Shown: in pieces, positions 1 to 64,000 of the stretch | Numbering within the stretch: position 1 is the stretch's first letter | How the letters are laid out: the number at the start of each line of letters is the position of its first letter | Origin: Terriglobus saanensis SP1PR4 | GTDB lineage: Bacteria > Acidobacteriota > Terriglobia > Terriglobales > Acidobacteriaceae | NCBI RefSeq assembly: GCF_000179915.2 | Contig: NC_014963.1 | Location: 4,960,001-5,024,000, forward strand | DNA length: 64,000 nucleotides | Reading direction: 5' to 3' | The notes under the pieces: generated by a model | Seen by the model: the letters and a program-made list of their open reading frames with translations, nothing else | Told to the model about the DNA's origin: nothing | Database searches by the model: none | Translations under genes and position numbers: made by a program

Positions 1-435
1 TCCAACGTTTTCGCCTTCCATAACATCATCATGCGCGGGCTTGAAAAGATTAGTACGGTCGATACAAACTCTACCCTCAGCGTGATCGTGGACGATGACC
101 CTGAGTATGCATGGCAATACTACAAACTTCTTGATGGGCTAAGGCAGAATCCAGATAAGAGGTTTGCAAAGGTCCCCGAACGCGTTCACGCCATTTGTTT
201 TGGTAATGATGTCTCATATCCTGGCCTTCAGGCGGCTGATATGCTTTCTTGGCTGGCGAGGGATTTCATGGTCAGAAAGAAAACCGACCCCAGTGCAGAG
301 ATCTCAACTCTGCTTGCTTATTTGACACATGCTGGTATGCACCAGCCGAGCATTATGGATGAGAAGCAACTTTTACAACTAGCACAAAATGTAACTGAAG
401 CGAAGAAAATGGCGGAACAGGATGAACTTGCATAA
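1..435 (+). CDS. DUF3800 domain protein, C-terminal part (cut by window edge)
   Basis: The reading frame is open from the first base, so the start lies outside the window; the first internal ATG is at 31. The visible C-terminal part ends in the DUF3800 signature: a GLQAADMLSW segment followed by a short helical tail. DUF3800 proteins have an RNase H-like acidic core and are often found in defence islands and mobile regions; their activity is not settled. The last 14 bases overlap the start of the next small gene, which implies translational coupling. Base composition is visibly more AT-rich than the rest of the window, suggesting acquired DNA. Family assignment rests on the C-terminal motif only. 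Confidence 0.7.
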   Translation, partial: SNVFAFHNIIMRGLEKISTVDTNSTLSVIVDDDPEYAWQYYKLLDGLRQNPDKRFAKVPERVHAICFGNDVSYPGLQAADMLSWLARDFMVRKKTDPSAEISTLLAYLTHAGMHQPSIMDEKQLLQLAQNVTEAKKMAEQDELA

Positions 436-619
436 AACGGAATCTGAGAACTTCGATGCAGCGATGGACACCTTGTTAAGAGCGAATCCGCAGCTTGTAA
501 AGGCTGCGATGGAACAGGAGAAGCAAGAGCGCGAAGCGGAGCGTAAAGCTAAACGCGCTTCTTCGGATCCCGCTTCTTTCAACCACGGTAGGAGAACTAC
601 CTTGATCTCTCAAGTATAG
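422..619 (+). CDS. Small charged protein coupled to the DUF3800 gene
   Basis: This frame encodes 65 residues and starts inside the 3' end of the DUF3800 gene (14-base overlap), the usual sign of translational coupling. The product is strongly charged, with a helical stretch rich in Glu, Lys and Arg around residues 28-45, and has no membrane segment. I do not recognise a domain. Its position suggests a partner or accessory of the DUF3800 protein. It could also be a spurious extension of an AT-rich region, but the overlap and the coiled-coil-like composition favour a real gene. Confidence 0.55.
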   Translation: MNLHKTESENFDAAMDTLLRANPQLVKAAMEQEKQEREAERKAKRASSDPASFNHGRRTTLISQV

Positions 620-785
620 TTGCCCTAACTAGAGTAGGAAGTCTTATCGGTGTTGATCTTCTTCTCTGCCAATAGGCATGCTTCTGCAGCACGGTGCCGG
701 GTGCTCGTGCTGGTGGGTGAAATCGTTTGGCTGGGCCATCTCGGTGTGTTACCCGATTGCGATGATCCGAGCAGGGGAACACCTT

Positions 786-3221
786 TCACTCGTACCGCAA
801 TGCTTCCAACGGATCAACCTTCGTCGCCCGCCGCACCGGCGCCCAGCACGCCAGAAGTCCCACTCCGACGCACAGCGCACCCACGGCGATCAAGGTTGCG
901 GGATCGCCGGGTTGCACTTCAAACAGGAACGACTTCAGGACCCGCGACAAAACAATGGCCAGAACAACGCCAGCGATCACGCCACTCGCGATCAATCGAA
1001 ATCCTTCTCCGAAGATCAATTTCCGAATGTCAGTCTGCTGCGCTCCCATCGCACTTCGAATCGCCAGTTCCTTGCGTCTGGAGGCCACAGACAAGGAAAG
1101 CACACCGTAGATTCCCACCAGCGTCAGCAGGCTTCCCAGTGCTGAAAATCCCGTGAGCAGGTGCATGGCAAAGGTGCGTGAGGAGAGAGATTCGTCACGA
1201 ATCTGTTGCAGAGTCTTCACATTTTCAATCGCCGCCGTTGGATCTACGGAGCGTAGCTCTCGTTCCACCGCAGCCACCATCGTTCGCGGATCTCCCGCAG
1301 ACCGAATCACAAGATGTTTGGAAAACGCATTTGCTTGCCAAAGTGGCAGATAGACCTCCAGGGACGCCTCCTGTGTTAAATCATCGGTCCGTCCGTTCGC
1401 AATCTCGCCGACAATTTCGATGCCCGGCTTATCGCGCCCGTTGGGCCAGAACTTTCGTCCGATGACGTTGCCTTGCGGAAAGTAGCGTTCCGCAAATGCC
1501 TTATTTACGATCGCCACCGCAGGCGCCTTGTCGTCATCCGTCGAACGAAATTCCCGTCCTTCTATCAACGCCATGCTCATCAACTTGAAGTAGTCAGGCG
1601 TGACCGCGCGTAGCGGCAGAGCTGTCTTTTCGCTCTCTTTCATCGCCGCCGGCTGCCCCTCAATCTCCAAAGTTGCGGGCCAGTTGTTTCCCGTAAGCGG
1701 CACTCCCCAGGCAAACGCTGCGTACTGCACGCCTGGCAGAGCTGCAACGCGCTCCAGCGCTTGCCGGTGAAAGCTGCCCCAGGTCGAGGAGCTTTGCACC
1801 TCCGTCACGCTCATCGTTAAAATCCGGCTCGTGCTGTAACCCGACGGCACCGCGGCGATCTTCACCATCGTACGAATCAGCAGTCCCGCGCCCACCAGCA
1901 ATGCCAGCGTCAGCGCTGTCTGCAGTATCGTGACCCCTTGTAGAAGCCGCCTCTCTCCGGTTCCCGCTGTCCCTTTCGGGCCCGCGCTTTTCAGCACATC
2001 CATAGGGTCCAGACGAAACGCTCGCAGCGCGGGAATCATCCCCGCGACGAACGCAGCAAGCACCGCCGCTCCAATCCCCCACACCAGGACCGCCCAACCT
2101 GCCGTCACTCCATCCAGACGCGGAACGGCATGTCCCGCAATCGCCTTGAACAGTTTCACGGCGCCCACGGCAAGTCCGCCACCCAATGCTCCCCCGAGCA
2201 GGGCCAGCAATAAGCTCTCCGTCAGGACTTTTCTCAGAAGTGCTGTGCGGCTCATGCCCATCGCGATCCGGACCGCATACTCTTGTTGTCTTTGCAGACC
2301 GCGCACCAGCAGCAGTGCTGCCGCGTTTCCGCAGGCGATCAGCAACACCAGACCCGAAGCGCCAAGCAGCGGCAACAGAATCCGCTTGCCGTCTCGATTC
2401 ATCTCCTCTGTTACCGGCTCCAGTTGCGGCGCAAACCCTTCAAATTTCTTTTCCGACAGCGCCTCTCTTGCCGCCAGTACAGACAGCTCCTGTTGTGCAT
2501 GTTGTGGAGTGACTCCATCCCGCAGCCGCGTGACTACCTCCCAATAAGGCTCTTTCAAATACTTCGGGTCCGGATATGCCGGCGCCCAGAAATCCACGGT
2601 CGCGTTCACGTTGTAGTTCGGCTCCTTCGCCGCTCCCGGCGACGGCAGGAACCGCACACCCGGTTGCATCACCCCGATCACAATCGGCGTCACATCCCGG
2701 CGGCTGATGCGCACCGTCTTCCCGATAATCTGCTTATCGCCGGCAAACGTCCGCTGCCAAAACTCGTACCCCAGCACAATGCCCTTCACTGGCCCTGGAC
2801 CGAAATCAGAATCCTCAAAACCGCGTCCTGCCACCGGCTTCAGCCCCATGACACGGAAGTAGTCCCTGGACACATTCATTCCCTGCATGGATTGGCTTCC
2901 GTCGTTGCGAATGAGGAAATTGAAGGTCCAGGTATATGCGGCTACGCTCTGGAAGGAGGTTGCCTGCTGCTGCCACTCCAACCACTGTTGCGCGGCCCAG
3001 CCGCGGGGGCTTTCCATCTTCCGCCCATCAACGCGCTTCGCTGGAATCATCATCAGCTGGTCAGGCTTCACGTACGGTGGTGGTGTCAGCAACACACCTT
3101 GAATCAAACTGAAAACGGCCGCCGTGGATCCGATCCCCAGCGCCAGAGTCAGCGCCGCAATCAGACTGAAGCCCGGCTGCTTCCGCAGCATCCGAATCGC
3201 TAACTGGACATCTCGCAGCAT
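786..3221 (-). CDS. ADOP-type ABC transporter permease (MacB/FtsX family), 811 aa
   Basis: This is a large permease of the Acidobacterial duplicated orphan permease (ADOP) type. It has two copies of the MacB periplasmic core plus FtsX-like membrane unit. The N-terminal helix lies around residues 15-40 (ALTLALGIGSTAAVFS). A first FtsX block is at about 280-400, a second periplasmic domain at about 440-650, and the last three-helix FtsX block ends in APVRRATKVDPLEALRYE. I chose the ATG at 3221 rather than the longer frame to 3284 because GGGAGG sits five bases upstream and the protein then begins MLRDVQLAIRMLRKQPGF. Unlike the second ADOP gene near 57 kb it lacks the N-terminal prefix domain and has no PadR neighbour. 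No ATPase gene is adjacent, so its partner is unknown; substrate unknown. Confidence 0.93.
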   Translation of the reverse strand: MLRDVQLAIRMLRKQPGFSLIAALTLALGIGSTAAVFSLIQGVLLTPPPYVKPDQLMMIPAKRVDGRKMESPRGWAAQQWLEWQQQATSFQSVAAYTWTFNFLIRNDGSQSMQGMNVSRDYFRVMGLKPVAGRGFEDSDFGPGPVKGIVLGYEFWQRTFAGDKQIIGKTVRISRRDVTPIVIGVMQPGVRFLPSPGAAKEPNYNVNATVDFWAPAYPDPKYLKEPYWEVVTRLRDGVTPQHAQQELSVLAAREALSEKKFEGFAPQLEPVTEEMNRDGKRILLPLLGASGLVLLIACGNAAALLLVRGLQRQQEYAVRIAMGMSRTALLRKVLTESLLLALLGGALGGGLAVGAVKLFKAIAGHAVPRLDGVTAGWAVLVWGIGAAVLAAFVAGMIPALRAFRLDPMDVLKSAGPKGTAGTGERRLLQGVTILQTALTLALLVGAGLLIRTMVKIAAVPSGYSTSRILTMSVTEVQSSSTWGSFHRQALERVAALPGVQYAAFAWGVPLTGNNWPATLEIEGQPAAMKESEKTALPLRAVTPDYFKLMSMALIEGREFRSTDDDKAPAVAIVNKAFAERYFPQGNVIGRKFWPNGRDKPGIEIVGEIANGRTDDLTQEASLEVYLPLWQANAFSKHLVIRSAGDPRTMVAAVERELRSVDPTAAIENVKTLQQIRDESLSSRTFAMHLLTGFSALGSLLTLVGIYGVLSLSVASRRKELAIRSAMGAQQTDIRKLIFGEGFRLIASGVIAGVVLAIVLSRVLKSFLFEVQPGDPATLIAVGALCVGVGLLACWAPVRRATKVDPLEALRYE

Positions 3222-3469
3222 ACTTCCTCCCTTTAGCTTCTCCGAAGCCCACTCCAGTATTCGAGAGCAACATAGTATGCGCACTTAAAGGCCCAATGAG
3301 AAAAATGGCGAACCGAGGGGATAGAGTCGTTTGCCAGACCAGGCTATTCGCTGATGCAGCGGAATTTAATCAAGAACGGTGCGGGCGGGGGTCTTTCCGT
3401 GGCGGACAAGGCAGCCCTGAGAACAACCCAGGCTGTTCAGAAGCGAACAGATCGATCCGAAAATGGACA

Positions 3470-3646
3470 GCAAAGAAGTGAGGTGTTTCGGAGGGCCAGG
3501 TTCTGCGAACGAGGGAAGGATGTTCTCTGGGAAGATGCCTTGTCGTGCGTGACCAGAACTCCGTTGATGGCGACGACATGGGGCGCGATGAGCAGATCCA
3601 TTGCGGAAAGGGGCTTTGCCTGCCGCTGAGATTCGAGCACGAAGCC
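3470..3646 (-). pseudogene. Remnant of a VapC/PIN-domain toxin (C-terminal part)
   Basis: A minus-strand stretch of about 58 residues reads LSAMDLLIAPHVVAINGVL followed by VTHDKAS. This is the C-terminal half of a VapC PIN ribonuclease, with the conserved acidic residues of the xxDLLIAA and TxD motifs. The N-terminal half, with the first catalytic Asp, is missing. The frame then drifts through FPRSQNLALRN into unrelated residues, and the upstream boundary coincides with the start of a hairpin repeat at 3656. No antitoxin gene is next to it. I infer a decayed toxin gene whose 5' part was lost at or near the repeat. Confidence 0.5.
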
Positions 3647-3655
3647 TCTTTGAAG

Positions 3656-3731
3656 GGTCGCTCTTCGAGCGAAGGATGCGCTTTGCGCATAGCCCACACA
3701 TCGCAAAGAGCGCGATGTATGGGGCACCCGG
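3656..3731 (+). repeat. Dispersed multi-hairpin repeat, copy 1 (5' half only)
   Basis: Three consecutive stem-loops are visible: CGCTC-ttc-GAGCG (3659-3671), ATGCGC-ttt-GCGCAT (3676-3690) and ACATCGC-aaagagc-GCGATGT (3698-3718). They are followed by the shared end ATGGGGCACCCGG. The first two hairpins recur in copies 2 and 3; the third has a different sequence there but still pairs. Only the 5' half of the element is present. It abuts the vapC remnant. Confidence 0.75.
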
Positions 3732-3768
3732 TATGTAGCTTTCCGGTTTAAAGCTGTAGACAGCAGAA

Positions 3769-3827
3769 GACCGCGGACTCTCCGGGTTCGCATGCGTTGC
3801 GCATGTTCCCCCGCCACATCCGCGGTC
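3769..3827. repeat. Nested inverted repeats downstream of the HU gene
   Basis: GACCGCGGA (3769-3777) pairs with TCCGCGGTC (3819-3827), and a smaller hairpin CATGCG-ttg-CGCATG (3791-3805) lies inside. The position just past the 3' end of the HU gene fits a transcript end or a REP-like structure; no T-run follows on either strand. Confidence 0.4.
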
Positions 3828-3870
3828 GTTCTGGTTGGAGAAAACTCTTCCGCCGAAGCGAGCCCTGGGG

Positions 3871-4167
3871 CTACTTCTTTACGGGAGCGATCGCGTCCTT
3901 GGCTGCCTTGGCAACGCGGAACTTGACGACCGTCTTGGCCTTGATCTTGATGGTCTCGCCGGTCTGGGGGTTACGACCGAGACGAGCCTTGCGCTCCGCC
4001 TTGACGAGCTTTCCGATTCCGGGGATGGTGAACTCACCGTTCTTCTTGGTCTCCTTGACGGCGATCTCAGCGATCGCTTCGAAGAAAGCAGCGCTCTGCT
4101 TGTTGGTGAGTTCGAGCTTCTCTGCCAGTGTGCGGACGAGCGCGGTCTTGGTTATGCCTTTTGCCAT
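3871..4167 (-). CDS. hup: HU family DNA-binding protein, 98 aa
   Basis: The product is a histone-like HU/IHF family nucleoid protein. The ATG at 4167 is preceded by AAAGGAG with seven bases spacing, giving MAKGITKTALV and a 98-residue protein of the usual family length. The DNA-binding arm is clear in GRNPQTGETIKIKAKTV (about residues 64-80), with the Asn-Pro that kinks DNA. The C-terminus is Lys/Ala rich. It acts as a dimer bending DNA in the nucleoid. The longer open frame upstream to 4386 is AT-rich leader sequence and is not coding. Confidence 0.97.
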   Translation of the reverse strand: MAKGITKTALVRTLAEKLELTNKQSAAFFEAIAEIAVKETKKNGEFTIPGIGKLVKAERKARLGRNPQTGETIKIKAKTVVKFRVAKAAKDAIAPVKK

Positions 4168-4281
4168 GGTGTTGCTCCTTTGTCGTAAGTACGAAACTGT
4201 GTGAACCGAGCTTTCCGAACGACGGATGAAAGTGGCGCTTCGCCAGTATTCACGCGGGTGCGGTGAACTGCTCCGAAACCA

Positions 4282-4380
4282 ACGATGCGTCTTTCGCGGC
4301 GCTTTGTCAATGCGAAATCTTCGGGTTTTACCGGTTTTTTTAGGTTTTTCTCGGTTTTCTCTGGAAAAGTGCCTAAAAGG
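4282..4380 (-). promoter_or_regulatory. Candidate HU promoter with upstream A-tracts
   Basis: On the minus strand a TTGACA box lies at 4310-4305, with a weak CATCGT -10 candidate about 17 bases downstream. Immediately upstream are repeated A-runs (AAAACC, AAAAACC, AAAAAAACC, AAAACCC) between about 4320 and 4370. Such runs can act as an UP element or bent DNA. The 0.1 kb leader carries no other gene. Confidence 0.33.
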
Positions 4381-4406
4381 GTTCAAAACTCCCTAATTCA
4401 GAGGAT

Positions 4407-5132
4407 TTAGAAGAAGGTTTTAACGCGAGGTCTGGTTACCAATGGGCTGTTGAGCAGTTCGACCAAGGGCGCCGCCGCGCGGAAACGCGTGATGATTTCC
4501 TGGGCGAGCGTCGGCTCCAACACCGTTTCAGCGGGGAGGGAGACGGAGGCCTCCCACTGGCGACAGCGGAGGAGATCGTCCGCGGGAGAGTCGGGAGCGA
4601 AGCCTTTGGGTGTGCGTGTGAGGGGGTTGCTGTGGAAGTTCGGCATCAGTTTGCGGAGTTTCTTGTCGTCGAGTGCTTTGCGCACGCGGTCGGGATCGTC
4701 CGCGATGAAGCGGCGCAGTTTGAGGAGTTGGTCGCGATCAGGCATATAGATGCCGGAGGCGATGAGCAGTTCTTTCCCGGTGAAGTGGAAGTAGAAGCCG
4801 CCGCCTGAGGTCTTCTCCATGCCGGTGCGCGCCCACCATGCGCCGAGGTTCTCTTTATAGGGGCGTTTGTCGTTGGAGAAGCGGATGTCGCGGTAGATGC
4901 GCATGGCGATCTTATTCGCAGGGCGGAGGTGTGCGGGTGCGAAGTCTTCCATGGCGCGGGTGATGTGTTCGATGAGGGCGAGCATGGGTTGTTGCAGCTC
5001 GGTCACGAAGACGTCCTTGCGCGCGGCGAACCATTCGCGGTCGTTGTTGCGCTTGAGGGCGCGGAGGAAGCGGAGGGCAGAGGGGGTGAAGTGTGGGGCG
5101 GGGGTTTTCGTCGGGGTTCGCTTCGTGGCCAT
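4407..5132 (-). CDS. DUF2461 (TIGR02453) family protein, 241 aa
   Basis: The protein starts MATKRTPTKTPAPHFTPS and continues with the family pattern FLRALKRNNDREWFAARKD. Then come the conserved IYRDIRFSNDKRPYKENLGAW segment and the GGGFYFHF strand at about residues 125-132. It ends VTRPRVKTFF. Length matches the family. The biochemical role of DUF2461 is unknown. The start at 5132 is chosen because the family fold begins just after it; upstream codons belong to an intergenic hairpin repeat. No good ribosome binding site is visible, only an A-rich leader. Confidence 0.9.
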   Translation of the reverse strand: MATKRTPTKTPAPHFTPSALRFLRALKRNNDREWFAARKDVFVTELQQPMLALIEHITRAMEDFAPAHLRPANKIAMRIYRDIRFSNDKRPYKENLGAWWARTGMEKTSGGGFYFHFTGKELLIASGIYMPDRDQLLKLRRFIADDPDRVRKALDDKKLRKLMPNFHSNPLTRTPKGFAPDSPADDLLRCRQWEASVSLPAETVLEPTLAQEIITRFRAAAPLVELLNSPLVTRPRVKTFF

Positions 5133-5182
5133 CGGTTTTAATTTTATGTTGGTTTGGTTGTTCGTGGCTGAACCTAGCGTTT

Positions 5183-5368
5183 GGTCGCTCTTCGAGCGAA
5201 CGATGCGCTTTGCGCATACCCATGTCCCAGAAGCGGGACATGGGGCACCCGGATTTGTAGCGGTTTGAAGGACATGACAAAAGTTCTGGGGTTCCTGAGG
5301 GATCTGGTTTGTGCGCTCCGCGCGACCCCACCCTTCGCGCAAGAGCGCGCGAAGAATGGGGCACGGGT
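5183..5368 (+). repeat. Dispersed multi-hairpin repeat, copy 2 (full length)
   Basis: This is the most complete copy. In order it has CGCTC-ttc-GAGCG, ATGCGC-ttt-GCGCAT, CATGTCCC-agaagc-GGGACATG (5221-5242) and TGGGGCACCCGG. A linker with TTCCTGAGGGATCTGGTTTG follows, then GCGC-tcc-GCGC, GACCCCACCC and a terminal TTCGCGC-aaga-GCGCGCGAA hairpin closed by GAATGGGGCACGGGT. It lies between divergent genes, immediately upstream of the acyltransferase. Confidence 0.85.
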
Positions 5369-5390
5369 TCTGTATGCTGGTTCACACTCT

Positions 5391-6530
5391 ATGAATCGAA
5401 CGCCTGCGTATCTCCAAACGAAAAGTCACTATGAGATTCTGGACGGCCTGCGTGGTGTCGCGGCCTTGATGGTGGTCATGTTTCATACCTTCGAAGCATA
5501 TGCCGATGGCAATCGCTTCAAGCAGATTATGAATCACGGCTACCTTGCGGTGGACTTCTTCTTTCTTCTGTCGGGGTTCGTTGTGGCGTATGCCTACGAC
5601 GACCGCTGGGGGAAGATGACGCAGTGGGATTTTTACAAGCGCCGCCTGGTGCGACTGCAGCCGATGGTGATCATGGGCAATGTGATCGGCGCGGCGCTGT
5701 TTTACTTTCAGGCGTGTCCTATCTTCTCGCTGGTCAGTACGACGCCCGTGCACAAGATGCTGCTGGTGATGCTTGTGGGCTTCACGATGCTTCCGCTGCT
5801 TCCTTCGATGGATATTCGCGGATGGCAGGAGATGCATCCGCTGGATGGGCCCGCGTGGTCGCTCTTCTTTGAGTACATCGCCAATATTCTTTACGGCATT
5901 GGCTTTCGCAAGCTTTCGAACAAGGCGCTTGGCGTCTTCGTTGCGCTGTCAGCGGCGCTACTGATTCATCTCACGGTCTTTGGGACGCAGGGCGATGTGA
6001 TCGGTGGATGGGCTGTCGACAAGACGCAGATGCACATCGGGTTTGCGCGCATGCTTTATCCGTTCTTCGCGGGCATTCTGCTGATGCGGTTGGGAAAACG
6101 GATTCATGTTCCCAACGCATTTACGTGGTGCAGCCTAATGATCGTGGTTATCTTCTGCCTGCCGAGATTCGGAGGTCCGCAGCATCTGTGGAGGAATGGG
6201 CTTTATGAGTCGTTCTGCATTATCGTTCTCTTCCCGATTGTTGTAGCCATGGGCGCGGGCGATCGGATCTCCGGCCCACTGGCCACGAAGCTCTGCAAGT
6301 TCTTTGGAGAGATCTCTTATCCGCTTTACATCACGCACTACCCGTTGATCTACGTCTACACGGCGTGGGTGACGCGCAATAAGATTCCGGCAGCGCAGGG
6401 TGCGGTGTGGGGTGTGGCGCTTCTGCTCACGGCTGTCACGATCGCGTATGCCTGTTTGAAGCTCTACGATGAGCCGGTTCGGGAGTGGCTCAGGAGGCGT
6501 TTTTTAGTGAAGAGCGCGCTCGACTCATAG
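5391..6530 (+). CDS. Acyltransferase 3 family membrane protein, 379 aa
   Basis: This is a membrane-bound O-acyltransferase of the OafA/YrhL type, which acylates cell-surface glycans or lipids using a cytoplasmic acyl donor. The N-terminal motif ILDGLRGVAALMVVMFH carries the expected catalytic His and Arg. LAVDFFFLLSGFVVAYAY and about ten hydrophobic segments follow, ending in ISYPLYITHYPL and a basic tail. The ATG at 5391 starts MNRTPAYLQTKSHYEILDG. The longer open frame from 5181 runs through the hairpin repeat and is rejected. The acceptor cannot be told from sequence. Confidence 0.93.
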   Translation: MNRTPAYLQTKSHYEILDGLRGVAALMVVMFHTFEAYADGNRFKQIMNHGYLAVDFFFLLSGFVVAYAYDDRWGKMTQWDFYKRRLVRLQPMVIMGNVIGAALFYFQACPIFSLVSTTPVHKMLLVMLVGFTMLPLLPSMDIRGWQEMHPLDGPAWSLFFEYIANILYGIGFRKLSNKALGVFVALSAALLIHLTVFGTQGDVIGGWAVDKTQMHIGFARMLYPFFAGILLMRLGKRIHVPNAFTWCSLMIVVIFCLPRFGGPQHLWRNGLYESFCIIVLFPIVVAMGAGDRISGPLATKLCKFFGEISYPLYITHYPLIYVYTAWVTRNKIPAAQGAVWGVALLLTAVTIAYACLKLYDEPVREWLRRRFLVKSALDS

Positions 6531-6627
6531 CTCTACTGGTAGCTCGATGAGCAGAGAGTTTGCGTTCACGCTGCGTTCCTGCGTCTTGGGCGAGTGTTGG
6601 ACCGGATTTAGCTGCGCTCCGATTAAT

Positions 6628-7578
6628 CTAGAAGGCCGCGTGCAGCGGCGACTCTCCACGACGAAGCCGTTCGATATTCTCAGCTACAGCCTTGGCAATC
6701 TCCTCGAACGAAGCTTCTGTCACACCGCCTACGTGCGGTGTCGCGATGACGTTGGGTAGAGTCAGGATTGGGTCATTCGTTGGCAGTGGCTCCTGCCAGA
6801 AGACGTCGAGGCCCGCGCCTGCAAGGTGTCCGCTGGCAAGCTGAGCGTACAGCGCCTCCTGATCGATCAATCCGCCTCGGGCCATATTGATCAGATAGGC
6901 TCCGCGCCTGAGTCCTGCGAGTTCCCGGGCACCGATCATTCCTCGCATGTCTTCGGTATAGCGCATGCAGAGAACGAGGATGTCTGTTTCCGCGAACGCT
7001 CGCTCCCGTTCTTCTTGAGAAAAGCAGCGAGAAAGACCGAACTCGCTTACTTTCGCCGCTGTCGGGTCGCGTGTGATTCCTATCAGATCCACCTCGAAGC
7101 TATGAAGACGCTTGGCGATGGGCAGCGCGATCGCACCCAAGCCGTAGAGACAGACGGTGCGGCCTGCGAGCATCTTGCCAAGCGGTGCTCCAAGCACTCC
7201 CGCACGCACATTCGCATCGGCTTTGGGCAGGTCTCGCAAGAGCGCAAGGATGAGCAGCAGGGCATGTTCCGCAACCGACTCAGCATTGCCTCCCGTCGCG
7301 GGCACATTGGCTACGTAGACGCCTTTCTGTTTCGCACTTTCGAGGTCGATGCCTTCGAGGCCCGCTCCCCATTGTTGAATCAGCCGAAACTGACCGGCTT
7401 CCATCTCCCGCCGACCCATCCGCAGCATCTTTGGGATGACCACGTCGGCCCTGCCTAACTGGGGAAGAACATCTGTTTCAGAACACACGACGATCTCATC
7501 GTTACAGCCGGGAGGAAGATGCTTGCGAAGGTATTCAGGGGCGTCGGGAAAGTTGTTTCCGCAAAAGAGGATTCGCAT
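6628..7578 (-). CDS. D-isomer specific 2-hydroxyacid dehydrogenase, 316 aa
   Basis: This is an NAD(P)-dependent dehydrogenase of the D-2-hydroxyacid family. The Rossmann motif GLGAIALPIAKRL lies at about residues 148-160. The catalytic Arg is in the NMARGGLIDQEAL block, the Glu in VFWQEPLP, and the His in TPHVGGVTEASF (about 285-295). Length is normal. It is divergent from a LysR gene across 186 bases, which suggests LysR control. The substrate cannot be inferred; phosphoglycerate, glyoxylate and hydroxypyruvate reductases all share these motifs. Confidence 0.92.
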   Translation of the reverse strand: MRILFCGNNFPDAPEYLRKHLPPGCNDEIVVCSETDVLPQLGRADVVIPKMLRMGRREMEAGQFRLIQQWGAGLEGIDLESAKQKGVYVANVPATGGNAESVAEHALLLILALLRDLPKADANVRAGVLGAPLGKMLAGRTVCLYGLGAIALPIAKRLHSFEVDLIGITRDPTAAKVSEFGLSRCFSQEERERAFAETDILVLCMRYTEDMRGMIGARELAGLRRGAYLINMARGGLIDQEALYAQLASGHLAGAGLDVFWQEPLPTNDPILTLPNVIATPHVGGVTEASFEEIAKAVAENIERLRRGESPLHAAF

Positions 7579-7730
7579 CTATAGGCCCTTTTCGATTAGG
7601 AGCACGCCTGCGCCGTCGGTGAGGTGATGTGTATATAAAAAGCTCCGCAATGATTTCCGCATCTCGCTCTCTTTTCTGGAACAGCCTGTTCCTTCTTTCA
7701 ACGTAGCGAGAAACATTCATATCGTCCAAT

Positions 7731-7750
7731 ACCTGAATTGACCTGAATTG
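7731..7750. promoter_or_regulatory. Tandem repeat upstream of the LysR gene
   Basis: Two exact head-to-tail copies of ACCTGAATTG occupy 7731-7750, 15 bases before the LysR start. An ATTCA (7726 region) to TGAAT inverted pair overlaps them. This is a plausible LysR-type binding region between the divergent genes, but duplication alone does not prove function. Confidence 0.3.
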
Positions 7751-7764
7751 ATATATTTTCTGGT

Positions 7765-8688
7765 ATGTCTCATTCCATTGAACTTCGCCAGATGCGTTAC
7801 TTTCTCGCCGTCGCGGAGACCCTGCACTTTGGCCGCGCGGCCAGCAAGCTCCGGATTGCTCAACCGAACCTGAGTCTGCAGATTCGAAAGATCGAAGAGG
7901 CACTCGGGCATGCACTCTTTATCCGGACAACACGCGGTGTGACGCTCACAGCAGCCGGAGCCTTTCTTGCGGGGCGAACGGAGGAGTTGCAGACGCGTTT
8001 TGACGACATGCTTCAGGCAGCGCAGCGGATTGGAAAGGGCGAAGAAGGCACGCTCTCGGTGGGCTTCAGCGGCTCCGCCATGTATGGTCCACTTCCATTC
8101 GTGCTTGACCGGTTTCGGCGGCGTTATCCCAAAGTCCGCGTGCAGCTACGGGAGATGTACGCCCCTGAGCAGGTACCGCTCCTGCTCGACGGCACGCTGG
8201 ACGTTGGGTTCATCCGGGATGGAAGTGCGAACGAAGGGCTGCGCATGACTCCGCTTTCGCGAGAGCCTTTTCATGCTGTGTTTCCGCAGTCCCACAGACT
8301 GGCAAAGGAACGAACTCCGCTGGCACCACAGGCACTGAAGGACGAGCAATTCGTCCTCTTTACTCCTCGCATCGCGAAACTCGCCTTTGAAAGGACCCTG
8401 GCTGTCTGTACTACAGCCGGCTTTGCTCCTGAGATTTCGCTGGAAGCACCGCAGTGGGTGACGGCTGTCAGCCTGGTCGCCGCGGGGATGGGCATCTCCA
8501 TCGCGCCAGCGAGTGTTGCCCGTTTGAATATTCCCGGCGCGGTGTTTCGACCTCTGCGCTCCAAGGCATGGTCGTCTATCGATCTTTGGACTGAGAAGAC
8601 GATGCGCAACCCTGCAGCGACTCAGCTCCTTGCCATCGCAAAAGAGGAGTATGCCAAGAACCCCATGATTGCTCTCACCAAGAAGTAA
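7765..8688 (+). CDS. LysR-type transcriptional regulator, 307 aa
   Basis: The N-terminal winged helix-turn-helix is canonical: LRQMRYFLAVAETLHFGRAASKL followed by QPNLSLQIRKIEEALGHALF (residues about 6-48). An effector-binding periplasmic-protein-like domain starts near residue 95 (LSVGFSGSAMYGPLP). Length is typical. It is divergently paired with the 2-hydroxyacid dehydrogenase, so control of that gene and of itself is the likely role. The co-inducer is unknown. Confidence 0.95.
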   Translation: MSHSIELRQMRYFLAVAETLHFGRAASKLRIAQPNLSLQIRKIEEALGHALFIRTTRGVTLTAAGAFLAGRTEELQTRFDDMLQAAQRIGKGEEGTLSVGFSGSAMYGPLPFVLDRFRRRYPKVRVQLREMYAPEQVPLLLDGTLDVGFIRDGSANEGLRMTPLSREPFHAVFPQSHRLAKERTPLAPQALKDEQFVLFTPRIAKLAFERTLAVCTTAGFAPEISLEAPQWVTAVSLVAAGMGISIAPASVARLNIPGAVFRPLRSKAWSSIDLWTEKTMRNPAATQLLAIAKEEYAKNPMIALTKK

Positions 8689-8727
8689 CGACCACCGCGC
8701 TTCTCAGAGGGCGGATATCCACGGCAA

Positions 8728-9861
8728 TTATTCGACGGGCTGGTGGTTGGTGAAGAAATTAACCAGACTCTGAGGAGCGTCGGGGCCGAGACACACCTTG
8801 AGAATGCCTTCCGCGTCCGCGGCTTCGGACGCGCTGCGGGGGAAGAGGTCTGCTTCATACACGAGGAGCGCGGCTTCCACGTCGCCGGGGTTAGCGGCGA
8901 TGGCCTTCGCGAGTTCAGCGCCGTCGAACATGGCGAGGTTGGCTCCTTCACCGGAGGGGATCATCAGGTGCGCCGCATCGCCGAGCAGTGTCACGCCGGG
9001 GACGCGGTCCCAACGGTGCTCGACCGGGAGCGCATGAATTGAGCGCGGCACAGGGGCCGTCTCACCGTCGGTGATGAGCGCTGTCAGCTCCGGGGCCCAG
9101 CCGCCGAACTCCTCGGCGACCCTGGCCAGGGCAGTCTTCGGGTCAGAGAAGTCGATGCTGCCTATCCAATCCTTTGGCTTGTTCAACTGCACGTAGGTGT
9201 GCAGCACTCCGTTGGGCTCGCGGTGCGCGAAGATGCCTTTTCCTGGGGCTGGCGCAAACATCGCACCACCGCCCACTGCCTGCGCGCTCGGCTTGTGACG
9301 GGTGTCTGTGTCCAGCAGGTACGTCTCGATAAAGGACGTGCCGGTATAGGCCGGTTGCGCTTCGGAGAGAAGCGGACGAACGCGCGACCAGGCACCGTCG
9401 GCACCCACGAGGAGGTCAGTCGTCACCGTGGAGCCGTCCGTAAAGGTCAACGTGTGCTGGCTGTTGCCAAGCGGGGATACTGCTGTGAGTTTGTGTCCCC
9501 AGCGGACCGTGCCGGAAGGAAGTGAGTCAAGCAGAATCCGGCGAAGCTCTCCTCGGGGTACTTCGGGTCGACCGCCTGTGCCGTCGTCGAAATCTTCAAA
9601 GAGGACGTTGCCGTGTTTGTCGAGTACACGCGTTGCCTGACCGCCAGGGTGGATGATCGCGAGGAACTCTTCGAAGAGTCCTGCTGCCCGCAGTGCGAGC
9701 TGCCCGTTGTTTTCGTGGATATCGAGCATGCCTCCCTGCGCGCGCGCGTCTGCCGAGGCTTCCGCTTCGTAGACCGTGGCTGCGATGCCGTGCACGTGGA
9801 GGACGCGGGCAAGTGTGAGGCCGCCGAGACCGGCACCGATGATTGCGATTGGAGTATTCAT
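8728..9861 (-). CDS. FAD-dependent monooxygenase, TetX-like, 377 aa
   Basis: This is a class A flavoprotein monooxygenase. It has an N-terminal dinucleotide site GAGLGGLTLARVLHVHG (about residues 9-25). The DG motif VGADGAWSRVRPLLSE is at about 150 and the GD motif TLLGDAAHLMIPSGEGANLAM at about 295-315. The order and spacing resemble TetX-type tetracycline-inactivating enzymes, but substrate residues cannot be judged by eye, so other small aromatic substrates are possible. Its start overlaps the stop of the upstream monooxygenase gene by four bases (ATGA). The two are therefore co-translated under the divergent TetR. Confidence 0.92.
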   Translation of the reverse strand: MNTPIAIIGAGLGGLTLARVLHVHGIAATVYEAEASADARAQGGMLDIHENNGQLALRAAGLFEEFLAIIHPGGQATRVLDKHGNVLFEDFDDGTGGRPEVPRGELRRILLDSLPSGTVRWGHKLTAVSPLGNSQHTLTFTDGSTVTTDLLVGADGAWSRVRPLLSEAQPAYTGTSFIETYLLDTDTRHKPSAQAVGGGAMFAPAPGKGIFAHREPNGVLHTYVQLNKPKDWIGSIDFSDPKTALARVAEEFGGWAPELTALITDGETAPVPRSIHALPVEHRWDRVPGVTLLGDAAHLMIPSGEGANLAMFDGAELAKAIAANPGDVEAALLVYEADLFPRSASEAADAEGILKVCLGPDAPQSLVNFFTNHQPVE

Positions 9862-11438
9862 ATGGTTTCTTTCATGAGCCAGTGAGCGGCAGCGCTTTGA
9901 AGTTCGCTTTGGTCCGGTTCGTTGTCGGAGGCCCAGGCGATGATTCCGTCAGGGCGTATGAGTGCGACGCTCAAACCGAATTGTTCTTTCGCACGGCCAG
10001 AGACGTATTGGATGCGGTCGCCATATCCACTTGCCAAAGTTTTAAGTGAGGCATTGGTCTCAAAATCAAGCAGCATCGCCTTGCCATCGTACATTCGCTC
10101 ACCGATGGTTGCGCCGTCTTCGAACTCAAAGTTGGGAACACTGTAGCCGACGAGGGAACCGACAAGGGAGCCGACGAGAGGGTGATTGCCAGCAAGATCG
10201 TAGTGTGTGAAAACGCCCCACACTCTTGCTGCCATATAGGTGGCACCATCGCGCGTATCTATCAGGTCGCGGAGGATCGCATTCAACGCGCGGGAAGAGG
10301 GCCCTGGTCTCATGATGGCCACCTGCGCGCGAGACCAATCCAGAACCTGTGCGCCGAGTGGATGGCGTTCTGTTTGATACGTGTCCAACAATCCGACTGG
10401 CGCTTTCTCGTGGAAGGTGGCGGCGAGCTTCCAACCGAGGTTCATGGCGTCGCCTATGCCGAGGTTCAGCCCCTGGCCTCCCAACGGCGAATGAATGTGC
10501 GCGGCATCGCCAGCTAAAAGTACACGTCCGCTGCGGTAGGTCGCGGCTTGCCTTGCCCGGTCGGTCCAGGTGGTTACGGCATGCAGGGCGGCGATGGTGA
10601 CGTCGGTGTTGGAGACGCGGCGTAGCGCCTGCTGAACGCGTTCCAGCGTGACCGGCCCTGCACGATGCGCTGCACCGCCGTCGAACTCCGCCATCACCAC
10701 ATACCCTGGCTGCGATTGCAGGTACATGCCTGTGGGTGTCAGGTTGCGGCCTGGGCTTAGCTTCTCCGGGTCGACAAGATCAACCTGAGCCGAGTAGCCG
10801 GTAAACTCCGGCTCCGTACCGGCGAATTCAAAGCCGCCGAGCTTGCGAACAACACTACGGCTTCCGTCGCAACCTACGAGCCACTTGCCTTCGAACGATT
10901 GGTCACCTGCCTGAACGGTCACTCCTTCTGCGGTTTGCTGAAAGTCAGTGATGGCAAGCCCGCGCCTGATCTCGACGCCTAACGCTTCTGCGCGGCGAGA
11001 CAGCACGGATTCCATCTCCTCCATCGAAGACAACAAGCTGGTCTGGGGCGAGCCTGGCAGGCGATACTTCCACTGCGAGGTGTCGATATTGCCTTCGAGA
11101 AGCGGGATGCCCGCGAAGTGTCCGACCTGACGCAGTGGCCCGACGGGGGTTGAAGTCTTGTGAGGGTTGTTGAGTCGTTTGTGTAGATCGAGTTCCTTAA
11201 GCAGGTCGCGACGGTAGAGCGCTTCGATCGTAGGCGACGAAAGTCCCCGTATTCCAAAAGGAAATTGCTTCAAGGGTGAGTGAGGATCCTTCTCCTTTTC
11301 GAGGATAAGGACGGAACATTTAGCCAAGGCCAGTTCACAGGCAAGGAAGAGACCTACGGGACCCGCGCCGACGATGAGGACATCGTGCGCGGTTGAAGAC
11401 TGCTCTTGCGAATCCTGTAGAGGTTGATGGAACATCAT
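9858..11438 (-). CDS. FAD-dependent aromatic hydroxylase (PheA/TfdB, Rox-like), 526 aa
   Basis: This is a larger class A flavin monooxygenase. It has VLIVGAGPVGLFLACELALA (about residues 18-37), a DG motif LVGCDGSRSVVRKLGG and a GD motif LLAGDAAHIHSPLGGQGLNLG. A C-terminal thioredoxin-like domain ends YVSGRAKEQFGLSVALIRPDG. Relatives hydroxylate phenols or inactivate rifampicin. The start is uncertain: ATGs at 11456, 11438 and 11435 all lie inside the operator region, and the open frame continues to 11600 across the TetR gene. I choose 11438, leaving about 526 residues. No Shine-Dalgarno is seen, so a leaderless message is possible. A VGSLVGSLVG direct repeat near residue 430 looks like a small tandem duplication. 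Confidence 0.9.
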   Translation of the reverse strand: MMFHQPLQDSQEQSSTAHDVLIVGAGPVGLFLACELALAKCSVLILEKEKDPHSPLKQFPFGIRGLSSPTIEALYRRDLLKELDLHKRLNNPHKTSTPVGPLRQVGHFAGIPLLEGNIDTSQWKYRLPGSPQTSLLSSMEEMESVLSRRAEALGVEIRRGLAITDFQQTAEGVTVQAGDQSFEGKWLVGCDGSRSVVRKLGGFEFAGTEPEFTGYSAQVDLVDPEKLSPGRNLTPTGMYLQSQPGYVVMAEFDGGAAHRAGPVTLERVQQALRRVSNTDVTIAALHAVTTWTDRARQAATYRSGRVLLAGDAAHIHSPLGGQGLNLGIGDAMNLGWKLAATFHEKAPVGLLDTYQTERHPLGAQVLDWSRAQVAIMRPGPSSRALNAILRDLIDTRDGATYMAARVWGVFTHYDLAGNHPLVGSLVGSLVGYSVPNFEFEDGATIGERMYDGKAMLLDFETNASLKTLASGYGDRIQYVSGRAKEQFGLSVALIRPDGIIAWASDNEPDQSELQSAAAHWLMKETI

Positions 11439-11462
11439 TCCATGATCTTGGAACATTGTTCC
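11429..11462. promoter_or_regulatory. Twin palindromic operators between TetR and monooxygenase genes
   Basis: GGAACATCATTCC (11429-11441) and GGAACATTGTTCC (11450-11462) are two near-identical palindromes whose centres are 21 bases apart, two helical turns. They sit over the start of the monooxygenase operon and 20 bases before the TetR start. Each strand also carries a -35-like box (TTGACA at 11473-11468 minus; TTGGAA at 11448-11453 plus), 17 bases before a CAAGAT hexamer. The pattern is typical of autoregulated TetR loci. Confidence 0.7.
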
Positions 11463-11481
11463 AACTATGTCAAGATAACGC

Positions 11482-12162
11482 ATGGTGAAAAAAGCGCGCA
11501 GCGCTCCACGGCGGGAAGAATCGCTCTCGCGCGAGAGCATTATCGAAGCGGCGATTGAGCTTCTGGATAGCAGCGGAGAGAGTGGTTTGACCTTCCGCAC
11601 GCTGTCGGAACGACTGGCGACCGGTCCTGGTGCGATCTATTGGCATATCGCCAACAAGAGCGAGCTGCTGACCGCCGCCTGCGATGCCATCGTTGCCCGC
11701 ACGATGGAGGCGACGACTTCCAGAGCGAAGCCGAAGGCAAACCTACGCGCTCTCGCGCTGGGCATGTTCGATGCGATGGATGCGCATCCCTGGGTTGGAT
11801 CGGCGCTGGGGCAGGCACCTGGAGCGATGCCGATGGTGCGCATACTCGAACGCCTGGGCCAGCAGGTCCGCGCTCTTGGCGTGGAGGACGGTACGCAGTG
11901 GGCGGTGGTGGGGGCGCTGCTGAACTACATCCTCGGTGTGGGTGGGCGGAACGCGGCCAACGGGCAACTGGCGCGGGCGCGGGGCCTGGACCGGTCCGAC
12001 TTTCTTGAAGCGGTGGCGACCGCCTGGTCTCAGCTCGATGCGCATCTGTACCCTTTCACGCGAAGCGTTGCGGGGCAGGTGCGGGCACACGACGACCGTG
12101 AGGATTTTCTCGCCGGGATCGATCTGATCCTCAAAGGGATTGACGCACAGCGGCGGCGCTGA
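11482..12162 (+). CDS. TetR/AcrR family transcriptional repressor, 226 aa
   Basis: The N-terminal helix-turn-helix is clear: IIEAAIELLDSSGESGLTFRTLSERL followed by GAIYWHIANKSELL (residues about 16-60). The C-terminal helical domain resembles the TetR_C group that binds drugs. The start ATG lies 20 bases from the twin palindromes and has no ribosome binding site, so a leaderless message is possible. It most likely represses both itself and the two monooxygenases; the inducer may be their substrate. Confidence 0.93.
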   Translation: MVKKARSAPRREESLSRESIIEAAIELLDSSGESGLTFRTLSERLATGPGAIYWHIANKSELLTAACDAIVARTMEATTSRAKPKANLRALALGMFDAMDAHPWVGSALGQAPGAMPMVRILERLGQQVRALGVEDGTQWAVVGALLNYILGVGGRNAANGQLARARGLDRSDFLEAVATAWSQLDAHLYPFTRSVAGQVRAHDDREDFLAGIDLILKGIDAQRRR

Positions 12163-12180
12163 CGCCTTCAACAGCGCAAA

Positions 12181-12211
12181 GCGCACCGGTACTCTGCAGG
12201 CACCGGTGCGC
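12181..12211. terminator. Perfect stem-loop between convergent genes
   Basis: GCGCACCGGT (12181-12190) pairs perfectly with ACCGGTGCGC (12202-12211) around an 11-base loop. It lies between the stop codons of TetR and the SDR gene, which converge. There is no T-run on either side, so it may be a bidirectional transcript end rather than a classic intrinsic terminator. Confidence 0.55.
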
Positions 12212-12222
12212 CGTTGGCCGAA

Positions 12223-13113
12223 TTACGCCTGCGTGTAGTCCATGCCGTCGAGGTCGGCGATCAGGCCTGGCCCTGTGGGTTTCCAGTTCAGCTTTTGCTG
12301 CGTGAGCGCGCTGGAGGACGACAGATCATGCCCGGCGAAGTGGGCAAGCCAGCCGAAGTGCGCCTCTCCCTCTTCGGGCTTGATGCTGACGACAGGCACT
12401 TTCAAACCGCGGCCGAGGGCTTCGGCGATGACCTTCATCGACACGCCCTCTTCATCCACGGCGTGATAGATCGCGCCCGGCTCTGCCTTTTCAAACGCCA
12501 GGCGATACAGCCGTGCCACATCGGAGACGTGGGCCGCAGGCCAGCGATTGCTGCCGTCGCCGATGTAGGCCGATAGATGCTTTTCGCGCGCCACGGGGAG
12601 TATGTACGAGACCAGTCCCTGCTTGCGTGTGTCGTGCACCTGCGGCAGACGCACTACAGAGGTGTTCACGCCGCGCGTCGTCAACTCCTTCACCACCGCT
12701 TCCGAAGCCGCGCGTGGGTTCCACGAAGCGATCGTTCCGTCCTCCGTCGATGGCTTGCCGTCGACATTGTCTACAAGACCGGTTGCCGAGGTGATCACGA
12801 ACGGGCGGTTGGAACCCAGAAGCACTTCGCCGATGGCCTGGATGGCGTTGCGGTCGTCCTCACAGTTCTTTTGCAGCTGCGAGAAGTCGTGGTTGAAGGC
12901 CAGATGGACGACGCCTTCAGACCTGGCGGCACCGTCGCGCAGGCTGTCGAGGTCTTCGATGTTGCCGTACTTCACTTCGGCTCCGGCGGCTCGCAGAGCC
13001 TCAGCGCCGACTTCCGATCGTGTCAGCCCCAGCACTTGATGGCCAGCCTGGACCAGTTCCAAAACAAGCGCCGAGCCGATGAATCCTGTTGCACCGGTTA
13101 CAAAGATACGCAT
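12223..13113 (-). CDS. NAD-dependent epimerase/SDR family oxidoreductase, 296 aa
   Basis: This is an extended/atypical SDR with MRIFVTGATGFIGSALVLEL at the N-terminus (GxxGxxG). It has a VVHLAFNHDF strand and a catalytic-region serine in VITSATGLVDN. The usual YxxxK is not obvious; Asn-Pro-Arg-Ala-Ala-Ser follows at the expected place, as in many NmrA-like or NADP-binding members. The start at 13113 has GAGGGAGA eight bases upstream. Enzymatic role unknown; it may reduce a small carbonyl compound. It converges with the TetR gene. Confidence 0.9.
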   Translation of the reverse strand: MRIFVTGATGFIGSALVLELVQAGHQVLGLTRSEVGAEALRAAGAEVKYGNIEDLDSLRDGAARSEGVVHLAFNHDFSQLQKNCEDDRNAIQAIGEVLLGSNRPFVITSATGLVDNVDGKPSTEDGTIASWNPRAASEAVVKELTTRGVNTSVVRLPQVHDTRKQGLVSYILPVAREKHLSAYIGDGSNRWPAAHVSDVARLYRLAFEKAEPGAIYHAVDEEGVSMKVIAEALGRGLKVPVVSIKPEEGEAHFGWLAHFAGHDLSSSSALTQQKLNWKPTGPGLIADLDGMDYTQA

Positions 13114-13235
13114 GATGATGTCTCCCTCAGTTCCACGTCTGCGGCCGATCTGCACCGTACTTCACTAGATGGGTTTCGGCGCGCGGGCGATCTGGGCTGA
13201 TCGTCCGTATGATCGGTCCAATCGTCCCACAACTT

Positions 13236-13428
13236 TCAAACCTTGAACGTCCGAAAGATATGGCTCGTCGTCGAAGACCGGCACTGCGCCGACCACAAGG
13301 CCAAGAGCCTCCGTTAGGTCCCGCCTTCGCGCCATACCAGCTCCTCATGCTTGCCTTCTTCAATCACCTGTCCGATCTCAAAGAGATGCGGACTCCTCGG
13401 CGCTCTGACTCGGGTTAGTGAGTCTTCG
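13236..13428 (-). pseudogene. C-terminal remnant of an ABC exporter ATP-binding domain
   Basis: On the minus strand a short frame reads SLTRVRAPRSPHLFEIGQV, then IEEGKHEELVWREGGT. An in-frame TAA (13316-13314) follows, then RRLLALWSAQ. This matches the end of an ABC exporter nucleotide-binding domain after the H-loop (VRxADRIxVLxxGxIxEEGxHxEL, then GGxYxxLxxxQ), with the stop replacing the usual Tyr. The Walker and signature motifs are absent. The FG-GAP gene stops just upstream, at 13429. I infer a deletion remnant. Confidence 0.5.
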
Positions 13429-14586
13429 CTAGTCTGGAAAGTAGATCGTGATGGAACCGGCATCGGCATTAGCTGTAAGGATTGCGTTTCGCGGACCGGC
13501 AGTAAGGCGCGCGATAGAAACGGATCCCCAGCCACCAGCAATAGGCGAGGCCGTGGAGGTAAACCTTCCAGCCGCACTCCGGTGGTAGATTTGCATCGTT
13601 CGGCTCTCCGCGCAGGCGACCACGATTGACTGGGTTCCGTCGCCTGTAAGGTCTCCAGCGGCGACGCTGTTGGGACCGCGGCACTCTGCCAAAGGAAGTG
13701 GTGAACCGGGCGCAGGATGGAGCCCACCGTGGCCGTCACCGAGCAGGATGGAGATGGCATTCTCAGTCGGACCGGTAATATCGCGCTGATATGGGATGAC
13801 GATGAGATCCGGGTTGCCGTCGCCGTTGAGGTCATCAATGGCAACCTGCCACGGTTTGGCGCCCGCAGGGAACGGTGAACCAGCGGCGCTCTGCAGGCCT
13901 CCCCGGCCATCGCCAAGCAGGATAGAGACGGTATTGTCGTCAAGATTGGTAGTGACGATGTCCGGGTTGCCATCGTGGTTGAAGTCGGCAGTACGGAGGC
14001 GTTCATAGGGGCGGCGGCCTGTGGGGAAGTATTTGCCCGCCGTAACAAGACGTCCCATACCGTCACCTCGGACAACTTCAATCCGATTGCTTCCCCAACT
14101 GTCTGTGGCGACGTCGAGATTGTGATCGGAGTTGAAGTCGGCAACGACAACGCCATGGGGATGCGGGTCAGAGTGGACGTCGACAGGCGATCCGGGCGCG
14201 AGATGAAAGCCTCCACGGCCATCGCCGAGAAAGACGCGCAAATAGGGCGACTGGTGATTGGCGATGACTAGATCGAGATTCCCGTCGTTGTTCATGTCAC
14301 CGATGGCGACGTCGTTGGGTAGATGACCGGCGGGAAAAGATGAACCGGCCGCTAGATGAAAGCCTCCCCGACCGTCGCCGAGCAACACGGTGATGGTGCC
14401 GGAGTCGGTGTTGTCCGAGCCGGCGTTGGCGACGACGATGTCTAGATTGCGATCATGATTGACGTCAGCGATGGCGATCCACCGGGGGCTCGGTCCAGTG
14501 GAAATCGTGACCTGATGAAAGCTCTGACCGTGCGCCGCCAGGCTGCTGGCGACGAGGATCAACGCGAATTGAGTTGAATTGCGCAT
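13429..14586 (-). CDS. Secreted FG-GAP/VCBS repeat propeller protein, 385 aa
   Basis: A signal peptide (MRNSTQFALILVASSLAAHGQ) is followed by about seven FG-GAP type repeats. Each has a Ca-binding DxNxDGxxD-like loop (ADVNHDRNLD, GDMNNDGNLD, ADFNHDGNPD, DDLNGDGNPD) and an LLGDGRGGFHxAxGSPFPAG strand pair. The repeats should fold into a single beta-propeller. Proteins of this kind are exported and bind ligands or surfaces; a specific partner cannot be named. No anchoring or sorting signal is present at the C-terminus. Confidence 0.9.
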   Translation of the reverse strand: MRNSTQFALILVASSLAAHGQSFHQVTISTGPSPRWIAIADVNHDRNLDIVVANAGSDNTDSGTITVLLGDGRGGFHLAAGSSFPAGHLPNDVAIGDMNNDGNLDLVIANHQSPYLRVFLGDGRGGFHLAPGSPVDVHSDPHPHGVVVADFNSDHNLDVATDSWGSNRIEVVRGDGMGRLVTAGKYFPTGRRPYERLRTADFNHDGNPDIVTTNLDDNTVSILLGDGRGGLQSAAGSPFPAGAKPWQVAIDDLNGDGNPDLIVIPYQRDITGPTENAISILLGDGHGGLHPAPGSPLPLAECRGPNSVAAGDLTGDGTQSIVVACAESRTMQIYHRSAAGRFTSTASPIAGGWGSVSIARLTAGPRNAILTANADAGSITIYFPD

Positions 14587-14977
14587 AGCGGCAATGCGGG
14601 ATTCTAACGCAATATGAGTATGTCCTGGAAGCGCGCTTGTTCATTGGGTGAAGGAGAAGCGAGTCGCTGTAGGACTCCGCGATTTTTGAAATGCAAGGGA
14701 CTAAGGCGCTAACGGCTGGCGACGGTTCCAGGATCGATGGTCAGGTGACGAGAACACGCCAAAGCACTTATCGAGTGACATCGGTGGAAGCTTCAGATGA
14801 ATCTTGAGCTTTTGATTCCCTGGCTGGTGTGTTTTATCACGCCGATGCACGGGCCCTGCACCAGGTTCGGGTCAGGGTACGTTCGCTCTAAATTTCGATC
14901 TTGCGCACCCTCGGGTTTAATCGCATAATCTGCACGCAGACAAATGGGCCCATGTAGCTTCCTCCTGGAGGACCACC
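14587..14977. other. Intergenic region without recognised feature
   Basis: This 391-base region lies between the divergent FG-GAP and GDSL esterase genes and presumably holds both promoters. I see no open frame worth calling, no tRNA-like fold and no repeat shared with other places in the window. The only clear signal is the GGAGGA ribosome binding site at 14967-14972 for the esterase. Confidence 0.5.
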
Positions 14978-16021
14978 GTGCGCATTCTTGTCGCTCTTAC
15001 CGCCGCGCTTCTGGCTGCTTCCACACTTCCCGCCCGCGCCACTTCTTTTAGCTCCGTTGTTGTTTATGGCGACAGCCTTTCCGACAATGGCAATCTGTTC
15101 ACGGCGACGGGTGGTCTGGCACCCGCACCCCCTTATGTGAATGGCCGCTTTTCCAATGGAAGTGTGGCGGTGGAGCAACTCGCGGCCCAACTGAATACGT
15201 CGCTCCATGATTTTGCCTTTGGGGGTGCGACCACGGGTATCGGCAATATCGGCGATGGCGGAACGCCTACCACTCTGGGTTCGTTCGGCCTTCCCGGGAT
15301 GGCGACCGAGTACGCCGCGAGTGCCGCGCTGCTGCCGCCCGCCCTCATTCCGAGTTCGCTCTTCGTCGTGTGGGGCGGCGCGGACGACTTCGAGGCGCTC
15401 AGTGCTCCAACCGTCGCACAGAGCCAGGCGGCCGGGCAGATTGCGGCGGCGAATATCGACGGCATCGTAGCTGCACTGCAGGCGCTGGGCGCGACCAGCA
15501 TCCTGGTGCCGAACCTGCCCAATCTGGGTGAAACGCCGGAGTTCAACGGGGATCCGGCGGCGATCGCTTACAGCGATGCGTTCAACGCTGCGCTCGCGTC
15601 CACGCTGCCGTCGGGCGCTACGCTGTTTGACACCGACGCACTCTTCCATTCCATCCTGACCAGCCCCAACGCCTACGGTTTTACAAACGTCAACACGCCC
15701 TGTCTCCTGGCCGCGGCGAATCCAGATTGCAACGGATATCTTTTCTTTGACGCGATTCATCCCACGACCGCAGCGGATGCGTTTCTTGCGCAGGGCTTCG
15801 CCGAAGCCATGACGCCTGCAGCGGTCACGCCGGAGCCGTCGTCTCTCCTGCTGCTGGGAACGGGAGTGTTGAGCGTGGCTGCGTCGCTGCGTCGGCGCAA
15901 GCTGGCGACGCGGTGCGTCACTGCGAGTACACTTCATTGTTGCCTTGAGTGCCCTCTTGAGCACAGCTTCACTCGCCTTGTACTCTTCGGTGTGCGAATG
16001 CGGCAGACGGAGCAGCGATAG
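14978..16021 (+). CDS. PEP-CTERM sorted GDSL/SGNH-family esterase, 347 aa
   Basis: A GTG start with GGAGGA eight bases upstream opens a signal peptide (to about residue 22). Then comes block I of GDSL esterases, VVYGDSLSDNGNLF, with Ser as nucleophile. Block III is seen in VVWGGADDF and the catalytic Asp-x-x-His in FFDAIHPTTAA. A PEP-CTERM anchor follows: VTPEPSSLLLLGTGVLSVA then a basic SLRRRK. The protein should be exported and sorted by an exosortase system. Oddly, the frame continues about 45 residues past the basic cluster, into sequence antisense to the next gene, whereas PEP-CTERM signals normally end the protein. Loss of the original stop by a small frameshift is likely. Confidence 0.88.
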   Translation: MRILVALTAALLAASTLPARATSFSSVVVYGDSLSDNGNLFTATGGLAPAPPYVNGRFSNGSVAVEQLAAQLNTSLHDFAFGGATTGIGNIGDGGTPTTLGSFGLPGMATEYAASAALLPPALIPSSLFVVWGGADDFEALSAPTVAQSQAAGQIAAANIDGIVAALQALGATSILVPNLPNLGETPEFNGDPAAIAYSDAFNAALASTLPSGATLFDTDALFHSILTSPNAYGFTNVNTPCLLAAANPDCNGYLFFDAIHPTTAADAFLAQGFAEAMTPAAVTPEPSSLLLLGTGVLSVAASLRRRKLATRCVTASTLHCCLECPLEHSFTRLVLFGVRMRQTEQR

Positions 16022-16376
16022 AGTCGACCTCATCTCCAAGGTCCATCGCTGCGATGAGACCACTCTTCACGGTGAAGAGGTGAAGAACCTCACTGTCGGA
16101 AAGAACATCCCCTTGAAGGCTCTTGACGAGTTGGTGCACCCTGACGCGGATCTTGCCTCCATCTTCCTCGGTCATCGCAAGTGGTAGGACATGGGGATCG
16201 AACTCACTCCATTGTCGGGTCCAATAGGCGCGGACCTCTTCCTTTCCAACGACCTTGCCGCCCTCGGAAGCCTTGGGCCAGCTCACGTCCTGCGTCATCA
16301 GCGCTAAAGCACCGTCGAGGTCTCGCTTGTTGAAGGCGGTGTACGCCTGCTCAATAAGGGTCTTCGCGTCTGCCAT
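15969..16376 (-). CDS. SnoaL/NTF2-like family protein, 135 aa
   Basis: This is a cone-shaped NTF2-like fold protein: IEQAYTAFNKRDLDGALALMTQDVSW at the N-terminus, then GKEEVRAYWTRQW and the strand VLHLFTVKSGLIAAMDLGDE. AGGAGG six bases before the ATG at 16376 supports the start. Such proteins are small enzymes or ligand binders, and this one has no neighbours that suggest a pathway. Its last 53 bases overlap, antisense, the extended tail of the esterase gene. Confidence 0.85.
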   Translation of the reverse strand: MADAKTLIEQAYTAFNKRDLDGALALMTQDVSWPKASEGGKVVGKEEVRAYWTRQWSEFDPHVLPLAMTEEDGGKIRVRVHQLVKSLQGDVLSDSEVLHLFTVKSGLIAAMDLGDEVDSIAAPSAAFAHRRVQGE

Positions 16377-16532
16377 TCATCCTCCTAGAACGCTTGCTGT
16401 CACTCGATTGTTGTTCTCTTCACCAGTACTTCTCAACGACGCTTCGACACCAGAGCGATCGCTCACGCATGAGGATCAGCATCCAATCTCTTTTATCGGT
16501 TGCAGTACATTGAGGTAAAGCGGAGGCAGCAA

Positions 16533-16949
16533 TTGGCGCAGTTAGTGCACACCCTTGAGATCACAACGCGTGGTCAGGGACTCTATGAATTTACGGCCAT
16601 CGTCAATGAATGGGTGAGGCGTCAGAAGATGCAAACGGGCCTTCTGACCGTCTTTTGCCGACACACGTCGGCTTCGCTTTTGATTCAGGAGAATGCCGAT
16701 CCCACGGTGCGCCACGACATCCAAGCCTACTTCGAGCGTCTCGCACCCGAGGATGGGCCGTATCATCACAACTCGGAAGGGCCTGACGATATGCCCGCCC
16801 ACCTGAAGACAGCACTGACTCAGGTGCAGCTATCCATACCGATGATGAAGGGCAGCCTTGTATTGGGCACCTGGCAAGGCATTTACCTTTTCGAACATCG
16901 GGTACGCCCTCATCGACGAGAGATTGTGTTGCACCTGATCGGGGAATAG
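16533..16949 (+). CDS. YjbQ/UPF0047 family protein, 138 aa
   Basis: This is a member of the YjbQ family (secondary thiamine-phosphate synthase-like). It has the conserved core GLLTVFCRHTSASLLIQENADP, the His-rich YHHNSEGPDDMPAHLKT segment and LVLGTWQGIYLFEHR. The fold forms a trimer with a metal site of His residues. The start is ambiguous: a TTG at 16500 opens the longer frame, but CGGAGG at 16521-16526 sits six bases before a TTG at 16533 and gives a normal-length N-terminus, so I use 16533. GTG at 16545 is an alternative. Confidence 0.86.
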   Translation: MAQLVHTLEITTRGQGLYEFTAIVNEWVRRQKMQTGLLTVFCRHTSASLLIQENADPTVRHDIQAYFERLAPEDGPYHHNSEGPDDMPAHLKTALTQVQLSIPMMKGSLVLGTWQGIYLFEHRVRPHRREIVLHLIGE

Positions 16950-17115
16950 GCGGGTCTCTTGCCTCAAATCTTTGGGTCAATGCGGCGTGGAGCGCGAGAT
17001 ATCAATCTCTTGTCCATCACCGCCCATAAGGCAGCTTAACGCCTCTGAATCTCACCGGCAGCCGAGCCGTCTTGCTTCGTCCGGTGAGGTCAGGCCGAAA
17101 ATAACGCGATTCTTC

Positions 17116-17484
17116 TCAACGTTCTATGGCGAGTTTGATAGCCAATGTAACAAGCAGGACGGCGAATCCTCTGCGGAGCGCCACATCCGACAGGTGCTGT
17201 GCCCAAAGACCTCCCAACCAGCCTCCGACAGAGAAACCGGCTGCGATCCACAATGCCAGCTTCAGATCGACGTGCCCGGCCTTGTAGTAGGTCCAGAACG
17301 CGAACATCCCGATGGGTAAGAGCAGGGTCGCAACGGAAGTGCCCTGTGCGGTCTTCTGCGACATTCCATAGAAGAAAACCAGTGCGGGGATCAGAAAGGC
17401 GCCGCCGCCAATTCCAATCATGCCGGAGATGATGCCGATGACCAGGCCTAAAGCGAGGCCACCGGCAATTACGAGCGGAGTCAT
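17116..17484 (-). CDS. Half-size TSUP (TauE/SafE) sulfur-compound transporter, 122 aa
   Basis: The protein has four predicted membrane helices and one TSUP repeat with the motif IISGMIGIGGGAFLIPALVF near the N-terminus, then QGTSVATLLLPIG. Full TSUP proteins have two such repeats and about 250 residues, so this half-size form should work as a dimer. The ATG at 17484 overlaps the stop of the rhodanese gene by four bases. TSUP proteins move sulfite, thiosulfate or sulfoacetate; with the neighbouring rhodanese genes this one probably exports or imports an inorganic sulfur species. Confidence 0.88.
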   Translation of the reverse strand: MTPLVIAGGLALGLVIGIISGMIGIGGGAFLIPALVFFYGMSQKTAQGTSVATLLLPIGMFAFWTYYKAGHVDLKLALWIAAGFSVGGWLGGLWAQHLSDVALRRGFAVLLVTLAIKLAIER

Positions 17485-17963
17485 GCGTTCGCTTTCTTCG
17501 GATCGTTCCAGGGCATGCGGCCCAGCAGAGAAGCCATCATGCAGGTATCGCTCACGCCCGCGTAAACAAGCCCCGCCCCAACCAAAGCCGCACCGGCAAA
17601 GAACTTCCTCGAACTGAGAAGGCCCAGGCCGAAGAACGCAAGCACCAGGGAGCCCGCGGCGACGCGCACCTGTCGTTCCATCGACCACGGCTTCTTTGCG
17701 GCAACCGTTAGCGGCTTGCCGCTGTCCATCCACGCTTGTATTCCACCGTGCAGCACGGTAAGCGCTTTGAAACCCTTTCTAGCCAGAGTTTCACGGGCCT
17801 CTTCCGCCCGTCGTCCGCTGCGGCAGACAAGCGTAAGCGGTGCCACGCGGTCCCAGCCATCACTTGCTTTGTCCAGTGTCCCAAGTGGAACCAGTTCTGA
17901 ATTCTCAAGATGGCCGTTAGCGTATTCAGGGTATTCCCGTACATCAATCAAGCGAACGTTCAT
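17481..17963 (-). CDS. Membrane rhodanese, YgaP-like (rhodanese + DUF2892), 160 aa
   Basis: An N-terminal single rhodanese domain (RLIDVREYPEYANGHLENSELV) has the active loop CRSGRRAEEA with its sulfur-carrying Cys. It is followed by a DUF2892 membrane hairpin (about residues 105-150: AAGSLVLAFFGLGLLSS and AALVGAGLVYAGVSDTCMM). This is the architecture of E. coli YgaP. GGAGG five bases upstream fixes the start at 17963. It is translationally coupled to the TSUP gene and divergent from an ArsR gene, as ygaP is linked to the ArsR-type ygaV. It should pass sulfane sulfur at the inner membrane. Confidence 0.9.
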   Translation of the reverse strand: MNVRLIDVREYPEYANGHLENSELVPLGTLDKASDGWDRVAPLTLVCRSGRRAEEARETLARKGFKALTVLHGGIQAWMDSGKPLTVAAKKPWSMERQVRVAAGSLVLAFFGLGLLSSRKFFAGAALVGAGLVYAGVSDTCMMASLLGRMPWNDPKKANA

Positions 17964-17991
17964 TGGCGCCTCCATGCGAATAACTTCACTG

Positions 17992-18003
17992 TATGCCTAC
18001 ATA
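17992..18003. promoter_or_regulatory. Candidate ArsR operator
   Basis: TATG-ccta-CATA is an exact short inverted repeat in the 56-base gap between the divergent rhodanese and ArsR genes, flanked by CAC and GTG that extend the symmetry imperfectly. An ArsR dimer covering this site could repress both transcription units. Confidence 0.4.
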
Positions 18004-18019
18004 GTGATATATTCAAGTC

Positions 18020-18370
18020 ATGGCAACTTCGATGATGAGCGAAAAAATGCTGGAGCTGGTGGCACGGCGCTTCCGCACCCTTGGAGAGCCATTCCGCCTT
18101 CGTATCCTCCAAGAGCTGGAGGCAGGGGAAAAGTCGGTGGGCGAACTGGTTGCCGCCCTTGAGGGAAATCAGCCCAACGTCTCCAAACATTTACAGATCC
18201 TCTCCGACGCGGGACTGATTGCACGCAGACGGGAAGGCACGTCCATCTTCTACACAATCAGCGACCCCATGGTGTTCAAGCTCTGCGCTCTGGTATGCAG
18301 CAGTGAGACCCAGAAAAGCCGGCGCGAATTTGAGCAGCTGGCAGGACAGAAAAGACAGGCGAAGCGATGA
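18020..18370 (+). CDS. ArsR-family repressor, probable persulfide sensor, 116 aa
   Basis: The winged helix-turn-helix is typical: FRTLGEPFRLRILQELEAGEKSVGELV and QPNVSKHLQILSDAGLIARRREG. The metal-binding CxCxxC of arsenic sensors is absent. Cysteines lie only at positions 89 and 93 in FKLCALVCSS. Redox-type ArsR proteins (BigR, SqrR, YgaV) use a Cys pair to sense persulfide; the surrounding rhodanese and MBL genes support that role, although the spacing here differs. Its stop overlaps the next start by four bases. Confidence 0.93.
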   Translation: MATSMMSEKMLELVARRFRTLGEPFRLRILQELEAGEKSVGELVAALEGNQPNVSKHLQILSDAGLIARRREGTSIFYTISDPMVFKLCALVCSSETQKSRREFEQLAGQKRQAKR

Positions 18371-19749
18371 AGATCAAACAATTTGAAGTACCGGGACTTG
18401 CCCAGTTTTCCTACGTCATCTCGTCGGAGGACGAAGCCGTAGTGATCGATCCCATGCGCGATGTGGACCGGTACATGAACTATGCAAAAGAGCAGGGCGT
18501 GGCGATTACCTCTGTGACCGAAACCCACATCCATGCGGATTTTGCTTCGGGGTCACTCGCACTTGCCGAAGCCACAGGCGCGCAGCTTGCTCTCAGTGCG
18601 TATGACCAGGCGCCGTACCGCTATGCCATGTCTCACCATGCACTGCATGATGGCGATGCCGTGCAGATCGGCAACGTGCGTCTGGTCGCGCTCCACACGC
18701 CGGGCCATACCCCGGAGCACCTGAGCTTCGTCCTTTTCGATCAAGAACGGGACGCGTCCCAGCCGCTTGCGCTCTTCAGCGGAGACTTCCTTTTTGTAGG
18801 CTCTCTTGGACGTCCAGACCTGTTGGGTGAGGAGGCGAAACAGAAGCTCGCTCACGACCTGTACGACAGCCTGCATGAACGCATAGCTTCTCTCCCTGAT
18901 GGCGTCCATGTCTACCCAGGTCATGGTGCGGGATCACTCTGTGGGTCGGGCATGAGTGAACGGGCCGAGTCGACGCTTGGCTATGAGCGCCTGAGTCAAC
19001 CTTTATTCAAGCTGAAAGAGGATGCCTTTGCTCGCGAGATCCTGGCCAGTGTTCCGCCTATGCCGTCGTATTACCCACGCATGAAGGAGCTGAACTCTAA
19101 AGGCGCTTCGAGCGTTGCGGACCTGCCAGGCGAGATTGCACTCACACCTGCCCGTGTTGCGACGCTTCTAGCCACCGAGAGCGCCACAGTGGTCGATCTA
19201 CGCCGTCCCGAAGCGTTCGGCGGCGCGCATATTCCTGGTGCGATGAACATCGGCGCAGGCCAGAACCTTTCTCTGTGGGCCGGCTGGATGCTGGCCCCGG
19301 AACGGAAATTGATTCTCGTCAACGACGAAGGAGATGATGAGGAGTCGCGCCGGTCACTCGTCCGGGTAGGGCTGGATCATATCGAAGGCTTTCTACAGAA
19401 GGGAATGGCCGCATGGGTGGACGCAGGGATGGAGTTCACGCGAACCACGCAACTCTCCACGAAGGAGGTATTCGAGCGGCACCCTGACACTCGGATTCTT
19501 GACGTCCGTAGCCATAAAGAATGGACCGGCGGCCACATTCAAAATGCCATCCATATTCCCCTGGGCGAGCTGAAGGACCGGCTTAAAGAACTCCATGGAG
19601 ACAACGACATCATCGCCGTCTGTGGAAGCGGGTATCGTTCCAGCATCGCGGCGAGTGTGCTTCAGGCGAGTGGCTTCAAGGGGATCAGTTCCATGGATGG
19701 TGGCATGTCAGCCTGGAAGGAACGGAAGTTGCCACTTACAACAAGCTGA
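18367..19749 (+). CDS. MBL-fold persulfide dioxygenase-like protein with two rhodanese domains, 460 aa
   Basis: Residues 1-240 are a metallo-beta-lactamase domain of the ETHE1/CstB group. The metal motif is THIHADFASG (His54, His56, Asp58), with HTPGHTPEH and FSGDFLFVGSLGRPDL following. The first rhodanese domain (about 260-350) has no Cys in its loop (VNDEGDDEES) and is probably inactive. The second (about 365-458) has an active loop VCGSGYRSS. This layout matches fused persulfide dioxygenase-sulfurtransferases that oxidise glutathione or protein persulfide to sulfite or thiosulfate. It is coupled to the ArsR gene, so it is probably induced by sulfide stress. Confidence 0.93.
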   Translation: MKIKQFEVPGLAQFSYVISSEDEAVVIDPMRDVDRYMNYAKEQGVAITSVTETHIHADFASGSLALAEATGAQLALSAYDQAPYRYAMSHHALHDGDAVQIGNVRLVALHTPGHTPEHLSFVLFDQERDASQPLALFSGDFLFVGSLGRPDLLGEEAKQKLAHDLYDSLHERIASLPDGVHVYPGHGAGSLCGSGMSERAESTLGYERLSQPLFKLKEDAFAREILASVPPMPSYYPRMKELNSKGASSVADLPGEIALTPARVATLLATESATVVDLRRPEAFGGAHIPGAMNIGAGQNLSLWAGWMLAPERKLILVNDEGDDEESRRSLVRVGLDHIEGFLQKGMAAWVDAGMEFTRTTQLSTKEVFERHPDTRILDVRSHKEWTGGHIQNAIHIPLGELKDRLKELHGDNDIIAVCGSGYRSSIAASVLQASGFKGISSMDGGMSAWKERKLPLTTS

Positions 19750-20113
19750 CCCAAATTCATCTAGCCCTCACGTCTGATTGCTCCTGATGAACGCGCTTCT
19801 CATAAGCAATGATTGGCAAGAAGCCTACTCCAGTACCGACTTACCCCGCACGCATTGAGGCTCCTCTTCCTTTTTAAAGCAGCCGATACCAAGAAGAGGT
19901 TTGCGGCGATTGTGAGAGTTCGCCGTAAGGATTGCCAACGAGATTGGATTGCGTCGTGAACGCGAATCCGATAGCGTTGTGCCATTACTTATATTTCAAA
20001 GAGTCTCCGCGGCGGCATGCCGTGCTGATTTTGCAGGCTATTTCCGCAGCTTCTGCTCATTGGATTTCCTCTTGTTCTGTTAATCATCTTCCTTTTGAAA
20101 GCGAGAATCTTAA
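19750..20113. other. Intergenic region without recognised feature
   Basis: The 364 bases between the persulfide module and the M28 peptidase contain no convincing frame, repeat shared with other loci, or RNA fold. The AT-rich stretch just before 20100 (CTTGTTCTGTTAATCATCTT) is a reasonable place for the peptidase promoter. Confidence 0.45.
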
Positions 20114-21772
20114 ATGCCTCTGCTCCGCTTCAAGCAGGCCGCCGTTATGGTCGCGGCCCTGCTGCTTCTCTCGTCCGCAATTGCGCAAGAACAAGCTGGT
20201 GACAAGGTCGATCTGGATACGTTGACGCAGATCAAAAGCGAGGCCCTTCAGCACTCGCAGGTGATGGAGAACCTCTTCTATCTGTCCGAGGTCTACGGTC
20301 CTCGCGTCAACAACAGCCGCAATCACCGCGCCGCCGCTGAGTGGGCGATGAAGCAGATGAAAGAGTGGGGGATGCAGAACGTCCACCTGGAGAAGTGGCC
20401 CTTCGGGTATGGATGGCAGATCAAGAAGTATTACGGCGCGATGGAGGCACCGGCTTACGCTGCTCTGAATGGTTTCCCGCTGGCGTGGACGCCTGGGACC
20501 AATGGGCCCGTCACGGCGGATGCGATCTGGGCTCCGATTCACTCCAAGGAAGATTTCGCCAAGTACCACGGCAAGCTGAAGGGCAAAATTGTGCTCATCT
20601 TCGATCCGGCCCCGCTGACGCTGCACACGAAGGCGGATGCGCAGCCTTCTCCGACGGATGAGGAGATCCTTGCGCGCGGCGGACGTGGTGGCGGAGAGGG
20701 TGGTCGTCGACCCGTTGCTGCTCCCGGCTCCCCTGAAGCCAATCGCGATCCGAGCGGACGCGGCAGACCGGGAGAGGGCACGTGGGAGTTCACGCCGACG
20801 TCGCAGGCTCTCTCCGGCAACAAGGCATTGCGCAATGAGCTGAATGCCTTCCTGAAGGAAGAGGCCCCGGCGGTGGTGCTGACGCCGGGTTATAACGGCG
20901 ACGGCGGAACGATCTTTTCCACCTACGGCGGGTCGGAGAATCCGAAGGATCCTATTCCGCCGCCGATGGTGGCCATCGGTGCTGAGCAGTACAACCGCGT
21001 GGTGCGTCTGCTCCAGCACAACATTACGCCGAGGCTTACCTTCGACGTGCAGGTGGAGTATCAGAAGGCGGACCAGGACGCCTTCAACGTGATCGGCGAG
21101 ATTCCGGGCACCACGAAGAAGGATGAGGTCGTGATGCTGGGCGGTCACTTCGACAGCTGGCAGGGCGGCACAGGCGCCACCGACAACGGCACCGGATCTT
21201 CGGTGGCGATGGAGGCTGTGCGCATTCTGACGACGCTGCACAAGCCGATGGCGCGCACGGTCCGCGTTGCTCTCTGGGGCGGCGAAGAAGAGGGCGTGTA
21301 CGGTTCCACGGCCTATGTACAGCAGCACTTCGCTCCACGCGACACGATGAAGAAGACACCGGAGTACGACAAGCTGGATGTGTACTTCAACGACGACGGC
21401 GGCTCGGGCAGGTTCCGCGGCGTCTCGGCGGGGGGAAGTCCGCAGATCGGGGTCATCTTCAAGTCATGGATTGAGCCCATCAAGGACCAGCACATCATTG
21501 CGGTTTCGGGCACGGAGTTCCGACCGACACCGTCTCCGGGTGGAACGGACTCGACTGCGTTCTCGTGGATCGGCCTGAATGGCATCGGCTTCCAGCAGGA
21601 CACGCTGGAGTACGGCACGCGGACGCACCACTCCAACGCGGACCTTTACGACCGCGTGCAGAAGGACGATGTGATGCAGGGTTCCATGATCGAAGCGTGG
21701 TTTGCGTATAACGCGGCGACACGGGCGGAGATGCTGCCGAGGATTCCTACGCCGGAGCCTTTGAAGAAGTAA
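20114..21772 (+). CDS. Secreted M28-family zinc aminopeptidase, 552 aa
   Basis: A signal peptide ends near residue 25 (LLLLSSAIAQ). The protein has a PA-like insert (about 130-290) and a two-zinc M28 catalytic domain. Metal ligands are visible in GGHFDSW (His, Asp), TGATDNGTGSS (Asp), ALWGGEEEGVYGS (catalytic Glu and ligand Glu), FNDDGGSGR and THHSNADLYD (last His). It should remove N-terminal residues or dipeptides in the periplasm or outside. The Gly/Arg/Pro-rich loop around residues 190-220 is a low-complexity insertion. It stands alone, with a strong stem-loop after the stop. Confidence 0.93.
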   Translation: MPLLRFKQAAVMVAALLLLSSAIAQEQAGDKVDLDTLTQIKSEALQHSQVMENLFYLSEVYGPRVNNSRNHRAAAEWAMKQMKEWGMQNVHLEKWPFGYGWQIKKYYGAMEAPAYAALNGFPLAWTPGTNGPVTADAIWAPIHSKEDFAKYHGKLKGKIVLIFDPAPLTLHTKADAQPSPTDEEILARGGRGGGEGGRRPVAAPGSPEANRDPSGRGRPGEGTWEFTPTSQALSGNKALRNELNAFLKEEAPAVVLTPGYNGDGGTIFSTYGGSENPKDPIPPPMVAIGAEQYNRVVRLLQHNITPRLTFDVQVEYQKADQDAFNVIGEIPGTTKKDEVVMLGGHFDSWQGGTGATDNGTGSSVAMEAVRILTTLHKPMARTVRVALWGGEEEGVYGSTAYVQQHFAPRDTMKKTPEYDKLDVYFNDDGGSGRFRGVSAGGSPQIGVIFKSWIEPIKDQHIIAVSGTEFRPTPSPGGTDSTAFSWIGLNGIGFQQDTLEYGTRTHHSNADLYDRVQKDDVMQGSMIEAWFAYNAATRAEMLPRIPTPEPLKK

Positions 21773-21786
21773 CGGAGCCATGGAAT

Positions 21787-21821
21787 GACAAGGGGGTGAG
21801 GCTTTGGCCTCATCCCTTGTC
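21787..21821 (+). terminator. Stem-loop after the M28 peptidase gene
   Basis: GACAAGGG with TGAGGC (21787-21802) pairs with GCCTCA and CCCTTGTC (21807-21821), with a two-base bulge and a short loop. The stem is long and stable, but no T-run follows, so it could be a Rho-assisted or processing end. Confidence 0.55.
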
Positions 21822-21958
21822 GTTGCATCGACTGCCTGGGCAGTATCGCGGTGACTTGTCGAACATTGCTTATGCAAAGCGCGTTTCTCACCATGCAGCA
21901 AAGACATCCGGAGCTTTGGATCGCGCATCCCGCTAGCCACAATGGAAGAGGTGGAAGT

Positions 21959-21978
21959 ATATGCTCTTGAGAGCATAT
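21959..21978. promoter_or_regulatory. Palindromic operator upstream of the higBA-type locus
   Basis: ATATGCTCT-tg-AGAGCATAT is perfectly symmetric over nine-base arms and lies 19 bases before the toxin start. A third half-site GCATAT follows at 21989-21994. XRE antitoxins of this family bind such sites to repress their own operon. Confidence 0.6.
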
Positions 21979-21997
21979 GATCCAGGGGGCATATTAG

Positions 21998-22416
21998 ATG
22001 AAGTGGGCAGTTAAGTTTCATGAGGCCTTTCTGGCTGAGTTCGACGAGATGGCAGCAGAGGTTCAGGACGAGCTTCTGGCCGAGGCCAAGTTTGTAGAGT
22101 TGTTTGGTCCAGAGACAGGTCGACCCCACGTCGACACTCTGGAAGGATCGAAATACGCAAACATGAAGGAACTGCGGTTCGAGGCGGCAGATGGAGAGTG
22201 GCGCGCGCCGCCTTTGCGTTCGACCCGCAGCGTAGGGCGATTGTGCTGGTCGCCGCTGACAAGAGCGGCGTCAACGAGAAGCAGTTTTACAAGCGGCTGA
22301 TCGACAAGGCTGAAGAGCGGTACGAGCAGCACCTCGAACGGTTGAAAGTCGAGGAGAAAACCGCAGTCAAGAAAGCGGCCACCAAATCGAAGCCAAAGAA
22401 AGGGAAAAAGCGATGA
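21998..22416 (+). pseudogene. HigB/RelE (Gp49-like) toxin gene, frameshifted
   Basis: Two overlapping frames together give one toxin. The first (from 21998) gives MKWAVKFHEAFLAEFDEMA through MKELRFEAADGEWRA; the second gives AFAFDPQRRAIVLVAADKSG and NEKQFYKRLIDKAEERYEQHL, then a Lys-rich tail. The frame changes near 22203 in the run GGCGCGCGCCGCC, where two extra bases (GC) relative to an intact gene explain the break. Family members read through as GxWRxAFAFDP. The toxin is therefore probably inactive, unless the shift is programmed or a sequencing error. It ends in a four-base overlap with the antitoxin. Confidence 0.75.
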
Positions 22417-22730
22417 AGACTGTTGATGAAATAATCGCCAGGCTACCTGCGAGCCGTCGGAACAAAATCGAAAAGCGCGTTAGCCAACTCGTCGCCGAGG
22501 AGATGACGATGCGCGAACTTCGCAAGGCGCGGAAGGTCACTCAAGTCCAGCTTGCGAAGAAGCTTGGCGTGAAGCAAGAACAGGTTTCCAGGTTCGAGAA
22601 GCGTGCCGACATCCACCTCTCTACCTTGAAACGTTCCGTCGAAGCCATGGGTGGAACCCTCACCCTGATTGCACAGTTCCCCGACGGCGCCCCGGTGAAG
22701 TTGACCGGCTTTGCTGACATGAATCCCTAA
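22413..22730 (+). CDS. XRE-family antitoxin (HigA-like), 105 aa
   Basis: A helix-turn-helix of the XRE type occupies about residues 33-85: MRELRKARKVTQVQLAKKLGVKQEQVSRFEKR. LSTLKRSVEAMGGTLTLIAQFP follows, the pattern typical of antitoxins that follow Gp49/HigB-like toxins (toxin-first order). The gene is intact while the toxin is broken. It probably binds the palindrome at 21959-21978. Confidence 0.92.
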   Translation: MKTVDEIIARLPASRRNKIEKRVSQLVAEEMTMRELRKARKVTQVQLAKKLGVKQEQVSRFEKRADIHLSTLKRSVEAMGGTLTLIAQFPDGAPVKLTGFADMNP

Positions 22731-22819
22731 CACTTGAAGAGTTCCGCGCAGAATCATGGCCTCTAAGAAAGGCGCGAGATTGACCCTTTCGTCGTTTCTG
22801 ACGCAGTTGCAGAGTTCGT

Positions 22820-25327
22820 CTATAAGAGGGTGGCCGCGAGGAATGGAGCTGTCTTGCTATTCTTTGCTTTTGCGATGACGTTTGGTGGACCGGCTGCAAC
22901 GATGCGTCCGCCTTCGTCGCCTGCACCGGGGCCGATGTCGATGACCCAGTCGCTGGCTGCGATCATTTGCATGTCATGTTCTACGACAAGGACGGTGTTG
23001 CCCGCGGTGACGAGGTTTTGTAGCTGGCGCTGGAGGCGTTCGACGTCGGAGGGGTGGAGGCCTGTGGTGGGCTCGTCGAGGATGTAGAGCGTGTTGCCGC
23101 GTTCGGCGCGCTGGAGTTCTGTGGCGAGTTTCACGCGCTGGGCTTCGCCGCCGGAGAGCTCGGTTGCGGGTTGGCCGAGGCGCAGGTAGCCGAGGCCAAC
23201 TTCCTGCAGGACCTGCAGGGCTCGGGCGACGTGAGGGTCTTCCGCGAAGAAGTCTGCGGCTGCGTCGACGGTGAGGGCGAGCACGTCGGCGATGCTCTTT
23301 TCGCAATAAAGGACTTCGAGCGTCTTGGCGTTGAAGCGTGCGCCGTGGCAGGTGGGGCAGGGGCTGTAGACGCTGGGGAGGAAGAGGAGTTCCACGCAGA
23401 CGAAGCCTTCGCCGGTGCAGGTTTCGCATCGGCCCTTGGCGACGTTGAAGGAGAAGCGGCCCGCGTCGTACTTGCGCGAGCGTGCGAGCTTGGTTGTGGC
23501 GAAGAGTTTGCGCACGTGGTCGAAGAGGCCGGTGTACGTGGCCATGTTGGAGCGTGGGGTGCGGCCGATGGGCTTCTGGTCCACGACGACGAGGCGGCGA
23601 ATGTGTTCCATGCCGGAGACGATCTTTCCTCCGGTGGTCACGATGGCTTCCTGTTCGAGGCCGTCGGCTTCTTCATCTTCTGTTTTAAGTTTTTGTCCGA
23701 GGCGTTTGGCTACGAGTTCGACGAGCACCTGGCTGACGAGCGTGGATTTCCCTGAGCCCGAGACACCTGTGACCGAGGTGAAGATGCCGAGAGGAAACTC
23801 CGCGTCGAGCGCTTCGAGATTGTTGCGCGTGATGCCGCTGAGCTTCAGCCATGCCTTGGGTGTGCGACGTTGCGCGTGGGACGGCGTGGCCATCGGAAAG
23901 AGGTAGCGGCGCGTCTGTGATTCGGTGATGGATGCGAGGCCTGCGGGCGGGCCGGAGTAGAGGACTTCGCCACCGTTGACGCCTGCGCCGGGGCCCACGT
24001 CCACGATCCAGTCCGCGCGGCGGATGACGTCGAGTTCATGTTCAACGACGAAGATGGAGTTGCCGGATTGCTTGAGCTCATCGAGAGCATCGAGTAGAGC
24101 TTCTGTGTCTGCCGGATGCAGGCCAGCGGAGGGCTCGTCAAGGACGTAGACGACGCCGAAGAGATTGGAGTGCAGTTGCGTAGCGAGGCGCAGGCGCTGC
24201 AGTTCGCCGGGAGAGAGTGTGGGCGTGCTACGTTCGAGCGAGAGGTAGCCGAGACCGAGGTTGAGCAGAACGGCGAGGCGCGCGGTGAGGTCGGCGGTGA
24301 TGCGCTTTGTGACTTCGGTCTTTTCGGGATTCGCGGCGTGAGCATGGCCGCCGGTTACGGCGAAGGGCGCGAGCACAGCGCTGAGGCGCTTGAGCGGGAG
24401 CGCGGCGATCTCTGCGATGTCGTGGCCCGCGAATTTTACGGAGAGCGATTCGGGGCGGAGGCGTTTGCCGTGGCAGACGTCGCACACGGTGGAGAGCATA
24501 AACTGCGCGACGCGCTTCTTCATCAGCGCACTTTGTGTGTTGGCGAAGGTCGTGAGCACGTGGTGCTTGACGCCGGTGAAGGTGCCCATATAGCTGGGCT
24601 CCATCTTGCGCTTGAGGGCCTGTCGGGTTTCGGCGGGCGTGAATCCGGCGTAGACGGGCACCTGTGGCTGCTCTTCGGTGAAGAGGATCCAGTCGCGGTT
24701 CTTCCTGGGCAGATCGCGCCAGGGGATGTCGACGTTGTAGCCGAGAGAGACGAGGATGTCGCGCTGGTTCTGGCCTCCCCACGCGGTGGGCCATGCCGCA
24801 ATGGCGCGTTCGCGGATGGTGAGCGAGGGGTCGGGCACCATGGTCTGCTCGGTGACTTCGTAGACGCGGCCGAGGCCGTGGCACTTGGTGCAGGCGCCTT
24901 CGGCGGTATTGGGCGAGAAGGACTCGGCGTAGAGCAGCGGCTGATGGGGTGGGTAATCTCCCGCTCGCGAGTAGAGCATGCGCAGAAGATTCGACAGCGT
25001 GGTGACGGAGCCGACGGAGGACCGCGTAGTGGGAGCGCCGCGTTGCTGCTGCAGAGCGACGGCCGGGGGCAGACCGTCGATGGAATCAACCGCAGGCACA
25101 GAAAGCTGATGAAAGAGACGCCGCGCGTAGGGCGAAACGGATTCGAGATAGCGGCGCTGGGCTTCGGCGTAGAGGGTGCCGAAGGCGAGCGACGATTTGC
25201 CCGAACCGGATACGCCGGTGAAGACGACGAGGGCGTCGCGAGGGATGTCAACGTCTACATTGCGCAGGTTGTGTTCGCGCGCGCCGCGCACACGGACGGT
25301 GCCGTCGTTTTTCGGTGTGAGTTTCAC
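22820..25327 (-). CDS. uvrA: UvrA2-like excinuclease ATPase, 835 aa
   Basis: This is a tandem ABC ATPase of the UvrA family, with Walker A sites GVSGSGKSSLAFGTLYAEAQRR (about residue 38) and VTGVSGSGKSTLVSQVL in the second half. Zinc modules are CTKCHGLG, CDVCHGKR, CETCTGEG and CPTCHG. The second signature motif is the standard ELSGGEAQRVKLA, but the first reads TLSPGELQRLRLA. At 835 residues it is about 100 shorter than housekeeping UvrA, as in UvrA2 proteins that lack the UvrB-binding part and are linked to damage or drug tolerance. The start is a GTG at 25327 with AGGGA upstream. No uvrB is adjacent. Confidence 0.94.
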   Translation of the reverse strand: MKLTPKNDGTVRVRGAREHNLRNVDVDIPRDALVVFTGVSGSGKSSLAFGTLYAEAQRRYLESVSPYARRLFHQLSVPAVDSIDGLPPAVALQQQRGAPTTRSSVGSVTTLSNLLRMLYSRAGDYPPHQPLLYAESFSPNTAEGACTKCHGLGRVYEVTEQTMVPDPSLTIRERAIAAWPTAWGGQNQRDILVSLGYNVDIPWRDLPRKNRDWILFTEEQPQVPVYAGFTPAETRQALKRKMEPSYMGTFTGVKHHVLTTFANTQSALMKKRVAQFMLSTVCDVCHGKRLRPESLSVKFAGHDIAEIAALPLKRLSAVLAPFAVTGGHAHAANPEKTEVTKRITADLTARLAVLLNLGLGYLSLERSTPTLSPGELQRLRLATQLHSNLFGVVYVLDEPSAGLHPADTEALLDALDELKQSGNSIFVVEHELDVIRRADWIVDVGPGAGVNGGEVLYSGPPAGLASITESQTRRYLFPMATPSHAQRRTPKAWLKLSGITRNNLEALDAEFPLGIFTSVTGVSGSGKSTLVSQVLVELVAKRLGQKLKTEDEEADGLEQEAIVTTGGKIVSGMEHIRRLVVVDQKPIGRTPRSNMATYTGLFDHVRKLFATTKLARSRKYDAGRFSFNVAKGRCETCTGEGFVCVELLFLPSVYSPCPTCHGARFNAKTLEVLYCEKSIADVLALTVDAAADFFAEDPHVARALQVLQEVGLGYLRLGQPATELSGGEAQRVKLATELQRAERGNTLYILDEPTTGLHPSDVERLQRQLQNLVTAGNTVLVVEHDMQMIAASDWVIDIGPGAGDEGGRIVAAGPPNVIAKAKNSKTAPFLAATLL

Positions 25328-25447
25328 GAAATCCCTCGAACGCTTGGATGCGGAGGGTGGAGGGCGGGATCGCCTGCAACGAAACTCAGATTATTCGCGC
25401 ACACTGCGTTCGTTCAGAAGGAGCGTTTCCCGGGTTTGAAGAAACAG

Positions 25448-25482
25448 CAGATCCCTTCGCTTCGCTGCGGGATGACAAAGTA
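25448..25482 (+). repeat. Short dispersed repeat B, copy 1
   Basis: CAGCAGATCCC, TTCGCTTCGCTGC and GGGATGACAAAG form a unit also found, inverted, at 45487-45524 and 48002-48032. The ends GATC...GATGAC are conserved while the middle varies. It lies in the otherwise gene-free space between the uvrA and KaiC-like genes. Confidence 0.5.
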
Positions 25483-25649
25483 CGAGCCTTGATTGTTCCC
25501 TAAACATGCCGAGAAAGGGACTCCCTATGCCCGGCTACATGCGTATTAGGAGATGTTTTTTGGGGGGTGTCATGTGGCCGACTTGACGGGCAGAATTTAC
25601 GTTATGAAAGAGAGAAGCCATTCATAACCCCTCCGTAAAGCATCCAACT

Positions 25650-25681
25650 AAATCGCATATACGATTTCCCAACGGGAATCG
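25650..25681. promoter_or_regulatory. Overlapping inverted repeats upstream of the KaiC-like gene
   Basis: AAATCG-catata-CGATTT (25650-25667) overlaps CGATTTCCC-aac-GGGAATCG (25662-25681, one bulged T). They sit 30 bases before the TTG start and could be alternative hairpins or a repressor site. The rest of the 384-base gap (25328-25711) holds repeat B and no gene. Confidence 0.38.
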
Positions 25682-25711
25682 ACTCGACTTTTTCGGGGAA
25701 AGGAACCCAAC

Positions 25712-27202
25712 TTGGCTCAAACGGCATCTGTTACGGCAAATACTGGTGAACCGAACCGGATCGATACCGGTGTCCATGGATTGAACGATATTCTGAACGG
25801 CGGTCTGCCGGGTGGGCAGATGTATCTCCTCGAAGGAGATCCGGGCACTGGGAAGACAACGCTTGCGATGCAGTTCATCATTGCGGGCGTGAAGAAGGGC
25901 GAGCGAGCGTTATATGTGACCCTCTCGGAATCGAAGGCCGAGTTGGAGGGGTCCGCTCTTTCGCATGGATGGAACATCGAACTGCTTCCGATTGCGGAGT
26001 TTATTCCCGCCGAAGCGAGCCTTAGTCCCGAGCAGCAATATACGGTCTTTCATCCGAGCGAAGTGGAGCTGGCCGGAACGATTCAGAAGCTGACGCAACT
26101 GATCGACGATGTAAAACCGGAACGCCTGGTGATCGATTCACTCTCCGAGCTTCGCCTGCTTGCTGCAGATACGATGCGGTATCGCAGACAGCTTCTTGCG
26201 CTCAAGCATTTCTTCGTCGGTCGCGACACGACCGTTCTTTTGCTCGACGATAGAACGGCGGAGGGCAGTGACATGCAGCTGCAGAGCATCGCCCATGGCG
26301 TGATTCGTCTTGAGAAGATTGGGCGGACCTATGGCGTAACGCGGCGGCGCGTGGAGATTATCAAGCTGCGCGGAAGCGCCTATCGCGAGGGATATCACGA
26401 CTACACCATCGTGCAGGGTGGTCTTCAGATTTATCCACGCCTGATCGCGAACGAACACTCCACCACCTTCGCTGGGGAAAGAATCCAGAGCATCCTGCCT
26501 TCGCTGGATAAGATGTTTGGAGGCGGCATCAATCGCGGCTCCTCGACGCTTCTCATCGGTCCTTCAGGAAGCGGAAAGTCCACGCTCGCGATGGCCTATG
26601 CTTACGCCGCTGCCAGCCGAGGGGACCGCGCGATCGTCTATGCCTTCGATGAGATTCTGCGCACCGCGCAGGACCGCGCCAAATCTCTCGGCATGGATGT
26701 ACAGGCGGAGATCGAACGCGGAACGCTGGCGATGTCTCAGATCGATCCTGCGGAGCTTTCCCCGGGAGAGTTTGCCTGGCAGATCCGCCGCGACGTGGAG
26801 GAGAAGGATACACGCGTTGTGGTCATCGACAGTCTGAACGGCTTTCTGATGGCGATGCCGGGAGAGAACGATCTGAACCTGCATCTCCACGAGCTTCTGG
26901 CGTTCCTCAATCAAAAAGGTGTGGTGACGTTCCTCATCTATACGCAGCACGGCCTTGTCGGAAGCATGCTCACGGAAGTGGACGTCAGCTATCTCGCCGA
27001 TACGGTGATGCTGCTGCGTTATTTTGAATCGGAAGGTTCTATTCGCCAGGTTCTTTCGATCGTAAAGCAACGCGTCGGTCCCCATGAGCGAACGTTACGC
27101 GAGTTCACCATGAGCGAAGAGGGACTGGTGATTGGGGAGCAACTAAGCAGCTTTCAGGGCATTCTTACGGGCGTCCCAAGTCTCACAGTAGACAATGTAT
27201 AG
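25712..27202 (+). CDS. KaiC-like double RecA-fold ATPase, 496 aa
   Basis: The protein has two KaiC/RadA-type ATPase domains. Domain 1 starts RIDTGVHGLNDILNGGLPGG with Walker A GDPGTGKT (residues 42-49) and Walker B LVIDSLSEL. Domain 2 has Walker A GPSGSGKS (283-290) and VVIDSLNGFLMAMPGE. The C-terminus has the family pattern VKQRVGPHERTLREFTMSEEGL. The start is a TTG with AAAGGAA upstream. Cyanobacterial KaiC is of similar size, but no kaiA or kaiB is nearby; KaiC-like proteins outside cyanobacteria pair with histidine kinases and probably act in signalling. It is followed after 22 bases by such a kinase. Confidence 0.93.
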   Translation: MAQTASVTANTGEPNRIDTGVHGLNDILNGGLPGGQMYLLEGDPGTGKTTLAMQFIIAGVKKGERALYVTLSESKAELEGSALSHGWNIELLPIAEFIPAEASLSPEQQYTVFHPSEVELAGTIQKLTQLIDDVKPERLVIDSLSELRLLAADTMRYRRQLLALKHFFVGRDTTVLLLDDRTAEGSDMQLQSIAHGVIRLEKIGRTYGVTRRRVEIIKLRGSAYREGYHDYTIVQGGLQIYPRLIANEHSTTFAGERIQSILPSLDKMFGGGINRGSSTLLIGPSGSGKSTLAMAYAYAAASRGDRAIVYAFDEILRTAQDRAKSLGMDVQAEIERGTLAMSQIDPAELSPGEFAWQIRRDVEEKDTRVVVIDSLNGFLMAMPGENDLNLHLHELLAFLNQKGVVTFLIYTQHGLVGSMLTEVDVSYLADTVMLLRYFESEGSIRQVLSIVKQRVGPHERTLREFTMSEEGLVIGEQLSSFQGILTGVPSLTVDNV

Positions 27203-27224
27203 GTAACGTCCGAGGCCCGAAGTT

Positions 27225-28766
27225 ATGAGTATGGTTGTGCGCGTCATTGCTCCGATTGGACGCGACGCTGAATTGATTACCGAGTTGCTGCATCAGAACG
27301 GGGTTTCCGCCGAAACCTGTCCTGACCCTCTGTGCCTGTTAGGGGAAGCGCCGATTGGTCCGCTCCTGATTGCAGAAGAAGCATTGAGTACAGAGACAGT
27401 CCGCATCCTCGGAGAGTGGATGCGGAGCCAGCCCGCGTGGTCTGACCCGCCCATCCTGATCCTTACGGGCAGTGGACGCGAGACATCGCGAACGAACCGT
27501 CTTGAACTCGAGCGTCTTCCGCTTGGCACACCGGTACTGTTCGAACGACCGATCCGGACAGCCACGCTTCTCAGCGGTGTGCGCGCGGCACTACGAGCAC
27601 GGCAGCGTCAATACGAGATTCGTGATTCGTTCATCGCGCGCGACGCCGCCCTGGCCGAACTACATCAGCAGCGGGAAACCCTGCAGGTCGTCCTGGATAA
27701 CTCCATCGTCGGTGTGATGATTGGAAAAAGGGGGGGCAATATCAGCTACGCCAACCAGGCGATCCTGCGCCTGCTCGGCTATACGGCCGAGGAGGTAGCA
27801 GGGGGGAGAGTGCGATGGAGCGACATCAATACCTCCGAATATGCAGAAGCGGACCGCAAGGCCGAAGAACAGATGCGAAGCCATGGCGCGGCGGACTCAT
27901 ATCACAAGGAACTCCGGGCGAAAGACGGACGACGGATCCCCTTTCTTGTGGGCGTGACCCTTATTCCATCTGAGAGCTCTTCCGCGGCTTCTGACGATAT
28001 CGCTGTATTTCTGACCGATATGTCGCGTCAAAAGCAGGCCGAGGCGGCCCTGATCCAAAGTGAGAAGCTTGCCGCGGTCGGACGGCTTGCCGCTTCTATT
28101 TCGCACGAAATCAACAACCCCTTGGAAGCGGTCACGAACATCCTTTACATCGTCGAACAGAGTGTTCAGGATGCCGAGACACAGAAATACATGACGACCG
28201 CACAGGCCGAACTGCAACGGGTCAGCCAGATTGTCACACATACTTTGCGCTTTCACCGTCAGGCGACAAACCCGAGGGCCCTTACAGCCGAAGAGCTGCT
28301 TGAGCCGACACTCGGCCTGCATCACGGAAGGCTGTCGAACTCAAACATCGACGTGCAGGTGCATCACTGTGGCGCACAGCAGATCGTCTGCTATGAGGGC
28401 GATATACGGCAGGTACTGAACAATCTCATCGGGAACGCCATCGACTCGATGAAGACCGGTGGACGTCTTGTCATTCGGACGCGCGATGCATGCCTCTGGA
28501 AGAGCAATGTCTCCGGTGTGCGCATTACTATCTCCGACACCGGCCATGGAATGACACAGGAGGTGCGCGCGCGCATCTTCGAGCCGTTCTACACCACCAA
28601 GGGAATCAACGGGACAGGTTTGGGATTGTGGATCTCGCAGGGCATTGTGGAGAAACATCACGGGCTTCTTCAGGTGCGTTCCGCGATTACGGAAGGGAGT
28701 GGAACGGTGTTCAGTTTGTTCCTTCCCAATGTGTTTCAGAGTGCGGAAGAGATTCAGGCGGGTTAG
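27225..28766 (+). CDS. PAS-domain sensor histidine kinase with degenerate receiver, 513 aa
   Basis: Residues 1-125 look like a response-regulator fold without a clear phospho-acceptor Asp (PPILILTGSG, then FERPIRTATLLSGVRAALRAR). A PAS domain follows at about 150-268 (VLDNSIVGVMIGKRGGNISYAN). The HisKA helix carries His294 in SISHEINNPLEAV. The ATPase domain shows the N box IGNAIDSM and GTGLGLWISQGI. No membrane segment is present, so the kinase is cytosolic. It lies 22 bases after the KaiC-like gene and almost surely shares its transcript. No cognate response regulator is adjacent. Confidence 0.93.
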   Translation: MSMVVRVIAPIGRDAELITELLHQNGVSAETCPDPLCLLGEAPIGPLLIAEEALSTETVRILGEWMRSQPAWSDPPILILTGSGRETSRTNRLELERLPLGTPVLFERPIRTATLLSGVRAALRARQRQYEIRDSFIARDAALAELHQQRETLQVVLDNSIVGVMIGKRGGNISYANQAILRLLGYTAEEVAGGRVRWSDINTSEYAEADRKAEEQMRSHGAADSYHKELRAKDGRRIPFLVGVTLIPSESSSAASDDIAVFLTDMSRQKQAEAALIQSEKLAAVGRLAASISHEINNPLEAVTNILYIVEQSVQDAETQKYMTTAQAELQRVSQIVTHTLRFHRQATNPRALTAEELLEPTLGLHHGRLSNSNIDVQVHHCGAQQIVCYEGDIRQVLNNLIGNAIDSMKTGGRLVIRTRDACLWKSNVSGVRITISDTGHGMTQEVRARIFEPFYTTKGINGTGLGLWISQGIVEKHHGLLQVRSAITEGSGTVFSLFLPNVFQSAEEIQAG

Positions 28767-28781
28767 AACGGTACACGTCGC

Positions 28782-28803
28782 GACGGGTCGGGCCTTTGGC
28801 CCT
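28782..28803 (+). repeat. Short dispersed repeat C, copy 1
   Basis: GACGGGTCGGGCC-ttt-GGCCC contains a five-base-pair hairpin (28790-28802). The same leading words recur at 50382 (AGGTCGGGCCTTCAGCCCTC). It sits just past the kinase stop codon and may mark the transcript end. Confidence 0.4.
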
Positions 28804-28816
28804 ATATCTCAGGCTG

Positions 28817-28975
28817 CTAAGCGCTTTGTGGGTCGAGGTTGCCGGCTTCTTTACTACCGAAGAGTACGTGATACAGCAGCTCGTTGAACGACAGTTGGGA
28901 CAGGAAGTTGATGTCCCAACGCGGCGAGGGCTTTACTGGATGGTTGATTTCGGTCTGCGCTTCTGACGATGCCAT
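28817..28975 (-). CDS. Small protein of the ECF sigma operon, 52 aa
   Basis: MASSEAQTEINHPVKPSPR leads to a hydrophobic C-terminal half LSQLSFNELLYHVLFGSKEA. The ATG at 28975 has AAAGGAG eight bases upstream. An earlier in-frame ATG at 29002 overlaps the stop of the upstream membrane protein gene by three bases, so the frame is coupled either way. I do not recognise a family. Third place in a sigma-factor operon makes a regulatory or membrane role conceivable. It could still be chance, given its size. Confidence 0.5.
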   Translation of the reverse strand: MASSEAQTEINHPVKPSPRWDINFLSQLSFNELLYHVLFGSKEAGNLDPQSA

Positions 28976-28998
28976 GGACTCGCTCCTTTCGTGCGTGC

Positions 28999-29364
28999 TC
29001 ATTTTGCTGTTTGCTCCGATGTGGTCTCGCTTTTGCATCGATCGTGGTGTCCCCACCATCCGCCTCTGCCGCGCATGCCGGAGCGGAAGCGTTCGCGTTC
29101 TTCGGGGGTCATGTTGGCCCAGCGTTCTCCCATGTCGCGCTTCCATCCGCGAGGACCGCCGCCTCCATGTTTGTGGAAGCCGCCGAAGAGGATCTTGCTG
29201 AGCACTAGGAGGCCGAGCGCCTGCGTGAAGCTGATCGGCTTCCAGCCGATGATGGCAGGGACAAGCCAGTTCCAAAGCCGCTCCACCACGTATCCGAAGG
29301 TCGTGATCGCCACCAGGGCTATGATCACGATCTTGATTGCTTTAAAAAATCTGTACCGTCTCAT
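28999..29364 (-). CDS. Small membrane protein of the ECF sigma operon, 121 aa
   Basis: The protein has two membrane segments at about residues 8-28 (AIKIVIIALVAITTFGYVV) and 46-63 (TQALGLLVLSKILFGGF). A His/Gly/Arg-rich cytoplasmic tail follows, with WANMTPEERERFRSGMRGRGG and a His-Asp cluster. The EERERFR motif recalls small anti-sigma-like or metal-responsive membrane proteins seen next to ECF factors. It follows the sigma gene by nine bases and probably modulates it; direct anti-sigma function is inference. Confidence 0.8.
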   Translation of the reverse strand: MRRYRFFKAIKIVIIALVAITTFGYVVERLWNWLVPAIIGWKPISFTQALGLLVLSKILFGGFHKHGGGGPRGWKRDMGERWANMTPEERERFRSGMRGRGGWWGHHDRCKSETTSEQTAK

Positions 29365-29373
29365 CGATTCTCC

Positions 29374-29946
29374 CTATTGACCCGTTCCGTACTCTTGCTT
29401 GATCTCCAGCAGACGTTCACGCAGATAGAGCACGGCGTAGCGTTTGCGGGAGAGAAGCGTGTTGATGCTTATGCCTGTCTCTTCGGACAGTTCCTTGAAG
29501 CTGCGGCCTTCGAACTCATGCGCGAGGAAGACTTCGCGCTGGTTCTCCGGTAGTTCATCCAGCGCCGCATCCAGAGCGTCGAAGAGCAGGTTGCGCGCGA
29601 AGACTGCGTCGGGCCCAGCATCGGGCGAAGGCAGCAGATCACTCAGCGATCTGCTTTCGTCGTCCTCGTCGAATGTCTCGTCGAGCGAGACCGTCCGGCG
29701 TTTACGAAAGAGGTCTGTGATGCGGTTGCGTGCGACGCGGAAGAGCCATGCCGTCATCTGCTCCGCTGGCTTCATCAGTCGATAAGCCTCGATCAATTCA
29801 TAGAAAACATCCTGAAGAACGTCCTCCACGTCTCCTTTGTCGAGCACACGGCTGCGGATGAATCGGCGCAGACGCGGTTCTTCTCGCTCCAGAGCTTCTG
29901 CGATCGATTGGTTCTGGTCCGCTATCGTCAAGTCGGCAACCTGCAT
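29374..29946 (-). CDS. ECF-type RNA polymerase sigma factor, 190 aa
   Basis: Region 2 is RRFIRSRVLDKGDVEDVLQDVFYELI with AWLFRVARNRITDLFRKRR (residues about 28-82). Region 4 is ALDELPENQREVFLAHEFEGRSFKELSEETGISINTLLSRKRYAVLYLRE (about 128-178). The linker is acidic (DETFDEDDES). Length is normal for the group. No classical anti-sigma with a zinc motif is nearby; the two small downstream proteins are candidates for control. Confidence 0.95.
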   Translation of the reverse strand: MQVADLTIADQNQSIAEALEREEPRLRRFIRSRVLDKGDVEDVLQDVFYELIEAYRLMKPAEQMTAWLFRVARNRITDLFRKRRTVSLDETFDEDDESRSLSDLLPSPDAGPDAVFARNLLFDALDAALDELPENQREVFLAHEFEGRSFKELSEETGISINTLLSRKRYAVLYLRERLLEIKQEYGTGQ

Positions 29947-30196
29947 CTGCTTCCTTCACTCACTATGAATCCTGCAGAGCTCTTAGGGGAATAACGTTTG
30001 GCGGGGCGGGATATTGTGCTTCGCGCAAAATTCATAAGAAGATTTCTTCAAAAGAAACGCGCTGTGGCTTCCTTCGGGAATAAAGCGTCAGGGAGATTGT
30101 CCCTACGACGTGGCTATGCGTTCAAAGTGAGTCGTTTCAATTTTATGCAGGCCCAACAGATACGCCCCACGATCGGTGAAGAAAGGAGACACCCAA

Positions 30197-30784
30197 ATGA
30201 TTGAAGAAATCTTTATGGTCGAAAATCCTCCACTCAACAGGACCATTGACTTCGGAGGCGGGACGATTCAGCTTGGGGCACAATGCGTAGGTGCTGTTCT
30301 TGTGTGGGCGAAGAAAGTTCTTCGAGGAGATGACATTAATTTAACCGATCCAAGCAATAGTGAGTCGTTAAATGCCTCTGTAGCCGCCAGAGCACAGCAA
30401 GGTCGACAAATCCAGCAACTCGGAGCGCAACAAGCTCAGCAGGACGCGTTCTACACCATCAGAGGGGGCCTCACATTTACAGGGCTTTCTTTAGGAATTG
30501 AACGTTATGTTCATCTTCAGGGCCACCAAATTTTGGTTTCAATCGCCACTCACGCGCCTTCCAACAAGGTGTACATTCTTGTTCTTCGAGAACCGGTGGT
30601 AAATGGCCGGGCCCCAGGACACGCCGTCGGCGTTTACAAAGCAGCTGCGAATTCTTTTTATTTTTTCAATCCAAATACTGCTTTGTACCGATGTTCTTCG
30701 GCTCAGGAATTCTTAGTTCAGGCAAACCAGGAACTTGGTGCCTATCTCAATGGTTTCGGGGTTGGTACTTCTCTTCACCTCTAA
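30197..30784 (+). CDS. YopT/C58-like papain-fold cysteine protease, 195 aa
   Basis: AAAGGAG eight bases before the ATG at 30197 fixes the start. Cys30 lies at the head of a helix (AQCVGAVLVWAKKVL). His142 begins a strand in APGHAVGVYKA, and Asn158/Asn160 follow in FYFFNPNTALYRC. This Cys-His-Asn/Asp order, with a short strand-turn and a final helix (AQEFLVQANQEL), is that of clan CA papain-like enzymes of the C58 family (YopT, AvrPphB). In those, FxDPN-type turns carry the third residue. Residues 55-85 are Gln/Ala-rich helix. There is no signal peptide. GC is lower than the surroundings, which suggests transfer. Activity and target are inference. Confidence 0.72.
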   Translation: MIEEIFMVENPPLNRTIDFGGGTIQLGAQCVGAVLVWAKKVLRGDDINLTDPSNSESLNASVAARAQQGRQIQQLGAQQAQQDAFYTIRGGLTFTGLSLGIERYVHLQGHQILVSIATHAPSNKVYILVLREPVVNGRAPGHAVGVYKAAANSFYFFNPNTALYRCSSAQEFLVQANQELGAYLNGFGVGTSLHL

Positions 30785-30857
30785 TGATGCACGAAGTCAG
30801 AGCGCTTTGATCAGATCGCGCAGTAGCGGAAAGATCTGATTTTCTGCTTGCCCGCCT

Positions 30858-31012
30858 GGATCGCTCTTCGAGCGAACGATGCGCTTTGCGCATCCCATGT
30901 CCCAGAAGCGGGACATGGGGCACCCGGTTTGGGTTTCCTGAGGGATCAGGTTTATGCGCTCTGCGCGACCCCACCCTTTCGCGATGAAGCTGCGAAAGAA
31001 TGGGGCACGGGT
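30858..31012 (+). repeat. Dispersed multi-hairpin repeat, copy 3 (full length)
   Basis: It has the same order as copy 2: CGCTC-ttc-GAGCG, ATGCGC-ttt-GCGCAT, CATGTCCC-agaagc-GGGACATG, TTTCCTGAGGGATCAGG, GCGC-tct-GCGC, then TTTCGC-gatgaagct-GCGAAA and GAATGGGGCACGGGT. The rest of the 480-base gap to 31264 holds no other feature I can support. Confidence 0.85.
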
Positions 31013-31264
31013 GTGGGGTTACGTTGGTGTGGAAGTCTCTGATCTTTTCGGAATAAATTTCCTGCGCTGGGGTCTATTGCACTAGACATGCACCTTCTGC
31101 ACTCAAGAGTTTGATTTCTTTCTCTGCCTCTCAGCCTGTGCGACGTTCGCTGCAACCCGCTCCACGTCAGCACCAAGACCTCTCTTCACAAGAGAAATCA
31201 AGCGGATGGTCAACCGATCCCGTCGGTGCCGTTCGTCTCACGCTGATTGACCAGGAGAACCTCC

Positions 31265-32527
31265 ATGAAATTCCGTCCCTTGATGTTTTCTGTCTTCCTG
31301 TATCTCTCACTGACGAGCGTGGTGGCTGAAGGAGCTACGCTATGCGTTAACACGCAGGGAACGGACCGGTGCTACAACAGCATCTCCGAGGCTGTCGCCG
31401 CTGCCGGAGTAAACGATGTGATCCATATTGGCGCCGGCACCTACCGCGAATCGGTGACCATCACGAAGCCCGTATCGCTGGTTGGGCAGCATGCCGTCAT
31501 CGATGCTTCGGGACTTTCCCGTGGAATCTTTGTCAATGGGATGGCCGCGCCTGGTCTCGCGCAGGTTCACATCTCCGGCCTCACGGTGCTGAATGCCAAC
31601 TTCGAAGGCATTCTGGTTGCGAATGCGTCGGCGGTCACGATCTCCGACAGCATCATCGCAAATAACAATCATTCTCTCTCCGGCGCTACGTGCCCCGGCA
31701 TTGAAGCGTTCGAACCGGGAGAGCAGAACGACTGCGGGGAAGGCATTCATCTCCTGGGGGCAGACCATGCCATCGTGACGCACAATCAAGTCCATGGAAA
31801 CTCCGGTGGCATTTTATTATCGGACGACACAGGGCCGACGCATGACAATCTTGTGAGCCTGAATACCGTGACTGACAATCCGTTTGCATGCGGCATTGTG
31901 CTCGCATCGCACGTGCCCGCCGCAGTGAGCGGATCCGCACAATCTCTCGGGGTATTTCACAACACGATCTGGAAGAACTTTTCTTCAGGCAATGGAGTAA
32001 AGGTCGATGGCGGCGCCGGAATCGGTATCTTTGCTTCCGTCCCTGGAGCTGCGTCCTACGGCAACGTGATCATTGAGAACGTTCTCACCAGAAGCGGCCA
32101 TCCCGGCATCGCCCTGCATGCTCACGCTCCCAATCAGAAGCTGAACGACAACATGCTTGTGGGCAACGGCATTGCGGATAACGGCGCGGACACGGCTGAC
32201 GCCGCAACACCTGGATCCACGGGAATCAACGTATTCTCCGTGGTGCCGGCCACAGGCAACATCATCTCGGAAAATACGATTCAACAAGAGACGAACGACG
32301 TTGCCGTCAATAATTCTTCCCTCGTACAGGTAGAGTTTAACAATCTCGTCGGACACGGTGCTGGTGTGAAGAATCTTGGAACCGGCCCTGTCGACGCGAC
32401 CTTGAACTTTTGGGGCTGCGAGGCTGGCCCTGCCGCCAGGGGAAGCGGCTGTTCCACCGTGGATGACCCGAACATCCTCTTCGCGCCGTGGCTGAGTTCC
32501 ATCGCTCCGCTCGATCCGAAATTCTAA
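31265..32527 (+). CDS. Secreted right-handed beta-helix protein, 420 aa
   Basis: A signal peptide (MKFRPLMFSVFLYLSLTSVVAEGA) is followed by a parallel beta-helix. Repeats such as ITKPVSLVGQHAVIDASG, VHISGLTVLNANFEGILV and DHAIVTHNQVHGNSGGIL have the regular Asn/Gly turns of pectate lyase-like folds. AGGAG eight bases before the ATG at 31265 supports the start. The C-terminal part is Asn- and Gly-rich. It may bind or cleave polysaccharide, but no catalytic residues can be identified by eye. Confidence 0.88.
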   Translation: MKFRPLMFSVFLYLSLTSVVAEGATLCVNTQGTDRCYNSISEAVAAAGVNDVIHIGAGTYRESVTITKPVSLVGQHAVIDASGLSRGIFVNGMAAPGLAQVHISGLTVLNANFEGILVANASAVTISDSIIANNNHSLSGATCPGIEAFEPGEQNDCGEGIHLLGADHAIVTHNQVHGNSGGILLSDDTGPTHDNLVSLNTVTDNPFACGIVLASHVPAAVSGSAQSLGVFHNTIWKNFSSGNGVKVDGGAGIGIFASVPGAASYGNVIIENVLTRSGHPGIALHAHAPNQKLNDNMLVGNGIADNGADTADAATPGSTGINVFSVVPATGNIISENTIQQETNDVAVNNSSLVQVEFNNLVGHGAGVKNLGTGPVDATLNFWGCEAGPAARGSGCSTVDDPNILFAPWLSSIAPLDPKF

Positions 32528-32622
32528 CCAGTCCCGTTACAGAAGTTCTCCGCTCGATTCTGTTCGAAAGAGGAAGGCCACGCTCAGGGATGTCGTTCCT
32601 CCCTGAGCGGTAACATTTCTCC

Positions 32623-33336
32623 ATGGCACAAGGAAACAAGCTGAACGCAGCAGCGGTGAGGCGCGAGGTACACGCGCTGCGCGATCCGGAGAGAGCCGTC
32701 TTTTTGCAGCGCTTTTTCCGTACCGGGCCGGGTGAGTATGCCGAGGGCGATCGCATGCTGGGGCTGACGGTTCCGGCGCAGCGGGTGGTGGCGCGGGCGT
32801 TTCGAGCTTTGCCTCTCGAAGAGATCGCCAAGCTTCTGGCTTCGCCGTTTCATGAGCACCGATTGATCGCCCTGCTGATTCTGGTAGATCGGCATACACG
32901 CGGCGATGAGGTGGAGCAGCTTTTGTTGCACCGCTTTTATCTGACGCATCTCGACGCGGTGAACAACTGGGACCTGGTGGATACTTCGGCGGCGGCGCTT
33001 GTGGGCGAGCATGTGTCGGAGAAGTTATTGCAGAAGCTCCTTGCTTCTCCGAACCTCTGGCACAGGCGCGTGGCCATCGTATGTACGTTTGCGGAGCTGC
33101 GGGCAGGACGGGTGGAGACGACGTTTCGCGTGGCGGAACGGTTGCTGGGAGACAAGCACGATTTGATTCACAAAGCGGTGGGGTGGCTGTTGCGCGAGGC
33201 GGGTAAGAGATCTCCGGAGGCTTTGCTCTCCTTTCTGCGCACGCACTACGACCGTGTGCCGCGGACGACGTTGCGGTATGCGATTGAGCGGCTGGATGTC
33301 GTGGACCGGAAGCTGTGGCTGGGTGGACCGCAGTAA
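32623..33336 (+). CDS. DNA alkylation repair protein, AlkD-like, 237 aa
   Basis: This is a HEAT-like repeat protein of the AlkD family. LRDPERAVFLQRFFRTGPGEYAEGDRMLGLTVP is the usual N-terminal pattern with the conserved GxxxxGLTVP loop. Then come helices carrying NNWDLVDTSAAALV (the catalytic Asp region) and WHRRVAIVCTFAEL. Such glycosylases remove N3/N7-alkylated bases. It is a single-gene unit whose end is followed by a hairpin repeat. Confidence 0.9.
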   Translation: MAQGNKLNAAAVRREVHALRDPERAVFLQRFFRTGPGEYAEGDRMLGLTVPAQRVVARAFRALPLEEIAKLLASPFHEHRLIALLILVDRHTRGDEVEQLLLHRFYLTHLDAVNNWDLVDTSAAALVGEHVSEKLLQKLLASPNLWHRRVAIVCTFAELRAGRVETTFRVAERLLGDKHDLIHKAVGWLLREAGKRSPEALLSFLRTHYDRVPRTTLRYAIERLDVVDRKLWLGGPQ

Positions 33337-33380
33337 GCGTCAGGCTGGACGGGGGGCGATGTGAGTCTTCTTTGACTTCC

Positions 33381-33498
33381 GGACAGATCTGGTTTGTGCG
33401 CTCCGCGCGACCCCACCCTTTCCCACCCCAGCGAACAAAAAGACGTTCGCCGGGAACCCCGGTTTCGCAATAAAGCTGCGAAAGAATGGGACACCCGT
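33381..33498 (+). repeat. Dispersed multi-hairpin repeat, copy 4 (3' half, variant centre)
   Basis: GGACAGATCTGGTTTGTGCGC opens it, then GACCCCACCC, the variant centre GCGAAC-aaaaagac-GTTCGC (33431-33450), TTTCGC-aataaagct-GCGAAA and GAATGGGACACCCGT. The centre pairs as in copy 5, but with a different terminal base pair (G-C here, A-T there). Confidence 0.8.
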
Positions 33499-33512
33499 TT
33501 TTTGGGGCTTCC

Positions 33513-34301
33513 TCAGGCTTGCGGGAGATATCCCATGAATCTTCCGCTCGGGCGGTAGCCCAGGCGCTGGTATACCGGATATCCGGCTTCGGTCGCGTGA
33601 AGCACGGTCCTCTGAATGCCCGTCGCCTCGTAGGCCGCATTCAGCGCATGCCGGATGACCGCGTCGGCATATCCTTTACGTCGAGCCTCGGGCTTTGTTG
33701 CCACCAGAAAGAGAAGAAGGCAGTCTTCGTTGACGATGGCCGTCGCGGTTGCCACGGGTTCATCCTTCTCGTAGGCGACAAACCCATAGGCATGCTTTTG
33801 CCAGAGGGTGTGCTCCTTTACGATGGAGCGGCCAGCCTGAATTGGAAGATGGTACGCAACGCTATTCAGGTCTACGAAGTCTGTGATGGTCGTGTCATCG
33901 CCGATTCGTACAAAGCGAAGGTTGGAGAGGGTGCTGGGTTGCAGAGGGAGAATATCTCCGACCATGCCCGTCATTGGCAAGGGTGCGAGCTTTTCCTCCT
34001 GTGCAATGGCGGCTAGTTCTTCCGCCGCGCTGCCGGTGAGATAGTCCAGGCAGACGACAGCCCATCCCGGAGCCTCATGGGCCCGCAGGTACTCCGTTAT
34101 TTTCTGCATTCTCTCGCGCAGAACACCTGCATCCGAAAGCTCTTCGGTGAGGAAGAGCGTGTTGTAAAAAACAAAGGGAATATTGGCCCAGGCAACCGCT
34201 ATACCCGACCTGTCGGTAAAGTCTTTTTTGGGGAAGGGACTTACGAGCAGTTTCCAGGTGGTTACAAATTGATGCAATGACTCAACGAGTTCCGGCCGCA
34301 C
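33513..34301 (-). CDS. GNAT-family acetyltransferase, 262 aa
   Basis: The C-terminal half is a GNAT domain: VATATAIVNEDCLLLFLVATKPEARRKGYADAVIRHAL has the acetyl-CoA loop RRKGYA, and TVLHATEAGYPVYQRLGYRPSG is the last helix-strand. The N-terminal 140 residues form a second, divergent acyltransferase-like half. A GTG at 34301 with AGGAG six bases upstream is the start. Substrate unknown. It is divergent from the HD hydrolase gene. Confidence 0.88.
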   Translation of the reverse strand: MRPELVESLHQFVTTWKLLVSPFPKKDFTDRSGIAVAWANIPFVFYNTLFLTEELSDAGVLRERMQKITEYLRAHEAPGWAVVCLDYLTGSAAEELAAIAQEEKLAPLPMTGMVGDILPLQPSTLSNLRFVRIGDDTTITDFVDLNSVAYHLPIQAGRSIVKEHTLWQKHAYGFVAYEKDEPVATATAIVNEDCLLLFLVATKPEARRKGYADAVIRHALNAAYEATGIQRTVLHATEAGYPVYQRLGYRPSGRFMGYLPQA

Positions 34302-34441
34302 GCTTGCTCCTCACAGTCTCTCTGCGCTGCGGAGAGACTCTTTTCTCCCAAGACACTGGAAGACGCTGAATATTCCAAAACGGATGAGATTTCGAGGTAC
34401 GCCGCGTGCGAGTTAGCATGACGGACGGAGGCTAATTCGCC

Positions 34442-35026
34442 GTGCAACGCATTCTTGATTTCATTTTGGAGTTGGACAAGCTGAAGGGCGTGACACGGAA
34501 GGTGCGCCCGTTGGGCTTGTCGCGGTATGAGAACTCAGCCGAGCATAGCTGGCAGATTTCCCTGCTGGCGATTTCGCTGGAAGAGTATGCGGAGTCTCCC
34601 GTGGACATCGCGCACGTGGTGCGGATGCTGCTGGTGCACGACATCGGCGAGATCGATACGGGCGACACGATGGCCTATGTCGAGGGCGGATGGGTGGAGC
34701 GCAAGGCGGATGAACTGACCGCCGCGAAGCGGATCTTCGGGTTACTGCCCGCGGAACGCGGTGCGGAGTTTCTGGCGCTTTGGGAAGAGTTCGAACATGG
34801 CGATACGCCGGAGTCTCGATTCGCCAATAGCGTGGACCGCGCGATGCCAGTGCTGCTGAATCTCGCAAACGAAGGGCAGAGCTGGCGGGAGAACAGCATC
34901 AGTTACGAGCGGGTCGTGAAGCGCGTGGAGTGGCAGGTAAAGGCAGGCTGTCCAGCGCTCTGGGAGTATCTACGGGTGCGGTTAGGTGAGGCGCGGGAGC
35001 TGGGTCTGTTTGGGGCCACGGAGTAA
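34442..35026 (+). CDS. HD-domain nucleotidase, YfbR-like, 194 aa
   Basis: The family pattern is clear: LEKLxxRxLxGLSRYENSAEHSWQISLLAISL with the first His, then VRMLLVHDIGEIDTGDTM (HD pair) and FANSVDRAMPVLLNL with the final Asp. HD proteins of this type hydrolyse 5'-deoxynucleotides using a divalent metal. The start is a GTG; GGAGG lies about 11 bases upstream. Length is normal. Confidence 0.92.
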   Translation: MQRILDFILELDKLKGVTRKVRPLGLSRYENSAEHSWQISLLAISLEEYAESPVDIAHVVRMLLVHDIGEIDTGDTMAYVEGGWVERKADELTAAKRIFGLLPAERGAEFLALWEEFEHGDTPESRFANSVDRAMPVLLNLANEGQSWRENSISYERVVKRVEWQVKAGCPALWEYLRVRLGEARELGLFGATE

Positions 35027-35045
35027 CTCCGGCCCGCAGTAAACA

Positions 35046-36215
35046 TCATGCCTGGACGAGAACGCGGTTTCGTCCGGCGGCCTTTGCTTGATAAAGAGCA
35101 GAGTCGGCGCGACGCGCGATGTCTTTGATCGTGTCCTCGGGGCCGCGCCAGGTGGAGAGGCCGAGGCTCACGGTGAGATGCTGCTCCGGGTCTTTCGAAG
35201 GCTCTTTTTGCTCAAAGGCGGGAAGGCGCATCGCTTTCACGGCGTTACAAACGCGGTTGGCGACGATCATAGCGGCTTCCGCGCTGGCTCCCGGAAGCAG
35301 GATGACGAACTCCTCCCCGCCCCAGCGGCCGAGGATGTCGATGCCACGGACGGCGTTCTGCATCGTCTCCACCACGGCGATGAGCGCGGCATCGCCGCTG
35401 TGGTGACCGAAGAGATCGTTGATCCGTTTGAAGTGATCGAGATCGAGGATCAGGAGGGAGAACGGCGTCTCCGTGCGCTGACTCTTGATCACCTCCCGAT
35501 CGCACCACTCCAGGAAGGCGCGGCGGTTGTAGATGCGCGTGAGGGGATCGGTACTGGCGAGATATTCCAGCTTGTTGGCGAGCTGGGCCGTGGTGAGCCA
35601 GAAAAAACCAAAAGCCAGGCCGAGCGCGGCAAGGATGAAGAGGACGTAAACCGCGCTGGTGTCCACCGGAATCTGGAAGAGCGTTTTCACCATACGCAGG
35701 ATGGCAGCCGTTGCACGGATGAGATTCAGAACACCGAAGCCAGCCAACACGCCGATGTTGAACCAGACCGGTGCGAGAATGCCCTTCTTCGGCTGACGCA
35801 AAAGAAAGAACGCCGTCTGCGCGAGCTGCGCGGCGATCAGCAGGCTGATGACGATGACGCGAAACTGCGCATTGGGCATCAGGTGGACGTCGAGAAAGTA
35901 TGCGGCGACTTCGATAGCCAGCAGAACGAGGCCGAAGCGGGGAAGAAGCGAGGACGTATCGAGCAGCTCCGTAAATGAGACATGCAGAAGGACGAAGGCG
36001 AGGAGAACGAGACCGTCCGCTCCGAGAAAGGTCAGGATCTCGGGAAGTCTTCCGGAGAGTCCCAGCAGCATGGCTCCCGCCCCGCCGGTCGCGAAGGCGC
36101 CGCCCAGCCAGCCGAGGCCGAGAAGGTGGCGGTTGCTCAAGCGCACGGCCATGAGCGAAACGCTGCCTGCCGCGAGGATGATGCATCCGACGATGAGAAT
36201 AAAACCGGTGCCCAT
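35046..36215 (-). CDS. GGDEF diguanylate cyclase with membrane domain, 389 aa
   Basis: The protein has six to seven membrane helices (about residues 1-210), then a short linker and a GGDEF domain. The latter carries DPLTRIYNRRAFLEW, LILDLDHFKRINDLFGHHSGD and the active loop GRWGGEEFVILL. The A-site is GGEEF, so it should be active. No EAL domain follows. Product cyclic di-GMP would act in the cytoplasm. It is divergent from the CBM9 gene. Confidence 0.93.
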   Translation of the reverse strand: MGTGFILIVGCIILAAGSVSLMAVRLSNRHLLGLGWLGGAFATGGAGAMLLGLSGRLPEILTFLGADGLVLLAFVLLHVSFTELLDTSSLLPRFGLVLLAIEVAAYFLDVHLMPNAQFRVIVISLLIAAQLAQTAFFLLRQPKKGILAPVWFNIGVLAGFGVLNLIRATAAILRMVKTLFQIPVDTSAVYVLFILAALGLAFGFFWLTTAQLANKLEYLASTDPLTRIYNRRAFLEWCDREVIKSQRTETPFSLLILDLDHFKRINDLFGHHSGDAALIAVVETMQNAVRGIDILGRWGGEEFVILLPGASAEAAMIVANRVCNAVKAMRLPAFEQKEPSKDPEQHLTVSLGLSTWRGPEDTIKDIARRADSALYQAKAAGRNRVLVQA

Positions 36216-36354
36216 GGGGAAGAGGATCGCCTTCTCGTTTCAGGAACGAGAGATACCTTGATTTTCGAGTAGTTTGATAGTAGCCCTATGCAGAGGATTT
36301 ACAGGCCTGCACTGCGGGTCCCTTTTCGGGACCGTGGGGCAAGGAGAAAGTTTA

Positions 36355-37110
36355 ATGTTTCGTAGATTCCGCCTGGCTTTTTGGATGCTTCTGGCCGTAC
36401 CCGCGCTTTACGCGCAGGTCATAAAAGATACGCCGAAGAGTTACCAATGTTTTCGGACAGAAAAGCCGTTGGTCGTCGATGGCAAGCTCGATGAGAAGGC
36501 GTGGAAGAAGGCGGAGTGGACGACCGACTTCGTGGATATTGAGGGTTCGGCCAAGCCCCTGCCCAAGTTCAAGACGCGCGCGAAGATGCTCTGGGACGAC
36601 CAGTACCTCTATATTGCGGCGGAATTGGAAGAGCCCGAGGTGAAGGCCACCCTGACCGAGCATGACTCGGTGATCTTCCATGACAACGACTTCGAGGTTT
36701 TTCTGAAGCCGCTGGCGACCGAGAAGGGATACTTCGAGTTCGAGATCAACGCCTTGAATACCGGGTGGGACCTTTTCCTGAATAAGCCGTATCTCGAGCA
36801 GGGCAAGGCGGACAATAGCTGGGAGATGCCGGGGCTAAAGACCGCCGTCGTGGTCCACGGAACCCTGAATCATCCGGGAGACAGAGACAAGGGATGGACC
36901 GTGGAGATCGCGATGCCCTGGAGCGCGTTTGCGAGCCGTCTTCCTGTGACGCCTCCTGTCGCGGGCACCGAGTGGCGCGTGAACTTCAGCCGCGTGGAGT
37001 GGACCGCCGGGAAACCCCACGAGGACAATTGGGTCTGGTCTCCGCAGGGAGTCATCAACATGCATGTACCGACAGAATGGGGTTATCTGAAGTTTTTAGA
37101 CAAGAGATAG
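36355..37110 (+). CDS. Secreted CBM9-like carbohydrate-binding protein, 251 aa
   Basis: A signal peptide (MFRRFRLAFWMLLAVPALYA) is followed by a carbohydrate-binding module of family 9: VDGKLDEKAWKKAEWTTDFVD, KTRAKMLWDDQYLYIAAELEE and HDNDFEVFLKP. WTVEIAMPWSAF, WRVNFSRVEW and NWVWSPQGVINMHVPTEWGYL follow. AAGGAG eight bases before the ATG at 36355 fixes the start. Proteins of this size are found in xylan or cellulose binding, and many in acidobacteria have no catalytic domain. Confidence 0.9.
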   Translation: MFRRFRLAFWMLLAVPALYAQVIKDTPKSYQCFRTEKPLVVDGKLDEKAWKKAEWTTDFVDIEGSAKPLPKFKTRAKMLWDDQYLYIAAELEEPEVKATLTEHDSVIFHDNDFEVFLKPLATEKGYFEFEINALNTGWDLFLNKPYLEQGKADNSWEMPGLKTAVVVHGTLNHPGDRDKGWTVEIAMPWSAFASRLPVTPPVAGTEWRVNFSRVEWTAGKPHEDNWVWSPQGVINMHVPTEWGYLKFLDKR

Positions 37111-37248
37111 CTATCTTTTGGGGTTCGCACATCATCCTATGAATGCAATAAGGCATAACGGCCCCGTACGTCGTGGTCCGAAGCAGCCACAACTGGCCCG
37201 TGGAGGAGCTTCCCTCCGGTACTTGACGTCACCACGACGTTCTTCCCA

Positions 37249-38013
37249 GTGCAGAAATTTCTGCGGAAGAGTCCCTTGTCGACAGAGAACCAGAACGAGC
37301 GGCAACGGTTCCAGGAGCTGGAAGAGGCTCTGCGAAAGAGCGAACGCCTTGCGGTGGCAGGGCAGTTCTCTGCCGCGATCATGCATGAGATTAATAATCC
37401 TCTGGAGACCATCTCCAACCTTGCTTACCTGGCCAAGGCAGAGGCAGACAATGCCGCCAAAGTCCGCGAGTATCTTACGCAGCTCGAGTCGGAGCTTGCC
37501 AACGTGATTCGGATCGCAAAGCAGACGCTGGGTTTTTTTGGACCCGCGGAGGCGTTGCGCGCAGTGAATCTCGTGGATGTGGCGGAGTCCGCGCTGCTGG
37601 TCCATGGACGAAGACTGTCGGCGAAGCAGGTAAACCTTGTGAAGCGTCTGGTCGATCAGGCCACGGTGAAGATCCATCCGGGCGAGATGCTGCAGGTACT
37701 TTCGAACCTGATTGCCAATGCCGTGGATGCCCTTCCGGAAAAGGGAACCTTAGCGATCCGTCTCCGGAAGAGCAAGAACGAGGTCCACTTGATGATCGTC
37801 GATGACGGGCATGGCATTCCGCCGCCGCTGATCGACAAGGTCTTCGAACCGTTTTTCACGACGAAGAAGGAACAGGGCACGGGCCTCGGGCTGGCGCTCT
37901 CCAAAGCAATTGTCGAGCGGCACAAAGGCAAGATCCGTACCCGCAGCAGCGTGAGCAAGGGACGATCGGGCACGGCGTTTCGTATCTCGCTGCCTCTGCA
38001 CGAAGCTGCCTAA
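37249..38013 (+). CDS. Soluble sensor histidine kinase, 254 aa
   Basis: After a short coiled region the HisKA helix carries His in MHEINNPLETISNLAYLAKAEAD. The ATPase domain has LIANAVDAL, DDGHGIPP and GTGLGLALSKAIVERH. No sensor or membrane domain is visible, so input must come from a partner. The start is a GTG at 37249, followed at once by the palindrome GCAGAAATTTCTGC (37251-37264). The true start could be elsewhere, because no ribosome binding site precedes it. Confidence 0.87.
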   Translation: MQKFLRKSPLSTENQNERQRFQELEEALRKSERLAVAGQFSAAIMHEINNPLETISNLAYLAKAEADNAAKVREYLTQLESELANVIRIAKQTLGFFGPAEALRAVNLVDVAESALLVHGRRLSAKQVNLVKRLVDQATVKIHPGEMLQVLSNLIANAVDALPEKGTLAIRLRKSKNEVHLMIVDDGHGIPPPLIDKVFEPFFTTKKEQGTGLGLALSKAIVERHKGKIRTRSSVSKGRSGTAFRISLPLHEAA

Positions 38014-38286
38014 AAGAGCCTGTACGGATTTGGGGAAGATCGAGGTCTGCCTTAAGCCTCTCTACCCAAGAGAAACTTTTTTATAAACCAAATCACAGAA
38101 AAAGAAATCAATCCCCTCTTCAGAAGAAAGCTGCCCTGTGTCTTGCGTCAGGTTCGCGAGGCCTTATGTCTTCAGTGGAAGCGATCTAAAGATAAGTTGC
38201 TTCTCGCGAAATAAAAGCTCTTTTCATTTTGTTAATGAAGCATCGCTACCGTACGGGCGAAATCTGAAGGTCGAACGGCAGAGTTT

Positions 38287-38481
38287 ATGAATAAAACATA
38301 TCTATCTATAAGGAATGAGCCGCAGGCGAAACAGCAACGCTATCAGAGGAAATATCTTACTTTTCTCATCGCGCTCGCACTGGCGTTTTGTCTTTACTGG
38401 TGTTTTTTATTTATGGTGGTGCAGCCGACGCCCGTCCAACCTGGCGTCGGAGTGCAGATGGAACAAGTTCGATTGCCCTAG
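38287..38481 (+). CDS. Small single-pass membrane protein (uncertain), 64 aa
   Basis: MNKTYLSIRNEPQAKQQRYQ is followed by a strongly hydrophobic segment FLIALALAFCLYWCFLFMVV and a short tail. The leader before the ATG is AT-rich with no good ribosome binding site, and no homologous family comes to mind. The 820-base region 38014-38833 otherwise holds only a hairpin repeat. It is a plausible small membrane peptide, but could be chance. Confidence 0.35.
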   Translation: MNKTYLSIRNEPQAKQQRYQRKYLTFLIALALAFCLYWCFLFMVVQPTPVQPGVGVQMEQVRLP

Positions 38482-38710
38482 CGCCGACTTATCTCAGCGA
38501 CATTTCCTTTTTGGCAATTCATGCGGGCGATACCATACGCCGCGACTTTTCTTGGAAAATCCTGTTTGTGCTGGGCGCCTCGTACATCGCGCTTTTCGCG
38601 AGGGTGCGGGAAGCGTGTTTGTTCTGTTTTTGAGTGGGGCGGGGATTTAAAAGCGGTTCACACGTCTGCGCGAATACCCACACCCGGTTTTGTGGGTTTT
38701 GAGACTTTGA

Positions 38711-38830
38711 CGGACAGATCAGGTTTGTGCGCTCTGCGCGACCCCACCCTATCCACCCCAACGAACAAAAAGCCGTTCGTCGGGGACCCCGGTTTCACCG
38801 GTAAAGCTGCCGAAAGAATGAGGCACGGGT
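38711..38830 (+). repeat. Dispersed multi-hairpin repeat, copy 5 (3' half, variant centre)
   Basis: CGGACAGATCAGGTTTGTGCGC, GACCCCACCC, the centre ACGAAC-aaaaagcc-GTTCGT (38761-38780), then a weaker last stem and GAATGAGGCACGGGT. Part of another unit (AAAGCGGTTCACACG) precedes it at 38650. The A-T closing pair here replaces the G-C pair of copy 4. Confidence 0.8.
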
Positions 38831-38833
38831 GAA

Positions 38834-39751
38834 TTACAGGACGAGGAGGAGGACCTTGCCGGAGACGTGTTCTTTTTCCAGGGCGATGTGCGCCTCCGTG
38901 GCTTCGGCGAGGGCAATCATGCGGTCGATGGGGAGGATAAACTTGCCGTCGCGCAGGTCTTCGGCGAACTCCCGGACCCTTGTGGAGTCGGGCTGCGACA
39001 TGATGTGGTTGAGTTCGATCGTGGGGTTGAGGGTATGGTCGGGTATCGGGGTGACGACCGTTCCGAAGACTCCGCCCTGCTTCACATGCGTCATCAGGAT
39101 GTCCGCGGTGTGTCCGCCGACGGTGTCTGCTACGGCATCGACAAAGCCGAGTTTTTCGAGTGCCTCGGGATCATCGAGTGCGAGAACGGTATCCGCGCCG
39201 AGTTCCTTTGCAGCTTCGAGGGAGTGCTTGCGAACGCCTGCGATGACGTGCGCTCCGAGCTTCTTTGCCGTGTGAATGGCGGCGCGGCCCACGCTGCCGA
39301 GCGCGCCGGTAATCAGAACGGTCTGGCCGGATTGCACCTTCGCTCCGAAACGGACGAGCTGATCTCCGGTAAGGGCAACCAGGGGAAGCGCGGCGGCCTG
39401 CACCAGATCGAGGCCTTCGGGAACGTGGGTGACTTCACCAGCCTGTGCGACGACTAGTTCAGCGTACGTATGGTGGGTGAGTGCCATGACGCGGTCGCCG
39501 ACGGCGACTCCGCTGACCTCGCTTCCTATGGCGCGGACGATGCCGGAGACATCGCGGCCAAGGATGGCGGGAAAGGAAATGGGCGAGCGCGCCTGCGCGC
39601 TTCCATTGCGCATCTTGTAGTCGATCGGATTGACGCCGACGGCTGTGGAGGCGATGAGGATCTCATGCGGAGCGATCTCGGGGTCATGCGCGTCCGTAAC
39701 GTACTTCAGCTTTTCGGGACCACCAAATTCGTAGAGCAAAACTGCCTTCAT
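38834..39751 (-). CDS. NADPH:quinone reductase-like zinc-type oxidoreductase, 305 aa
   Basis: This is a medium-chain dehydrogenase/reductase without structural zinc. It starts MKAVLLYEFGGPEKLKYVTD (GGGAG seven bases upstream) and has GRDVSGIVRAIGSEV and the cofactor motif ITGALGSVGRAAIHTAKKLGA. It probably reduces quinones or enones with NADPH. It lies 38 bases after the SRPBCC gene on the same strand, so the two are likely co-transcribed. Confidence 0.93.
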   Translation of the reverse strand: MKAVLLYEFGGPEKLKYVTDAHDPEIAPHEILIASTAVGVNPIDYKMRNGSAQARSPISFPAILGRDVSGIVRAIGSEVSGVAVGDRVMALTHHTYAELVVAQAGEVTHVPEGLDLVQAAALPLVALTGDQLVRFGAKVQSGQTVLITGALGSVGRAAIHTAKKLGAHVIAGVRKHSLEAAKELGADTVLALDDPEALEKLGFVDAVADTVGGHTADILMTHVKQGGVFGTVVTPIPDHTLNPTIELNHIMSQPDSTRVREFAEDLRDGKFILPIDRMIALAEATEAHIALEKEHVSGKVLLLVL

Positions 39752-39789
39752 CGTTTTTCTCCCATCCGTTGGATGCAGTGCGGGGAGGG

Positions 39790-40281
39790 TCAGGTGTATT
39801 TTCGCCACGCCTCGTTGGGATCTTCGGCCACATGCTTCAGCAGCTGAAAACGCGCGCGGAGGAGACGCTGCACGTGCGGTTCGAGGAGATGTTTTGCGAC
39901 GAGAGCGCCCAGCGCACCGAAGGGCAGGGCGAAGTGCACTTCATCGCGGAGCAGGGTGCCTTCGGGCGTCTCCGTGAAGTGATGGTCGTGATGGAAGTGG
40001 GCGAAGCGCCCGGCTTCCTGGCTGTCCTGAAAGAAATGGGGCGGGTCGAACGCAGTGATGAGGGTATGGTGGCTCTGCGGAAGGCCGAAGAGCCAGCCCT
40101 TCCAATGCACCCGGCTGCCGAAGGAGACACGTCCGCTCGCTGGGAATGGCTTGAAGCCGAGGGTTTGATGCACCAGCTCAACATTGGTGGAGAGCGCGAA
40201 GACGCGGTCGATCGGAGACCGGATGAGGATGCTGTCTTGAAGAATCGTTTCGTGCACGGGAGCCATGAAGATGGGATGCAC
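39790..40281 (-). CDS. SRPBCC-fold (START-like) ligand-binding protein, 163 aa
   Basis: The SRPBCC pattern is visible: ETILQDSILIRSPIDRVFALSTNVE, FGSRVHWKGW, then the strand TLLRDEVHFALPFGALGALVAKHL and a C-terminal helix VQRLLRARFQLLKHVA. A GTG at 40281 with AGGA upstream is used. Proteins with this pattern bind hydrophobic ligands or act as cyclases; a specific ligand cannot be named. It is followed by the quinone reductase gene. Confidence 0.85.
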   Translation of the reverse strand: MHPIFMAPVHETILQDSILIRSPIDRVFALSTNVELVHQTLGFKPFPASGRVSFGSRVHWKGWLFGLPQSHHTLITAFDPPHFFQDSQEAGRFAHFHHDHHFTETPEGTLLRDEVHFALPFGALGALVAKHLLEPHVQRLLRARFQLLKHVAEDPNEAWRKYT

Positions 40282-40316
40282 GATATCCTGTGCGGGCGCG
40301 AAAGGTGAGGTGCTGG

Positions 40317-41408
40317 ATGTTACGAATTTTCATGGGAGTGTTCTTATCGGTTGCCGTTTCCGCTGTGGCACAGGAACCGGTGCGTGTCGCCGTCGTGGGC
40401 CTGGAGCATGGGCATGCGGGCGGGGTCTTCAGCAATATTGAGAAAAATCACGATGTAAAGCTGGTGGCGATTGTGGAGGCGGACAAGCCTCTGCGGGAGA
40501 AGTATGCGGCGCGGTTTCATCTAGATGCGGGTCTCTTCTATGACGACATGGATGCGATGTTTGCGAAGACGAAGCCGGAGGTCGTGCTGGCCTATAACGC
40601 CGTACAGAAGCATCGCGAGGTGGTAGTGAAGGCCGCGGAGCATGGCGTCTCCGCGATGGTGGAGAAGCCGCTGGCGACAACACTGGAAGATGCCGAGGCG
40701 ATGAAGGCTGCTGCCGTGAAGCACCACACGCAGCTGCTGGTGAACTACGAGACGACCTGGTACGCCAGCAACGCCGAGGTGCTGAAGGAAGTGGCCGACG
40801 GCAAGCTGGGGAATGTTCGCAAAGTCGTGGTGCATGACGGGCATGAGGGGCCGATTGAGATCCACGTGGGCCCGGAGTTCGCGAAGTGGCTGACCGATCC
40901 CATCGGCAACGGTGCGGGCGCGATGTTCGACTTCGGTTGTTACGGCGCGGACATGGCCACGGTGATGATGCATGGACAGGCGCCGATCAGCGTAACGGCG
41001 GTGGCTCAGACGAACAAGCCTGAGGTCTATCCGAAGGTCGACGACGATGCGGTGATCATCCTGAAGTACAAGGGATCGAACGTAGTCCTGATGCCAAGCT
41101 GGGACTGGTCCTTCTCACGCAAAGACATGGAGGTCTACGGCGACGGTGGTTACGCCATTGCGGTCGATCCGACGGCGCTGCGCTTGCGCTATAAGGGCGA
41201 GAAGACCGAGACGGCGAGCGTAGCTCCCGCGCTGCCGCCGGACCAGGCGACTTCGTTTGGCTATCTTGTTGCCGTGATGCGTGGCCGCGTGAAGCCGGTC
41301 GGGGATTATTCGGGTCTGGATACGAACATGGTCGTGATGCAGATCCTGGATGCGGCACGGCGCAGCGTGAAAGAAGGCAGGACGGTGCAGGTTACGCCGT
41401 TGAAGTAG
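40317..41408 (+). CDS. Secreted Gfo/Idh/MocA family oxidoreductase, 363 aa
   Basis: A signal-peptide-like N-terminus (MLRIFMGVFLSVAVSAVAQ) precedes the Rossmann strand VRVAVVGLEHGHAGG. The dehydrogenase pattern continues with MVEKPLATTLEDAEAM (catalytic Lys-Pro) and GGAGAMFDFGCYGADM with its His/Asp-like region. AGGTGAGG six bases before the ATG at 40317 supports the start. Members act on sugars, inositols or glycosides with NAD; export suggests a periplasmic role. A strong terminator follows. Confidence 0.92.
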   Translation: MLRIFMGVFLSVAVSAVAQEPVRVAVVGLEHGHAGGVFSNIEKNHDVKLVAIVEADKPLREKYAARFHLDAGLFYDDMDAMFAKTKPEVVLAYNAVQKHREVVVKAAEHGVSAMVEKPLATTLEDAEAMKAAAVKHHTQLLVNYETTWYASNAEVLKEVADGKLGNVRKVVVHDGHEGPIEIHVGPEFAKWLTDPIGNGAGAMFDFGCYGADMATVMMHGQAPISVTAVAQTNKPEVYPKVDDDAVIILKYKGSNVVLMPSWDWSFSRKDMEVYGDGGYAIAVDPTALRLRYKGEKTETASVAPALPPDQATSFGYLVAVMRGRVKPVGDYSGLDTNMVVMQILDAARRSVKEGRTVQVTPLK

Positions 41409-41423
41409 GTCCGGTTGCGGTGC

Positions 41424-41460
41424 CCCACGCTCGTCATGCGGGCGTGGGGTATTTTCTTTG
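41424..41460 (+). terminator. Rho-independent terminator after the Gfo/Idh/MocA gene
   Basis: CCCCACGC (41424-41431) pairs with GCGTGGGG (41443-41450), followed at once by TATTTTCTTT. It also separates this gene from the convergent vapC. Confidence 0.82.
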
Positions 41461-41474
41461 GGACGGGGATATGG

Positions 41475-41906
41475 CTAGCGAGAGGTCTCATCACTGCGCA
41501 GCCTGGCGTGACCGTATTTGCGGCTCCATTTGAGCATCGTCTCATCGCGTGTCACCAGAGTCAGGTCATAGAGGCGCGCGGTGGCCAGAAGCATCCTGTC
41601 CGCTGGATCCTTATGCTTCAGATCCGGTAGGCGGGTCGACTCAATCAGGATCTCTGTTGTGAGTGGCAGAAGTTGAAGTCCGTTGTCTTCTGTGGCGCGG
41701 TCGATCCAATGTTCGATCGAAGTGAAAAGATTGATGCGCTTCTTCCCGATGAGAAGAGAGATTTCCCATACGGACGCCGCAGAGATAAAGAGCTTGCGCT
41801 CCTTCAGCCATTCGTCCGTATCCGCGACAAAGTCTGGGCTGATGTAATGGTCGTTCCCAGATTGCAACCAGAGCCAGATGTGCGTATCGAGCAGGAAGCC
41901 GGGCAT
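41475..41906 (-). CDS. vapC: VapC-type PIN-domain toxin, 143 aa
   Basis: PIN-domain ribonuclease: LLDTHIWLWL carries the first Asp, ISAASVWEISLL the Glu, and HKDPADRMLLATARLYDLTLVTRDE the last Asp residues. Length is normal. It overlaps the antitoxin stop by one base (TAATG), typical coupling. It probably cuts tRNA or another RNA when free. Confidence 0.93.
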   Translation of the reverse strand: MPGFLLDTHIWLWLQSGNDHYISPDFVADTDEWLKERKLFISAASVWEISLLIGKKRINLFTSIEHWIDRATEDNGLQLLPLTTEILIESTRLPDLKHKDPADRMLLATARLYDLTLVTRDETMLKWSRKYGHARLRSDETSR

Positions 41907-42172
41907 TAGTCCCAGAGCTCTTCAGGAAGCGTGAGTTCCTGGGGAAGAGGGGAGATGATATCGCCTTCGATCTCGATGGCTCGGCTCCGTCCAAAGATGG
42001 AGCGAAACTTGCCATTCTTTTTACTGGGCGGATTCAACTCCGCTACGACTTTACCCCGTTTCGTAATCGCGATAGAACCCGAGGAAGGAAGATCGTTCAT
42101 CAGGCTCAGGCACTTGGCCTTGAACTCCCCGGCGGCGATGGTGCGCGTTTTGGCAGCGGGCTTCATGACCAT
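41906..42172 (-). CDS. Phd/YefM-type antitoxin, 88 aa
   Basis: RTIAAGEFKAKCLSLMNDL and SIAITKRGKVVAELNP is the Phd/YefM fold, with a C-terminal toxin-wrapping tail (IISPLPQELTLPEELWD). Another ATG is two codons inside (42166); no clear ribosome binding site decides between them. It binds vapC and represses the operon. It lies nine bases after the HNH gene. Confidence 0.9.
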   Translation of the reverse strand: MVMKPAAKTRTIAAGEFKAKCLSLMNDLPSSGSIAITKRGKVVAELNPPSKKNGKFRSIFGRSRAIEIEGDIISPLPQELTLPEELWD

Positions 42173-42181
42173 AGGATATGA

Positions 42182-42556
42182 CTATGTCGGCGGCTCTTGC
42201 AACAGTGCCGCATCGCGTTCTTTCTGCGTGGTGCTGTGGCAGTTGTGGCAGAGGAGCTGGGTGTTGGCTTCGGTGTAGCCGTCGATGGCTTTGAAGCGGT
42301 CAAGTTCCGCGCCGCGTGGAGGGAGTTCCGCAAGACAGATATTGCAGAGGCCTCTTTGCAGCTTGAACTTCAGGTCTTTGAGCTTGCGGCGTGCGGTGGG
42401 TGTGCCGCGTTCGTCGAACTCCAGACGCTTGGCGATGTAGCGGCGTATCTGGTGACGAAGGGCGGGATCGCCAGCGGCTTCGCGGTCGATGGACTCGCGC
42501 AGGGCCGTGAGGATGGGGAGGACGCGGAGCCTTTGCTCTTCGGTGAGGGATGGCAT
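42182..42556 (-). CDS. HNH-type zinc endonuclease domain protein, 124 aa
   Basis: An N-terminal helical half is followed by LCNICLAELPPRGAELDRFK and NTQLLCHNCHSTTQKERD. The four Cys (CxxC and CxxC) with the following His residues form the beta-beta-alpha metal finger of HNH nucleases. The catalytic His is less clear than in phage terminase-linked versions. It sits directly upstream of the antitoxin-toxin pair and 21 bases after the PhyH gene, all on the same strand. Confidence 0.82.
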   Translation of the reverse strand: MPSLTEEQRLRVLPILTALRESIDREAAGDPALRHQIRRYIAKRLEFDERGTPTARRKLKDLKFKLQRGLCNICLAELPPRGAELDRFKAIDGYTEANTQLLCHNCHSTTQKERDAALLQEPPT

Positions 42557-42577
42557 GCGGTGTCTCCTTTGTTCGAG

Positions 42578-43264
42578 CTAGGCTTCGTGCCAGTTCATTC
42601 CACTGGGAAGTGTGACGTTTGCATAGTCGAAGTGAAGCACGCGGCGGTGGCCGGAAATGGAAGACGCCGAGGATGCGTGGAAGAGGAGCGGGCGCATAAT
42701 CAGCGCTCCGCCCGCAGGCACGGGACAAATGTGCTCCGCGGACTCGGCTGCCAGCAACTCAACATCGCGCACAGCGATCTTACCGCCCTTGTGCGAGACC
42801 GGGATGACGCGTAATGCGCCGTTCTCGATAGGGCAATCGTCGAGGTGCACGCGCACACTGAGCATTCCCTCCATCACAGAGGACGGCGGCTGTACATGGA
42901 GTACACCTTCCTTCATCGACCATGGGCCGAAGCCTTCCGCTTCAACGCGCTCCTTAACCGCGATGGTCACGTCCTGATGCCACGGAACCTTCCAGTTCGT
43001 GCTCTCGGTCTTATCAAAGAGGATGCCCCGGACTACGGTTGCAGTTGGGCCGAGTACAGGTTCAACGAGGCCAATGAGGGTATCGCTGTTTGCAAGTTCC
43101 CGCATTGACGGAAAGTCGAGGAGATTGCGCAGACCTCCACGACGATCCGCAGAAGAGTCCTGCCATGACCCAACTTCACGAAGCAAGGCTTCGACCGTCA
43201 TAGGAAGTAAGACCTCTTCCACGACAGCGAAGCCCTGTTCGTCGATCTCGGTTGCGAGTGACAT
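42578..43264 (-). CDS. Phytanoyl-CoA dioxygenase family protein, 228 aa
   Basis: Fe(II)/2-oxoglutarate oxygenase of the PhyH type: KVPWHQDVTIAVKERVE has the HxD metal pair, and GGALIMRPLLFHASSAS the distal His, with Arg following. A VRVHLDDCPIENGALRVIPVSHKGG strand-loop fills the jelly roll. It begins two bases after the thrS stop, so thrS and this gene share a transcript. Substrate unknown; many relatives hydroxylate small acids or halogenated compounds. Confidence 0.92.
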   Translation of the reverse strand: MSLATEIDEQGFAVVEEVLLPMTVEALLREVGSWQDSSADRRGGLRNLLDFPSMRELANSDTLIGLVEPVLGPTATVVRGILFDKTESTNWKVPWHQDVTIAVKERVEAEGFGPWSMKEGVLHVQPPSSVMEGMLSVRVHLDDCPIENGALRVIPVSHKGGKIAVRDVELLAAESAEHICPVPAGGALIMRPLLFHASSASSISGHRRVLHFDYANVTLPSGMNWHEA

Positions 43265-43266
43265 GG

Positions 43267-45297
43267 TTACAGCGTCGCAGCCTTCGTTTCCAACAGGTTC
43301 TTTGCGCGGGCGAGGAAGTCCGCCAGCGGGGTGGAGCCTTCGTCGCCCTTGCCGCGTGTGCGGACGGAGACGGCTTTGGCTTCGGCTTCCTTGTCGCCCA
43401 TGATGAGGACGAAGGGGACCTTTTGCAGTGTGAGGTCGCGGATCTTTGCGTTCATCTTTTCGTTGCGGGCGTCGAGCGTCACGCGAAGGCCGATGGCTTC
43501 CAATTCTTTCTTTACCGTTTCAGCGTAGGCGGTGTGCTTTTCGCTGATGGGGACGAGGCCGATCTGGATGGGTGCGAGCCAGAGCGGGAAGGCTCCCGCG
43601 TAGTGCTCGATCAGCACGCCGAAGAAGCGTTCCACGGAGCCGAAGAGGGCGCGGTGGACCATGACGGGCTGGTGCTTCTCACCGTCTTCCCCCGTGTATT
43701 CCAGTTCGAAGCGCCGGGGCAGGTTGAAGTCGAACTGCACCGTGGAGAGCTGCCAGAGGCGGCCGAGGACATCGACGAGTTTGACGTCGATCTTCGGACC
43801 GTAGAAGGCCGCTTCGCCGGGGATCTCCTTGTAGGGAATGTTCTTGCGATTCAGAGCGGTCTTCAGGCCGTTGACGGCGAGCTCCCAGTCCTTCGGGTCG
43901 CCGACGTAGTGCTTCGCGTCGTTCGGGTCCCAGGTGGAAAGCTCCACCTTGAACTCGTTGAAGCCGAATTTGTGCAGGACTTCTTCAGCAAACTCGACGC
44001 AGGCGACGACCTCGTCTTCGATCTGCGCGGGCGTGCAGAAGATGTGCGCATCGTCCTGCGTAAAGCCGCGGACGCGAAGCAGGCCGTGCATGGTGCCGGA
44101 GCGCTCGTAGCGGTAGACGTTGCCGAGTTCGGCGTAGCGTACGGGAAGGTCGCGGTAGCTCTTCGGCGAGTTCTTGTAGATGAGGATGTGGCCCGGGCAG
44201 TTCATGGGCTTCAGGCGATACTCCGCGTCGTCCAGCTCCATGGGAGCGTACATGTTCTGACCGTAGAAGCCTTCGTGGCCGCTGATCTGCCAGAGCTCGC
44301 GGCGCATGACGTGCGGCGTCACGACGAGGTCGTAGCCACGGCGCAGGCACTCGTCGCGCATCCAGTCTTCCATGGTCTTGCGGATGATCGCGCCGTTGGG
44401 ATGCCAGAAGATAAGGCCCGAACCGGCGAGCTCCTGGATGGAGAAGAGGTCGAGCTGTTTGCCCAGGACACGGTGATCGCGAGCCTTGATCTCTTCCAGA
44501 TGCTTGAAATGCGCGTCGAGGTCCTTCTGGTTGTAGAAGGCGGTTCCGTAGACGCGCTGGAGCTGCGGGTTCTTCTCGTCGCCGAGCCAGTAAGCTCCTG
44601 CGATCGTGGTGACCTTGTAGGCCTTCACGCGGCCAGTGGAAGGGACGTGCGGTCCACGGCAGAAGTCGGTGAAGGCGCCGTTTTTGTAGAGCGAGACCTC
44701 TTCGCCGGGATGTGTGAACTTTTCGATGAAGTGCTGCTTCATGAACTCGCCGTGCGCGGCATAGTCGGCCAGCGCCTGCTCGCGCGGCTCGTAGGAGCGA
44801 AGAAAGGGCTCGTCACGCTTGACGACGTCGGCCATGCGTTGCTCGATGGCGGCGAGATCGTCGGGCGTGAAGGGCTTCTCGCGATAGATGTCGTAGAAGA
44901 AACCGTTGTCGGTTGCGGGGCCGTGGCCGAGCTTCACTTCGGGGTAGAGCTCTGTGATGGCGGTCGCCATGACGTGCGCGGCGGAGTGGCGCAGGACCTT
45001 GAGCGCGTCGGGGTCAGACTCCTTGAGGAGTTCGAGCGAGACGTCTTCGGTGAGCGGCTGACGCAGGTCGACGATCTTCTCTGCCGCCGTGTTGTCGGCG
45101 GCGTACATGGCGTCTTCGCTAGTCGTCTCGTCCGTGGTGCTGGCAGGGGGGGCGGCATGCAGTGCCTTGATGCGGGCGACGACGACGACTGCGGCGAGGC
45201 GAGGCGAGATGCTGGTCGCGATGTCGAGGGGCGTGGTGCCGGAGGGGACTTCGCGGATACTGCCGTCGGGGAGGTGGATCTTGATCTGTTCGCTCAC
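43267..45297 (-). CDS. thrS: Threonyl-tRNA synthetase, 676 aa
   Basis: Class II synthetase in full length: an N-terminal TGS domain (MSEQIKIHLPDGSIREVPSG), then the editing domain with LRHSAAHVMATAITELYPEV and the second HxxxH. The catalytic core with PMNCPGHILIYK and RYERSGTMHGLLRVRGFTQDDAHIF (motif 2) follows, then motif 3 GSVERFFGVLIEHY and an anticodon-binding C-terminus. A GTG starts the gene. It lies first in a minus-strand run of five closely packed genes. It should be essential. Confidence 0.98.
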   Translation of the reverse strand: MSEQIKIHLPDGSIREVPSGTTPLDIATSISPRLAAVVVVARIKALHAAPPASTTDETTSEDAMYAADNTAAEKIVDLRQPLTEDVSLELLKESDPDALKVLRHSAAHVMATAITELYPEVKLGHGPATDNGFFYDIYREKPFTPDDLAAIEQRMADVVKRDEPFLRSYEPREQALADYAAHGEFMKQHFIEKFTHPGEEVSLYKNGAFTDFCRGPHVPSTGRVKAYKVTTIAGAYWLGDEKNPQLQRVYGTAFYNQKDLDAHFKHLEEIKARDHRVLGKQLDLFSIQELAGSGLIFWHPNGAIIRKTMEDWMRDECLRRGYDLVVTPHVMRRELWQISGHEGFYGQNMYAPMELDDAEYRLKPMNCPGHILIYKNSPKSYRDLPVRYAELGNVYRYERSGTMHGLLRVRGFTQDDAHIFCTPAQIEDEVVACVEFAEEVLHKFGFNEFKVELSTWDPNDAKHYVGDPKDWELAVNGLKTALNRKNIPYKEIPGEAAFYGPKIDVKLVDVLGRLWQLSTVQFDFNLPRRFELEYTGEDGEKHQPVMVHRALFGSVERFFGVLIEHYAGAFPLWLAPIQIGLVPISEKHTAYAETVKKELEAIGLRVTLDARNEKMNAKIRDLTLQKVPFVLIMGDKEAEAKAVSVRTRGKGDEGSTPLADFLARAKNLLETKAATL

Positions 45298-45385
45298 CCT
45301 TACAGGATATGGTGTGGGCGACGGGGGAGTCGAGTGGGGTGGGGAAACGCTGGGGTTTGCTACGTGCAGGAGGACAAAAAGGAGG

Positions 45386-45460
45386 GGCTTCCTGAGGGAT
45401 CAGGTTTGTGCGCTCCGCGCGACCCCAACCTTTCGCAAAGGGCGCGAAAGAATGGGGCAC
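45386..45460 (+). repeat. Dispersed multi-hairpin repeat, copy 6 (3' half)
   Basis: GGGCTTCCTGAGGGATCAGG, GCGC-tcc-GCGC, GACCCCAACC, then TTTCGC-aaagggc-GCGAAA and GAATGGGGCAC. A partial 5' unit (ACATCGC-aaagagc-GCGATGT with ATGGGGCACCCG) follows separately at 45551-45589. Together with repeat B at 45487 they fill the 327-base gap between the thrS and propeller genes. Confidence 0.8.
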
Positions 45461-45486
45461 AGATGCTTCACCCGACCGACAACTTT

Positions 45487-45524
45487 TTTGTCATCCCGTA
45501 ACGGAATAGAGAGATCTGCTTTTC
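45487..45524 (-). repeat. Short dispersed repeat B, copy 2
   Basis: TTTGTCATCCCG, TAACGG and AGAGATCTGCTTT are the inverse of the repeat B unit at 25448, with a different centre. It lies between two pieces of the multi-hairpin element. Confidence 0.45.
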
Positions 45525-45550
45525 AAAGCGGTTCGCGCCTGACGCGAATG

Positions 45551-45589
45551 CCCACACATCGCAAAGAGCGCGATGTATGGGGCACCCGA
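45551..45589 (+). repeat. Partial 5' unit of the multi-hairpin repeat
   Basis: Contains ACATCGC-aaagagc-GCGATGT and ATGGGGCACCCG, identical to the central hairpin of copy 1 (3698-3731), but lacks the two hairpins that precede it there. Confidence 0.7.
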
Positions 45590-45624
45590 CTTTGTGGTTC
45601 TTTGAAGTTTGAAGGACGCGGATC

Positions 45625-46704
45625 TCAGTGGATCGCGAGGAGGCCGAAGTTGCTGATGTTGAAGGCCGAAGCTGTGTCCAGGATGGCTGGAGTGACGTCT
45701 CCGGTGGCGGTGGGGGCGAAGGCGGCGAGTTCAAAGAAGCTGTTGAACGCGCCGAAGACCCCAACGGTATAGATGTTGCCGACGGAATCGACCTCCACAC
45801 CGCCTAGCCCCTGATTTGCTCCAAGCGTGGCGCCTCCAACGGTCTTGATGGGGGCGACGTTGCCGGTGGCTCCCGCGGCGAATTCGGCGACCACGCCGAA
45901 GTTTCCGGTGGGATCGGCGGAGGAGACATAGATGTTGTTGCTGGCGTCGAGAGCGACGCCGTTCGCCGGGAATACCAGTCCCGTGGCGGGTCCGCTAATG
46001 GTGCTCGCGGGCGCGACGTTGCCCGTCGCGGTGGGCGAGAAGACCGAAATGCCGAGTTGGACCAGGTCGGAGACGTAGAGGTTGCCGGCCGTATCCACTG
46101 CGAGCGAGAGCGGTTGATTGAGCAGCGTGGCCGCTCCGGTGATCGTCCGCGTCGGGATGGAAACTCCGTTGGCTTTGGGGTCGAAGACGAAGATGGAAGA
46201 CGGGTTGGAGAGATTGGAGAGGCTGTTGGACGGAGCGTCCGAGACATAGATGCTTCCAGCGCTATCCACGGTAATGCCGATGGGAAAGATGAGCGACGTG
46301 GAGGTGATGGTGCGCATGGGTGTGGCGGCCCCTGTCGCGTTGGCGTCGTAGACAAGGATCTCTGAAACCGAAGTGGTGGTGCTGACGGCGGTGACGTAGA
46401 CGTTTCCTGTGCTATCGGTGGCGACGCCGCTAAGGAAGAAGCCCGCGGGTCCGGTGATGCTGGTGGCGGGCGCAACAATCCCGTTTGTGGCGGTGCTGAA
46501 CTTCAAGATGGAGTCTGAGGCAGTGGCTACGTTGAGCGTATTGTTCTGCACGACCACGATATTCGCCGCGCCTCCCGCAACCAGAGGTGTCGGGGGTGTG
46601 GCAGGTGTGGTCGATCCGATACCGTTGTTGGAGCTGTTACCGCAACCAGACAGGAGAGTCAGGCCGACCAGGATCGTGCCCGCACAGATTAAAGATCGCT
46701 TCAT
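45625..46704 (-). CDS. Lipoprotein with NHL-like propeller repeats, 359 aa
   Basis: A lipobox ends the signal peptide (LVGLTLLSGCGNSSN, lipidation at Cys21). Five or six propeller blades follow, each with the pattern GxxxDSxGNxYVxDxxxxxxxVF. Examples are GVATDSTGNVYVTAV, LAVDTAGNLYVSDLV and VEVDSVGNIYTVG. The composition is Thr/Ala-rich, as often seen in acidobacterial NHL-type secreted proteins. It is probably a surface-anchored binding or scaffold protein. No catalytic motif is visible. Confidence 0.87.
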   Translation of the reverse strand: MKRSLICAGTILVGLTLLSGCGNSSNNGIGSTTPATPPTPLVAGGAANIVVVQNNTLNVATASDSILKFSTATNGIVAPATSITGPAGFFLSGVATDSTGNVYVTAVSTTTSVSEILVYDANATGAATPMRTITSTSLIFPIGITVDSAGSIYVSDAPSNSLSNLSNPSSIFVFDPKANGVSIPTRTITGAATLLNQPLSLAVDTAGNLYVSDLVQLGISVFSPTATGNVAPASTISGPATGLVFPANGVALDASNNIYVSSADPTGNFGVVAEFAAGATGNVAPIKTVGGATLGANQGLGGVEVDSVGNIYTVGVFGAFNSFFELAAFAPTATGDVTPAILDTASAFNISNFGLLAIH

Positions 46705-46822
46705 GGTGTCCTCGCATCTTTTCGGACACGGCTTTTTAGCTTTTGATGCGGCAGTCTGAGAGAAATTAAAGGGAACTGTAAGTATTCAGGCACAGATAGC
46801 GACGCACTTATACAAAAGGATC

Positions 46823-47995
46823 ATGGTGACCAAAATGGGATTGAAGGTAAGCGATCTGGCACCGCGTGCGTTGCAAAGCGAGATCCGTGCGATGACGGCG
46901 GAGTGCCAGCGGATGGGTGGGGTGAACCTGGCTCAGGGCGTCTGCGACACCGACCCCCCGGAGGTCGTTCTGCGCGAAGCGAAGGCGGCGATGGATGCGG
47001 GCTTCAACCAGTACACGCGGATGGAGGGGATTGAGCGGCTGCGTGTGGCGGTGGCGGCGGAGGTCTCCGCGCGGCATGGCTTAGGCGTGGATCCCGAAGG
47101 CGAGGTGCTGATTACGAGTGGGGCGACGGGCGCCTTTCACGCAACGGCGATGGCCCTGCTGAACCCCGGCGACGAGGTGATCGTCTTCGAGCCGTTCTAT
47201 GGCTACCATCCGGGGACGCTACGTGCCCTGCGCATGGTGCCGGTCGTTGTTTCTCTTACAGGAGACGACTGGGCTTTGGATATTGACGCGATGCGAGCAG
47301 CGGTTACAGAAAGAACGCGGGCGGTGCTGATCAATACGCCGGGCAATCCTTCCGGGAAGATCTTTTCCCTTGCGGAGCTGGAGGCCGTTGCGACCCTCGC
47401 ACTGGAGCACAACCTCTTTGTCTTTACAGATGAGATCTACGAGCACTTTACCTATGGCAAACGGCCGCATATCCCGATGCGGACGCTACCGGGGATGCGC
47501 GAGCGCACGATCACGATGAGTGGCTACTCCAAGACGTACAGCGTGACGGGGTGGCGCATTGGAACAGTAGTTGCGGATGCGCGATGGACGCCTTCGATCA
47601 GCTACTTCCATGACATGACGTACGTCTGTGCTCCTGCGCCTTTGCAGCATGGCGTAGCTGCGGGGTTGGAGACGCTGGATGCCGGTTTTTATAAAGGGCT
47701 GGCGACGGAGCATCTTTCCAAGCGCACGATGCTGGTGGAGGCGCTGCTCGATGCAGGGTTGACGCCGCATCTGCCGGAGGGCGCGTACTACATCCTCGCC
47801 GACGTCTCGCGTCTGCCAGGGGAAACGGCTTCAGAGAAAGCGCGATGGCTGCTGCGCGAAACGGGTGTTGCCGGGGTGGCGGGGAGTGCGTTCTTTCGTC
47901 CCGGTGGAGGCGAGGGGTTGATGCGGTTTTGTTTTGCGAAGAAGGATGCGGAGTTGAAGGAAGCCTGTGAACGGTTGGGTGCGCTTCGCGGGTAA
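46823..47995 (+). CDS. Fold-type I PLP-dependent aminotransferase, 390 aa
   Basis: Class I/II aminotransferase: VNLAQGVCDTDPPE near the N-terminus, then ITSGATGAFHATAMAL, INTPGNPSGKIFS, TDEIYEHFTYG and SGYSKTYSVTGWRIG with the PLP-binding Lys. The C-terminus has LMRFCFAKKD with the carboxylate-binding Arg. It resembles kynurenine/methionine (KAT/YbdL-like) aminotransferases; the amino donor is uncertain. ATG at 46823 has AAAGGA close by; GTG at 46826 gives better spacing and cannot be excluded. Confidence 0.94.
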   Translation: MVTKMGLKVSDLAPRALQSEIRAMTAECQRMGGVNLAQGVCDTDPPEVVLREAKAAMDAGFNQYTRMEGIERLRVAVAAEVSARHGLGVDPEGEVLITSGATGAFHATAMALLNPGDEVIVFEPFYGYHPGTLRALRMVPVVVSLTGDDWALDIDAMRAAVTERTRAVLINTPGNPSGKIFSLAELEAVATLALEHNLFVFTDEIYEHFTYGKRPHIPMRTLPGMRERTITMSGYSKTYSVTGWRIGTVVADARWTPSISYFHDMTYVCAPAPLQHGVAAGLETLDAGFYKGLATEHLSKRTMLVEALLDAGLTPHLPEGAYYILADVSRLPGETASEKARWLLRETGVAGVAGSAFFRPGGGEGLMRFCFAKKDAELKEACERLGALRG

Positions 47996-48001
47996 CTCTA
48001 C

Positions 48002-48032
48002 TTTGTCATCTCGTAGCGTAGATCTGCTTTTC
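48002..48032 (-). repeat. Short dispersed repeat B, copy 3
   Basis: TTTGTCATCTCG, TAGCG and TAGATCTGCTTT follow the same arrangement as the other two copies, here immediately before copy 7 of the multi-hairpin element. Confidence 0.45.
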
Positions 48033-48045
48033 GGGTTTTCCGCTG

Positions 48046-48165
48046 GGTCGCTCTTCGAGCGATGGATGGGGCACCCGGCACCCGATCTTAGTTTCCTGAT
48101 GGATTTGGTTTGTGCGCCCTGCGCGACCCCACCCTTTCGCGATGAAGCCGCAAAGAATGGGGCAC
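48046..48165 (+). repeat. Dispersed multi-hairpin repeat, copy 7 (internal hairpins lost)
   Basis: CGCTC-ttc-GAGCG leads directly into ATGGGGCACCCGG, so the second and third hairpins of copies 2 and 3 are missing. Then come TTTCCTGATGGATTTGG, GCGC-cct-GCGC, GACCCCACCC, TTTCGC-gatgaagcc-GCAAAG and AATGGGGCAC. It lies between convergent genes. Confidence 0.82.
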
Positions 48166-48181
48166 AAAACAGTGAAGGCGG

Positions 48182-49387
48182 TTAGCCCACACGGCTTAAG
48201 GCGTACTGGCGGCAGTGTTCGAGATAGCTGGCTTCGTGGTCGGCTACGAGCGACACGACCGAGGTCCAGAGCCAGCCGGGGGCTTCCAGGCCGCGGCTGT
48301 GGCGGCTCTTGATCTGCTTCGCCCAAGCCTGGCGGACATCCGGGGACATCTGACGGGCGTGGGCTTTGCCGACTACGGAGGCGAAGAGGCGCGCGGAGAG
48401 AATGGCCTCCTGCTGCGTAAGCGCGGCGAGTTCGAACTTCATATCCTGCGGACGAAGTTCTCGCACTACGACCTGACGTCCAGCGAAGGTGGATGAGAGC
48501 ATGCGCTCGCCGAGGAAGGGTGAGAGTGCGAGGGCACCCGCCACAACGCGCTCGGCATTGTTTGCGGGCATTTCTACGTTCGGAGCGGTGGGTGCTGCGG
48601 CGCGTGTGGCTTCCTTGATGTCGATCATGCGGAAGCCGTGGCGGTTCTTCTTGCCTACGCCTACGAGGACGGCGTAGCGCAGACGTCCCAGCGAAGAACA
48701 GCCCTTCATCCAATACGCGGCGTCGAGCATTTGAATGGGCTGTCCCTCGTCGCACTGATGAAGGCATTGCACCAGCTTGCGTGCCTTCTCCCCTTCAAAA
48801 AACTTGCGCAAATGTTCGCGCTCGTCTCCGGTGAGCGACCAGAAGCGCTTGCCCAGAGGAATCGTGGGGGTGACGTCTTCGATGCGCTCCTCTGCAAGGT
48901 GCTTCCACTTGCGGTTGAAGGCTTCCTGCATCACCTTCTGAATGGGCGCGATCTGGTTTACGTCCGGTTTTTTGTGGCGGGAAGAGAGTTCGCCGAGGTA
49001 GCCGTCGATCATCGCCTCCAACATGAACGCCGTGGTGACGCCGGGGAGATCGGAGGAACGCGCGGCCATGGCGAGCGAAAGACCGAGGCGAAGGAGATCA
49101 TGCGCCGGGTTGCCGATGACGGTCTGGTCGAGATCGCGAATCTGGATCTCCACCTGGCCGTCGAGGTTCGCTACAGGACCAAGATTGCCGACGTGGCAGT
49201 CGCCGCAGATCCAGATGGGCGGACCGGAGGGAAGAGACGCGGGCGCGTTGCCCTTCGAGAGCCATTCGTAAAAACGGATCGTGTTGCCACGGACGTAGGC
49301 ATGAGCAGACGAGGCCATCTTGAGATGGCGTTGATCGTCGAGGACTTCTTTGCGGTGCGCAGGCTTTACCTGCAGGGAGATCCTCAT
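48182..49387 (-). CDS. DUF2252 family protein, 401 aa
   Basis: A protein kinase-like fold family of unknown activity: YEWLSKGNAPASLPSGPPIWICGDCHVGNLGPV, then QIRDLDQTVIGNPAHDLLRLGLSLA. KKNRHGFRMIDIKEATRAAAP, MKFELAALTQQE and a C-terminal helix follow. GDCHxxN and DxDxT motifs suit an aminoglycoside phosphotransferase-like catalytic loop. The start at 49387 overlaps the HAD gene stop by four bases, which fixes the coupling. Function is unknown. Confidence 0.9.
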   Translation of the reverse strand: MRISLQVKPAHRKEVLDDQRHLKMASSAHAYVRGNTIRFYEWLSKGNAPASLPSGPPIWICGDCHVGNLGPVANLDGQVEIQIRDLDQTVIGNPAHDLLRLGLSLAMAARSSDLPGVTTAFMLEAMIDGYLGELSSRHKKPDVNQIAPIQKVMQEAFNRKWKHLAEERIEDVTPTIPLGKRFWSLTGDEREHLRKFFEGEKARKLVQCLHQCDEGQPIQMLDAAYWMKGCSSLGRLRYAVLVGVGKKNRHGFRMIDIKEATRAAAPTAPNVEMPANNAERVVAGALALSPFLGERMLSSTFAGRQVVVRELRPQDMKFELAALTQQEAILSARLFASVVGKAHARQMSPDVRQAWAKQIKSRHSRGLEAPGWLWTSVVSLVADHEASYLEHCRQYALSRVG

Positions 49388-50046
49388 CGGGCCAGGGGAG
49401 AGCTGTCGTAGTTGCGATAAAGATCGGCGACGTCCTCGTAGATTGCCACTGCACCGGATAGCTCTTCGCGTGTCCAACCGCCGGAGCATACGGCGATGGT
49501 GGAAACGCCTGCCTTGCCTGCTGCTTCAATGTCGTAGGGCGTATCGCCCAGAGCGATGCAGTGCGCTGCGCTCAAGCCCAGCTTGCCAATGGCTGCCTGA
49601 AAGATATCGGGGTCCGGCTTGGAGCTGCTGGCGTCGGCTGAGGTGGTGTCGCCCTCGGTGAGGTCTTCGATCTGCGCGATCTTTTTGTAGGCTGCGAGGT
49701 CTTCCTTGTCCGTAGACGAAGCCACTGCGATGCGAAGGCCATTCTCTTTCATACGCACGAGCAGGTCGCGCGCATGCGGTAGTGGCTGCAGATTGGGGAG
49801 ATAGTCGCGATGGAAGACGCCGGCGCGATGCTCTTTGATGCGCGGTTGCAGGCGTTCGAGATCGCGCGCGGGAACGTAGGCGGGGATGACCTTGTCTCCG
49901 CCCTTACCGATCTGGTGCAGCATTTCGTTGAAGTCGACGTGGATGCCGAAGTGGGCAAGCGTTTTCATCCACGCTTCGGCGTGGGCGGCATTGGAGTCGA
50001 TCAGGGTCCCGTCGACATCACACAGGACAGCTTGCAATTTACTCAT
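49384..50046 (-). CDS. HAD-superfamily phosphatase, 220 aa
   Basis: All HAD motifs are present: LCDVDGTLIDSNAAHAEAW (motif I with the Asp nucleophile), VASSTDKEDL (motif II), Lys in SSKPDPDIFQAAIGKL (motif III) and ALGDTPYDIEAAGKAG (motif IV). The cap is of the beta-phosphoglucomutase type. It probably dephosphorylates a small sugar phosphate. It is the upstream gene of the DUF2252 pair. Confidence 0.92.
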   Translation of the reverse strand: MSKLQAVLCDVDGTLIDSNAAHAEAWMKTLAHFGIHVDFNEMLHQIGKGGDKVIPAYVPARDLERLQPRIKEHRAGVFHRDYLPNLQPLPHARDLLVRMKENGLRIAVASSTDKEDLAAYKKIAQIEDLTEGDTTSADASSSKPDPDIFQAAIGKLGLSAAHCIALGDTPYDIEAAGKAGVSTIAVCSGGWTREELSGAVAIYEDVADLYRNYDSSPLAR

Positions 50047-50080
50047 GTGGAGTAGGATGCGAGCGAGGGAGAAGGTGCGT

Positions 50081-50344
50081 ATGAAGAGCTGCAGTCATTT
50101 AGAGACAATTACGGAACCGAAGCCCAACACCAAGGGTTGTGAAGAATGCCTGAAGATGGGCGATAGCTGGGTGCATCTCCGCCTGTGCGAGGAGTGCGGG
50201 CATGTGGGATGCTGCGACGACTCAAAGAACAAGCATGCGACGAAGCACTTTCATCACACAAAACACCCCATCATGCGCTCCCTGGAACCGGGAGAGACAT
50301 GGGGATGGTGCTATGTGGATGAGGTGATGCTGGATTTCTCGTAG
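50081..50344 (+). CDS. UBP-type zinc finger protein, 87 aa
   Basis: Small protein with the ZnF-UBP ligand set: CSHLETI, then CEECLK, LRLCEECGHVGCCDDSKNKHATKHFHHTKHP and WGWCYVDE. Eukaryotic relatives bind the C-terminal GG of ubiquitin; bacterial homologues of this size lack a ubiquitin partner and have unclear function. GAGGGAGAAGG seven bases upstream supports the ATG at 50081. It is divergent from the HAD gene across 34 bases. Confidence 0.9.
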   Translation: MKSCSHLETITEPKPNTKGCEECLKMGDSWVHLRLCEECGHVGCCDDSKNKHATKHFHHTKHPIMRSLEPGETWGWCYVDEVMLDFS

Positions 50345-50381
50345 CTGTTCGTCCGGCCTTTGCAAGGCATAAGTGACGATA

Positions 50382-50442
50382 GGTCGGGCCTTCAGCCCTC
50401 ATCCGATCGCCGTTCCCGCTCCCTGGGGCGTTGCCCCGGGCT
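50382..50442 (+). repeat. Short dispersed repeat C, copy 2
   Basis: GGTCGGGCC-ttca-GCCCTC is followed by a GC-rich hairpin GGGGC-gtt-GCCCC (50425-50437) and GGGCT. The first half also occurs at 28782 after another gene. It lies between the UBP and pilT genes. Confidence 0.45.
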
Positions 50443-50528
50443 AATGCGATCAAGTGTGTGCCACTTAGTATCTGGCAAGCTACACTCTTTTCCTGCGACA
50501 CATCGGCCGCAACTTCGTCCAAACGAAC

Positions 50529-51677
50529 ATGTCGACCTATGAAAACGACCTCTCGCGGCTGGTCGAGGAGCTTAATCGATCCGTTCCCTCCGAAGCGGTA
50601 CGCGCAAAGTCCGCTTCCTTTCACACCGTCGTGGCGGAAGCTGCAAAGGAGGGCGCATCCGATCTACTACTGATCGCTGGCTCAGCCCCCATCCTGCGCA
50701 TCCAGGGCGGGCTGCATCCGGCAAAGTCCTCTAGCCCGCTCACCGACGGCCAGATACGCGATATGTTGCTGCCACTGCTCTCTCCTGCGCAGTCCGAGCG
50801 CCTGGAACGGCAGCGTGCCATTGACCTCTCGTTGCTGCGGCCACCCACAGGCAGGCTCCGTGCAAACCTGCACTACCAACGCGGATCGCTTGCCGCCAGC
50901 ATCCGCCTTCTGCCCGCGGAAATTCCCACATTAGAATCGCTCCACCTGCCCACGTCGCTCGCCATGCTGGCCGAACGTCGCCAGGGCCTCGTGCTGCTCA
51001 CCGGTCCAACAGGTTGCGGCAAATCCTCCACTATGGCCGCGCTGGTCGAACGCATGAACGCGCGCCGACGCGACCACATCATCACCATCGAAGACCCCAT
51101 TGAATATCAGCACACCAACCGCAACAGCATCGTCGAGCAGATCCAGGTAGGCCAGGACACGCCGAGCTTCGCCGAGGCTGTTCGTGCCGTCTTACGTCAG
51201 AATCCCGACGTCATCGTCGTCGGCGAAATGCGTGACCGGGACACCATCGCTGCCGCACTCACCGCTGCGGAGACAGGCCACCTCGTCTTGTCTTCCATCC
51301 ATACGAACGATGCCGCGCAGACGATCTCGCGCATCCTCGACAGCTTTCCTCTCAACGATCAGTCCCAGGTACGCCAGCAACTCTCACTCGCGCTGCTTGC
51401 CGTCGTCGCGCAACAGCTTGTTCCCGGCATCGGTGGCGGCCGCTTCCCGGCCACCGAAATCATGGTCGCTACGAGCGCCATCCGCAATCTGATACGAACC
51501 GGGGCAGACCACCAGATCCGTTCGCACATTACCTCCGGCCGCGAAGAAGGGATGCTCACCATGGAGCAGTCGCTCGCCGACCTTGTGCGCGCACGTCGCA
51601 TCACACCTGAAACAGCAGTGGCCCACTGCTACAACCGTGGCGAAATGAACTCGCTGCTGGGAGCATCGCTGCTTTAG
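50529..51677 (+). CDS. PilT-type type IV pilus retraction ATPase, 382 aa
   Basis: T4P retraction/secretion ATPase: an N-terminal PAS-like domain (SFHTVVAEAAKEGASDLLLIAGSAP), then Walker A GPTGCGKSSTMAAL (about residue 159). Asp box ITIEDPIEYQH, Walker B NPDVIVVGEMRDRDTI, His box GHLVLSSIHTNDA and the AIRN motif (SAIRNLIRTG) follow. Its pilus partners (pilB, pilM-Q, pilin) are not in the window. It may work with pili encoded elsewhere or be a twitching-motility paralogue. Confidence 0.93.
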   Translation: MSTYENDLSRLVEELNRSVPSEAVRAKSASFHTVVAEAAKEGASDLLLIAGSAPILRIQGGLHPAKSSSPLTDGQIRDMLLPLLSPAQSERLERQRAIDLSLLRPPTGRLRANLHYQRGSLAASIRLLPAEIPTLESLHLPTSLAMLAERRQGLVLLTGPTGCGKSSTMAALVERMNARRRDHIITIEDPIEYQHTNRNSIVEQIQVGQDTPSFAEAVRAVLRQNPDVIVVGEMRDRDTIAAALTAAETGHLVLSSIHTNDAAQTISRILDSFPLNDQSQVRQQLSLALLAVVAQQLVPGIGGGRFPATEIMVATSAIRNLIRTGADHQIRSHITSGREEGMLTMEQSLADLVRARRITPETAVAHCYNRGEMNSLLGASLL

Positions 51678-51721
51678 GCAACAGCGCACCTCTACTCGGC
51701 AAATCATTTTATCGTTAGACG

Positions 51722-52591
51722 CTACTTCGCTTCGAGCAGCGTGACGGCCATGCGATTCAGTGGAGTCGCGATGCCGTGTTTTTCTCCCAGACGGACGATG
51801 ACGCCGTTGCGTGCGTCGCTCTCCATGGGACGACCTGCCTGCCGGTCCGCGAGGAGCGAGTTGATGGAGTCGGGTGAGATTGCGGCGTAGAAGTCGCGGA
51901 GGTACTGGCCCACGTCTTCGGGAAGAGTTGCACCTTCGGCGCGGCCGACTGCGGCACACTCTTCCGCTATCTCTTTTGCGAGACGTGCAGGGGCTTCCTG
52001 CTGAAGAATCGCTACGGGGCGCAGTGTGAGCGCGGAGACTACGCCAGCAGCGTTGACGCAGAGCTTGCGCCAGGCGATGGAGAGAAAATCTTCGTGGGTC
52101 CGGACTTCTCCAGGAGCGAAGAGAGCGGCGAAGGCCCTGGCCGCCTCCGTGTTTTCTACATCGAGTGAGACGGGATTGCGCTGGAGGATATCGCCATCGG
52201 GCTTTCGTTCCGCGGGATACTGCACGATGACGGGGGCGACCCTGTGCTGCGCGAGATCCGGGAAGCGGTCGCGGTGTTCGACGCCGTTCTGCAGGATGGC
52301 GACCTTCGTCTCCGGCGAGAGAAGCAAAGGGAACCACGCGGCTGCGGCCTCTGTGGCATAGGTCTTGGTGACGACAAGGACCCAGTCCGCGCTCCAGCCC
52401 TCGGGTAGAGACTGTGTGGGATCGGTCAGGTTGAGCGCTTGGATCTCGACGGTGCCGGAAGGTGTTTCCACGCGCGGATGCGTGAGCGCACGGCGCGTGC
52501 AGAGGACGAGTTTGTGGCGGCCGGTTTGCTGAAGGGCTGCGGCGATGGTGCTGCCGATGGCTCCTACGCCAATGATTGCTATGTTTGCCAT
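51722..52591 (-). CDS. Ketopantoate reductase (PanE/ApbA) family, 289 aa
   Basis: The N-terminal cofactor motif MANIAIIGVGAIGSTIAAAL is followed by VLVVTKTYATEAAAAWF and NGVEHRDRF, the family pattern for NADPH-dependent reduction of 2-dehydropantoate. The C-terminal helical domain has WRKLCVNAAGVVSAL with the catalytic Lys region and RPMESDARNG. I use the ATG at 52591 because the cofactor motif starts there, although AAGGGA is very close. Relatives reduce other 2-keto acids. Confidence 0.92.
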   Translation of the reverse strand: MANIAIIGVGAIGSTIAAALQQTGRHKLVLCTRRALTHPRVETPSGTVEIQALNLTDPTQSLPEGWSADWVLVVTKTYATEAAAAWFPLLLSPETKVAILQNGVEHRDRFPDLAQHRVAPVIVQYPAERKPDGDILQRNPVSLDVENTEAARAFAALFAPGEVRTHEDFLSIAWRKLCVNAAGVVSALTLRPVAILQQEAPARLAKEIAEECAAVGRAEGATLPEDVGQYLRDFYAAISPDSINSLLADRQAGRPMESDARNGVIVRLGEKHGIATPLNRMAVTLLEAK

Positions 52592-52676
52592 TCCCTTAGT
52601 ATCTCGCATGAGGGGCAGGCTATAGTGCTTCCAATCAGGAGCTGGGATCGGGATCGCAGTCAGAGACATAAGTTGA

Positions 52677-52988
52677 TTAGGGCTGCATCAACTTCCGCTC
52701 TGCATCTCGAGCCCCGTGGATGACGTCAAGGATGAGCGTTCTGTTCTTCTCACAGCGATAGAAGACGGCGTATGGATATTGATTCAGAGCCAACTGTCTC
52801 ACCTCTCCGAGCGAAGAGTTCTGGATATTGCTCTTCTTGCCGATCGCAGGATGCTGCTCGATGAGAGCGAGCGCCTGTCTGACTGCAGTGAGAAACCGAT
52901 CGGAGATTTCAGGGGCTGCTTTCTTTTGATAGAAAGCTCGTTCGTCGGCGATCGACTTCGAAGCCGCTGGCGTCAGTTCGATCTTCAC
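52677..52988 (-). CDS. RelE/ParE-family toxin, 103 aa
   Basis: MKIELTPAASKSIADERAFYQK, the helix ISDRFLTAVRQALALIEQHPAIGK and the strands EVRQLALNQYPYAVFYRCE and LILDVIHGARD follow the ParE/RelE fold. It overlaps the antitoxin stop by four bases. It probably targets gyrase or ribosome-bound mRNA; family alone does not decide. No frameshift is seen. Confidence 0.9.
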   Translation of the reverse strand: MKIELTPAASKSIADERAFYQKKAAPEISDRFLTAVRQALALIEQHPAIGKKSNIQNSSLGEVRQLALNQYPYAVFYRCEKNRTLILDVIHGARDAERKLMQP

Positions 52989-53263
52989 GCCGCAGAAGAC
53001 TTTTTCACTTTCGAGTTTGCCTCAAGCCATTGCGTAAACGCTTCGTCCGAGGCGAGTGCTTCCGGGGGACATTCGACGGACTTCCCTGAATTGAGAGCCC
53101 GCACGAGACGCTCTTCCAGGAGCCGCTGGTACTCTTTGTCGTAGGCGATGAGGCCTGCAACGTAGCTTGACGGCGTCTCACCCTCTTCAGCGCTTAGACG
53201 CGATTCGAGGTAGGCCATATCTTCGCCCTGAAGCGTGATCTCGAGTTTGGTCTCGTCTGCCAT
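52985..53263 (-). CDS. ParD-like antitoxin, 92 aa
   Basis: A ribbon-helix-helix-like N-terminus (KLEITLQGEDMAYLESRLS) is followed by the ParD-type pattern SSYVAGLIAYDKEYQRLLEERL and an acidic C-terminal tail (PEALASDEAFTQWLE). I take the ATG at 53263, since the 12 residues before it look like leader. It precedes the toxin in the usual antitoxin-first order. Confidence 0.85.
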   Translation of the reverse strand: MADETKLEITLQGEDMAYLESRLSAEEGETPSSYVAGLIAYDKEYQRLLEERLVRALNSGKSVECPPEALASDEAFTQWLEANSKVKKSSAA

Positions 53264-53360
53264 AGAGATAGGATGGCACGTCGTACGGAGCACTTTCAAG
53301 CACTGCGAAATCCGCCAATCCCGTTTTCGGAAACAGTAGCTTTATAAGATCCATTTCTAG

Positions 53361-53384
53361 GAGGGCGCCGTCTCCGGCGCCCTC
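53361..53384 (-). terminator. Strong stem-loop after the SDR gene
   Basis: GAGGGCGCCG (53361-53370) pairs perfectly with CGGCGCCCTC (53375-53384) around a four-base loop. It lies immediately downstream of the SDR gene and before the antitoxin gene on the same strand. It has no T-run. Confidence 0.6.
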
Positions 53385-53388
53385 GTGG

Positions 53389-54168
53389 CTAAAGCCCCAT
53401 GCCGCCTGAGACTTCAATCCGCTGCGCATTGACCCAACGGTTGTCCTCTGAGAGCAGAGCGGCGATCATCGGGCCGATGTCTTCCGGAACGCCGACGCGA
53501 CCGAGCGCCGTCGCGTCCGCGACAAGCTTGTTGATCTCCGGATTATCGCGAACCATGCCGCCACTGAAGTCCGTCGCGATCGCACCGGGCGCAACCGTGT
53601 TGACTGCGATCCCGCGTCCACCGAGTTCTTTCGCCAGGTAACGCGTCAGCACCTCGACCGCTCCCTTCATGGAGGCGTAGGCGGAGCTGCCAGGGTAGGA
53701 CACACGTGTGAGCCCCGAAGAGATGTTGACGATGCGGCCACCATCGTTAATCAGCGGCAGGAGCTTTTGGGTCAGGAAGAAGACCCCTTTGAAGTGGACG
53801 TTGTAGAGGCCGTCAAGCTCTTCCTCGGTGACCTTGTCGAAGGCAGCGTGGTGCGAGGTACCGGCGTTGTTGACGAGATAGTCGAAGCGCTCCGCTCCCA
53901 GCTCCGCAAGCGCCTTCTGTACAGACTGCACGAACGCGTCGAAGGAACCGATGTTGCCGGTCTCAAGCTGCAACGCGACGGCCTTGGCTCCTGTCTCTCG
54001 GACTGCGGCGACGACCTTGTCGGCTTCTGCACGATTAGAGTTGTAGGTGAAGATCGAGTGGACGCCCCGCTGGGCGAGATGGAGCACCGTGTTGCGTCCG
54101 AGACCGCGGCTTCCGCCGGTGACGATTGCGATTTTTCCTTTGGGGAATGTAGTTTTCTCTGCTGACAT
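53389..54168 (-). CDS. SDR-family oxidoreductase, 259 aa
   Basis: Classical SDR: IAIVTGGSRGLGRNTVLHLAQRG (cofactor glycine loop, NADP), NNAG in YLVNNAGTSHHAAFD, catalytic SS and Tyr/Lys in RVSYPGSSAYASMKGAVEVLTRYL (YxxxK as YASMK). PGAIATDF and the C-terminal VNAQRIEVSGGMGL follow. GGAG seven bases upstream supports the start. It is divergent from an AraC gene, which probably regulates it. Confidence 0.95.
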   Translation of the reverse strand: MSAEKTTFPKGKIAIVTGGSRGLGRNTVLHLAQRGVHSIFTYNSNRAEADKVVAAVRETGAKAVALQLETGNIGSFDAFVQSVQKALAELGAERFDYLVNNAGTSHHAAFDKVTEEELDGLYNVHFKGVFFLTQKLLPLINDGGRIVNISSGLTRVSYPGSSAYASMKGAVEVLTRYLAKELGGRGIAVNTVAPGAIATDFSGGMVRDNPEINKLVADATALGRVGVPEDIGPMIAALLSEDNRWVNAQRIEVSGGMGL

Positions 54169-54273
54169 GATCTGCTCCTATGATTCTCAGGCTAGGCCCA
54201 TGCCACCTGAAAGGGAATGCCGAAACTCTCCCCTTTCTTGCCTATTCCTGCTCACAGCCTCTAAGCTGATGTT

Positions 54274-55161
54274 ATGGATGGATTGCTGGAAGCGGTCAGG
54301 CGTTACACCCAAGCGCAGGCTGGGGAGAGCCCGTTTCGGACGGCGATCGAAGGGCTCACGATCCTTCGATCCGATCACGAAAAGCGTCCGAACCACCTCC
54401 TCTACAAGCCCGCTCTCTGCATCACTGTGCAGGGCGCGAAGAGGGCCATCTTTGGAGATCAGCGGTTCGACTATAGGGCCGGCCAGGCTCTGGTCGTAAG
54501 CGTCGAGATGCCCGGGCACGGCACGGTGGTCCAGGCAAGCCCGAGCGAGCCCTTTCTGGGTGTCATCCTTGAACTCAACCTTGGCATCCTGCGTGAAGTT
54601 CTGGACGAACTGGAGACACCGCCGGTTGCGAGCCCCCGTGTGACACGGGGCGTCTTCGTGACGGACTTCGACGGCCCACTCGCGGAGTGCGCACTGCGGA
54701 TGGTGCGTCTGCTGGACACGCCCAAAGCGATCCCTGTGCTGTATCCCGCGATCATGCGCGAGATCTGTTACTGGCTCCTAACGGGGCCACACGGCGGCGA
54801 AGTCGTGAAGATGACGCTGACGAACAGCCACACGCAGGGAATCCTCAGCGCGATTCATCTGCTGCGTCATCGCTTCGCGGAGCCGATCCGCATCGAGGAA
54901 CTGGCAACCGTCGCGCAGATGAGTCCCTCGGCTTTCCATCGTCAGTTCAAGGCGATTACTTCCATGACACCGCTCCAGTATCAGAAGCAGCTTCGACTCA
55001 TCGAAGCGCGGCGGCTGATGGTCTCCGATGCGCTCAATGTGGAGACAGCCGCGTTCCAGGTTGGCTACGAGAGTCCGTCACAGTTCAGCCGCGAATATTC
55101 GCGCATGTTCGCGATGTCTCCTCGACGGGATGTGGCCTCATTGAAACCAACGGCGGCGTAA
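54274..55161 (+). CDS. AraC-family transcriptional regulator, 295 aa
   Basis: An N-terminal cupin-like effector domain of the AraC_N type (LYKPALCITVQGAKRAIFGDQ, then FLGVILELNLGIL) is followed by two helix-turn-helix motifs. These are IRIEELATVAQMSPSAFHRQFKAITSMTPLQYQKQLRLIEAR and VETAAFQVGYESPSQFSREYSRMFAMSP. It is 105 bases from the divergent SDR gene, a common arrangement for this group. Confidence 0.95.
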   Translation: MDGLLEAVRRYTQAQAGESPFRTAIEGLTILRSDHEKRPNHLLYKPALCITVQGAKRAIFGDQRFDYRAGQALVVSVEMPGHGTVVQASPSEPFLGVILELNLGILREVLDELETPPVASPRVTRGVFVTDFDGPLAECALRMVRLLDTPKAIPVLYPAIMREICYWLLTGPHGGEVVKMTLTNSHTQGILSAIHLLRHRFAEPIRIEELATVAQMSPSAFHRQFKAITSMTPLQYQKQLRLIEARRLMVSDALNVETAAFQVGYESPSQFSREYSRMFAMSPRRDVASLKPTAA

Positions 55162-55351
55162 CTTCCTGGTCTCGGTTATTGGACCATGACCTTGCCGGTG
55201 TAAGTTTTGGTCTCTTCAGCGGGAAGATGCAAAACCAACCAGATGCCAGTCCGTCTATAGCCGTATCTGCCGGCCCTGGAGCCAACCTTCGTCTCATGTG
55301 TGGTGCAGTGGATGAACTACGCATCGGAAACCGGAGGGAATCGGAGAAGAT

Positions 55352-56539
55352 ATGCTGCTGACGCTCGCTCTTGCCTCAACGCTATTGCAAACTCCAGAGC
55401 CTCGGCCGGGGCCTCTCGCGCCAGAGGTGGTCAAAGCCATTGACACTCATTATCTTTCTGCCAAAGAACCTCCCTGGAAGCATCTCCGCGCGGCACTCTT
55501 GAAAGCACCGCAAGCGACGGTCGCATCTCTGGATCGACAGCTCTCCTCCCTCCATGATGCGGATCTTCGCATTGTCACCTCGGAGCAGATGAAGACGATG
55601 CAGGCTGAGACCGCGGGGCACGAACGAGGCATCGGTCTGGTCGACTTCGCACTTACCGTCGCACCGGACACAGGCGAAGCAAAGGTGGTCACGGCGCTCG
55701 TAGACTCACCTGCGTTCAGGGCAGGCGTGTTGCCGGGCGATGTGATCGTGGCCGTTGATGGAAGACCTACGCGCGGGCTGCTTCATGAAGAACTCATGTT
55801 TTTGCTTCGAGGCGATCTCGGAAAGGTGCAGCTCACGATTCGTCGCGGCGGCAAGCAAGCCCAAAGAACAGTATCCAAAACAGAATGGGACCAGCCTGAT
55901 GTGGTGTTCCATCGCATTGAAGGCACTCCTCATCTCGGCTATCTCGCCATTCGCCTTTTCACCCCGGAAGCGGGACACAAGGTGCGCCAGGCAGTCGCCT
56001 CGTTGGCTTCGAATGGAGTGAACGGGTGCATCGTAGATCTTCGCAACAACCCCGGCGGGTATCTCGATGCTATGGCCGTTGCAGGGAGTGCCTTCACGGA
56101 GGACGTGCTTGGCTGGAAGATAAGACGGGATGGCACACGCGAGCCGATTCAAGCAAAAGAGCGTTCGCCCACAAAGATGCGGCTCGTTGTCCTCATCAAC
56201 GAAGGCACCGCAAGTGCCGCGGAAGAATTAGCAGCAGCCCTTCGCGATACAACGGGAGCTCGCCTGGTTGGAGCAAAAACGTATGGGCGAGGCCAGATAC
56301 AAACTTACGTCAAGCTGACCGACGATGCCGGGATCGTGATTCCAGCAGCGACCATCGAAAGCCCTCATGGATTCCGCTTTAACCGGGGAAACGGACTCGT
56401 TCCGGATCTGGCGGTGCCAGCTACGGGAGCCGCAGAGGAAAACAACGGGGACCTAAGCTATCGAACGGGCCTGACCTTGCTGAATCAGCAAAATCAGGGC
56501 CCACCGAGAACAGAAAAATCTTTCCCCTTGCCAAACTAG
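55352..56539 (+). CDS. Secreted S41 (CtpA-like) peptidase with PDZ domain, 395 aa
   Basis: A short signal peptide opens the protein. A PDZ domain with GIGLVDFALTV and VDSPAFRAGVLPGDVIVAVDG covers about residues 85-165. The S41 core follows: HLGYLAIRLF, VNGCIVDLRNNPGGYLDAM, LVVLINEGTASAAEELAAALRD (catalytic Ser in GTASAAE) and the downstream Lys in TYGRGQIQTYVKLT. It probably cleaves periplasmic proteins or substrates of the adjacent export unit. Its stop codon lies inside the palindrome before padR. Confidence 0.92.
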   Translation: MLLTLALASTLLQTPEPRPGPLAPEVVKAIDTHYLSAKEPPWKHLRAALLKAPQATVASLDRQLSSLHDADLRIVTSEQMKTMQAETAGHERGIGLVDFALTVAPDTGEAKVVTALVDSPAFRAGVLPGDVIVAVDGRPTRGLLHEELMFLLRGDLGKVQLTIRRGGKQAQRTVSKTEWDQPDVVFHRIEGTPHLGYLAIRLFTPEAGHKVRQAVASLASNGVNGCIVDLRNNPGGYLDAMAVAGSAFTEDVLGWKIRRDGTREPIQAKERSPTKMRLVVLINEGTASAAEELAAALRDTTGARLVGAKTYGRGQIQTYVKLTDDAGIVIPAATIESPHGFRFNRGNGLVPDLAVPATGAAEENNGDLSYRTGLTLLNQQNQGPPRTEKSFPLPN

Positions 56540-56574
56540 GAGAGACGTCGTTACTCTCCTAGTGAGACTAGGAG
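56536..56574. promoter_or_regulatory. PadR operator with third half-site over the ribosome binding site
   Basis: CTAGGAGAG (56536-56544) and CTCTCCTAG (56554-56562) are perfect inverted arms nine bases apart, and CTAGGAG recurs at 56568-56574, overlapping the padR ribosome binding site. The first arm includes the stop codon of the S41 gene. PadR regulators of ADOP genes are known to bind similar sites. Confidence 0.62.
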
Positions 56575-56584
56575 ATCGCGCAAA

Positions 56585-56926
56585 ATGGGAAAGACCATCG
56601 ACCTGCTTCCGGGGACATTGGACATGCTGATTCTGAAGGCCGTGTCCCTCAGGCCTTTGCACGGATATGCCGTCCTGCAGCGCATTCGTCAGATCTCAGG
56701 CGAGGTCTTCGATATCCCGCAGGGGTCGCTCTATCCAGCGCTCTATCGTTTGGAGCATCAGGCCCTGGTCGCGGCCGAGTGGGGTTTGAGCGAGAACAAC
56801 CGCAAGGCCAAGTACTACACGTTGACGACCGCGGGACGCCGCAGACTGCGCGAAGAGACTGCTGGATGGAACCGTCTGGCGTCGGGTATCGCGTCCGCCC
56901 TGAACACTCAACCGGAGGAGGTGTGA
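56585..56926 (+). CDS. PadR-family transcriptional regulator, 113 aa
   Basis: Winged helix of the PadR type: LLPGTLDMLILKAVSLRPLHGYAVLQRI, then IPQGSLYPALYRLEHQALVAAEWG and KYYTLTTAGRRRL. This is the short subfamily that accompanies ADOP permeases in acidobacteria. It ends one base before the ADOP start. It likely represses itself and the permease and is released by a small hydrophobic compound. Confidence 0.95.
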   Translation: MGKTIDLLPGTLDMLILKAVSLRPLHGYAVLQRIRQISGEVFDIPQGSLYPALYRLEHQALVAAEWGLSENNRKAKYYTLTTAGRRRLREETAGWNRLASGIASALNTQPEEV

Positions 56927-56927
56927 G

Positions 56928-59606
56928 ATGTTTGAACGCTTGCGTTCCTTGTTTAGTTCTCTGTTTCGCGTGCGGGCTCATCGGAGTGAGTTTGAAGCAG
57001 GCATGTCCGAAGAGTTGAGCTTCCATATCGAGCAGTACACCGAAGAGCTCATTCAAACCGGACTATCACCATCCGAAGCAGCACGCCGCGCACGCATTGA
57101 GTTCGGTGGCCGCAACAGCATTGAAGGAGAGTGCCGCGAGGCGCGTGGGCTGCACTGGTTCGATGAACTTGGGCGTCAGATGCGCTACGCCTCGCGCATG
57201 TTGCGCAAGACACCGGGGTTCACTACCACAGCACTTCTCACACTTGCTGTTTGTCTCGGAGCGAACCTCACGATCTTTGCGGTGATCAACTCCGTTCTGC
57301 TGCGTCCGCTGCCGTTTCCGGAGTCGGACCGGCTTGTCACGCTCTTCAATACGTATCCCAAGGCGGGCGTCGATCGCGACGGATCTTCGGTGACGAATTA
57401 CTACGAGCGTCGAGGCCGGATTCCAGCATTCGCCTCGACTTCGATCTATCGCTACAGCACTGCGATCGTCGGTGAGAGTGGGTCCACGGAACGCGCACAG
57501 GCGATGCGCGTCTCTCCGGAGTTCTTCTCTACGCTTGGCCGCGGTCCCGTTGAGGGCCGGGGCTTCAAAGAAGAAGAGACCTCGTATGGCAGCGATCATG
57601 AGGTCGTGATCACCGATGCTTTCTGGCGGCACAGCGTCAATGCGGACCCTCACATCATTGGAAAAAAGATTCGTGTGGATGGCAATCCCACTACGGTCAT
57701 CGGCATTCTTCCACCTGACTTTCGGTTCCTCTCTTCCGAAGCGCGCCTTTACTTTCCGCTGGCATCGAGTCTCGGAGAGCGCGGGCCACTGCAGCGACAT
57801 AATGGCGGCAACTCCACCCAGATGATCGCACGGCTTGCACCTGGAATGCGTCTCACGCAGGCGCAGGAGCAGATCGATGCGCAGAATGCCAGATTGGAGG
57901 TAGACGACCCACAGGGCAAGATGCTGGCCGATGCTGGCTTTCGAACGCTGGTGGTGCCGCTGCATGCCGATCACGTGGCGAGTATCCGGCCTACGCTTCT
58001 TCTGTTGCAAGCCGGTGCGCTTACGCTTCTCCTCATCGGTACGGTCAACCTGGGGAACCTGTTTCTGGTGCGTGCCGGGAGCCGGGCCAAGGAACATGCT
58101 GTGCGGCAGGCTTTGGGTGCGAGCCGGAAGCACATCGCCAGTGAGGTGATGGTGGAGACCACTTTGCTGACGCTGGGCGGAGGCCTGCTCGGGCTTGCAG
58201 TGGCTGCTGGAGGAATTCGTCTGCTTAGCGTGCTTGGCGCGGAGAGTCTGCCGTTGGGAAGCCAGATCGTCTTCGATGCGCGCCTTGCAACGGTTGCGTT
58301 GGCGGCGGCCATTGCGCTGGGCGTGTTGTTGGCCGTGCCCATCGCGTGGCTCAATCTTCGACGGCCGCTGGGAGACGCGCTTCAGTCTGAGGGCCGATCC
58401 GGAACGAGTGCCCGCGCGACGCAATCTCTGCGCCAGGGCTTCGTCATCTCGCAGATCGCCCTGGCCTTCATGCTGCTGGCGGGCGCTGGCCTGCTTGGGA
58501 TCAGCCTGCAGCGCTCCATGGAGGTCTCTCCTGGATTCCGGCCCGACCATATCCTCACAGGAAAGATCGTCTTTGCTTTGAAGAGTTACTCTGACGGTCT
58601 CGCGAGGGTTGCCTTTACGGAGAAGCTGGTCGATCAGGTTGCGCATCTGCCCGGGGTGCTCTCCGCCGGTGTTGTCACGAATGTGCCTCTCAGCGGCAAC
58701 AGTGGCAAGAGTGCAGCTACGATTCAAGGGCGTTCGCCGCAACCGGGCGAATCCCCGCGCGGTCACTACTCCTATGGCGTGGGAGGAGACTACTTCAAGA
58801 CGATGGGCTTCGCTTTGCTCGAAGGCCGTTTCCTTACGGGCACCGATTCGCGGAGCACGCAGCGCGTCTGCGTCGTCGACCAGGACTTCGCTCACTACTA
58901 TTGGCCGAATGGCAGTGCTCTCGGGCATCGCCTGTTTGAAGGGGGCGAGCAACGCAACGATGCCGAAGCCTTCACGATTGTTGGCGTGGTTGGAAGTGTG
59001 AAGCAGGCAGGCCTCACAGATGAAGTGGCCCAGGGGGCGATCTACTATCCCTACTCCTTTCATAGCGGGGACATCTTCGTCGCTGTTCGCAGCAGCCTGC
59101 CTCCGGAGTCGCTTGGGCTGACGCTGCAGGGGGCCGTCCGGCAGATCGATCCAGACCTGCCCGTCAACGATGTCCGCACCATGGAAGCCCGCATGACCGA
59201 CAGCCTTGCCGCTCGACGCACACCAGCACTGCTTGCGGCACTCTTCTCCGCCATCGCTCTGCTGCTTGTGGCCATCGGCAGCTATGGCGTGTTGAGCTAT
59301 GCGGTCGAACAGCAGCGCCGCGAGATCGGCGTGCGCATGGCGCTGGGAGCGCAGCCCGGACAGATCCGCAACCAGTTCCTGCTTCTCGCGTTGCGTCTGC
59401 TGGCTTACGGTGTGTTGCTCGGGGGCATTGGCGCGTGGCTGACTGGACGAGCGATGCAGACGCTGCTCTTCCATGTGCCTGCCTTCAACCTGGCAATTCT
59501 TCTCGGTGCCGCAGGTGTTATGGGTGTGGTGTCCATCGTCGCTTGTCTATTGCCCTCTTACCGAGCGGCGCGGACTTCCATCGTCGAAGCAATCCGCGCC
59601 GCGTAG
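56928..59606 (+). CDS. ADOP-type ABC transporter permease with prefix domain, 892 aa
   Basis: Full ADOP protein: an N-terminal permease prefix domain (SEFEAGMSEELSFHIEQYTEELI with ARIEFGGRNSIEGECREARG, about residues 20-75), then the first membrane helix ALLTLAVCLGANLTIFAV. Two MacB periplasmic and FtsX blocks follow, ending SYRAARTSIVEAIRAA. The prefix is missing in the first ADOP gene at 0.8 kb. It is translated one base after padR, so PadR and permease are expressed together. An ATPase partner is not encoded next to it. Substrate unknown; lipoprotein or antimicrobial-peptide movement is typical of MacB relatives. Confidence 0.95.
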   Translation: MFERLRSLFSSLFRVRAHRSEFEAGMSEELSFHIEQYTEELIQTGLSPSEAARRARIEFGGRNSIEGECREARGLHWFDELGRQMRYASRMLRKTPGFTTTALLTLAVCLGANLTIFAVINSVLLRPLPFPESDRLVTLFNTYPKAGVDRDGSSVTNYYERRGRIPAFASTSIYRYSTAIVGESGSTERAQAMRVSPEFFSTLGRGPVEGRGFKEEETSYGSDHEVVITDAFWRHSVNADPHIIGKKIRVDGNPTTVIGILPPDFRFLSSEARLYFPLASSLGERGPLQRHNGGNSTQMIARLAPGMRLTQAQEQIDAQNARLEVDDPQGKMLADAGFRTLVVPLHADHVASIRPTLLLLQAGALTLLLIGTVNLGNLFLVRAGSRAKEHAVRQALGASRKHIASEVMVETTLLTLGGGLLGLAVAAGGIRLLSVLGAESLPLGSQIVFDARLATVALAAAIALGVLLAVPIAWLNLRRPLGDALQSEGRSGTSARATQSLRQGFVISQIALAFMLLAGAGLLGISLQRSMEVSPGFRPDHILTGKIVFALKSYSDGLARVAFTEKLVDQVAHLPGVLSAGVVTNVPLSGNSGKSAATIQGRSPQPGESPRGHYSYGVGGDYFKTMGFALLEGRFLTGTDSRSTQRVCVVDQDFAHYYWPNGSALGHRLFEGGEQRNDAEAFTIVGVVGSVKQAGLTDEVAQGAIYYPYSFHSGDIFVAVRSSLPPESLGLTLQGAVRQIDPDLPVNDVRTMEARMTDSLAARRTPALLAALFSAIALLLVAIGSYGVLSYAVEQQRREIGVRMALGAQPGQIRNQFLLLALRLLAYGVLLGGIGAWLTGRAMQTLLFHVPAFNLAILLGAAGVMGVVSIVACLLPSYRAARTSIVEAIRAA

Positions 59607-59634
59607 TGCATTAGAGTCAATTCGGCGTGATTGT

Positions 59635-62331
59635 CTACGGTTCCAAAACCCGCTCCTGGATCTCTGCTTTCTCGAAATCTTTCACAAAGGTTGAAAGGTC
59701 CAACGTTCTTCCTGCTGTGACCGCGAAGGGTGGAATCTGCACGGTCGTTGCTTTGCCGAAGGGTGTGCCCATCGGCTCGATAATCAGTTCTTTCAGCACA
59801 ATCGGTCGATCGTCGAACGTCCTGGTGATGTGGAGGAGAACTTTGCTTTCGGCGGGTGAGTACTCAAGACTGGCCCAGAAGCGTGGGAAGAAGAGCGGAA
59901 CCACCGTGTGTGTCTGGCCCGGAAGCAACACGGGCCCCAATGTCAGCCCGTGATGCGAGAGGTCCAGCGATGCATTGCTTAGCACCTCCGGGGCAAACCA
60001 CGTGACGGGTGCGGCAACGTAGGTCAGCTCAGCAGGATTCCAGAGGTTCTGGCTCCAGGTCCAACCATTACGCAGATGAACTAACTGAATGTGGCGCATC
60101 ATGCCCAGACCGTCTGCGACGTAGCCCAACTGGATCGCGGTCATGGCGGTGTAGCTTTCAAGATAAAAAGGCCAGGACCGCGAGCCCGGCATGTCGACGC
60201 CGCGCTGCATCTCCAGGTCCCACACTTTGGGAGCATAGAAGTCCGGAGTGCCGAGGACCGAGGTATGCAGTTGTTCGTAGATCGCTGACTTCGCCTGATC
60301 GTGCGGAAGGACATCTCCCCAACCGGCGTAGCGGCTCAGGAATTGGCCTGCGAGTTGTCCGCTGAAGAGACGGTCGTCGCGACGATGGGCTCCGCCGATG
60401 TCTGTTCCGTACGCGAAGAACCGGCCATTCCAAAGAGCATGAATGAGGCCAGCTTGCGTCTGCTTGAACTGAGTTTCGGCCTCATGGGACATCTGCGTAT
60501 CCCCAAGCGCATCGCCGAGCACGACTCCTGCGCGCAGTGCCGCCAGGTAAACGGTGCCGGTATAGACGGAGATCTCCGGGTGCGGAAAGTCGTCGTACGT
60601 TTGCCCTCCCACGGGAATGAAAGAGTCGTCCCGGATCTGCGCTTTCATGTACGCAAAGCCACGGCGGATGTGATCGGCATTCTTTTTGATGAAGGTATCG
60701 TCGCCGGTTTGCTGATAGTCCTTTGCCAACTGGATGACCCAGGCCCCGGTGTTATCGATCATCTTCTCGTGCGGAACGGGCGTATGCCCGTGGTCATCGG
60801 CGAGGCCTACAAAGTAGCTGCCATCGAAGTGAAGTATTCCGCCGTCGGTGTCCTGCGTATCGGCGAAGCGTTGCAGCTCGGCCCGGTCGAGCTGGGTGAA
60901 GAATTTTTGATAGAAGGGATGCGCTACGAGTCTCTGGTCCATCGTGCCCGCGAGGCCTCCCATGCCACCTTCCATCACGCTGAAGTCGCCACTCTTATTC
61001 AGCATGGTGTTGGTGTAGATGGTGTAGCCGCTATTGATGAGCTTGAACTTCAACCAGTCCGGCAAGGTGCTGTCGAGAATGGGTTTCTGCCAGGACAACG
61101 TCTCTCTCAGGATGCGTGCGCGCTCTGAGAACTCGTAGTGAATCAGGGATTGGAAGTCCGGAAAATAGTTTTGAAAGTAGCGACCATAGTCGCTGGTGCC
61201 GAACTGGACAGAGGCGTGTGGGAGCGTTGGTATGGACCATGTGATCAGAAATCGGAAGGTCTGCTTGCCTCCGCCTGCGATGTGGGCTTTGATGGCAACG
61301 ACGCTTGCGCCCGATAACTTTCCGCTCTGGCTGAGTGCGGTGGTCCCGGTGCGTGACGGAAAGGCTCCATCCTCGCGAAAGCTCTTCCATGAGTCGGCGT
61401 CTGTTTTACTCCATGCAGGATTGGTGCTGACGCTGCCACCCTCCGGCACCTCCGCGAGAATGGCCACGGCATTGATGTAATTCTGGAACGTGGCCTGGCG
61501 GATGGAGGGTGTAGCGGTAGAGAACTGTCGCAGACCATGAAGGCTATCCATCTGCAGAGCTTCCACCTGCGTTGCAGGAGAGGGAACGGCCACGAGCTTC
61601 TCTATATCGAACGCGCGGTCGTAACCGGTCTTCTCCGCTCCGGGTGCTACGTCGTAGATCCCACGCCCGACCAGGTCCGGCCACGAGAGAGCAACGGACG
61701 CTTCGACAGGCTTGGAGTCTGAGTTGGCAAGTGTGACTTCGATCCAGAAGCCGGGGAGTGACGAATCCTTGACGTTCTGCGGTGCCAAGCCGCTATAGGC
61801 AAAGACCGATACAAGGGAGTGCGGGCTGTTCGCAGAAGGATCGTCGAAGGCGATTCTCGCGGTCGGGAAGAGTCCTCGATAAGTGCTATGCCCATACGCA
61901 CCCATGCCGTAGGCGGTGCGACGGTCGCGCTGAAGCCGCACCGCAGCCACGTTACCCGAGGAGTCTTTCTCCCAGACGGCGAGAAAAGCTTCCGCATCCC
62001 ACTCAGGGTTCTCAGCGCGTGCCCGTGCCACACCGCTATCCGTGGCCCAGTTATTGACGGCGATGCGTGTGAAGTGGCCATCCGGAGCGAGGTCCACAGC
62101 ACCCACTCCTATGCCTCCAAGAGGAACGCCGCTTGGCCCTGGCGCGTCGTGCAGTGCGAGATAGTTGGGAGCCTCCGTATTCACGGTGTCCGTTGTGGCG
62201 GCGAAGCGGCTGTTGGCCTGCTGTGCACCGTAATCTTCTCCTGCCTGTGAGTGCGCCTCGCAGGAAAGAAGCAGAACCATAGCCAGGGCGATTTCCGCGC
62301 CCTGGATCCTCTTCGTAAAAATACTTTGCAT
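59635..62331 (-). CDS. Secreted GH116-family glycosidase, 898 aa
   Basis: A signal peptide (about residues 1-30) leads to a GBA2-type N-terminal domain, GVPLGGIGVGAVDLAPDGHF. An (alpha/alpha)6 barrel follows with NSGYTIYTNTMLNKSGDFSV, then FDGSYFVGLADDHGHTPVPHE and SVYTGTVYLAALRAGVVLGDAL. WDLEMQRGVDMPGSRSWPFYL and WNPAELTYVAAPVTWF come next. Glycoside hydrolase 116 members cleave beta-glucosides, including glucosylceramide. The ATG at 62331 is chosen because the signal peptide begins there. The gene lies opposite a TetR gene and may be its target. Confidence 0.88.
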   Translation of the reverse strand: MQSIFTKRIQGAEIALAMVLLLSCEAHSQAGEDYGAQQANSRFAATTDTVNTEAPNYLALHDAPGPSGVPLGGIGVGAVDLAPDGHFTRIAVNNWATDSGVARARAENPEWDAEAFLAVWEKDSSGNVAAVRLQRDRRTAYGMGAYGHSTYRGLFPTARIAFDDPSANSPHSLVSVFAYSGLAPQNVKDSSLPGFWIEVTLANSDSKPVEASVALSWPDLVGRGIYDVAPGAEKTGYDRAFDIEKLVAVPSPATQVEALQMDSLHGLRQFSTATPSIRQATFQNYINAVAILAEVPEGGSVSTNPAWSKTDADSWKSFREDGAFPSRTGTTALSQSGKLSGASVVAIKAHIAGGGKQTFRFLITWSIPTLPHASVQFGTSDYGRYFQNYFPDFQSLIHYEFSERARILRETLSWQKPILDSTLPDWLKFKLINSGYTIYTNTMLNKSGDFSVMEGGMGGLAGTMDQRLVAHPFYQKFFTQLDRAELQRFADTQDTDGGILHFDGSYFVGLADDHGHTPVPHEKMIDNTGAWVIQLAKDYQQTGDDTFIKKNADHIRRGFAYMKAQIRDDSFIPVGGQTYDDFPHPEISVYTGTVYLAALRAGVVLGDALGDTQMSHEAETQFKQTQAGLIHALWNGRFFAYGTDIGGAHRRDDRLFSGQLAGQFLSRYAGWGDVLPHDQAKSAIYEQLHTSVLGTPDFYAPKVWDLEMQRGVDMPGSRSWPFYLESYTAMTAIQLGYVADGLGMMRHIQLVHLRNGWTWSQNLWNPAELTYVAAPVTWFAPEVLSNASLDLSHHGLTLGPVLLPGQTHTVVPLFFPRFWASLEYSPAESKVLLHITRTFDDRPIVLKELIIEPMGTPFGKATTVQIPPFAVTAGRTLDLSTFVKDFEKAEIQERVLEP

Positions 62332-62512
62332 CGTTACCGTAGCCTTTGCATGTTTGCCAACAACTTTGTTTCTGAACTGGAACTCTGCCACATCTTTTCA
62401 GAGGCACTCTTATTTGAGCACTTCACAATGCAGGACGCATAACCAGGTCCGCTATGGCAGAATGCAGAATTCGAAGACTTCTCAGAAACCGAATAAATTC
62501 TTTTTGCGACTT

Positions 62513-62528
62513 TACCAATCGTTCGGTA
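62513..62528. promoter_or_regulatory. Candidate TetR operator
   Basis: TACCAATCGTTCGGTA differs from the perfect palindrome TACCGAACGTTCGGTA at two positions. It lies 53 bases before the TetR start and between the GH116 and TetR genes. It fits autoregulation and possible control of the glycosidase. Confidence 0.5.
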
Positions 62529-62581
62529 TCTATTATGCAGAGTCACTCAGACCTGACCGCTGTGGCGGTGCAAGGAGAGCT

Positions 62582-63142
62582 ATGGCAAACCGTATTATCA
62601 GTGACGAAGATTTTCTTGCAGCAGCGCTCGAGCTATTTCGAACATACGGTTTCGACGGTGTGAGCCTCAAGCAGCTTGCCGATGCGACCGGGTTGGAAAA
62701 AGCCAGTTTGTACTACCGCTATCCCGGCGGGAAGGATGAGATCGTCATTGCGGCTGCGCGGGAGGTCGCCAAGTGGTTTCAGGAGAACCTGATCGAGCCG
62801 TTGAAAGGCGGAGGTTCGACGCGGAAGCGAATCCTGGCCACGGCGGAGCGCCTTAGAGAGTTCTACTTCGGCGGGTCGAAGGCCTGCGTCACAGATGTGT
62901 TGTCTCTTCCGGGCGGACCGGACAAACTGCGAACGGCACTCAAAGGCGTCATGGAAGCGTTGATCCAATCGTTTACGGAGGTCGCCAGGGAAAGCGGTCT
63001 GTCCCCGTCGCTGGCCCGCTCGCGAGCTGAAGAGGCGCTTGTCCGCATCGAAGGCTCGCTCGTGGTGGCTCGTGTCCTGCGGGACACCTCGCCCTTTGAA
63101 CGAAGCCTCAAGGCGCTTCCGGAGCTTTTAACAAAAAGCTGA
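62582..63142 (+). CDS. TetR/AcrR family regulator, 186 aa
   Basis: Helix-turn-helix region FLAAALELFRTYGFDGVSLKQLADATGLEKASLYYRYPGGKDEI is canonical. The C-terminal ligand domain is short and helical (SFTEVARESGLSPSLARSRAEEAL). AAGGAG four bases before the ATG at 62582 decides the start; the longer open frame to 62354 is rejected. It is divergent from the GH116 gene. Confidence 0.94.
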   Translation: MANRIISDEDFLAAALELFRTYGFDGVSLKQLADATGLEKASLYYRYPGGKDEIVIAAAREVAKWFQENLIEPLKGGGSTRKRILATAERLREFYFGGSKACVTDVLSLPGGPDKLRTALKGVMEALIQSFTEVARESGLSPSLARSRAEEALVRIEGSLVVARVLRDTSPFERSLKALPELLTKS

Positions 63143-63231
63143 CCGACCTAAAAATGGAGTTGCGGTTTACAGGCAGCCCCGTTCACCAACTTCAAAGGCG
63201 TTGTTCACTACAACCATTTCGAGCAAAGATC

Positions 63232-64000
63232 TCAATTGCAGGTGCAGGTACCAGAAGAGCTCTGCGCAGAAGCGCAGGATCCGAGGACGATCGGCGGCCC
63301 TGGAGCGAGGATACAGGCGACGTGTCCACCCTTGCCTGCGCCGCGTACCGGCTCGATATCACCCGCAACGGCAATAGGTGGCTTATTTGTGCTGTCGTAA
63401 CTTATCTCAACCTTCGATTGATTGGCTTTGGTGATGGTATATGGCCACTCCGTCGTGTAATGCCCATCAGGCAAAAGCCCCCTGTAACTCGTCACCTTGT
63501 CGCCTATATAAACTCCGCCGGTACCCGCAACAATAAATCCACTGGCATTCAAGGACGAAGCATTTACGTTTCCCTTCGCATAGCCGTTGGAATCAGAGAA
63601 ACACCCTATAAATTCGTTATTGATTCCGCTGTCAACAAATCCATTGGTGTAGTTATCTTCAGTCTGGATCGCCATGATGATGTTGCGGAGACCCGACACG
63701 TACACCCCCGCTTCCGTACTGACAGTCGCACCATTCCAAATCACTTCGCCGGACATAAATCGGTTGTTCGCGCCGGCAAGATGTATCCCCGCCGTACCGT
63801 TGCGCTCAATCTGAAAGTTTGTAAAACTGCTATTCGTTCCAGAAGAAAAAATCCCATAAACCCCGTTATTGAAGACGTAAAAGTTATCAAAAAAGAGCAT
63901 GTAATTAAATGAGTTGATGTGGATTCCATCTGCTGAGCAGTTTGAAAACATCACTTCTTCGATATGGCCCCATTTTTGGGCGTTCACCGGCGCGGTCCGT
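63232..64000 (-). CDS. Right-handed beta-helix protein, N-terminal part cut by window edge
   Basis: The frame is open through the last base, so the start is beyond the window; a GTG at 63987 is only internal. The visible part has beta-helix repeats with Asn/Gly turns: SADGIHINSFNYMLFFDNF, NGVYGIFSSGTNSSFTNF and NGTAGIHLAGANNRFMSG, then AGVYVSGLRNIIMAIQTED. This is the pattern of phage tailspikes and pectate lyase-like proteins. The C-terminus ends in a Cys pair, TCTCN. It is convergent with the TetR gene, 90 bases away. The lower GC suggests acquired DNA. Confidence 0.75.
   Translation of the reverse strand, partial: RTAPVNAQKWGHIEEVMFSNCSADGIHINSFNYMLFFDNFYVFNNGVYGIFSSGTNSSFTNFQIERNGTAGIHLAGANNRFMSGEVIWNGATVSTEAGVYVSGLRNIIMAIQTEDNYTNGFVDSGINNEFIGCFSDSNGYAKGNVNASSLNASGFIVAGTGGVYIGDKVTSYRGLLPDGHYTTEWPYTITKANQSKVEISYDSTNKPPIAVAGDIEPVRGAGKGGHVACILAPGPPIVLGSCASAQSSSGTCTCN

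Follow-up and report, generated by a model that had tools for sequence, protein, structure and literature searches.

Our analysis of the repeated intergenic hairpins of Terriglobus saanensis SP1PR4 indicates that the dispersed copies are very probably the REPs of a RAYT (TnpAREP) system, a type of system in which REPs are described as coevolving with their enzyme (in the parts of PMC2817692 and PMC6006769 consulted). Since stem class tracks the RAYT tree and the foot is kept across relatives, the covarying centre that the initial annotation described is a RAYT-specific REP stem. Three of the features that define a RAYT-associated REP in the broad sense were found: inverted palindromes flanking the gene, a high extragenic copy number, and a footed palindrome of about 20-40 nt.

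The window is the whole stretch of 64,000 nucleotides analysed (positions 4,960,001 to 5,024,000 of contig NC_014963.1). Seven copies or partial copies of one element with shared outer blocks had been claimed in it; all were found with their blocks, but the blocks are split between two modules, A and B, which are often adjacent and each of which also occurs alone. Module A consists of a foot, GGGTGC-CCCA, and a variable hairpin with one of two main stems, TACATCG and TGTCCC, while module B runs from GTGC-CCCATTC through a hairpin to a mini-hairpin ending in GCAC. The seven cited copies share one orientation, with the foot strand on the minus strand of the window (genome-wide, B copies divide 66 to 58 by strand). 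A modules with the TACATCG stem lie at 3656..3731, where mini-hairpins (3659-3671, 3675-3690) are followed by the REP hairpin and the minus-strand GTGC foot ends at 3727, and at 45550..45588, beside a different mini-hairpin (TTCGCG..CGCGAA). Those with the TGTCCC stem lie at 5183..5252 (mini-hairpins at 5186-5198 and 5202-5217; the REP hairpin and its foot span 5219-5248) and 30859..30927 (mini-hairpins at 30862-30874 and 30878-30893; the REP hairpin and its foot span 30894-30923). B modules occupy 5311..5364 (GTGC foot at 5364-5361, a stem with T-G wobbles, a mini-hairpin and the GCAC end at 5311), 30954..31008, 45408..45460 and 48112..48165. It had also been claimed that every version of the centre pairs; the swapped centres do, but the truncated A module at 48046..48077 cannot, for its REP stem is lost and its first mini-hairpin (48049-48061) adjoins the foot TGGGGCAC at 48067-48074. 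Exact matches to TGGGGCAC/GTGCCCCA number 11 in the window; by eye, no hairpin is visible at 30274, a match that may be due to chance.

Two further minus-strand B modules, at 33396..33494 and 38727..38826, carry a second hairpin of the same type (33426-33462 and 38756-38792), and their feet are altered to GTGTCCCA and GTGCCTCA, respectively. The GCGAAC/GTTCGC centre of these copies, previously read as a swapped A centre, is thus an extra hairpin inside B, CCCCA-RCGAAC..GTTCGY, which also occurs in other genomic B copies (85 of 107 could be parsed). The compensatory change reported for its closing pair is real: G33431 faces C33450 in the first copy, and A38761 faces T38780 in the second. The list of seven was incomplete, as it missed a relic or related REP hairpin, GTGCCCCACGCTCG..GGGCGTGGGG, at 41419..41453 on the plus strand, in the opposite orientation and between convergent genes.

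A REP-like mobile unit with no transposase in sight was one of three readings offered for the repeats; of the three it is the one supported, but transposase genes exist elsewhere in the genome. There are two Y1 transposase genes, different from each other and present once each, and both lie between inverted hairpin copies. The gene at about 399 kb (L031) has B-type inverted flanks (37 nt, 97% identity) and is broken, whereas the gene at about 465 kb (L032) has identical A-type inverted flanks of 35 nt and is open. The L032 protein scores 92.9 bits against NCBIfam NF047646 (REP_Tyr_transpos, cut-off 80) and matches PDB 4er8, TnpAREP, with E=4.4e-11; judged by its sequence, this product of the A-flanked gene belongs to the REP-associated tyrosine transposases (RAYTs). 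Proteins P0001, P0002 and P0003 score 92.9, 104.3 and 94 bits, above the same cut-off, and the broken protein P0004 scores 57.1, under it. The HUH motif, H61-x-H63, and Y116 are invariant in 12 clade sequences, and comparison with the published Y motif suggests that Y116 is the catalytic tyrosine. The flanks of the A-type RAYT carry the stem TGTCCGG, seen only there in the DNA examined, whereas the dispersed copies carry TGTCCCG or TACATCG; a RAYT with a TACATCG stem did not turn up in this genome. These mismatches, like the broken state of the B-type gene, count against the RAYT reading.

Relatives carrying this RAYT clade are nearly all Acidobacteriota, and in them the stems change on both sides while the foot GGGTGCCCC stays. 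A hairpin with a GTGCC foot is present at 128 of 184 RAYT flanks (131 of 188 before removal of L205 and L254, the same genes as L174 and L185), as against 2-17 for ten other feet; because the hairpin score takes the best pairing, it is these control feet that carry the claim. Of the 30 loci L171-L200, 16 were not counted: L177 and L199, both the gene of L201, and others that were non-clade or fragmentary. Two of these 16 count against the foot rule, for L187 (129.7 bits) and L188 (87.3 bits) are moderate clade matches that lack a foot near the gene. By locus, 80 of 92 have a GTGCC-footed hairpin on at least one flank and 48 on both, whereas 31 other Y1 loci, a set that includes two genes twice, have one on 5 of 62 flanks. 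Among the best 80 of at least 522 relatives, a blastn comparison of the two gene flanks (E<=0.01) finds an inverted repeat in 68, with GTGCC present in 51 of them. The control foot GTGGC, found at 17 flanks, may include real variant feet.

Moreover, stem and enzyme go together. Mapped on the RAYT tree, stem class requires 26 changes, compared with a mean of 45.2 and a minimum of 39 in 1000 shuffles (86 of the 92 proteins were long enough; without two duplicates there were 84 rows, 72 labelled, of which 62 were used once singleton classes had been dropped). The centres are therefore not one covarying RNA but stem classes that track different RAYT transposases. Stem-specific copies are commoner where the genome's own RAYT bears that stem (11 versus 65 cells, Mann-Whitney p 1.7e-7), in a test that treats genomes as independent irrespective of relatedness, includes among its RAYT cells one that rests on a fragment (CCCTCG in G008) and those of G011, G014 and G018, for which a single flank was used, and counts G001, which has fragments only, among genomes without a RAYT. 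No clade RAYT match was found in 6 of 19 Terriglobus genomes, of which 4 still hold 38-77 foot sites; another genome, G015, has weak clade matches only, yet 163 foot sites. This, too, counts against the RAYT reading.

Copies are numerous and lie mostly between genes. The B pattern GCGCGACCCCACCC, with at most one mismatch, has 124 sites in the 5.095-Mb genome and the A pattern TGGGGCACCCG has 58, numbers well beyond chance, as the reversed pattern has 3 in each case; 98 of the listed B sites are exact, and two of the 26 one-mismatch sites are listed. The copies analysed exclude site regions near 5.045, 5.054 and 5.064 Mb. By rough gene calling, 150 of 163 A and B copies are intergenic, a count that excludes 22 other GTGCCCCA sites, of which 16 are intergenic and 6 lie within genes, as well as 4 at the edges of segments. 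Could the hairpins then be kept mainly as terminators or protectors of mRNA 3' ends, with the RAYT link secondary? In favour of this, 53 of 97 placed B copies lie between convergent genes, although only about 32% of all gap bases are in convergent gaps, and in tandem gaps the B foot strand is the gene strand in 25 of 35 cases. However, A shows no convergent excess (18 of 51 placed copies), a position downstream of genes is in any case usual for REPs (according to the part of PMC3733652 consulted), and a terminator scan of 30-49 kb calls only the relic at 41419 among the copies, with a total of 19 calls against 17.6 in shuffles. This explanation also accounts for neither the conservation of the foot nor the RAYT flanks nor the junction triplet described below, and we regard it as unlikely.

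Selection on structure, as the initial annotation had proposed, is supported: the copies retain more pairing than shuffled ones, and in relatives the various stems that share a foot pair as well. Within the genome, 96.9% of B stem cells are paired (shuffle maximum 87.5%) and 99.2% of A stem cells (shuffle maximum 86.8%). Of three measures of paired change, two lie above the shuffles; the third, extra pair types, does not (9 in B, where the maximum is 9, and 11 in A, where the mean is 11.9). This test took in 97 of 107 B and 53 of 56 A copies, counts copies rather than events, pools two stem families in A, and in B counts some paired indels at several positions. Wobbles are concentrated on one strand, G-T outnumbering A-C by 188:6 in B and 45:2 in A. 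Six folds of four copies with DNA parameters mostly beat shuffles (z -1.7 to -6.6). One of the six is weak (z -1.7). DNA folding energy does not favour the A foot strand (-23.0, against -23.9 on the other strand). Good folds, paired changes and one-strand wobbles would suit a multi-copy structured RNA, small or cis-regulatory. The wobbles, though, are just as expected from folded single-stranded DNA, the stems swap wholesale with transposase lineage, and an Rfam scan of the window gave no match at gathering scores, which makes such an RNA very improbable as the main explanation. A structured RNA or transcript-end function may nevertheless be a secondary role.

Module B also has a sharp left border. 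To the left of the B foot, information is at most 0.11 bits from -4 outward, and a pyrimidine triplet stands 5' of the foot in 84 of 107 copies, compared with 14.5% of intergenic triplets; sharp border and preferred junction both oppose decay of one recent duplication. That the copies are MITEs moved by some unrelated DDE transposase, or the remains of a single old duplication, is suggested by their being short, dispersed and non-coding and by the B ends, GTGC and GCAC; both readings are scarcely credible given that both Y1 genes bear the repeats and that information vanishes so abruptly at the border. Close module pairs are mostly B then A in one orientation (30 of 39); of the 7 inverted pairs, 3 are B-B at 176-180 nt. 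No strand bias between contig halves appears among the 98 exact B sites listed (p=0.31), the halves being taken as replichores with an assumed origin position. In 60 relatives the B core shows no visible enrichment over the reversed control, though longer alignments place B copies in one relative, G009. No insertion event was seen, nor a joined empty site: G009, the nearest relative, splits the query over two contigs, one of which starts just after the element, while the other, beside the gene, has no foot motif in the 1.5 kb examined.

How might such a system work? Each module is a short hairpin whose 5' foot, GTGC, is conserved and whose stem goes with one transposase lineage. We propose that the RAYT, an HUH/Y1 enzyme, would recognise foot and stem on single-stranded DNA, with the foot as guide, cleave beside the hairpin and join it elsewhere, mostly between genes; B would be placed beside a short stretch of pyrimidines. 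Enzyme and stem would drift together, so that stems would alter by paired changes while the foot stays. Movement by this route, perhaps continuing today, is what the copies suggest to us.

Among the known systems, as far as the cited texts describe them, the closest are the REPtrons of E. coli and Stenotrophomonas, with a Y1 gene between two inverted hairpins, many intergenic copies and a foot 5' of the stem; their foot, however, is GTAG or GTGG, and here it is GTGC. The repeats thus fall outside the GTAG REP superfamily (foot GTAG or GT[AG]G). Two Stenotrophomonas REPs (PMC2817692) hold GGGTGCC behind a GTGG head, but within the stem, whereas here GTGC is outside the A stem. At the E. coli GTAG-contact positions W94, Q95, E100, H101 and R104 (PMC6006769), the 12 clade proteins all have W at the first and D at the third; the second is Q, L, M or H, the fourth is F in 10 of them, and none has R at the fifth. 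The alignment excludes the E. coli C-terminal tail contacts (PMC8266576). Like TIRtrons, the transposase gene is flanked by inverted repeats, and Di Nocera et al. 2013 (PMC3733652) list among the Acidobacteria a T. saanensis TIRYT, tsa 392, whose gene number suggests that it is L032. Those authors treat TIRs as unrelated to REPs, the main text contains none of GGGTGC, GGGGCAC and GTGCCC, and GGGGCAC here does not match their TIR motif GGGGWSAS. In PMC6006769, class 3 TnpAY1 is partly acidobacterial with atypical high-copy hairpins, but has foot CnGA and Y motif YV..EQ instead of GTGC and YxHxNP; subclass 2.6 also has atypical hairpins, but is mostly found in Bacteroidetes; GTGC is absent from the main text. 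B, with its GTGC foot and GCAC end, resembles the 'double foot' REPs described there. As in BIMEs and REPINs (PMC2817692, PMC3116915), modules are joined at fixed spacing, but the prevailing arrangement is direct. A REPIN, with two inverted REPs as the unit, does not fit this minority of inverted pairs, nor does IS200/IS605, with several near-identical tnpA copies, fit two distinct single-copy genes.

While REP/RAYT systems and the T. saanensis transposase (probably L032, as a TIRYT) were already known, the GTGC foot and its tie to the dispersed repeats appear to be new, the foot differing from the tags described in the literature consulted. More generally, we lean towards the view that Acidobacteriota have their own RAYT/REP lineage, in which the foot switched to GGGTGC-CCC along with changes in guide-contact residues, and enzyme and stem co-diversified into dozens of pairs. 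If so, some acidobacterial 'TIRtrons' would be REPtrons that differ in their foot. Tests of how REPs are recognised have used GTAG feet, in three systems from proteobacteria (as described in PMC8266576); a lineage whose natural foot is another one, and which offers dozens of enzyme-stem pairs, would make the foot's choice of cleavage site testable, and likewise which residues read the stem. It would also account for many of the repeated intergenic hairpins in Terriglobus and link them to transposases that the 2013 survey separated from REPs.

Our analysis indicates that the dispersed hairpins are real and are best explained as REP elements linked to RAYTs (REP-associated tyrosine transposases) and bearing a conserved GTGC foot 5' of the stem. 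The copies cited in the initial annotation are all present in the window where it placed them; on the minus strand of the window they fall into two modules, A and B. Module A runs CGGGTGC-CCCA-stem-loop-stem-TGGG, often followed by the mini-hairpins GCGC-NNN-GCGC and CGCTC-gaa-GAGCG; in the genome segments examined its stems include a TACATCG group (34 copies, 28 exact) and a TGTCC group (22 copies, 19 being TGTCCCG). Module B (107 copies) runs GTGC-CCCATTC-TTTCGC-loop-GCGAAA-GGG-TGGGG-T-CGCGC-rga-GCGCAC, with an inner hairpin in some copies, for example those at 33381 and 38711. The modules frequently adjoin, B preceding A from the foot in 30 of 39 close pairs, with a spacing of 83-88 nt in 18 of these 30. 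A third dispersed palindrome, GCAGATCCC..GGGATGACAAA, lies at 25443-25480, 45487-45523 and 47999-48021 in the window and has 42 matches in the 418 kb of genome examined, 17 of them 75-89 nt past a B foot, the place otherwise taken by A. Coding repeats at 13703-14470 of the window, several spaced 153 bp (repeat families D3 and D6), are perhaps a repeat protein.

Whole-genome counts, covering one contig of 5,095,226 bases, give 124 B cores with at most one mismatch against 3 for the reversed control, and 58 A cores, again against 3. Under rough gene calling 150 of 163 A and B copies are intergenic; B is enriched in convergent gaps (53/97, against a share of about 32% of gap bases) and depleted in divergent ones (9/97, against about 23%), and A has no convergent excess (18/51). 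Among the 98 exact B sites listed, density is high at the contig ends (24 at 4.5-5.0 Mb, 17 at 0-0.5 Mb) and low at 2.5-4.0 Mb (9).

Counted over copies rather than events, 96.9% of stem cells are paired in B (97 parsed copies; at most 87.5% in 1000 shuffles) and 99.2% in A (53 parsed copies; shuffles at most 86.8%). Both-sided changes amount to 65 cells in B and 98 in A, against shuffle maxima of 33 and 63, and extra pair types are no more numerous than in shuffles for either module. The paired change from G-C to A-T reported between copies 33381 and 38711 is indeed seen in the two sequences. Run lengths in the B stem are matched (T3/A3 in 69, T2/A2 in 11 and unequal in 5 of 85 parsed). Because mispairs on the foot strand are G-T and hardly ever A-C (188:6 in B, 45:2 in A), the foot-strand fold seems to be the one retained; the G-T mispairs are mostly shared by common inheritance, and folding energies alone do not tell the strands of A apart.

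At the level of sequence, structure, foot and association with an enzyme are all evident. A Y1_Tnp search finds two genes in the genome, and inverted hairpins frame both: L032 (~465 kb) lies between identical 35-nt A-type copies and L031 (~399 kb) between 37-nt B-type copies that are 97% identical. Against the NCBIfam model for REP-associated tyrosine transposases, which has a cut-off of 80 bits, the L032 protein scores 92.9, and among PDB structures it matches 4er8, the E. coli TnpAREP, at E=4.4e-11. L031 is a broken gene: the first part of it scores 57.1 bits, below that cut-off, and the HNPVKRGLV part is in a different frame. Literature on RAYTs with Acidobacteria and on REP palindromes with Acidobacteria led to Di Nocera et al. 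2013 (PMC3733652) and Quentin et al. 2018 (PMC6006769). The text of the former places T. saanensis transposase tsa 392, probably the L032 gene to judge from its gene number, in an Acidobacteria group of TIRYTs, and that of the latter describes the feet GT[AG]G and CnGA. GTGC is absent from the examined text of both, and GTGC-footed hairpins may have appeared earlier in their figures or supplements. The EHVH, W and YxHxNP motifs of the clade of L032-type RAYTs have no exact equal among the key motif sets of Table 1 in PMC6006769, a weak mismatch because the TnpAREP of E. coli has EHMH as well (4er8). As for the E. coli residues contacting GTAG, the W is retained in the clade, R104 is absent from 12/12 clade proteins and H101 is F in 10/12.

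The movement of the elements, and its mechanism, we infer. Information left of the B foot is at most 0.11 bits at -4 to -15. At -3 to -1, 84 of the 107 copies have pyrimidines throughout, compared with 14.5% for intergenic triplets, a bias suggestive of some preference in targeting or cleavage. The text of PMC8266576 has TnpAREP cleaving at CT, in one system also at CA, with the foot helping to select the site; by our own extrapolation of that model a GTGC foot would favour GC or GA, an expectation not plainly matched by the pyrimidines at the B border.

Four stems were counted in 19 Terriglobus genomes, a cell being one stem in one genome. Where a RAYT of matching stem is present (11 cells), there are 3-41 copies beyond the two flanks; of the 65 cells without one, 45 hold zero and a few up to 44, so repeats can remain in genomes in which no RAYT of that stem was found, whether through cross-mobilisation, contigs that are missing or loss of the RAYT. 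In six of the 19 genomes there is no clade match at E<=1e-10, and four of these six hold 38-77 foot sites. Other Terriglobus Y1 loci (L034-L041, L052, L181, L183, L189 and L190) carry double hairpins of other kinds on their flanks, such as GCGGGCTGAAGGCCCGC and GGCTTTAGCCGCTGAGG, with no GTGCCCC seen there, and are further RAYT/REP lineages. L033 and L049 (genome G008), strong Y1_Tnp matches at 157 and 156 bits for which no inverted flank repeat was found, are possibly true IS200-type copies.

The best 80 of at least 522 relatives found, from named genomes, have acidobacterial titles in 79 cases, and 68 of the 80 show an inverted repeat between the gene flanks, which contains GTGCC in 51. A scan of 92 loci, two duplicates having been taken out, finds a GTGCC-footed hairpin in 128 of 184 flanks and each of ten other feet in 2-17; at 31 Y1 loci outside the clade the figure is 5 of 62 flanks. 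Clade RAYTs within Terriglobus share one foot and have varied stems, such as GGTCCC, TGTCCGG, CGTCTC and CCCTCG, in several cases present on one side only. Across 43 distinct arm pairs, stem bases 1-3 are almost always CCC and positions 4-9 take 3-5 pair types each, pairing in 39-43 of the 43; when arms are exchanged between stems, pairing falls to 2.59 of 5 positions, from 4.81. Stem class tracks the RAYT tree: over 62 rows and 13 classes it takes 26 changes, where 1000 shuffles average 45.2 and never fall below 39. This is the covarying centre proposed at the outset: a stem that alters together with the enzyme while the foot stays constant.
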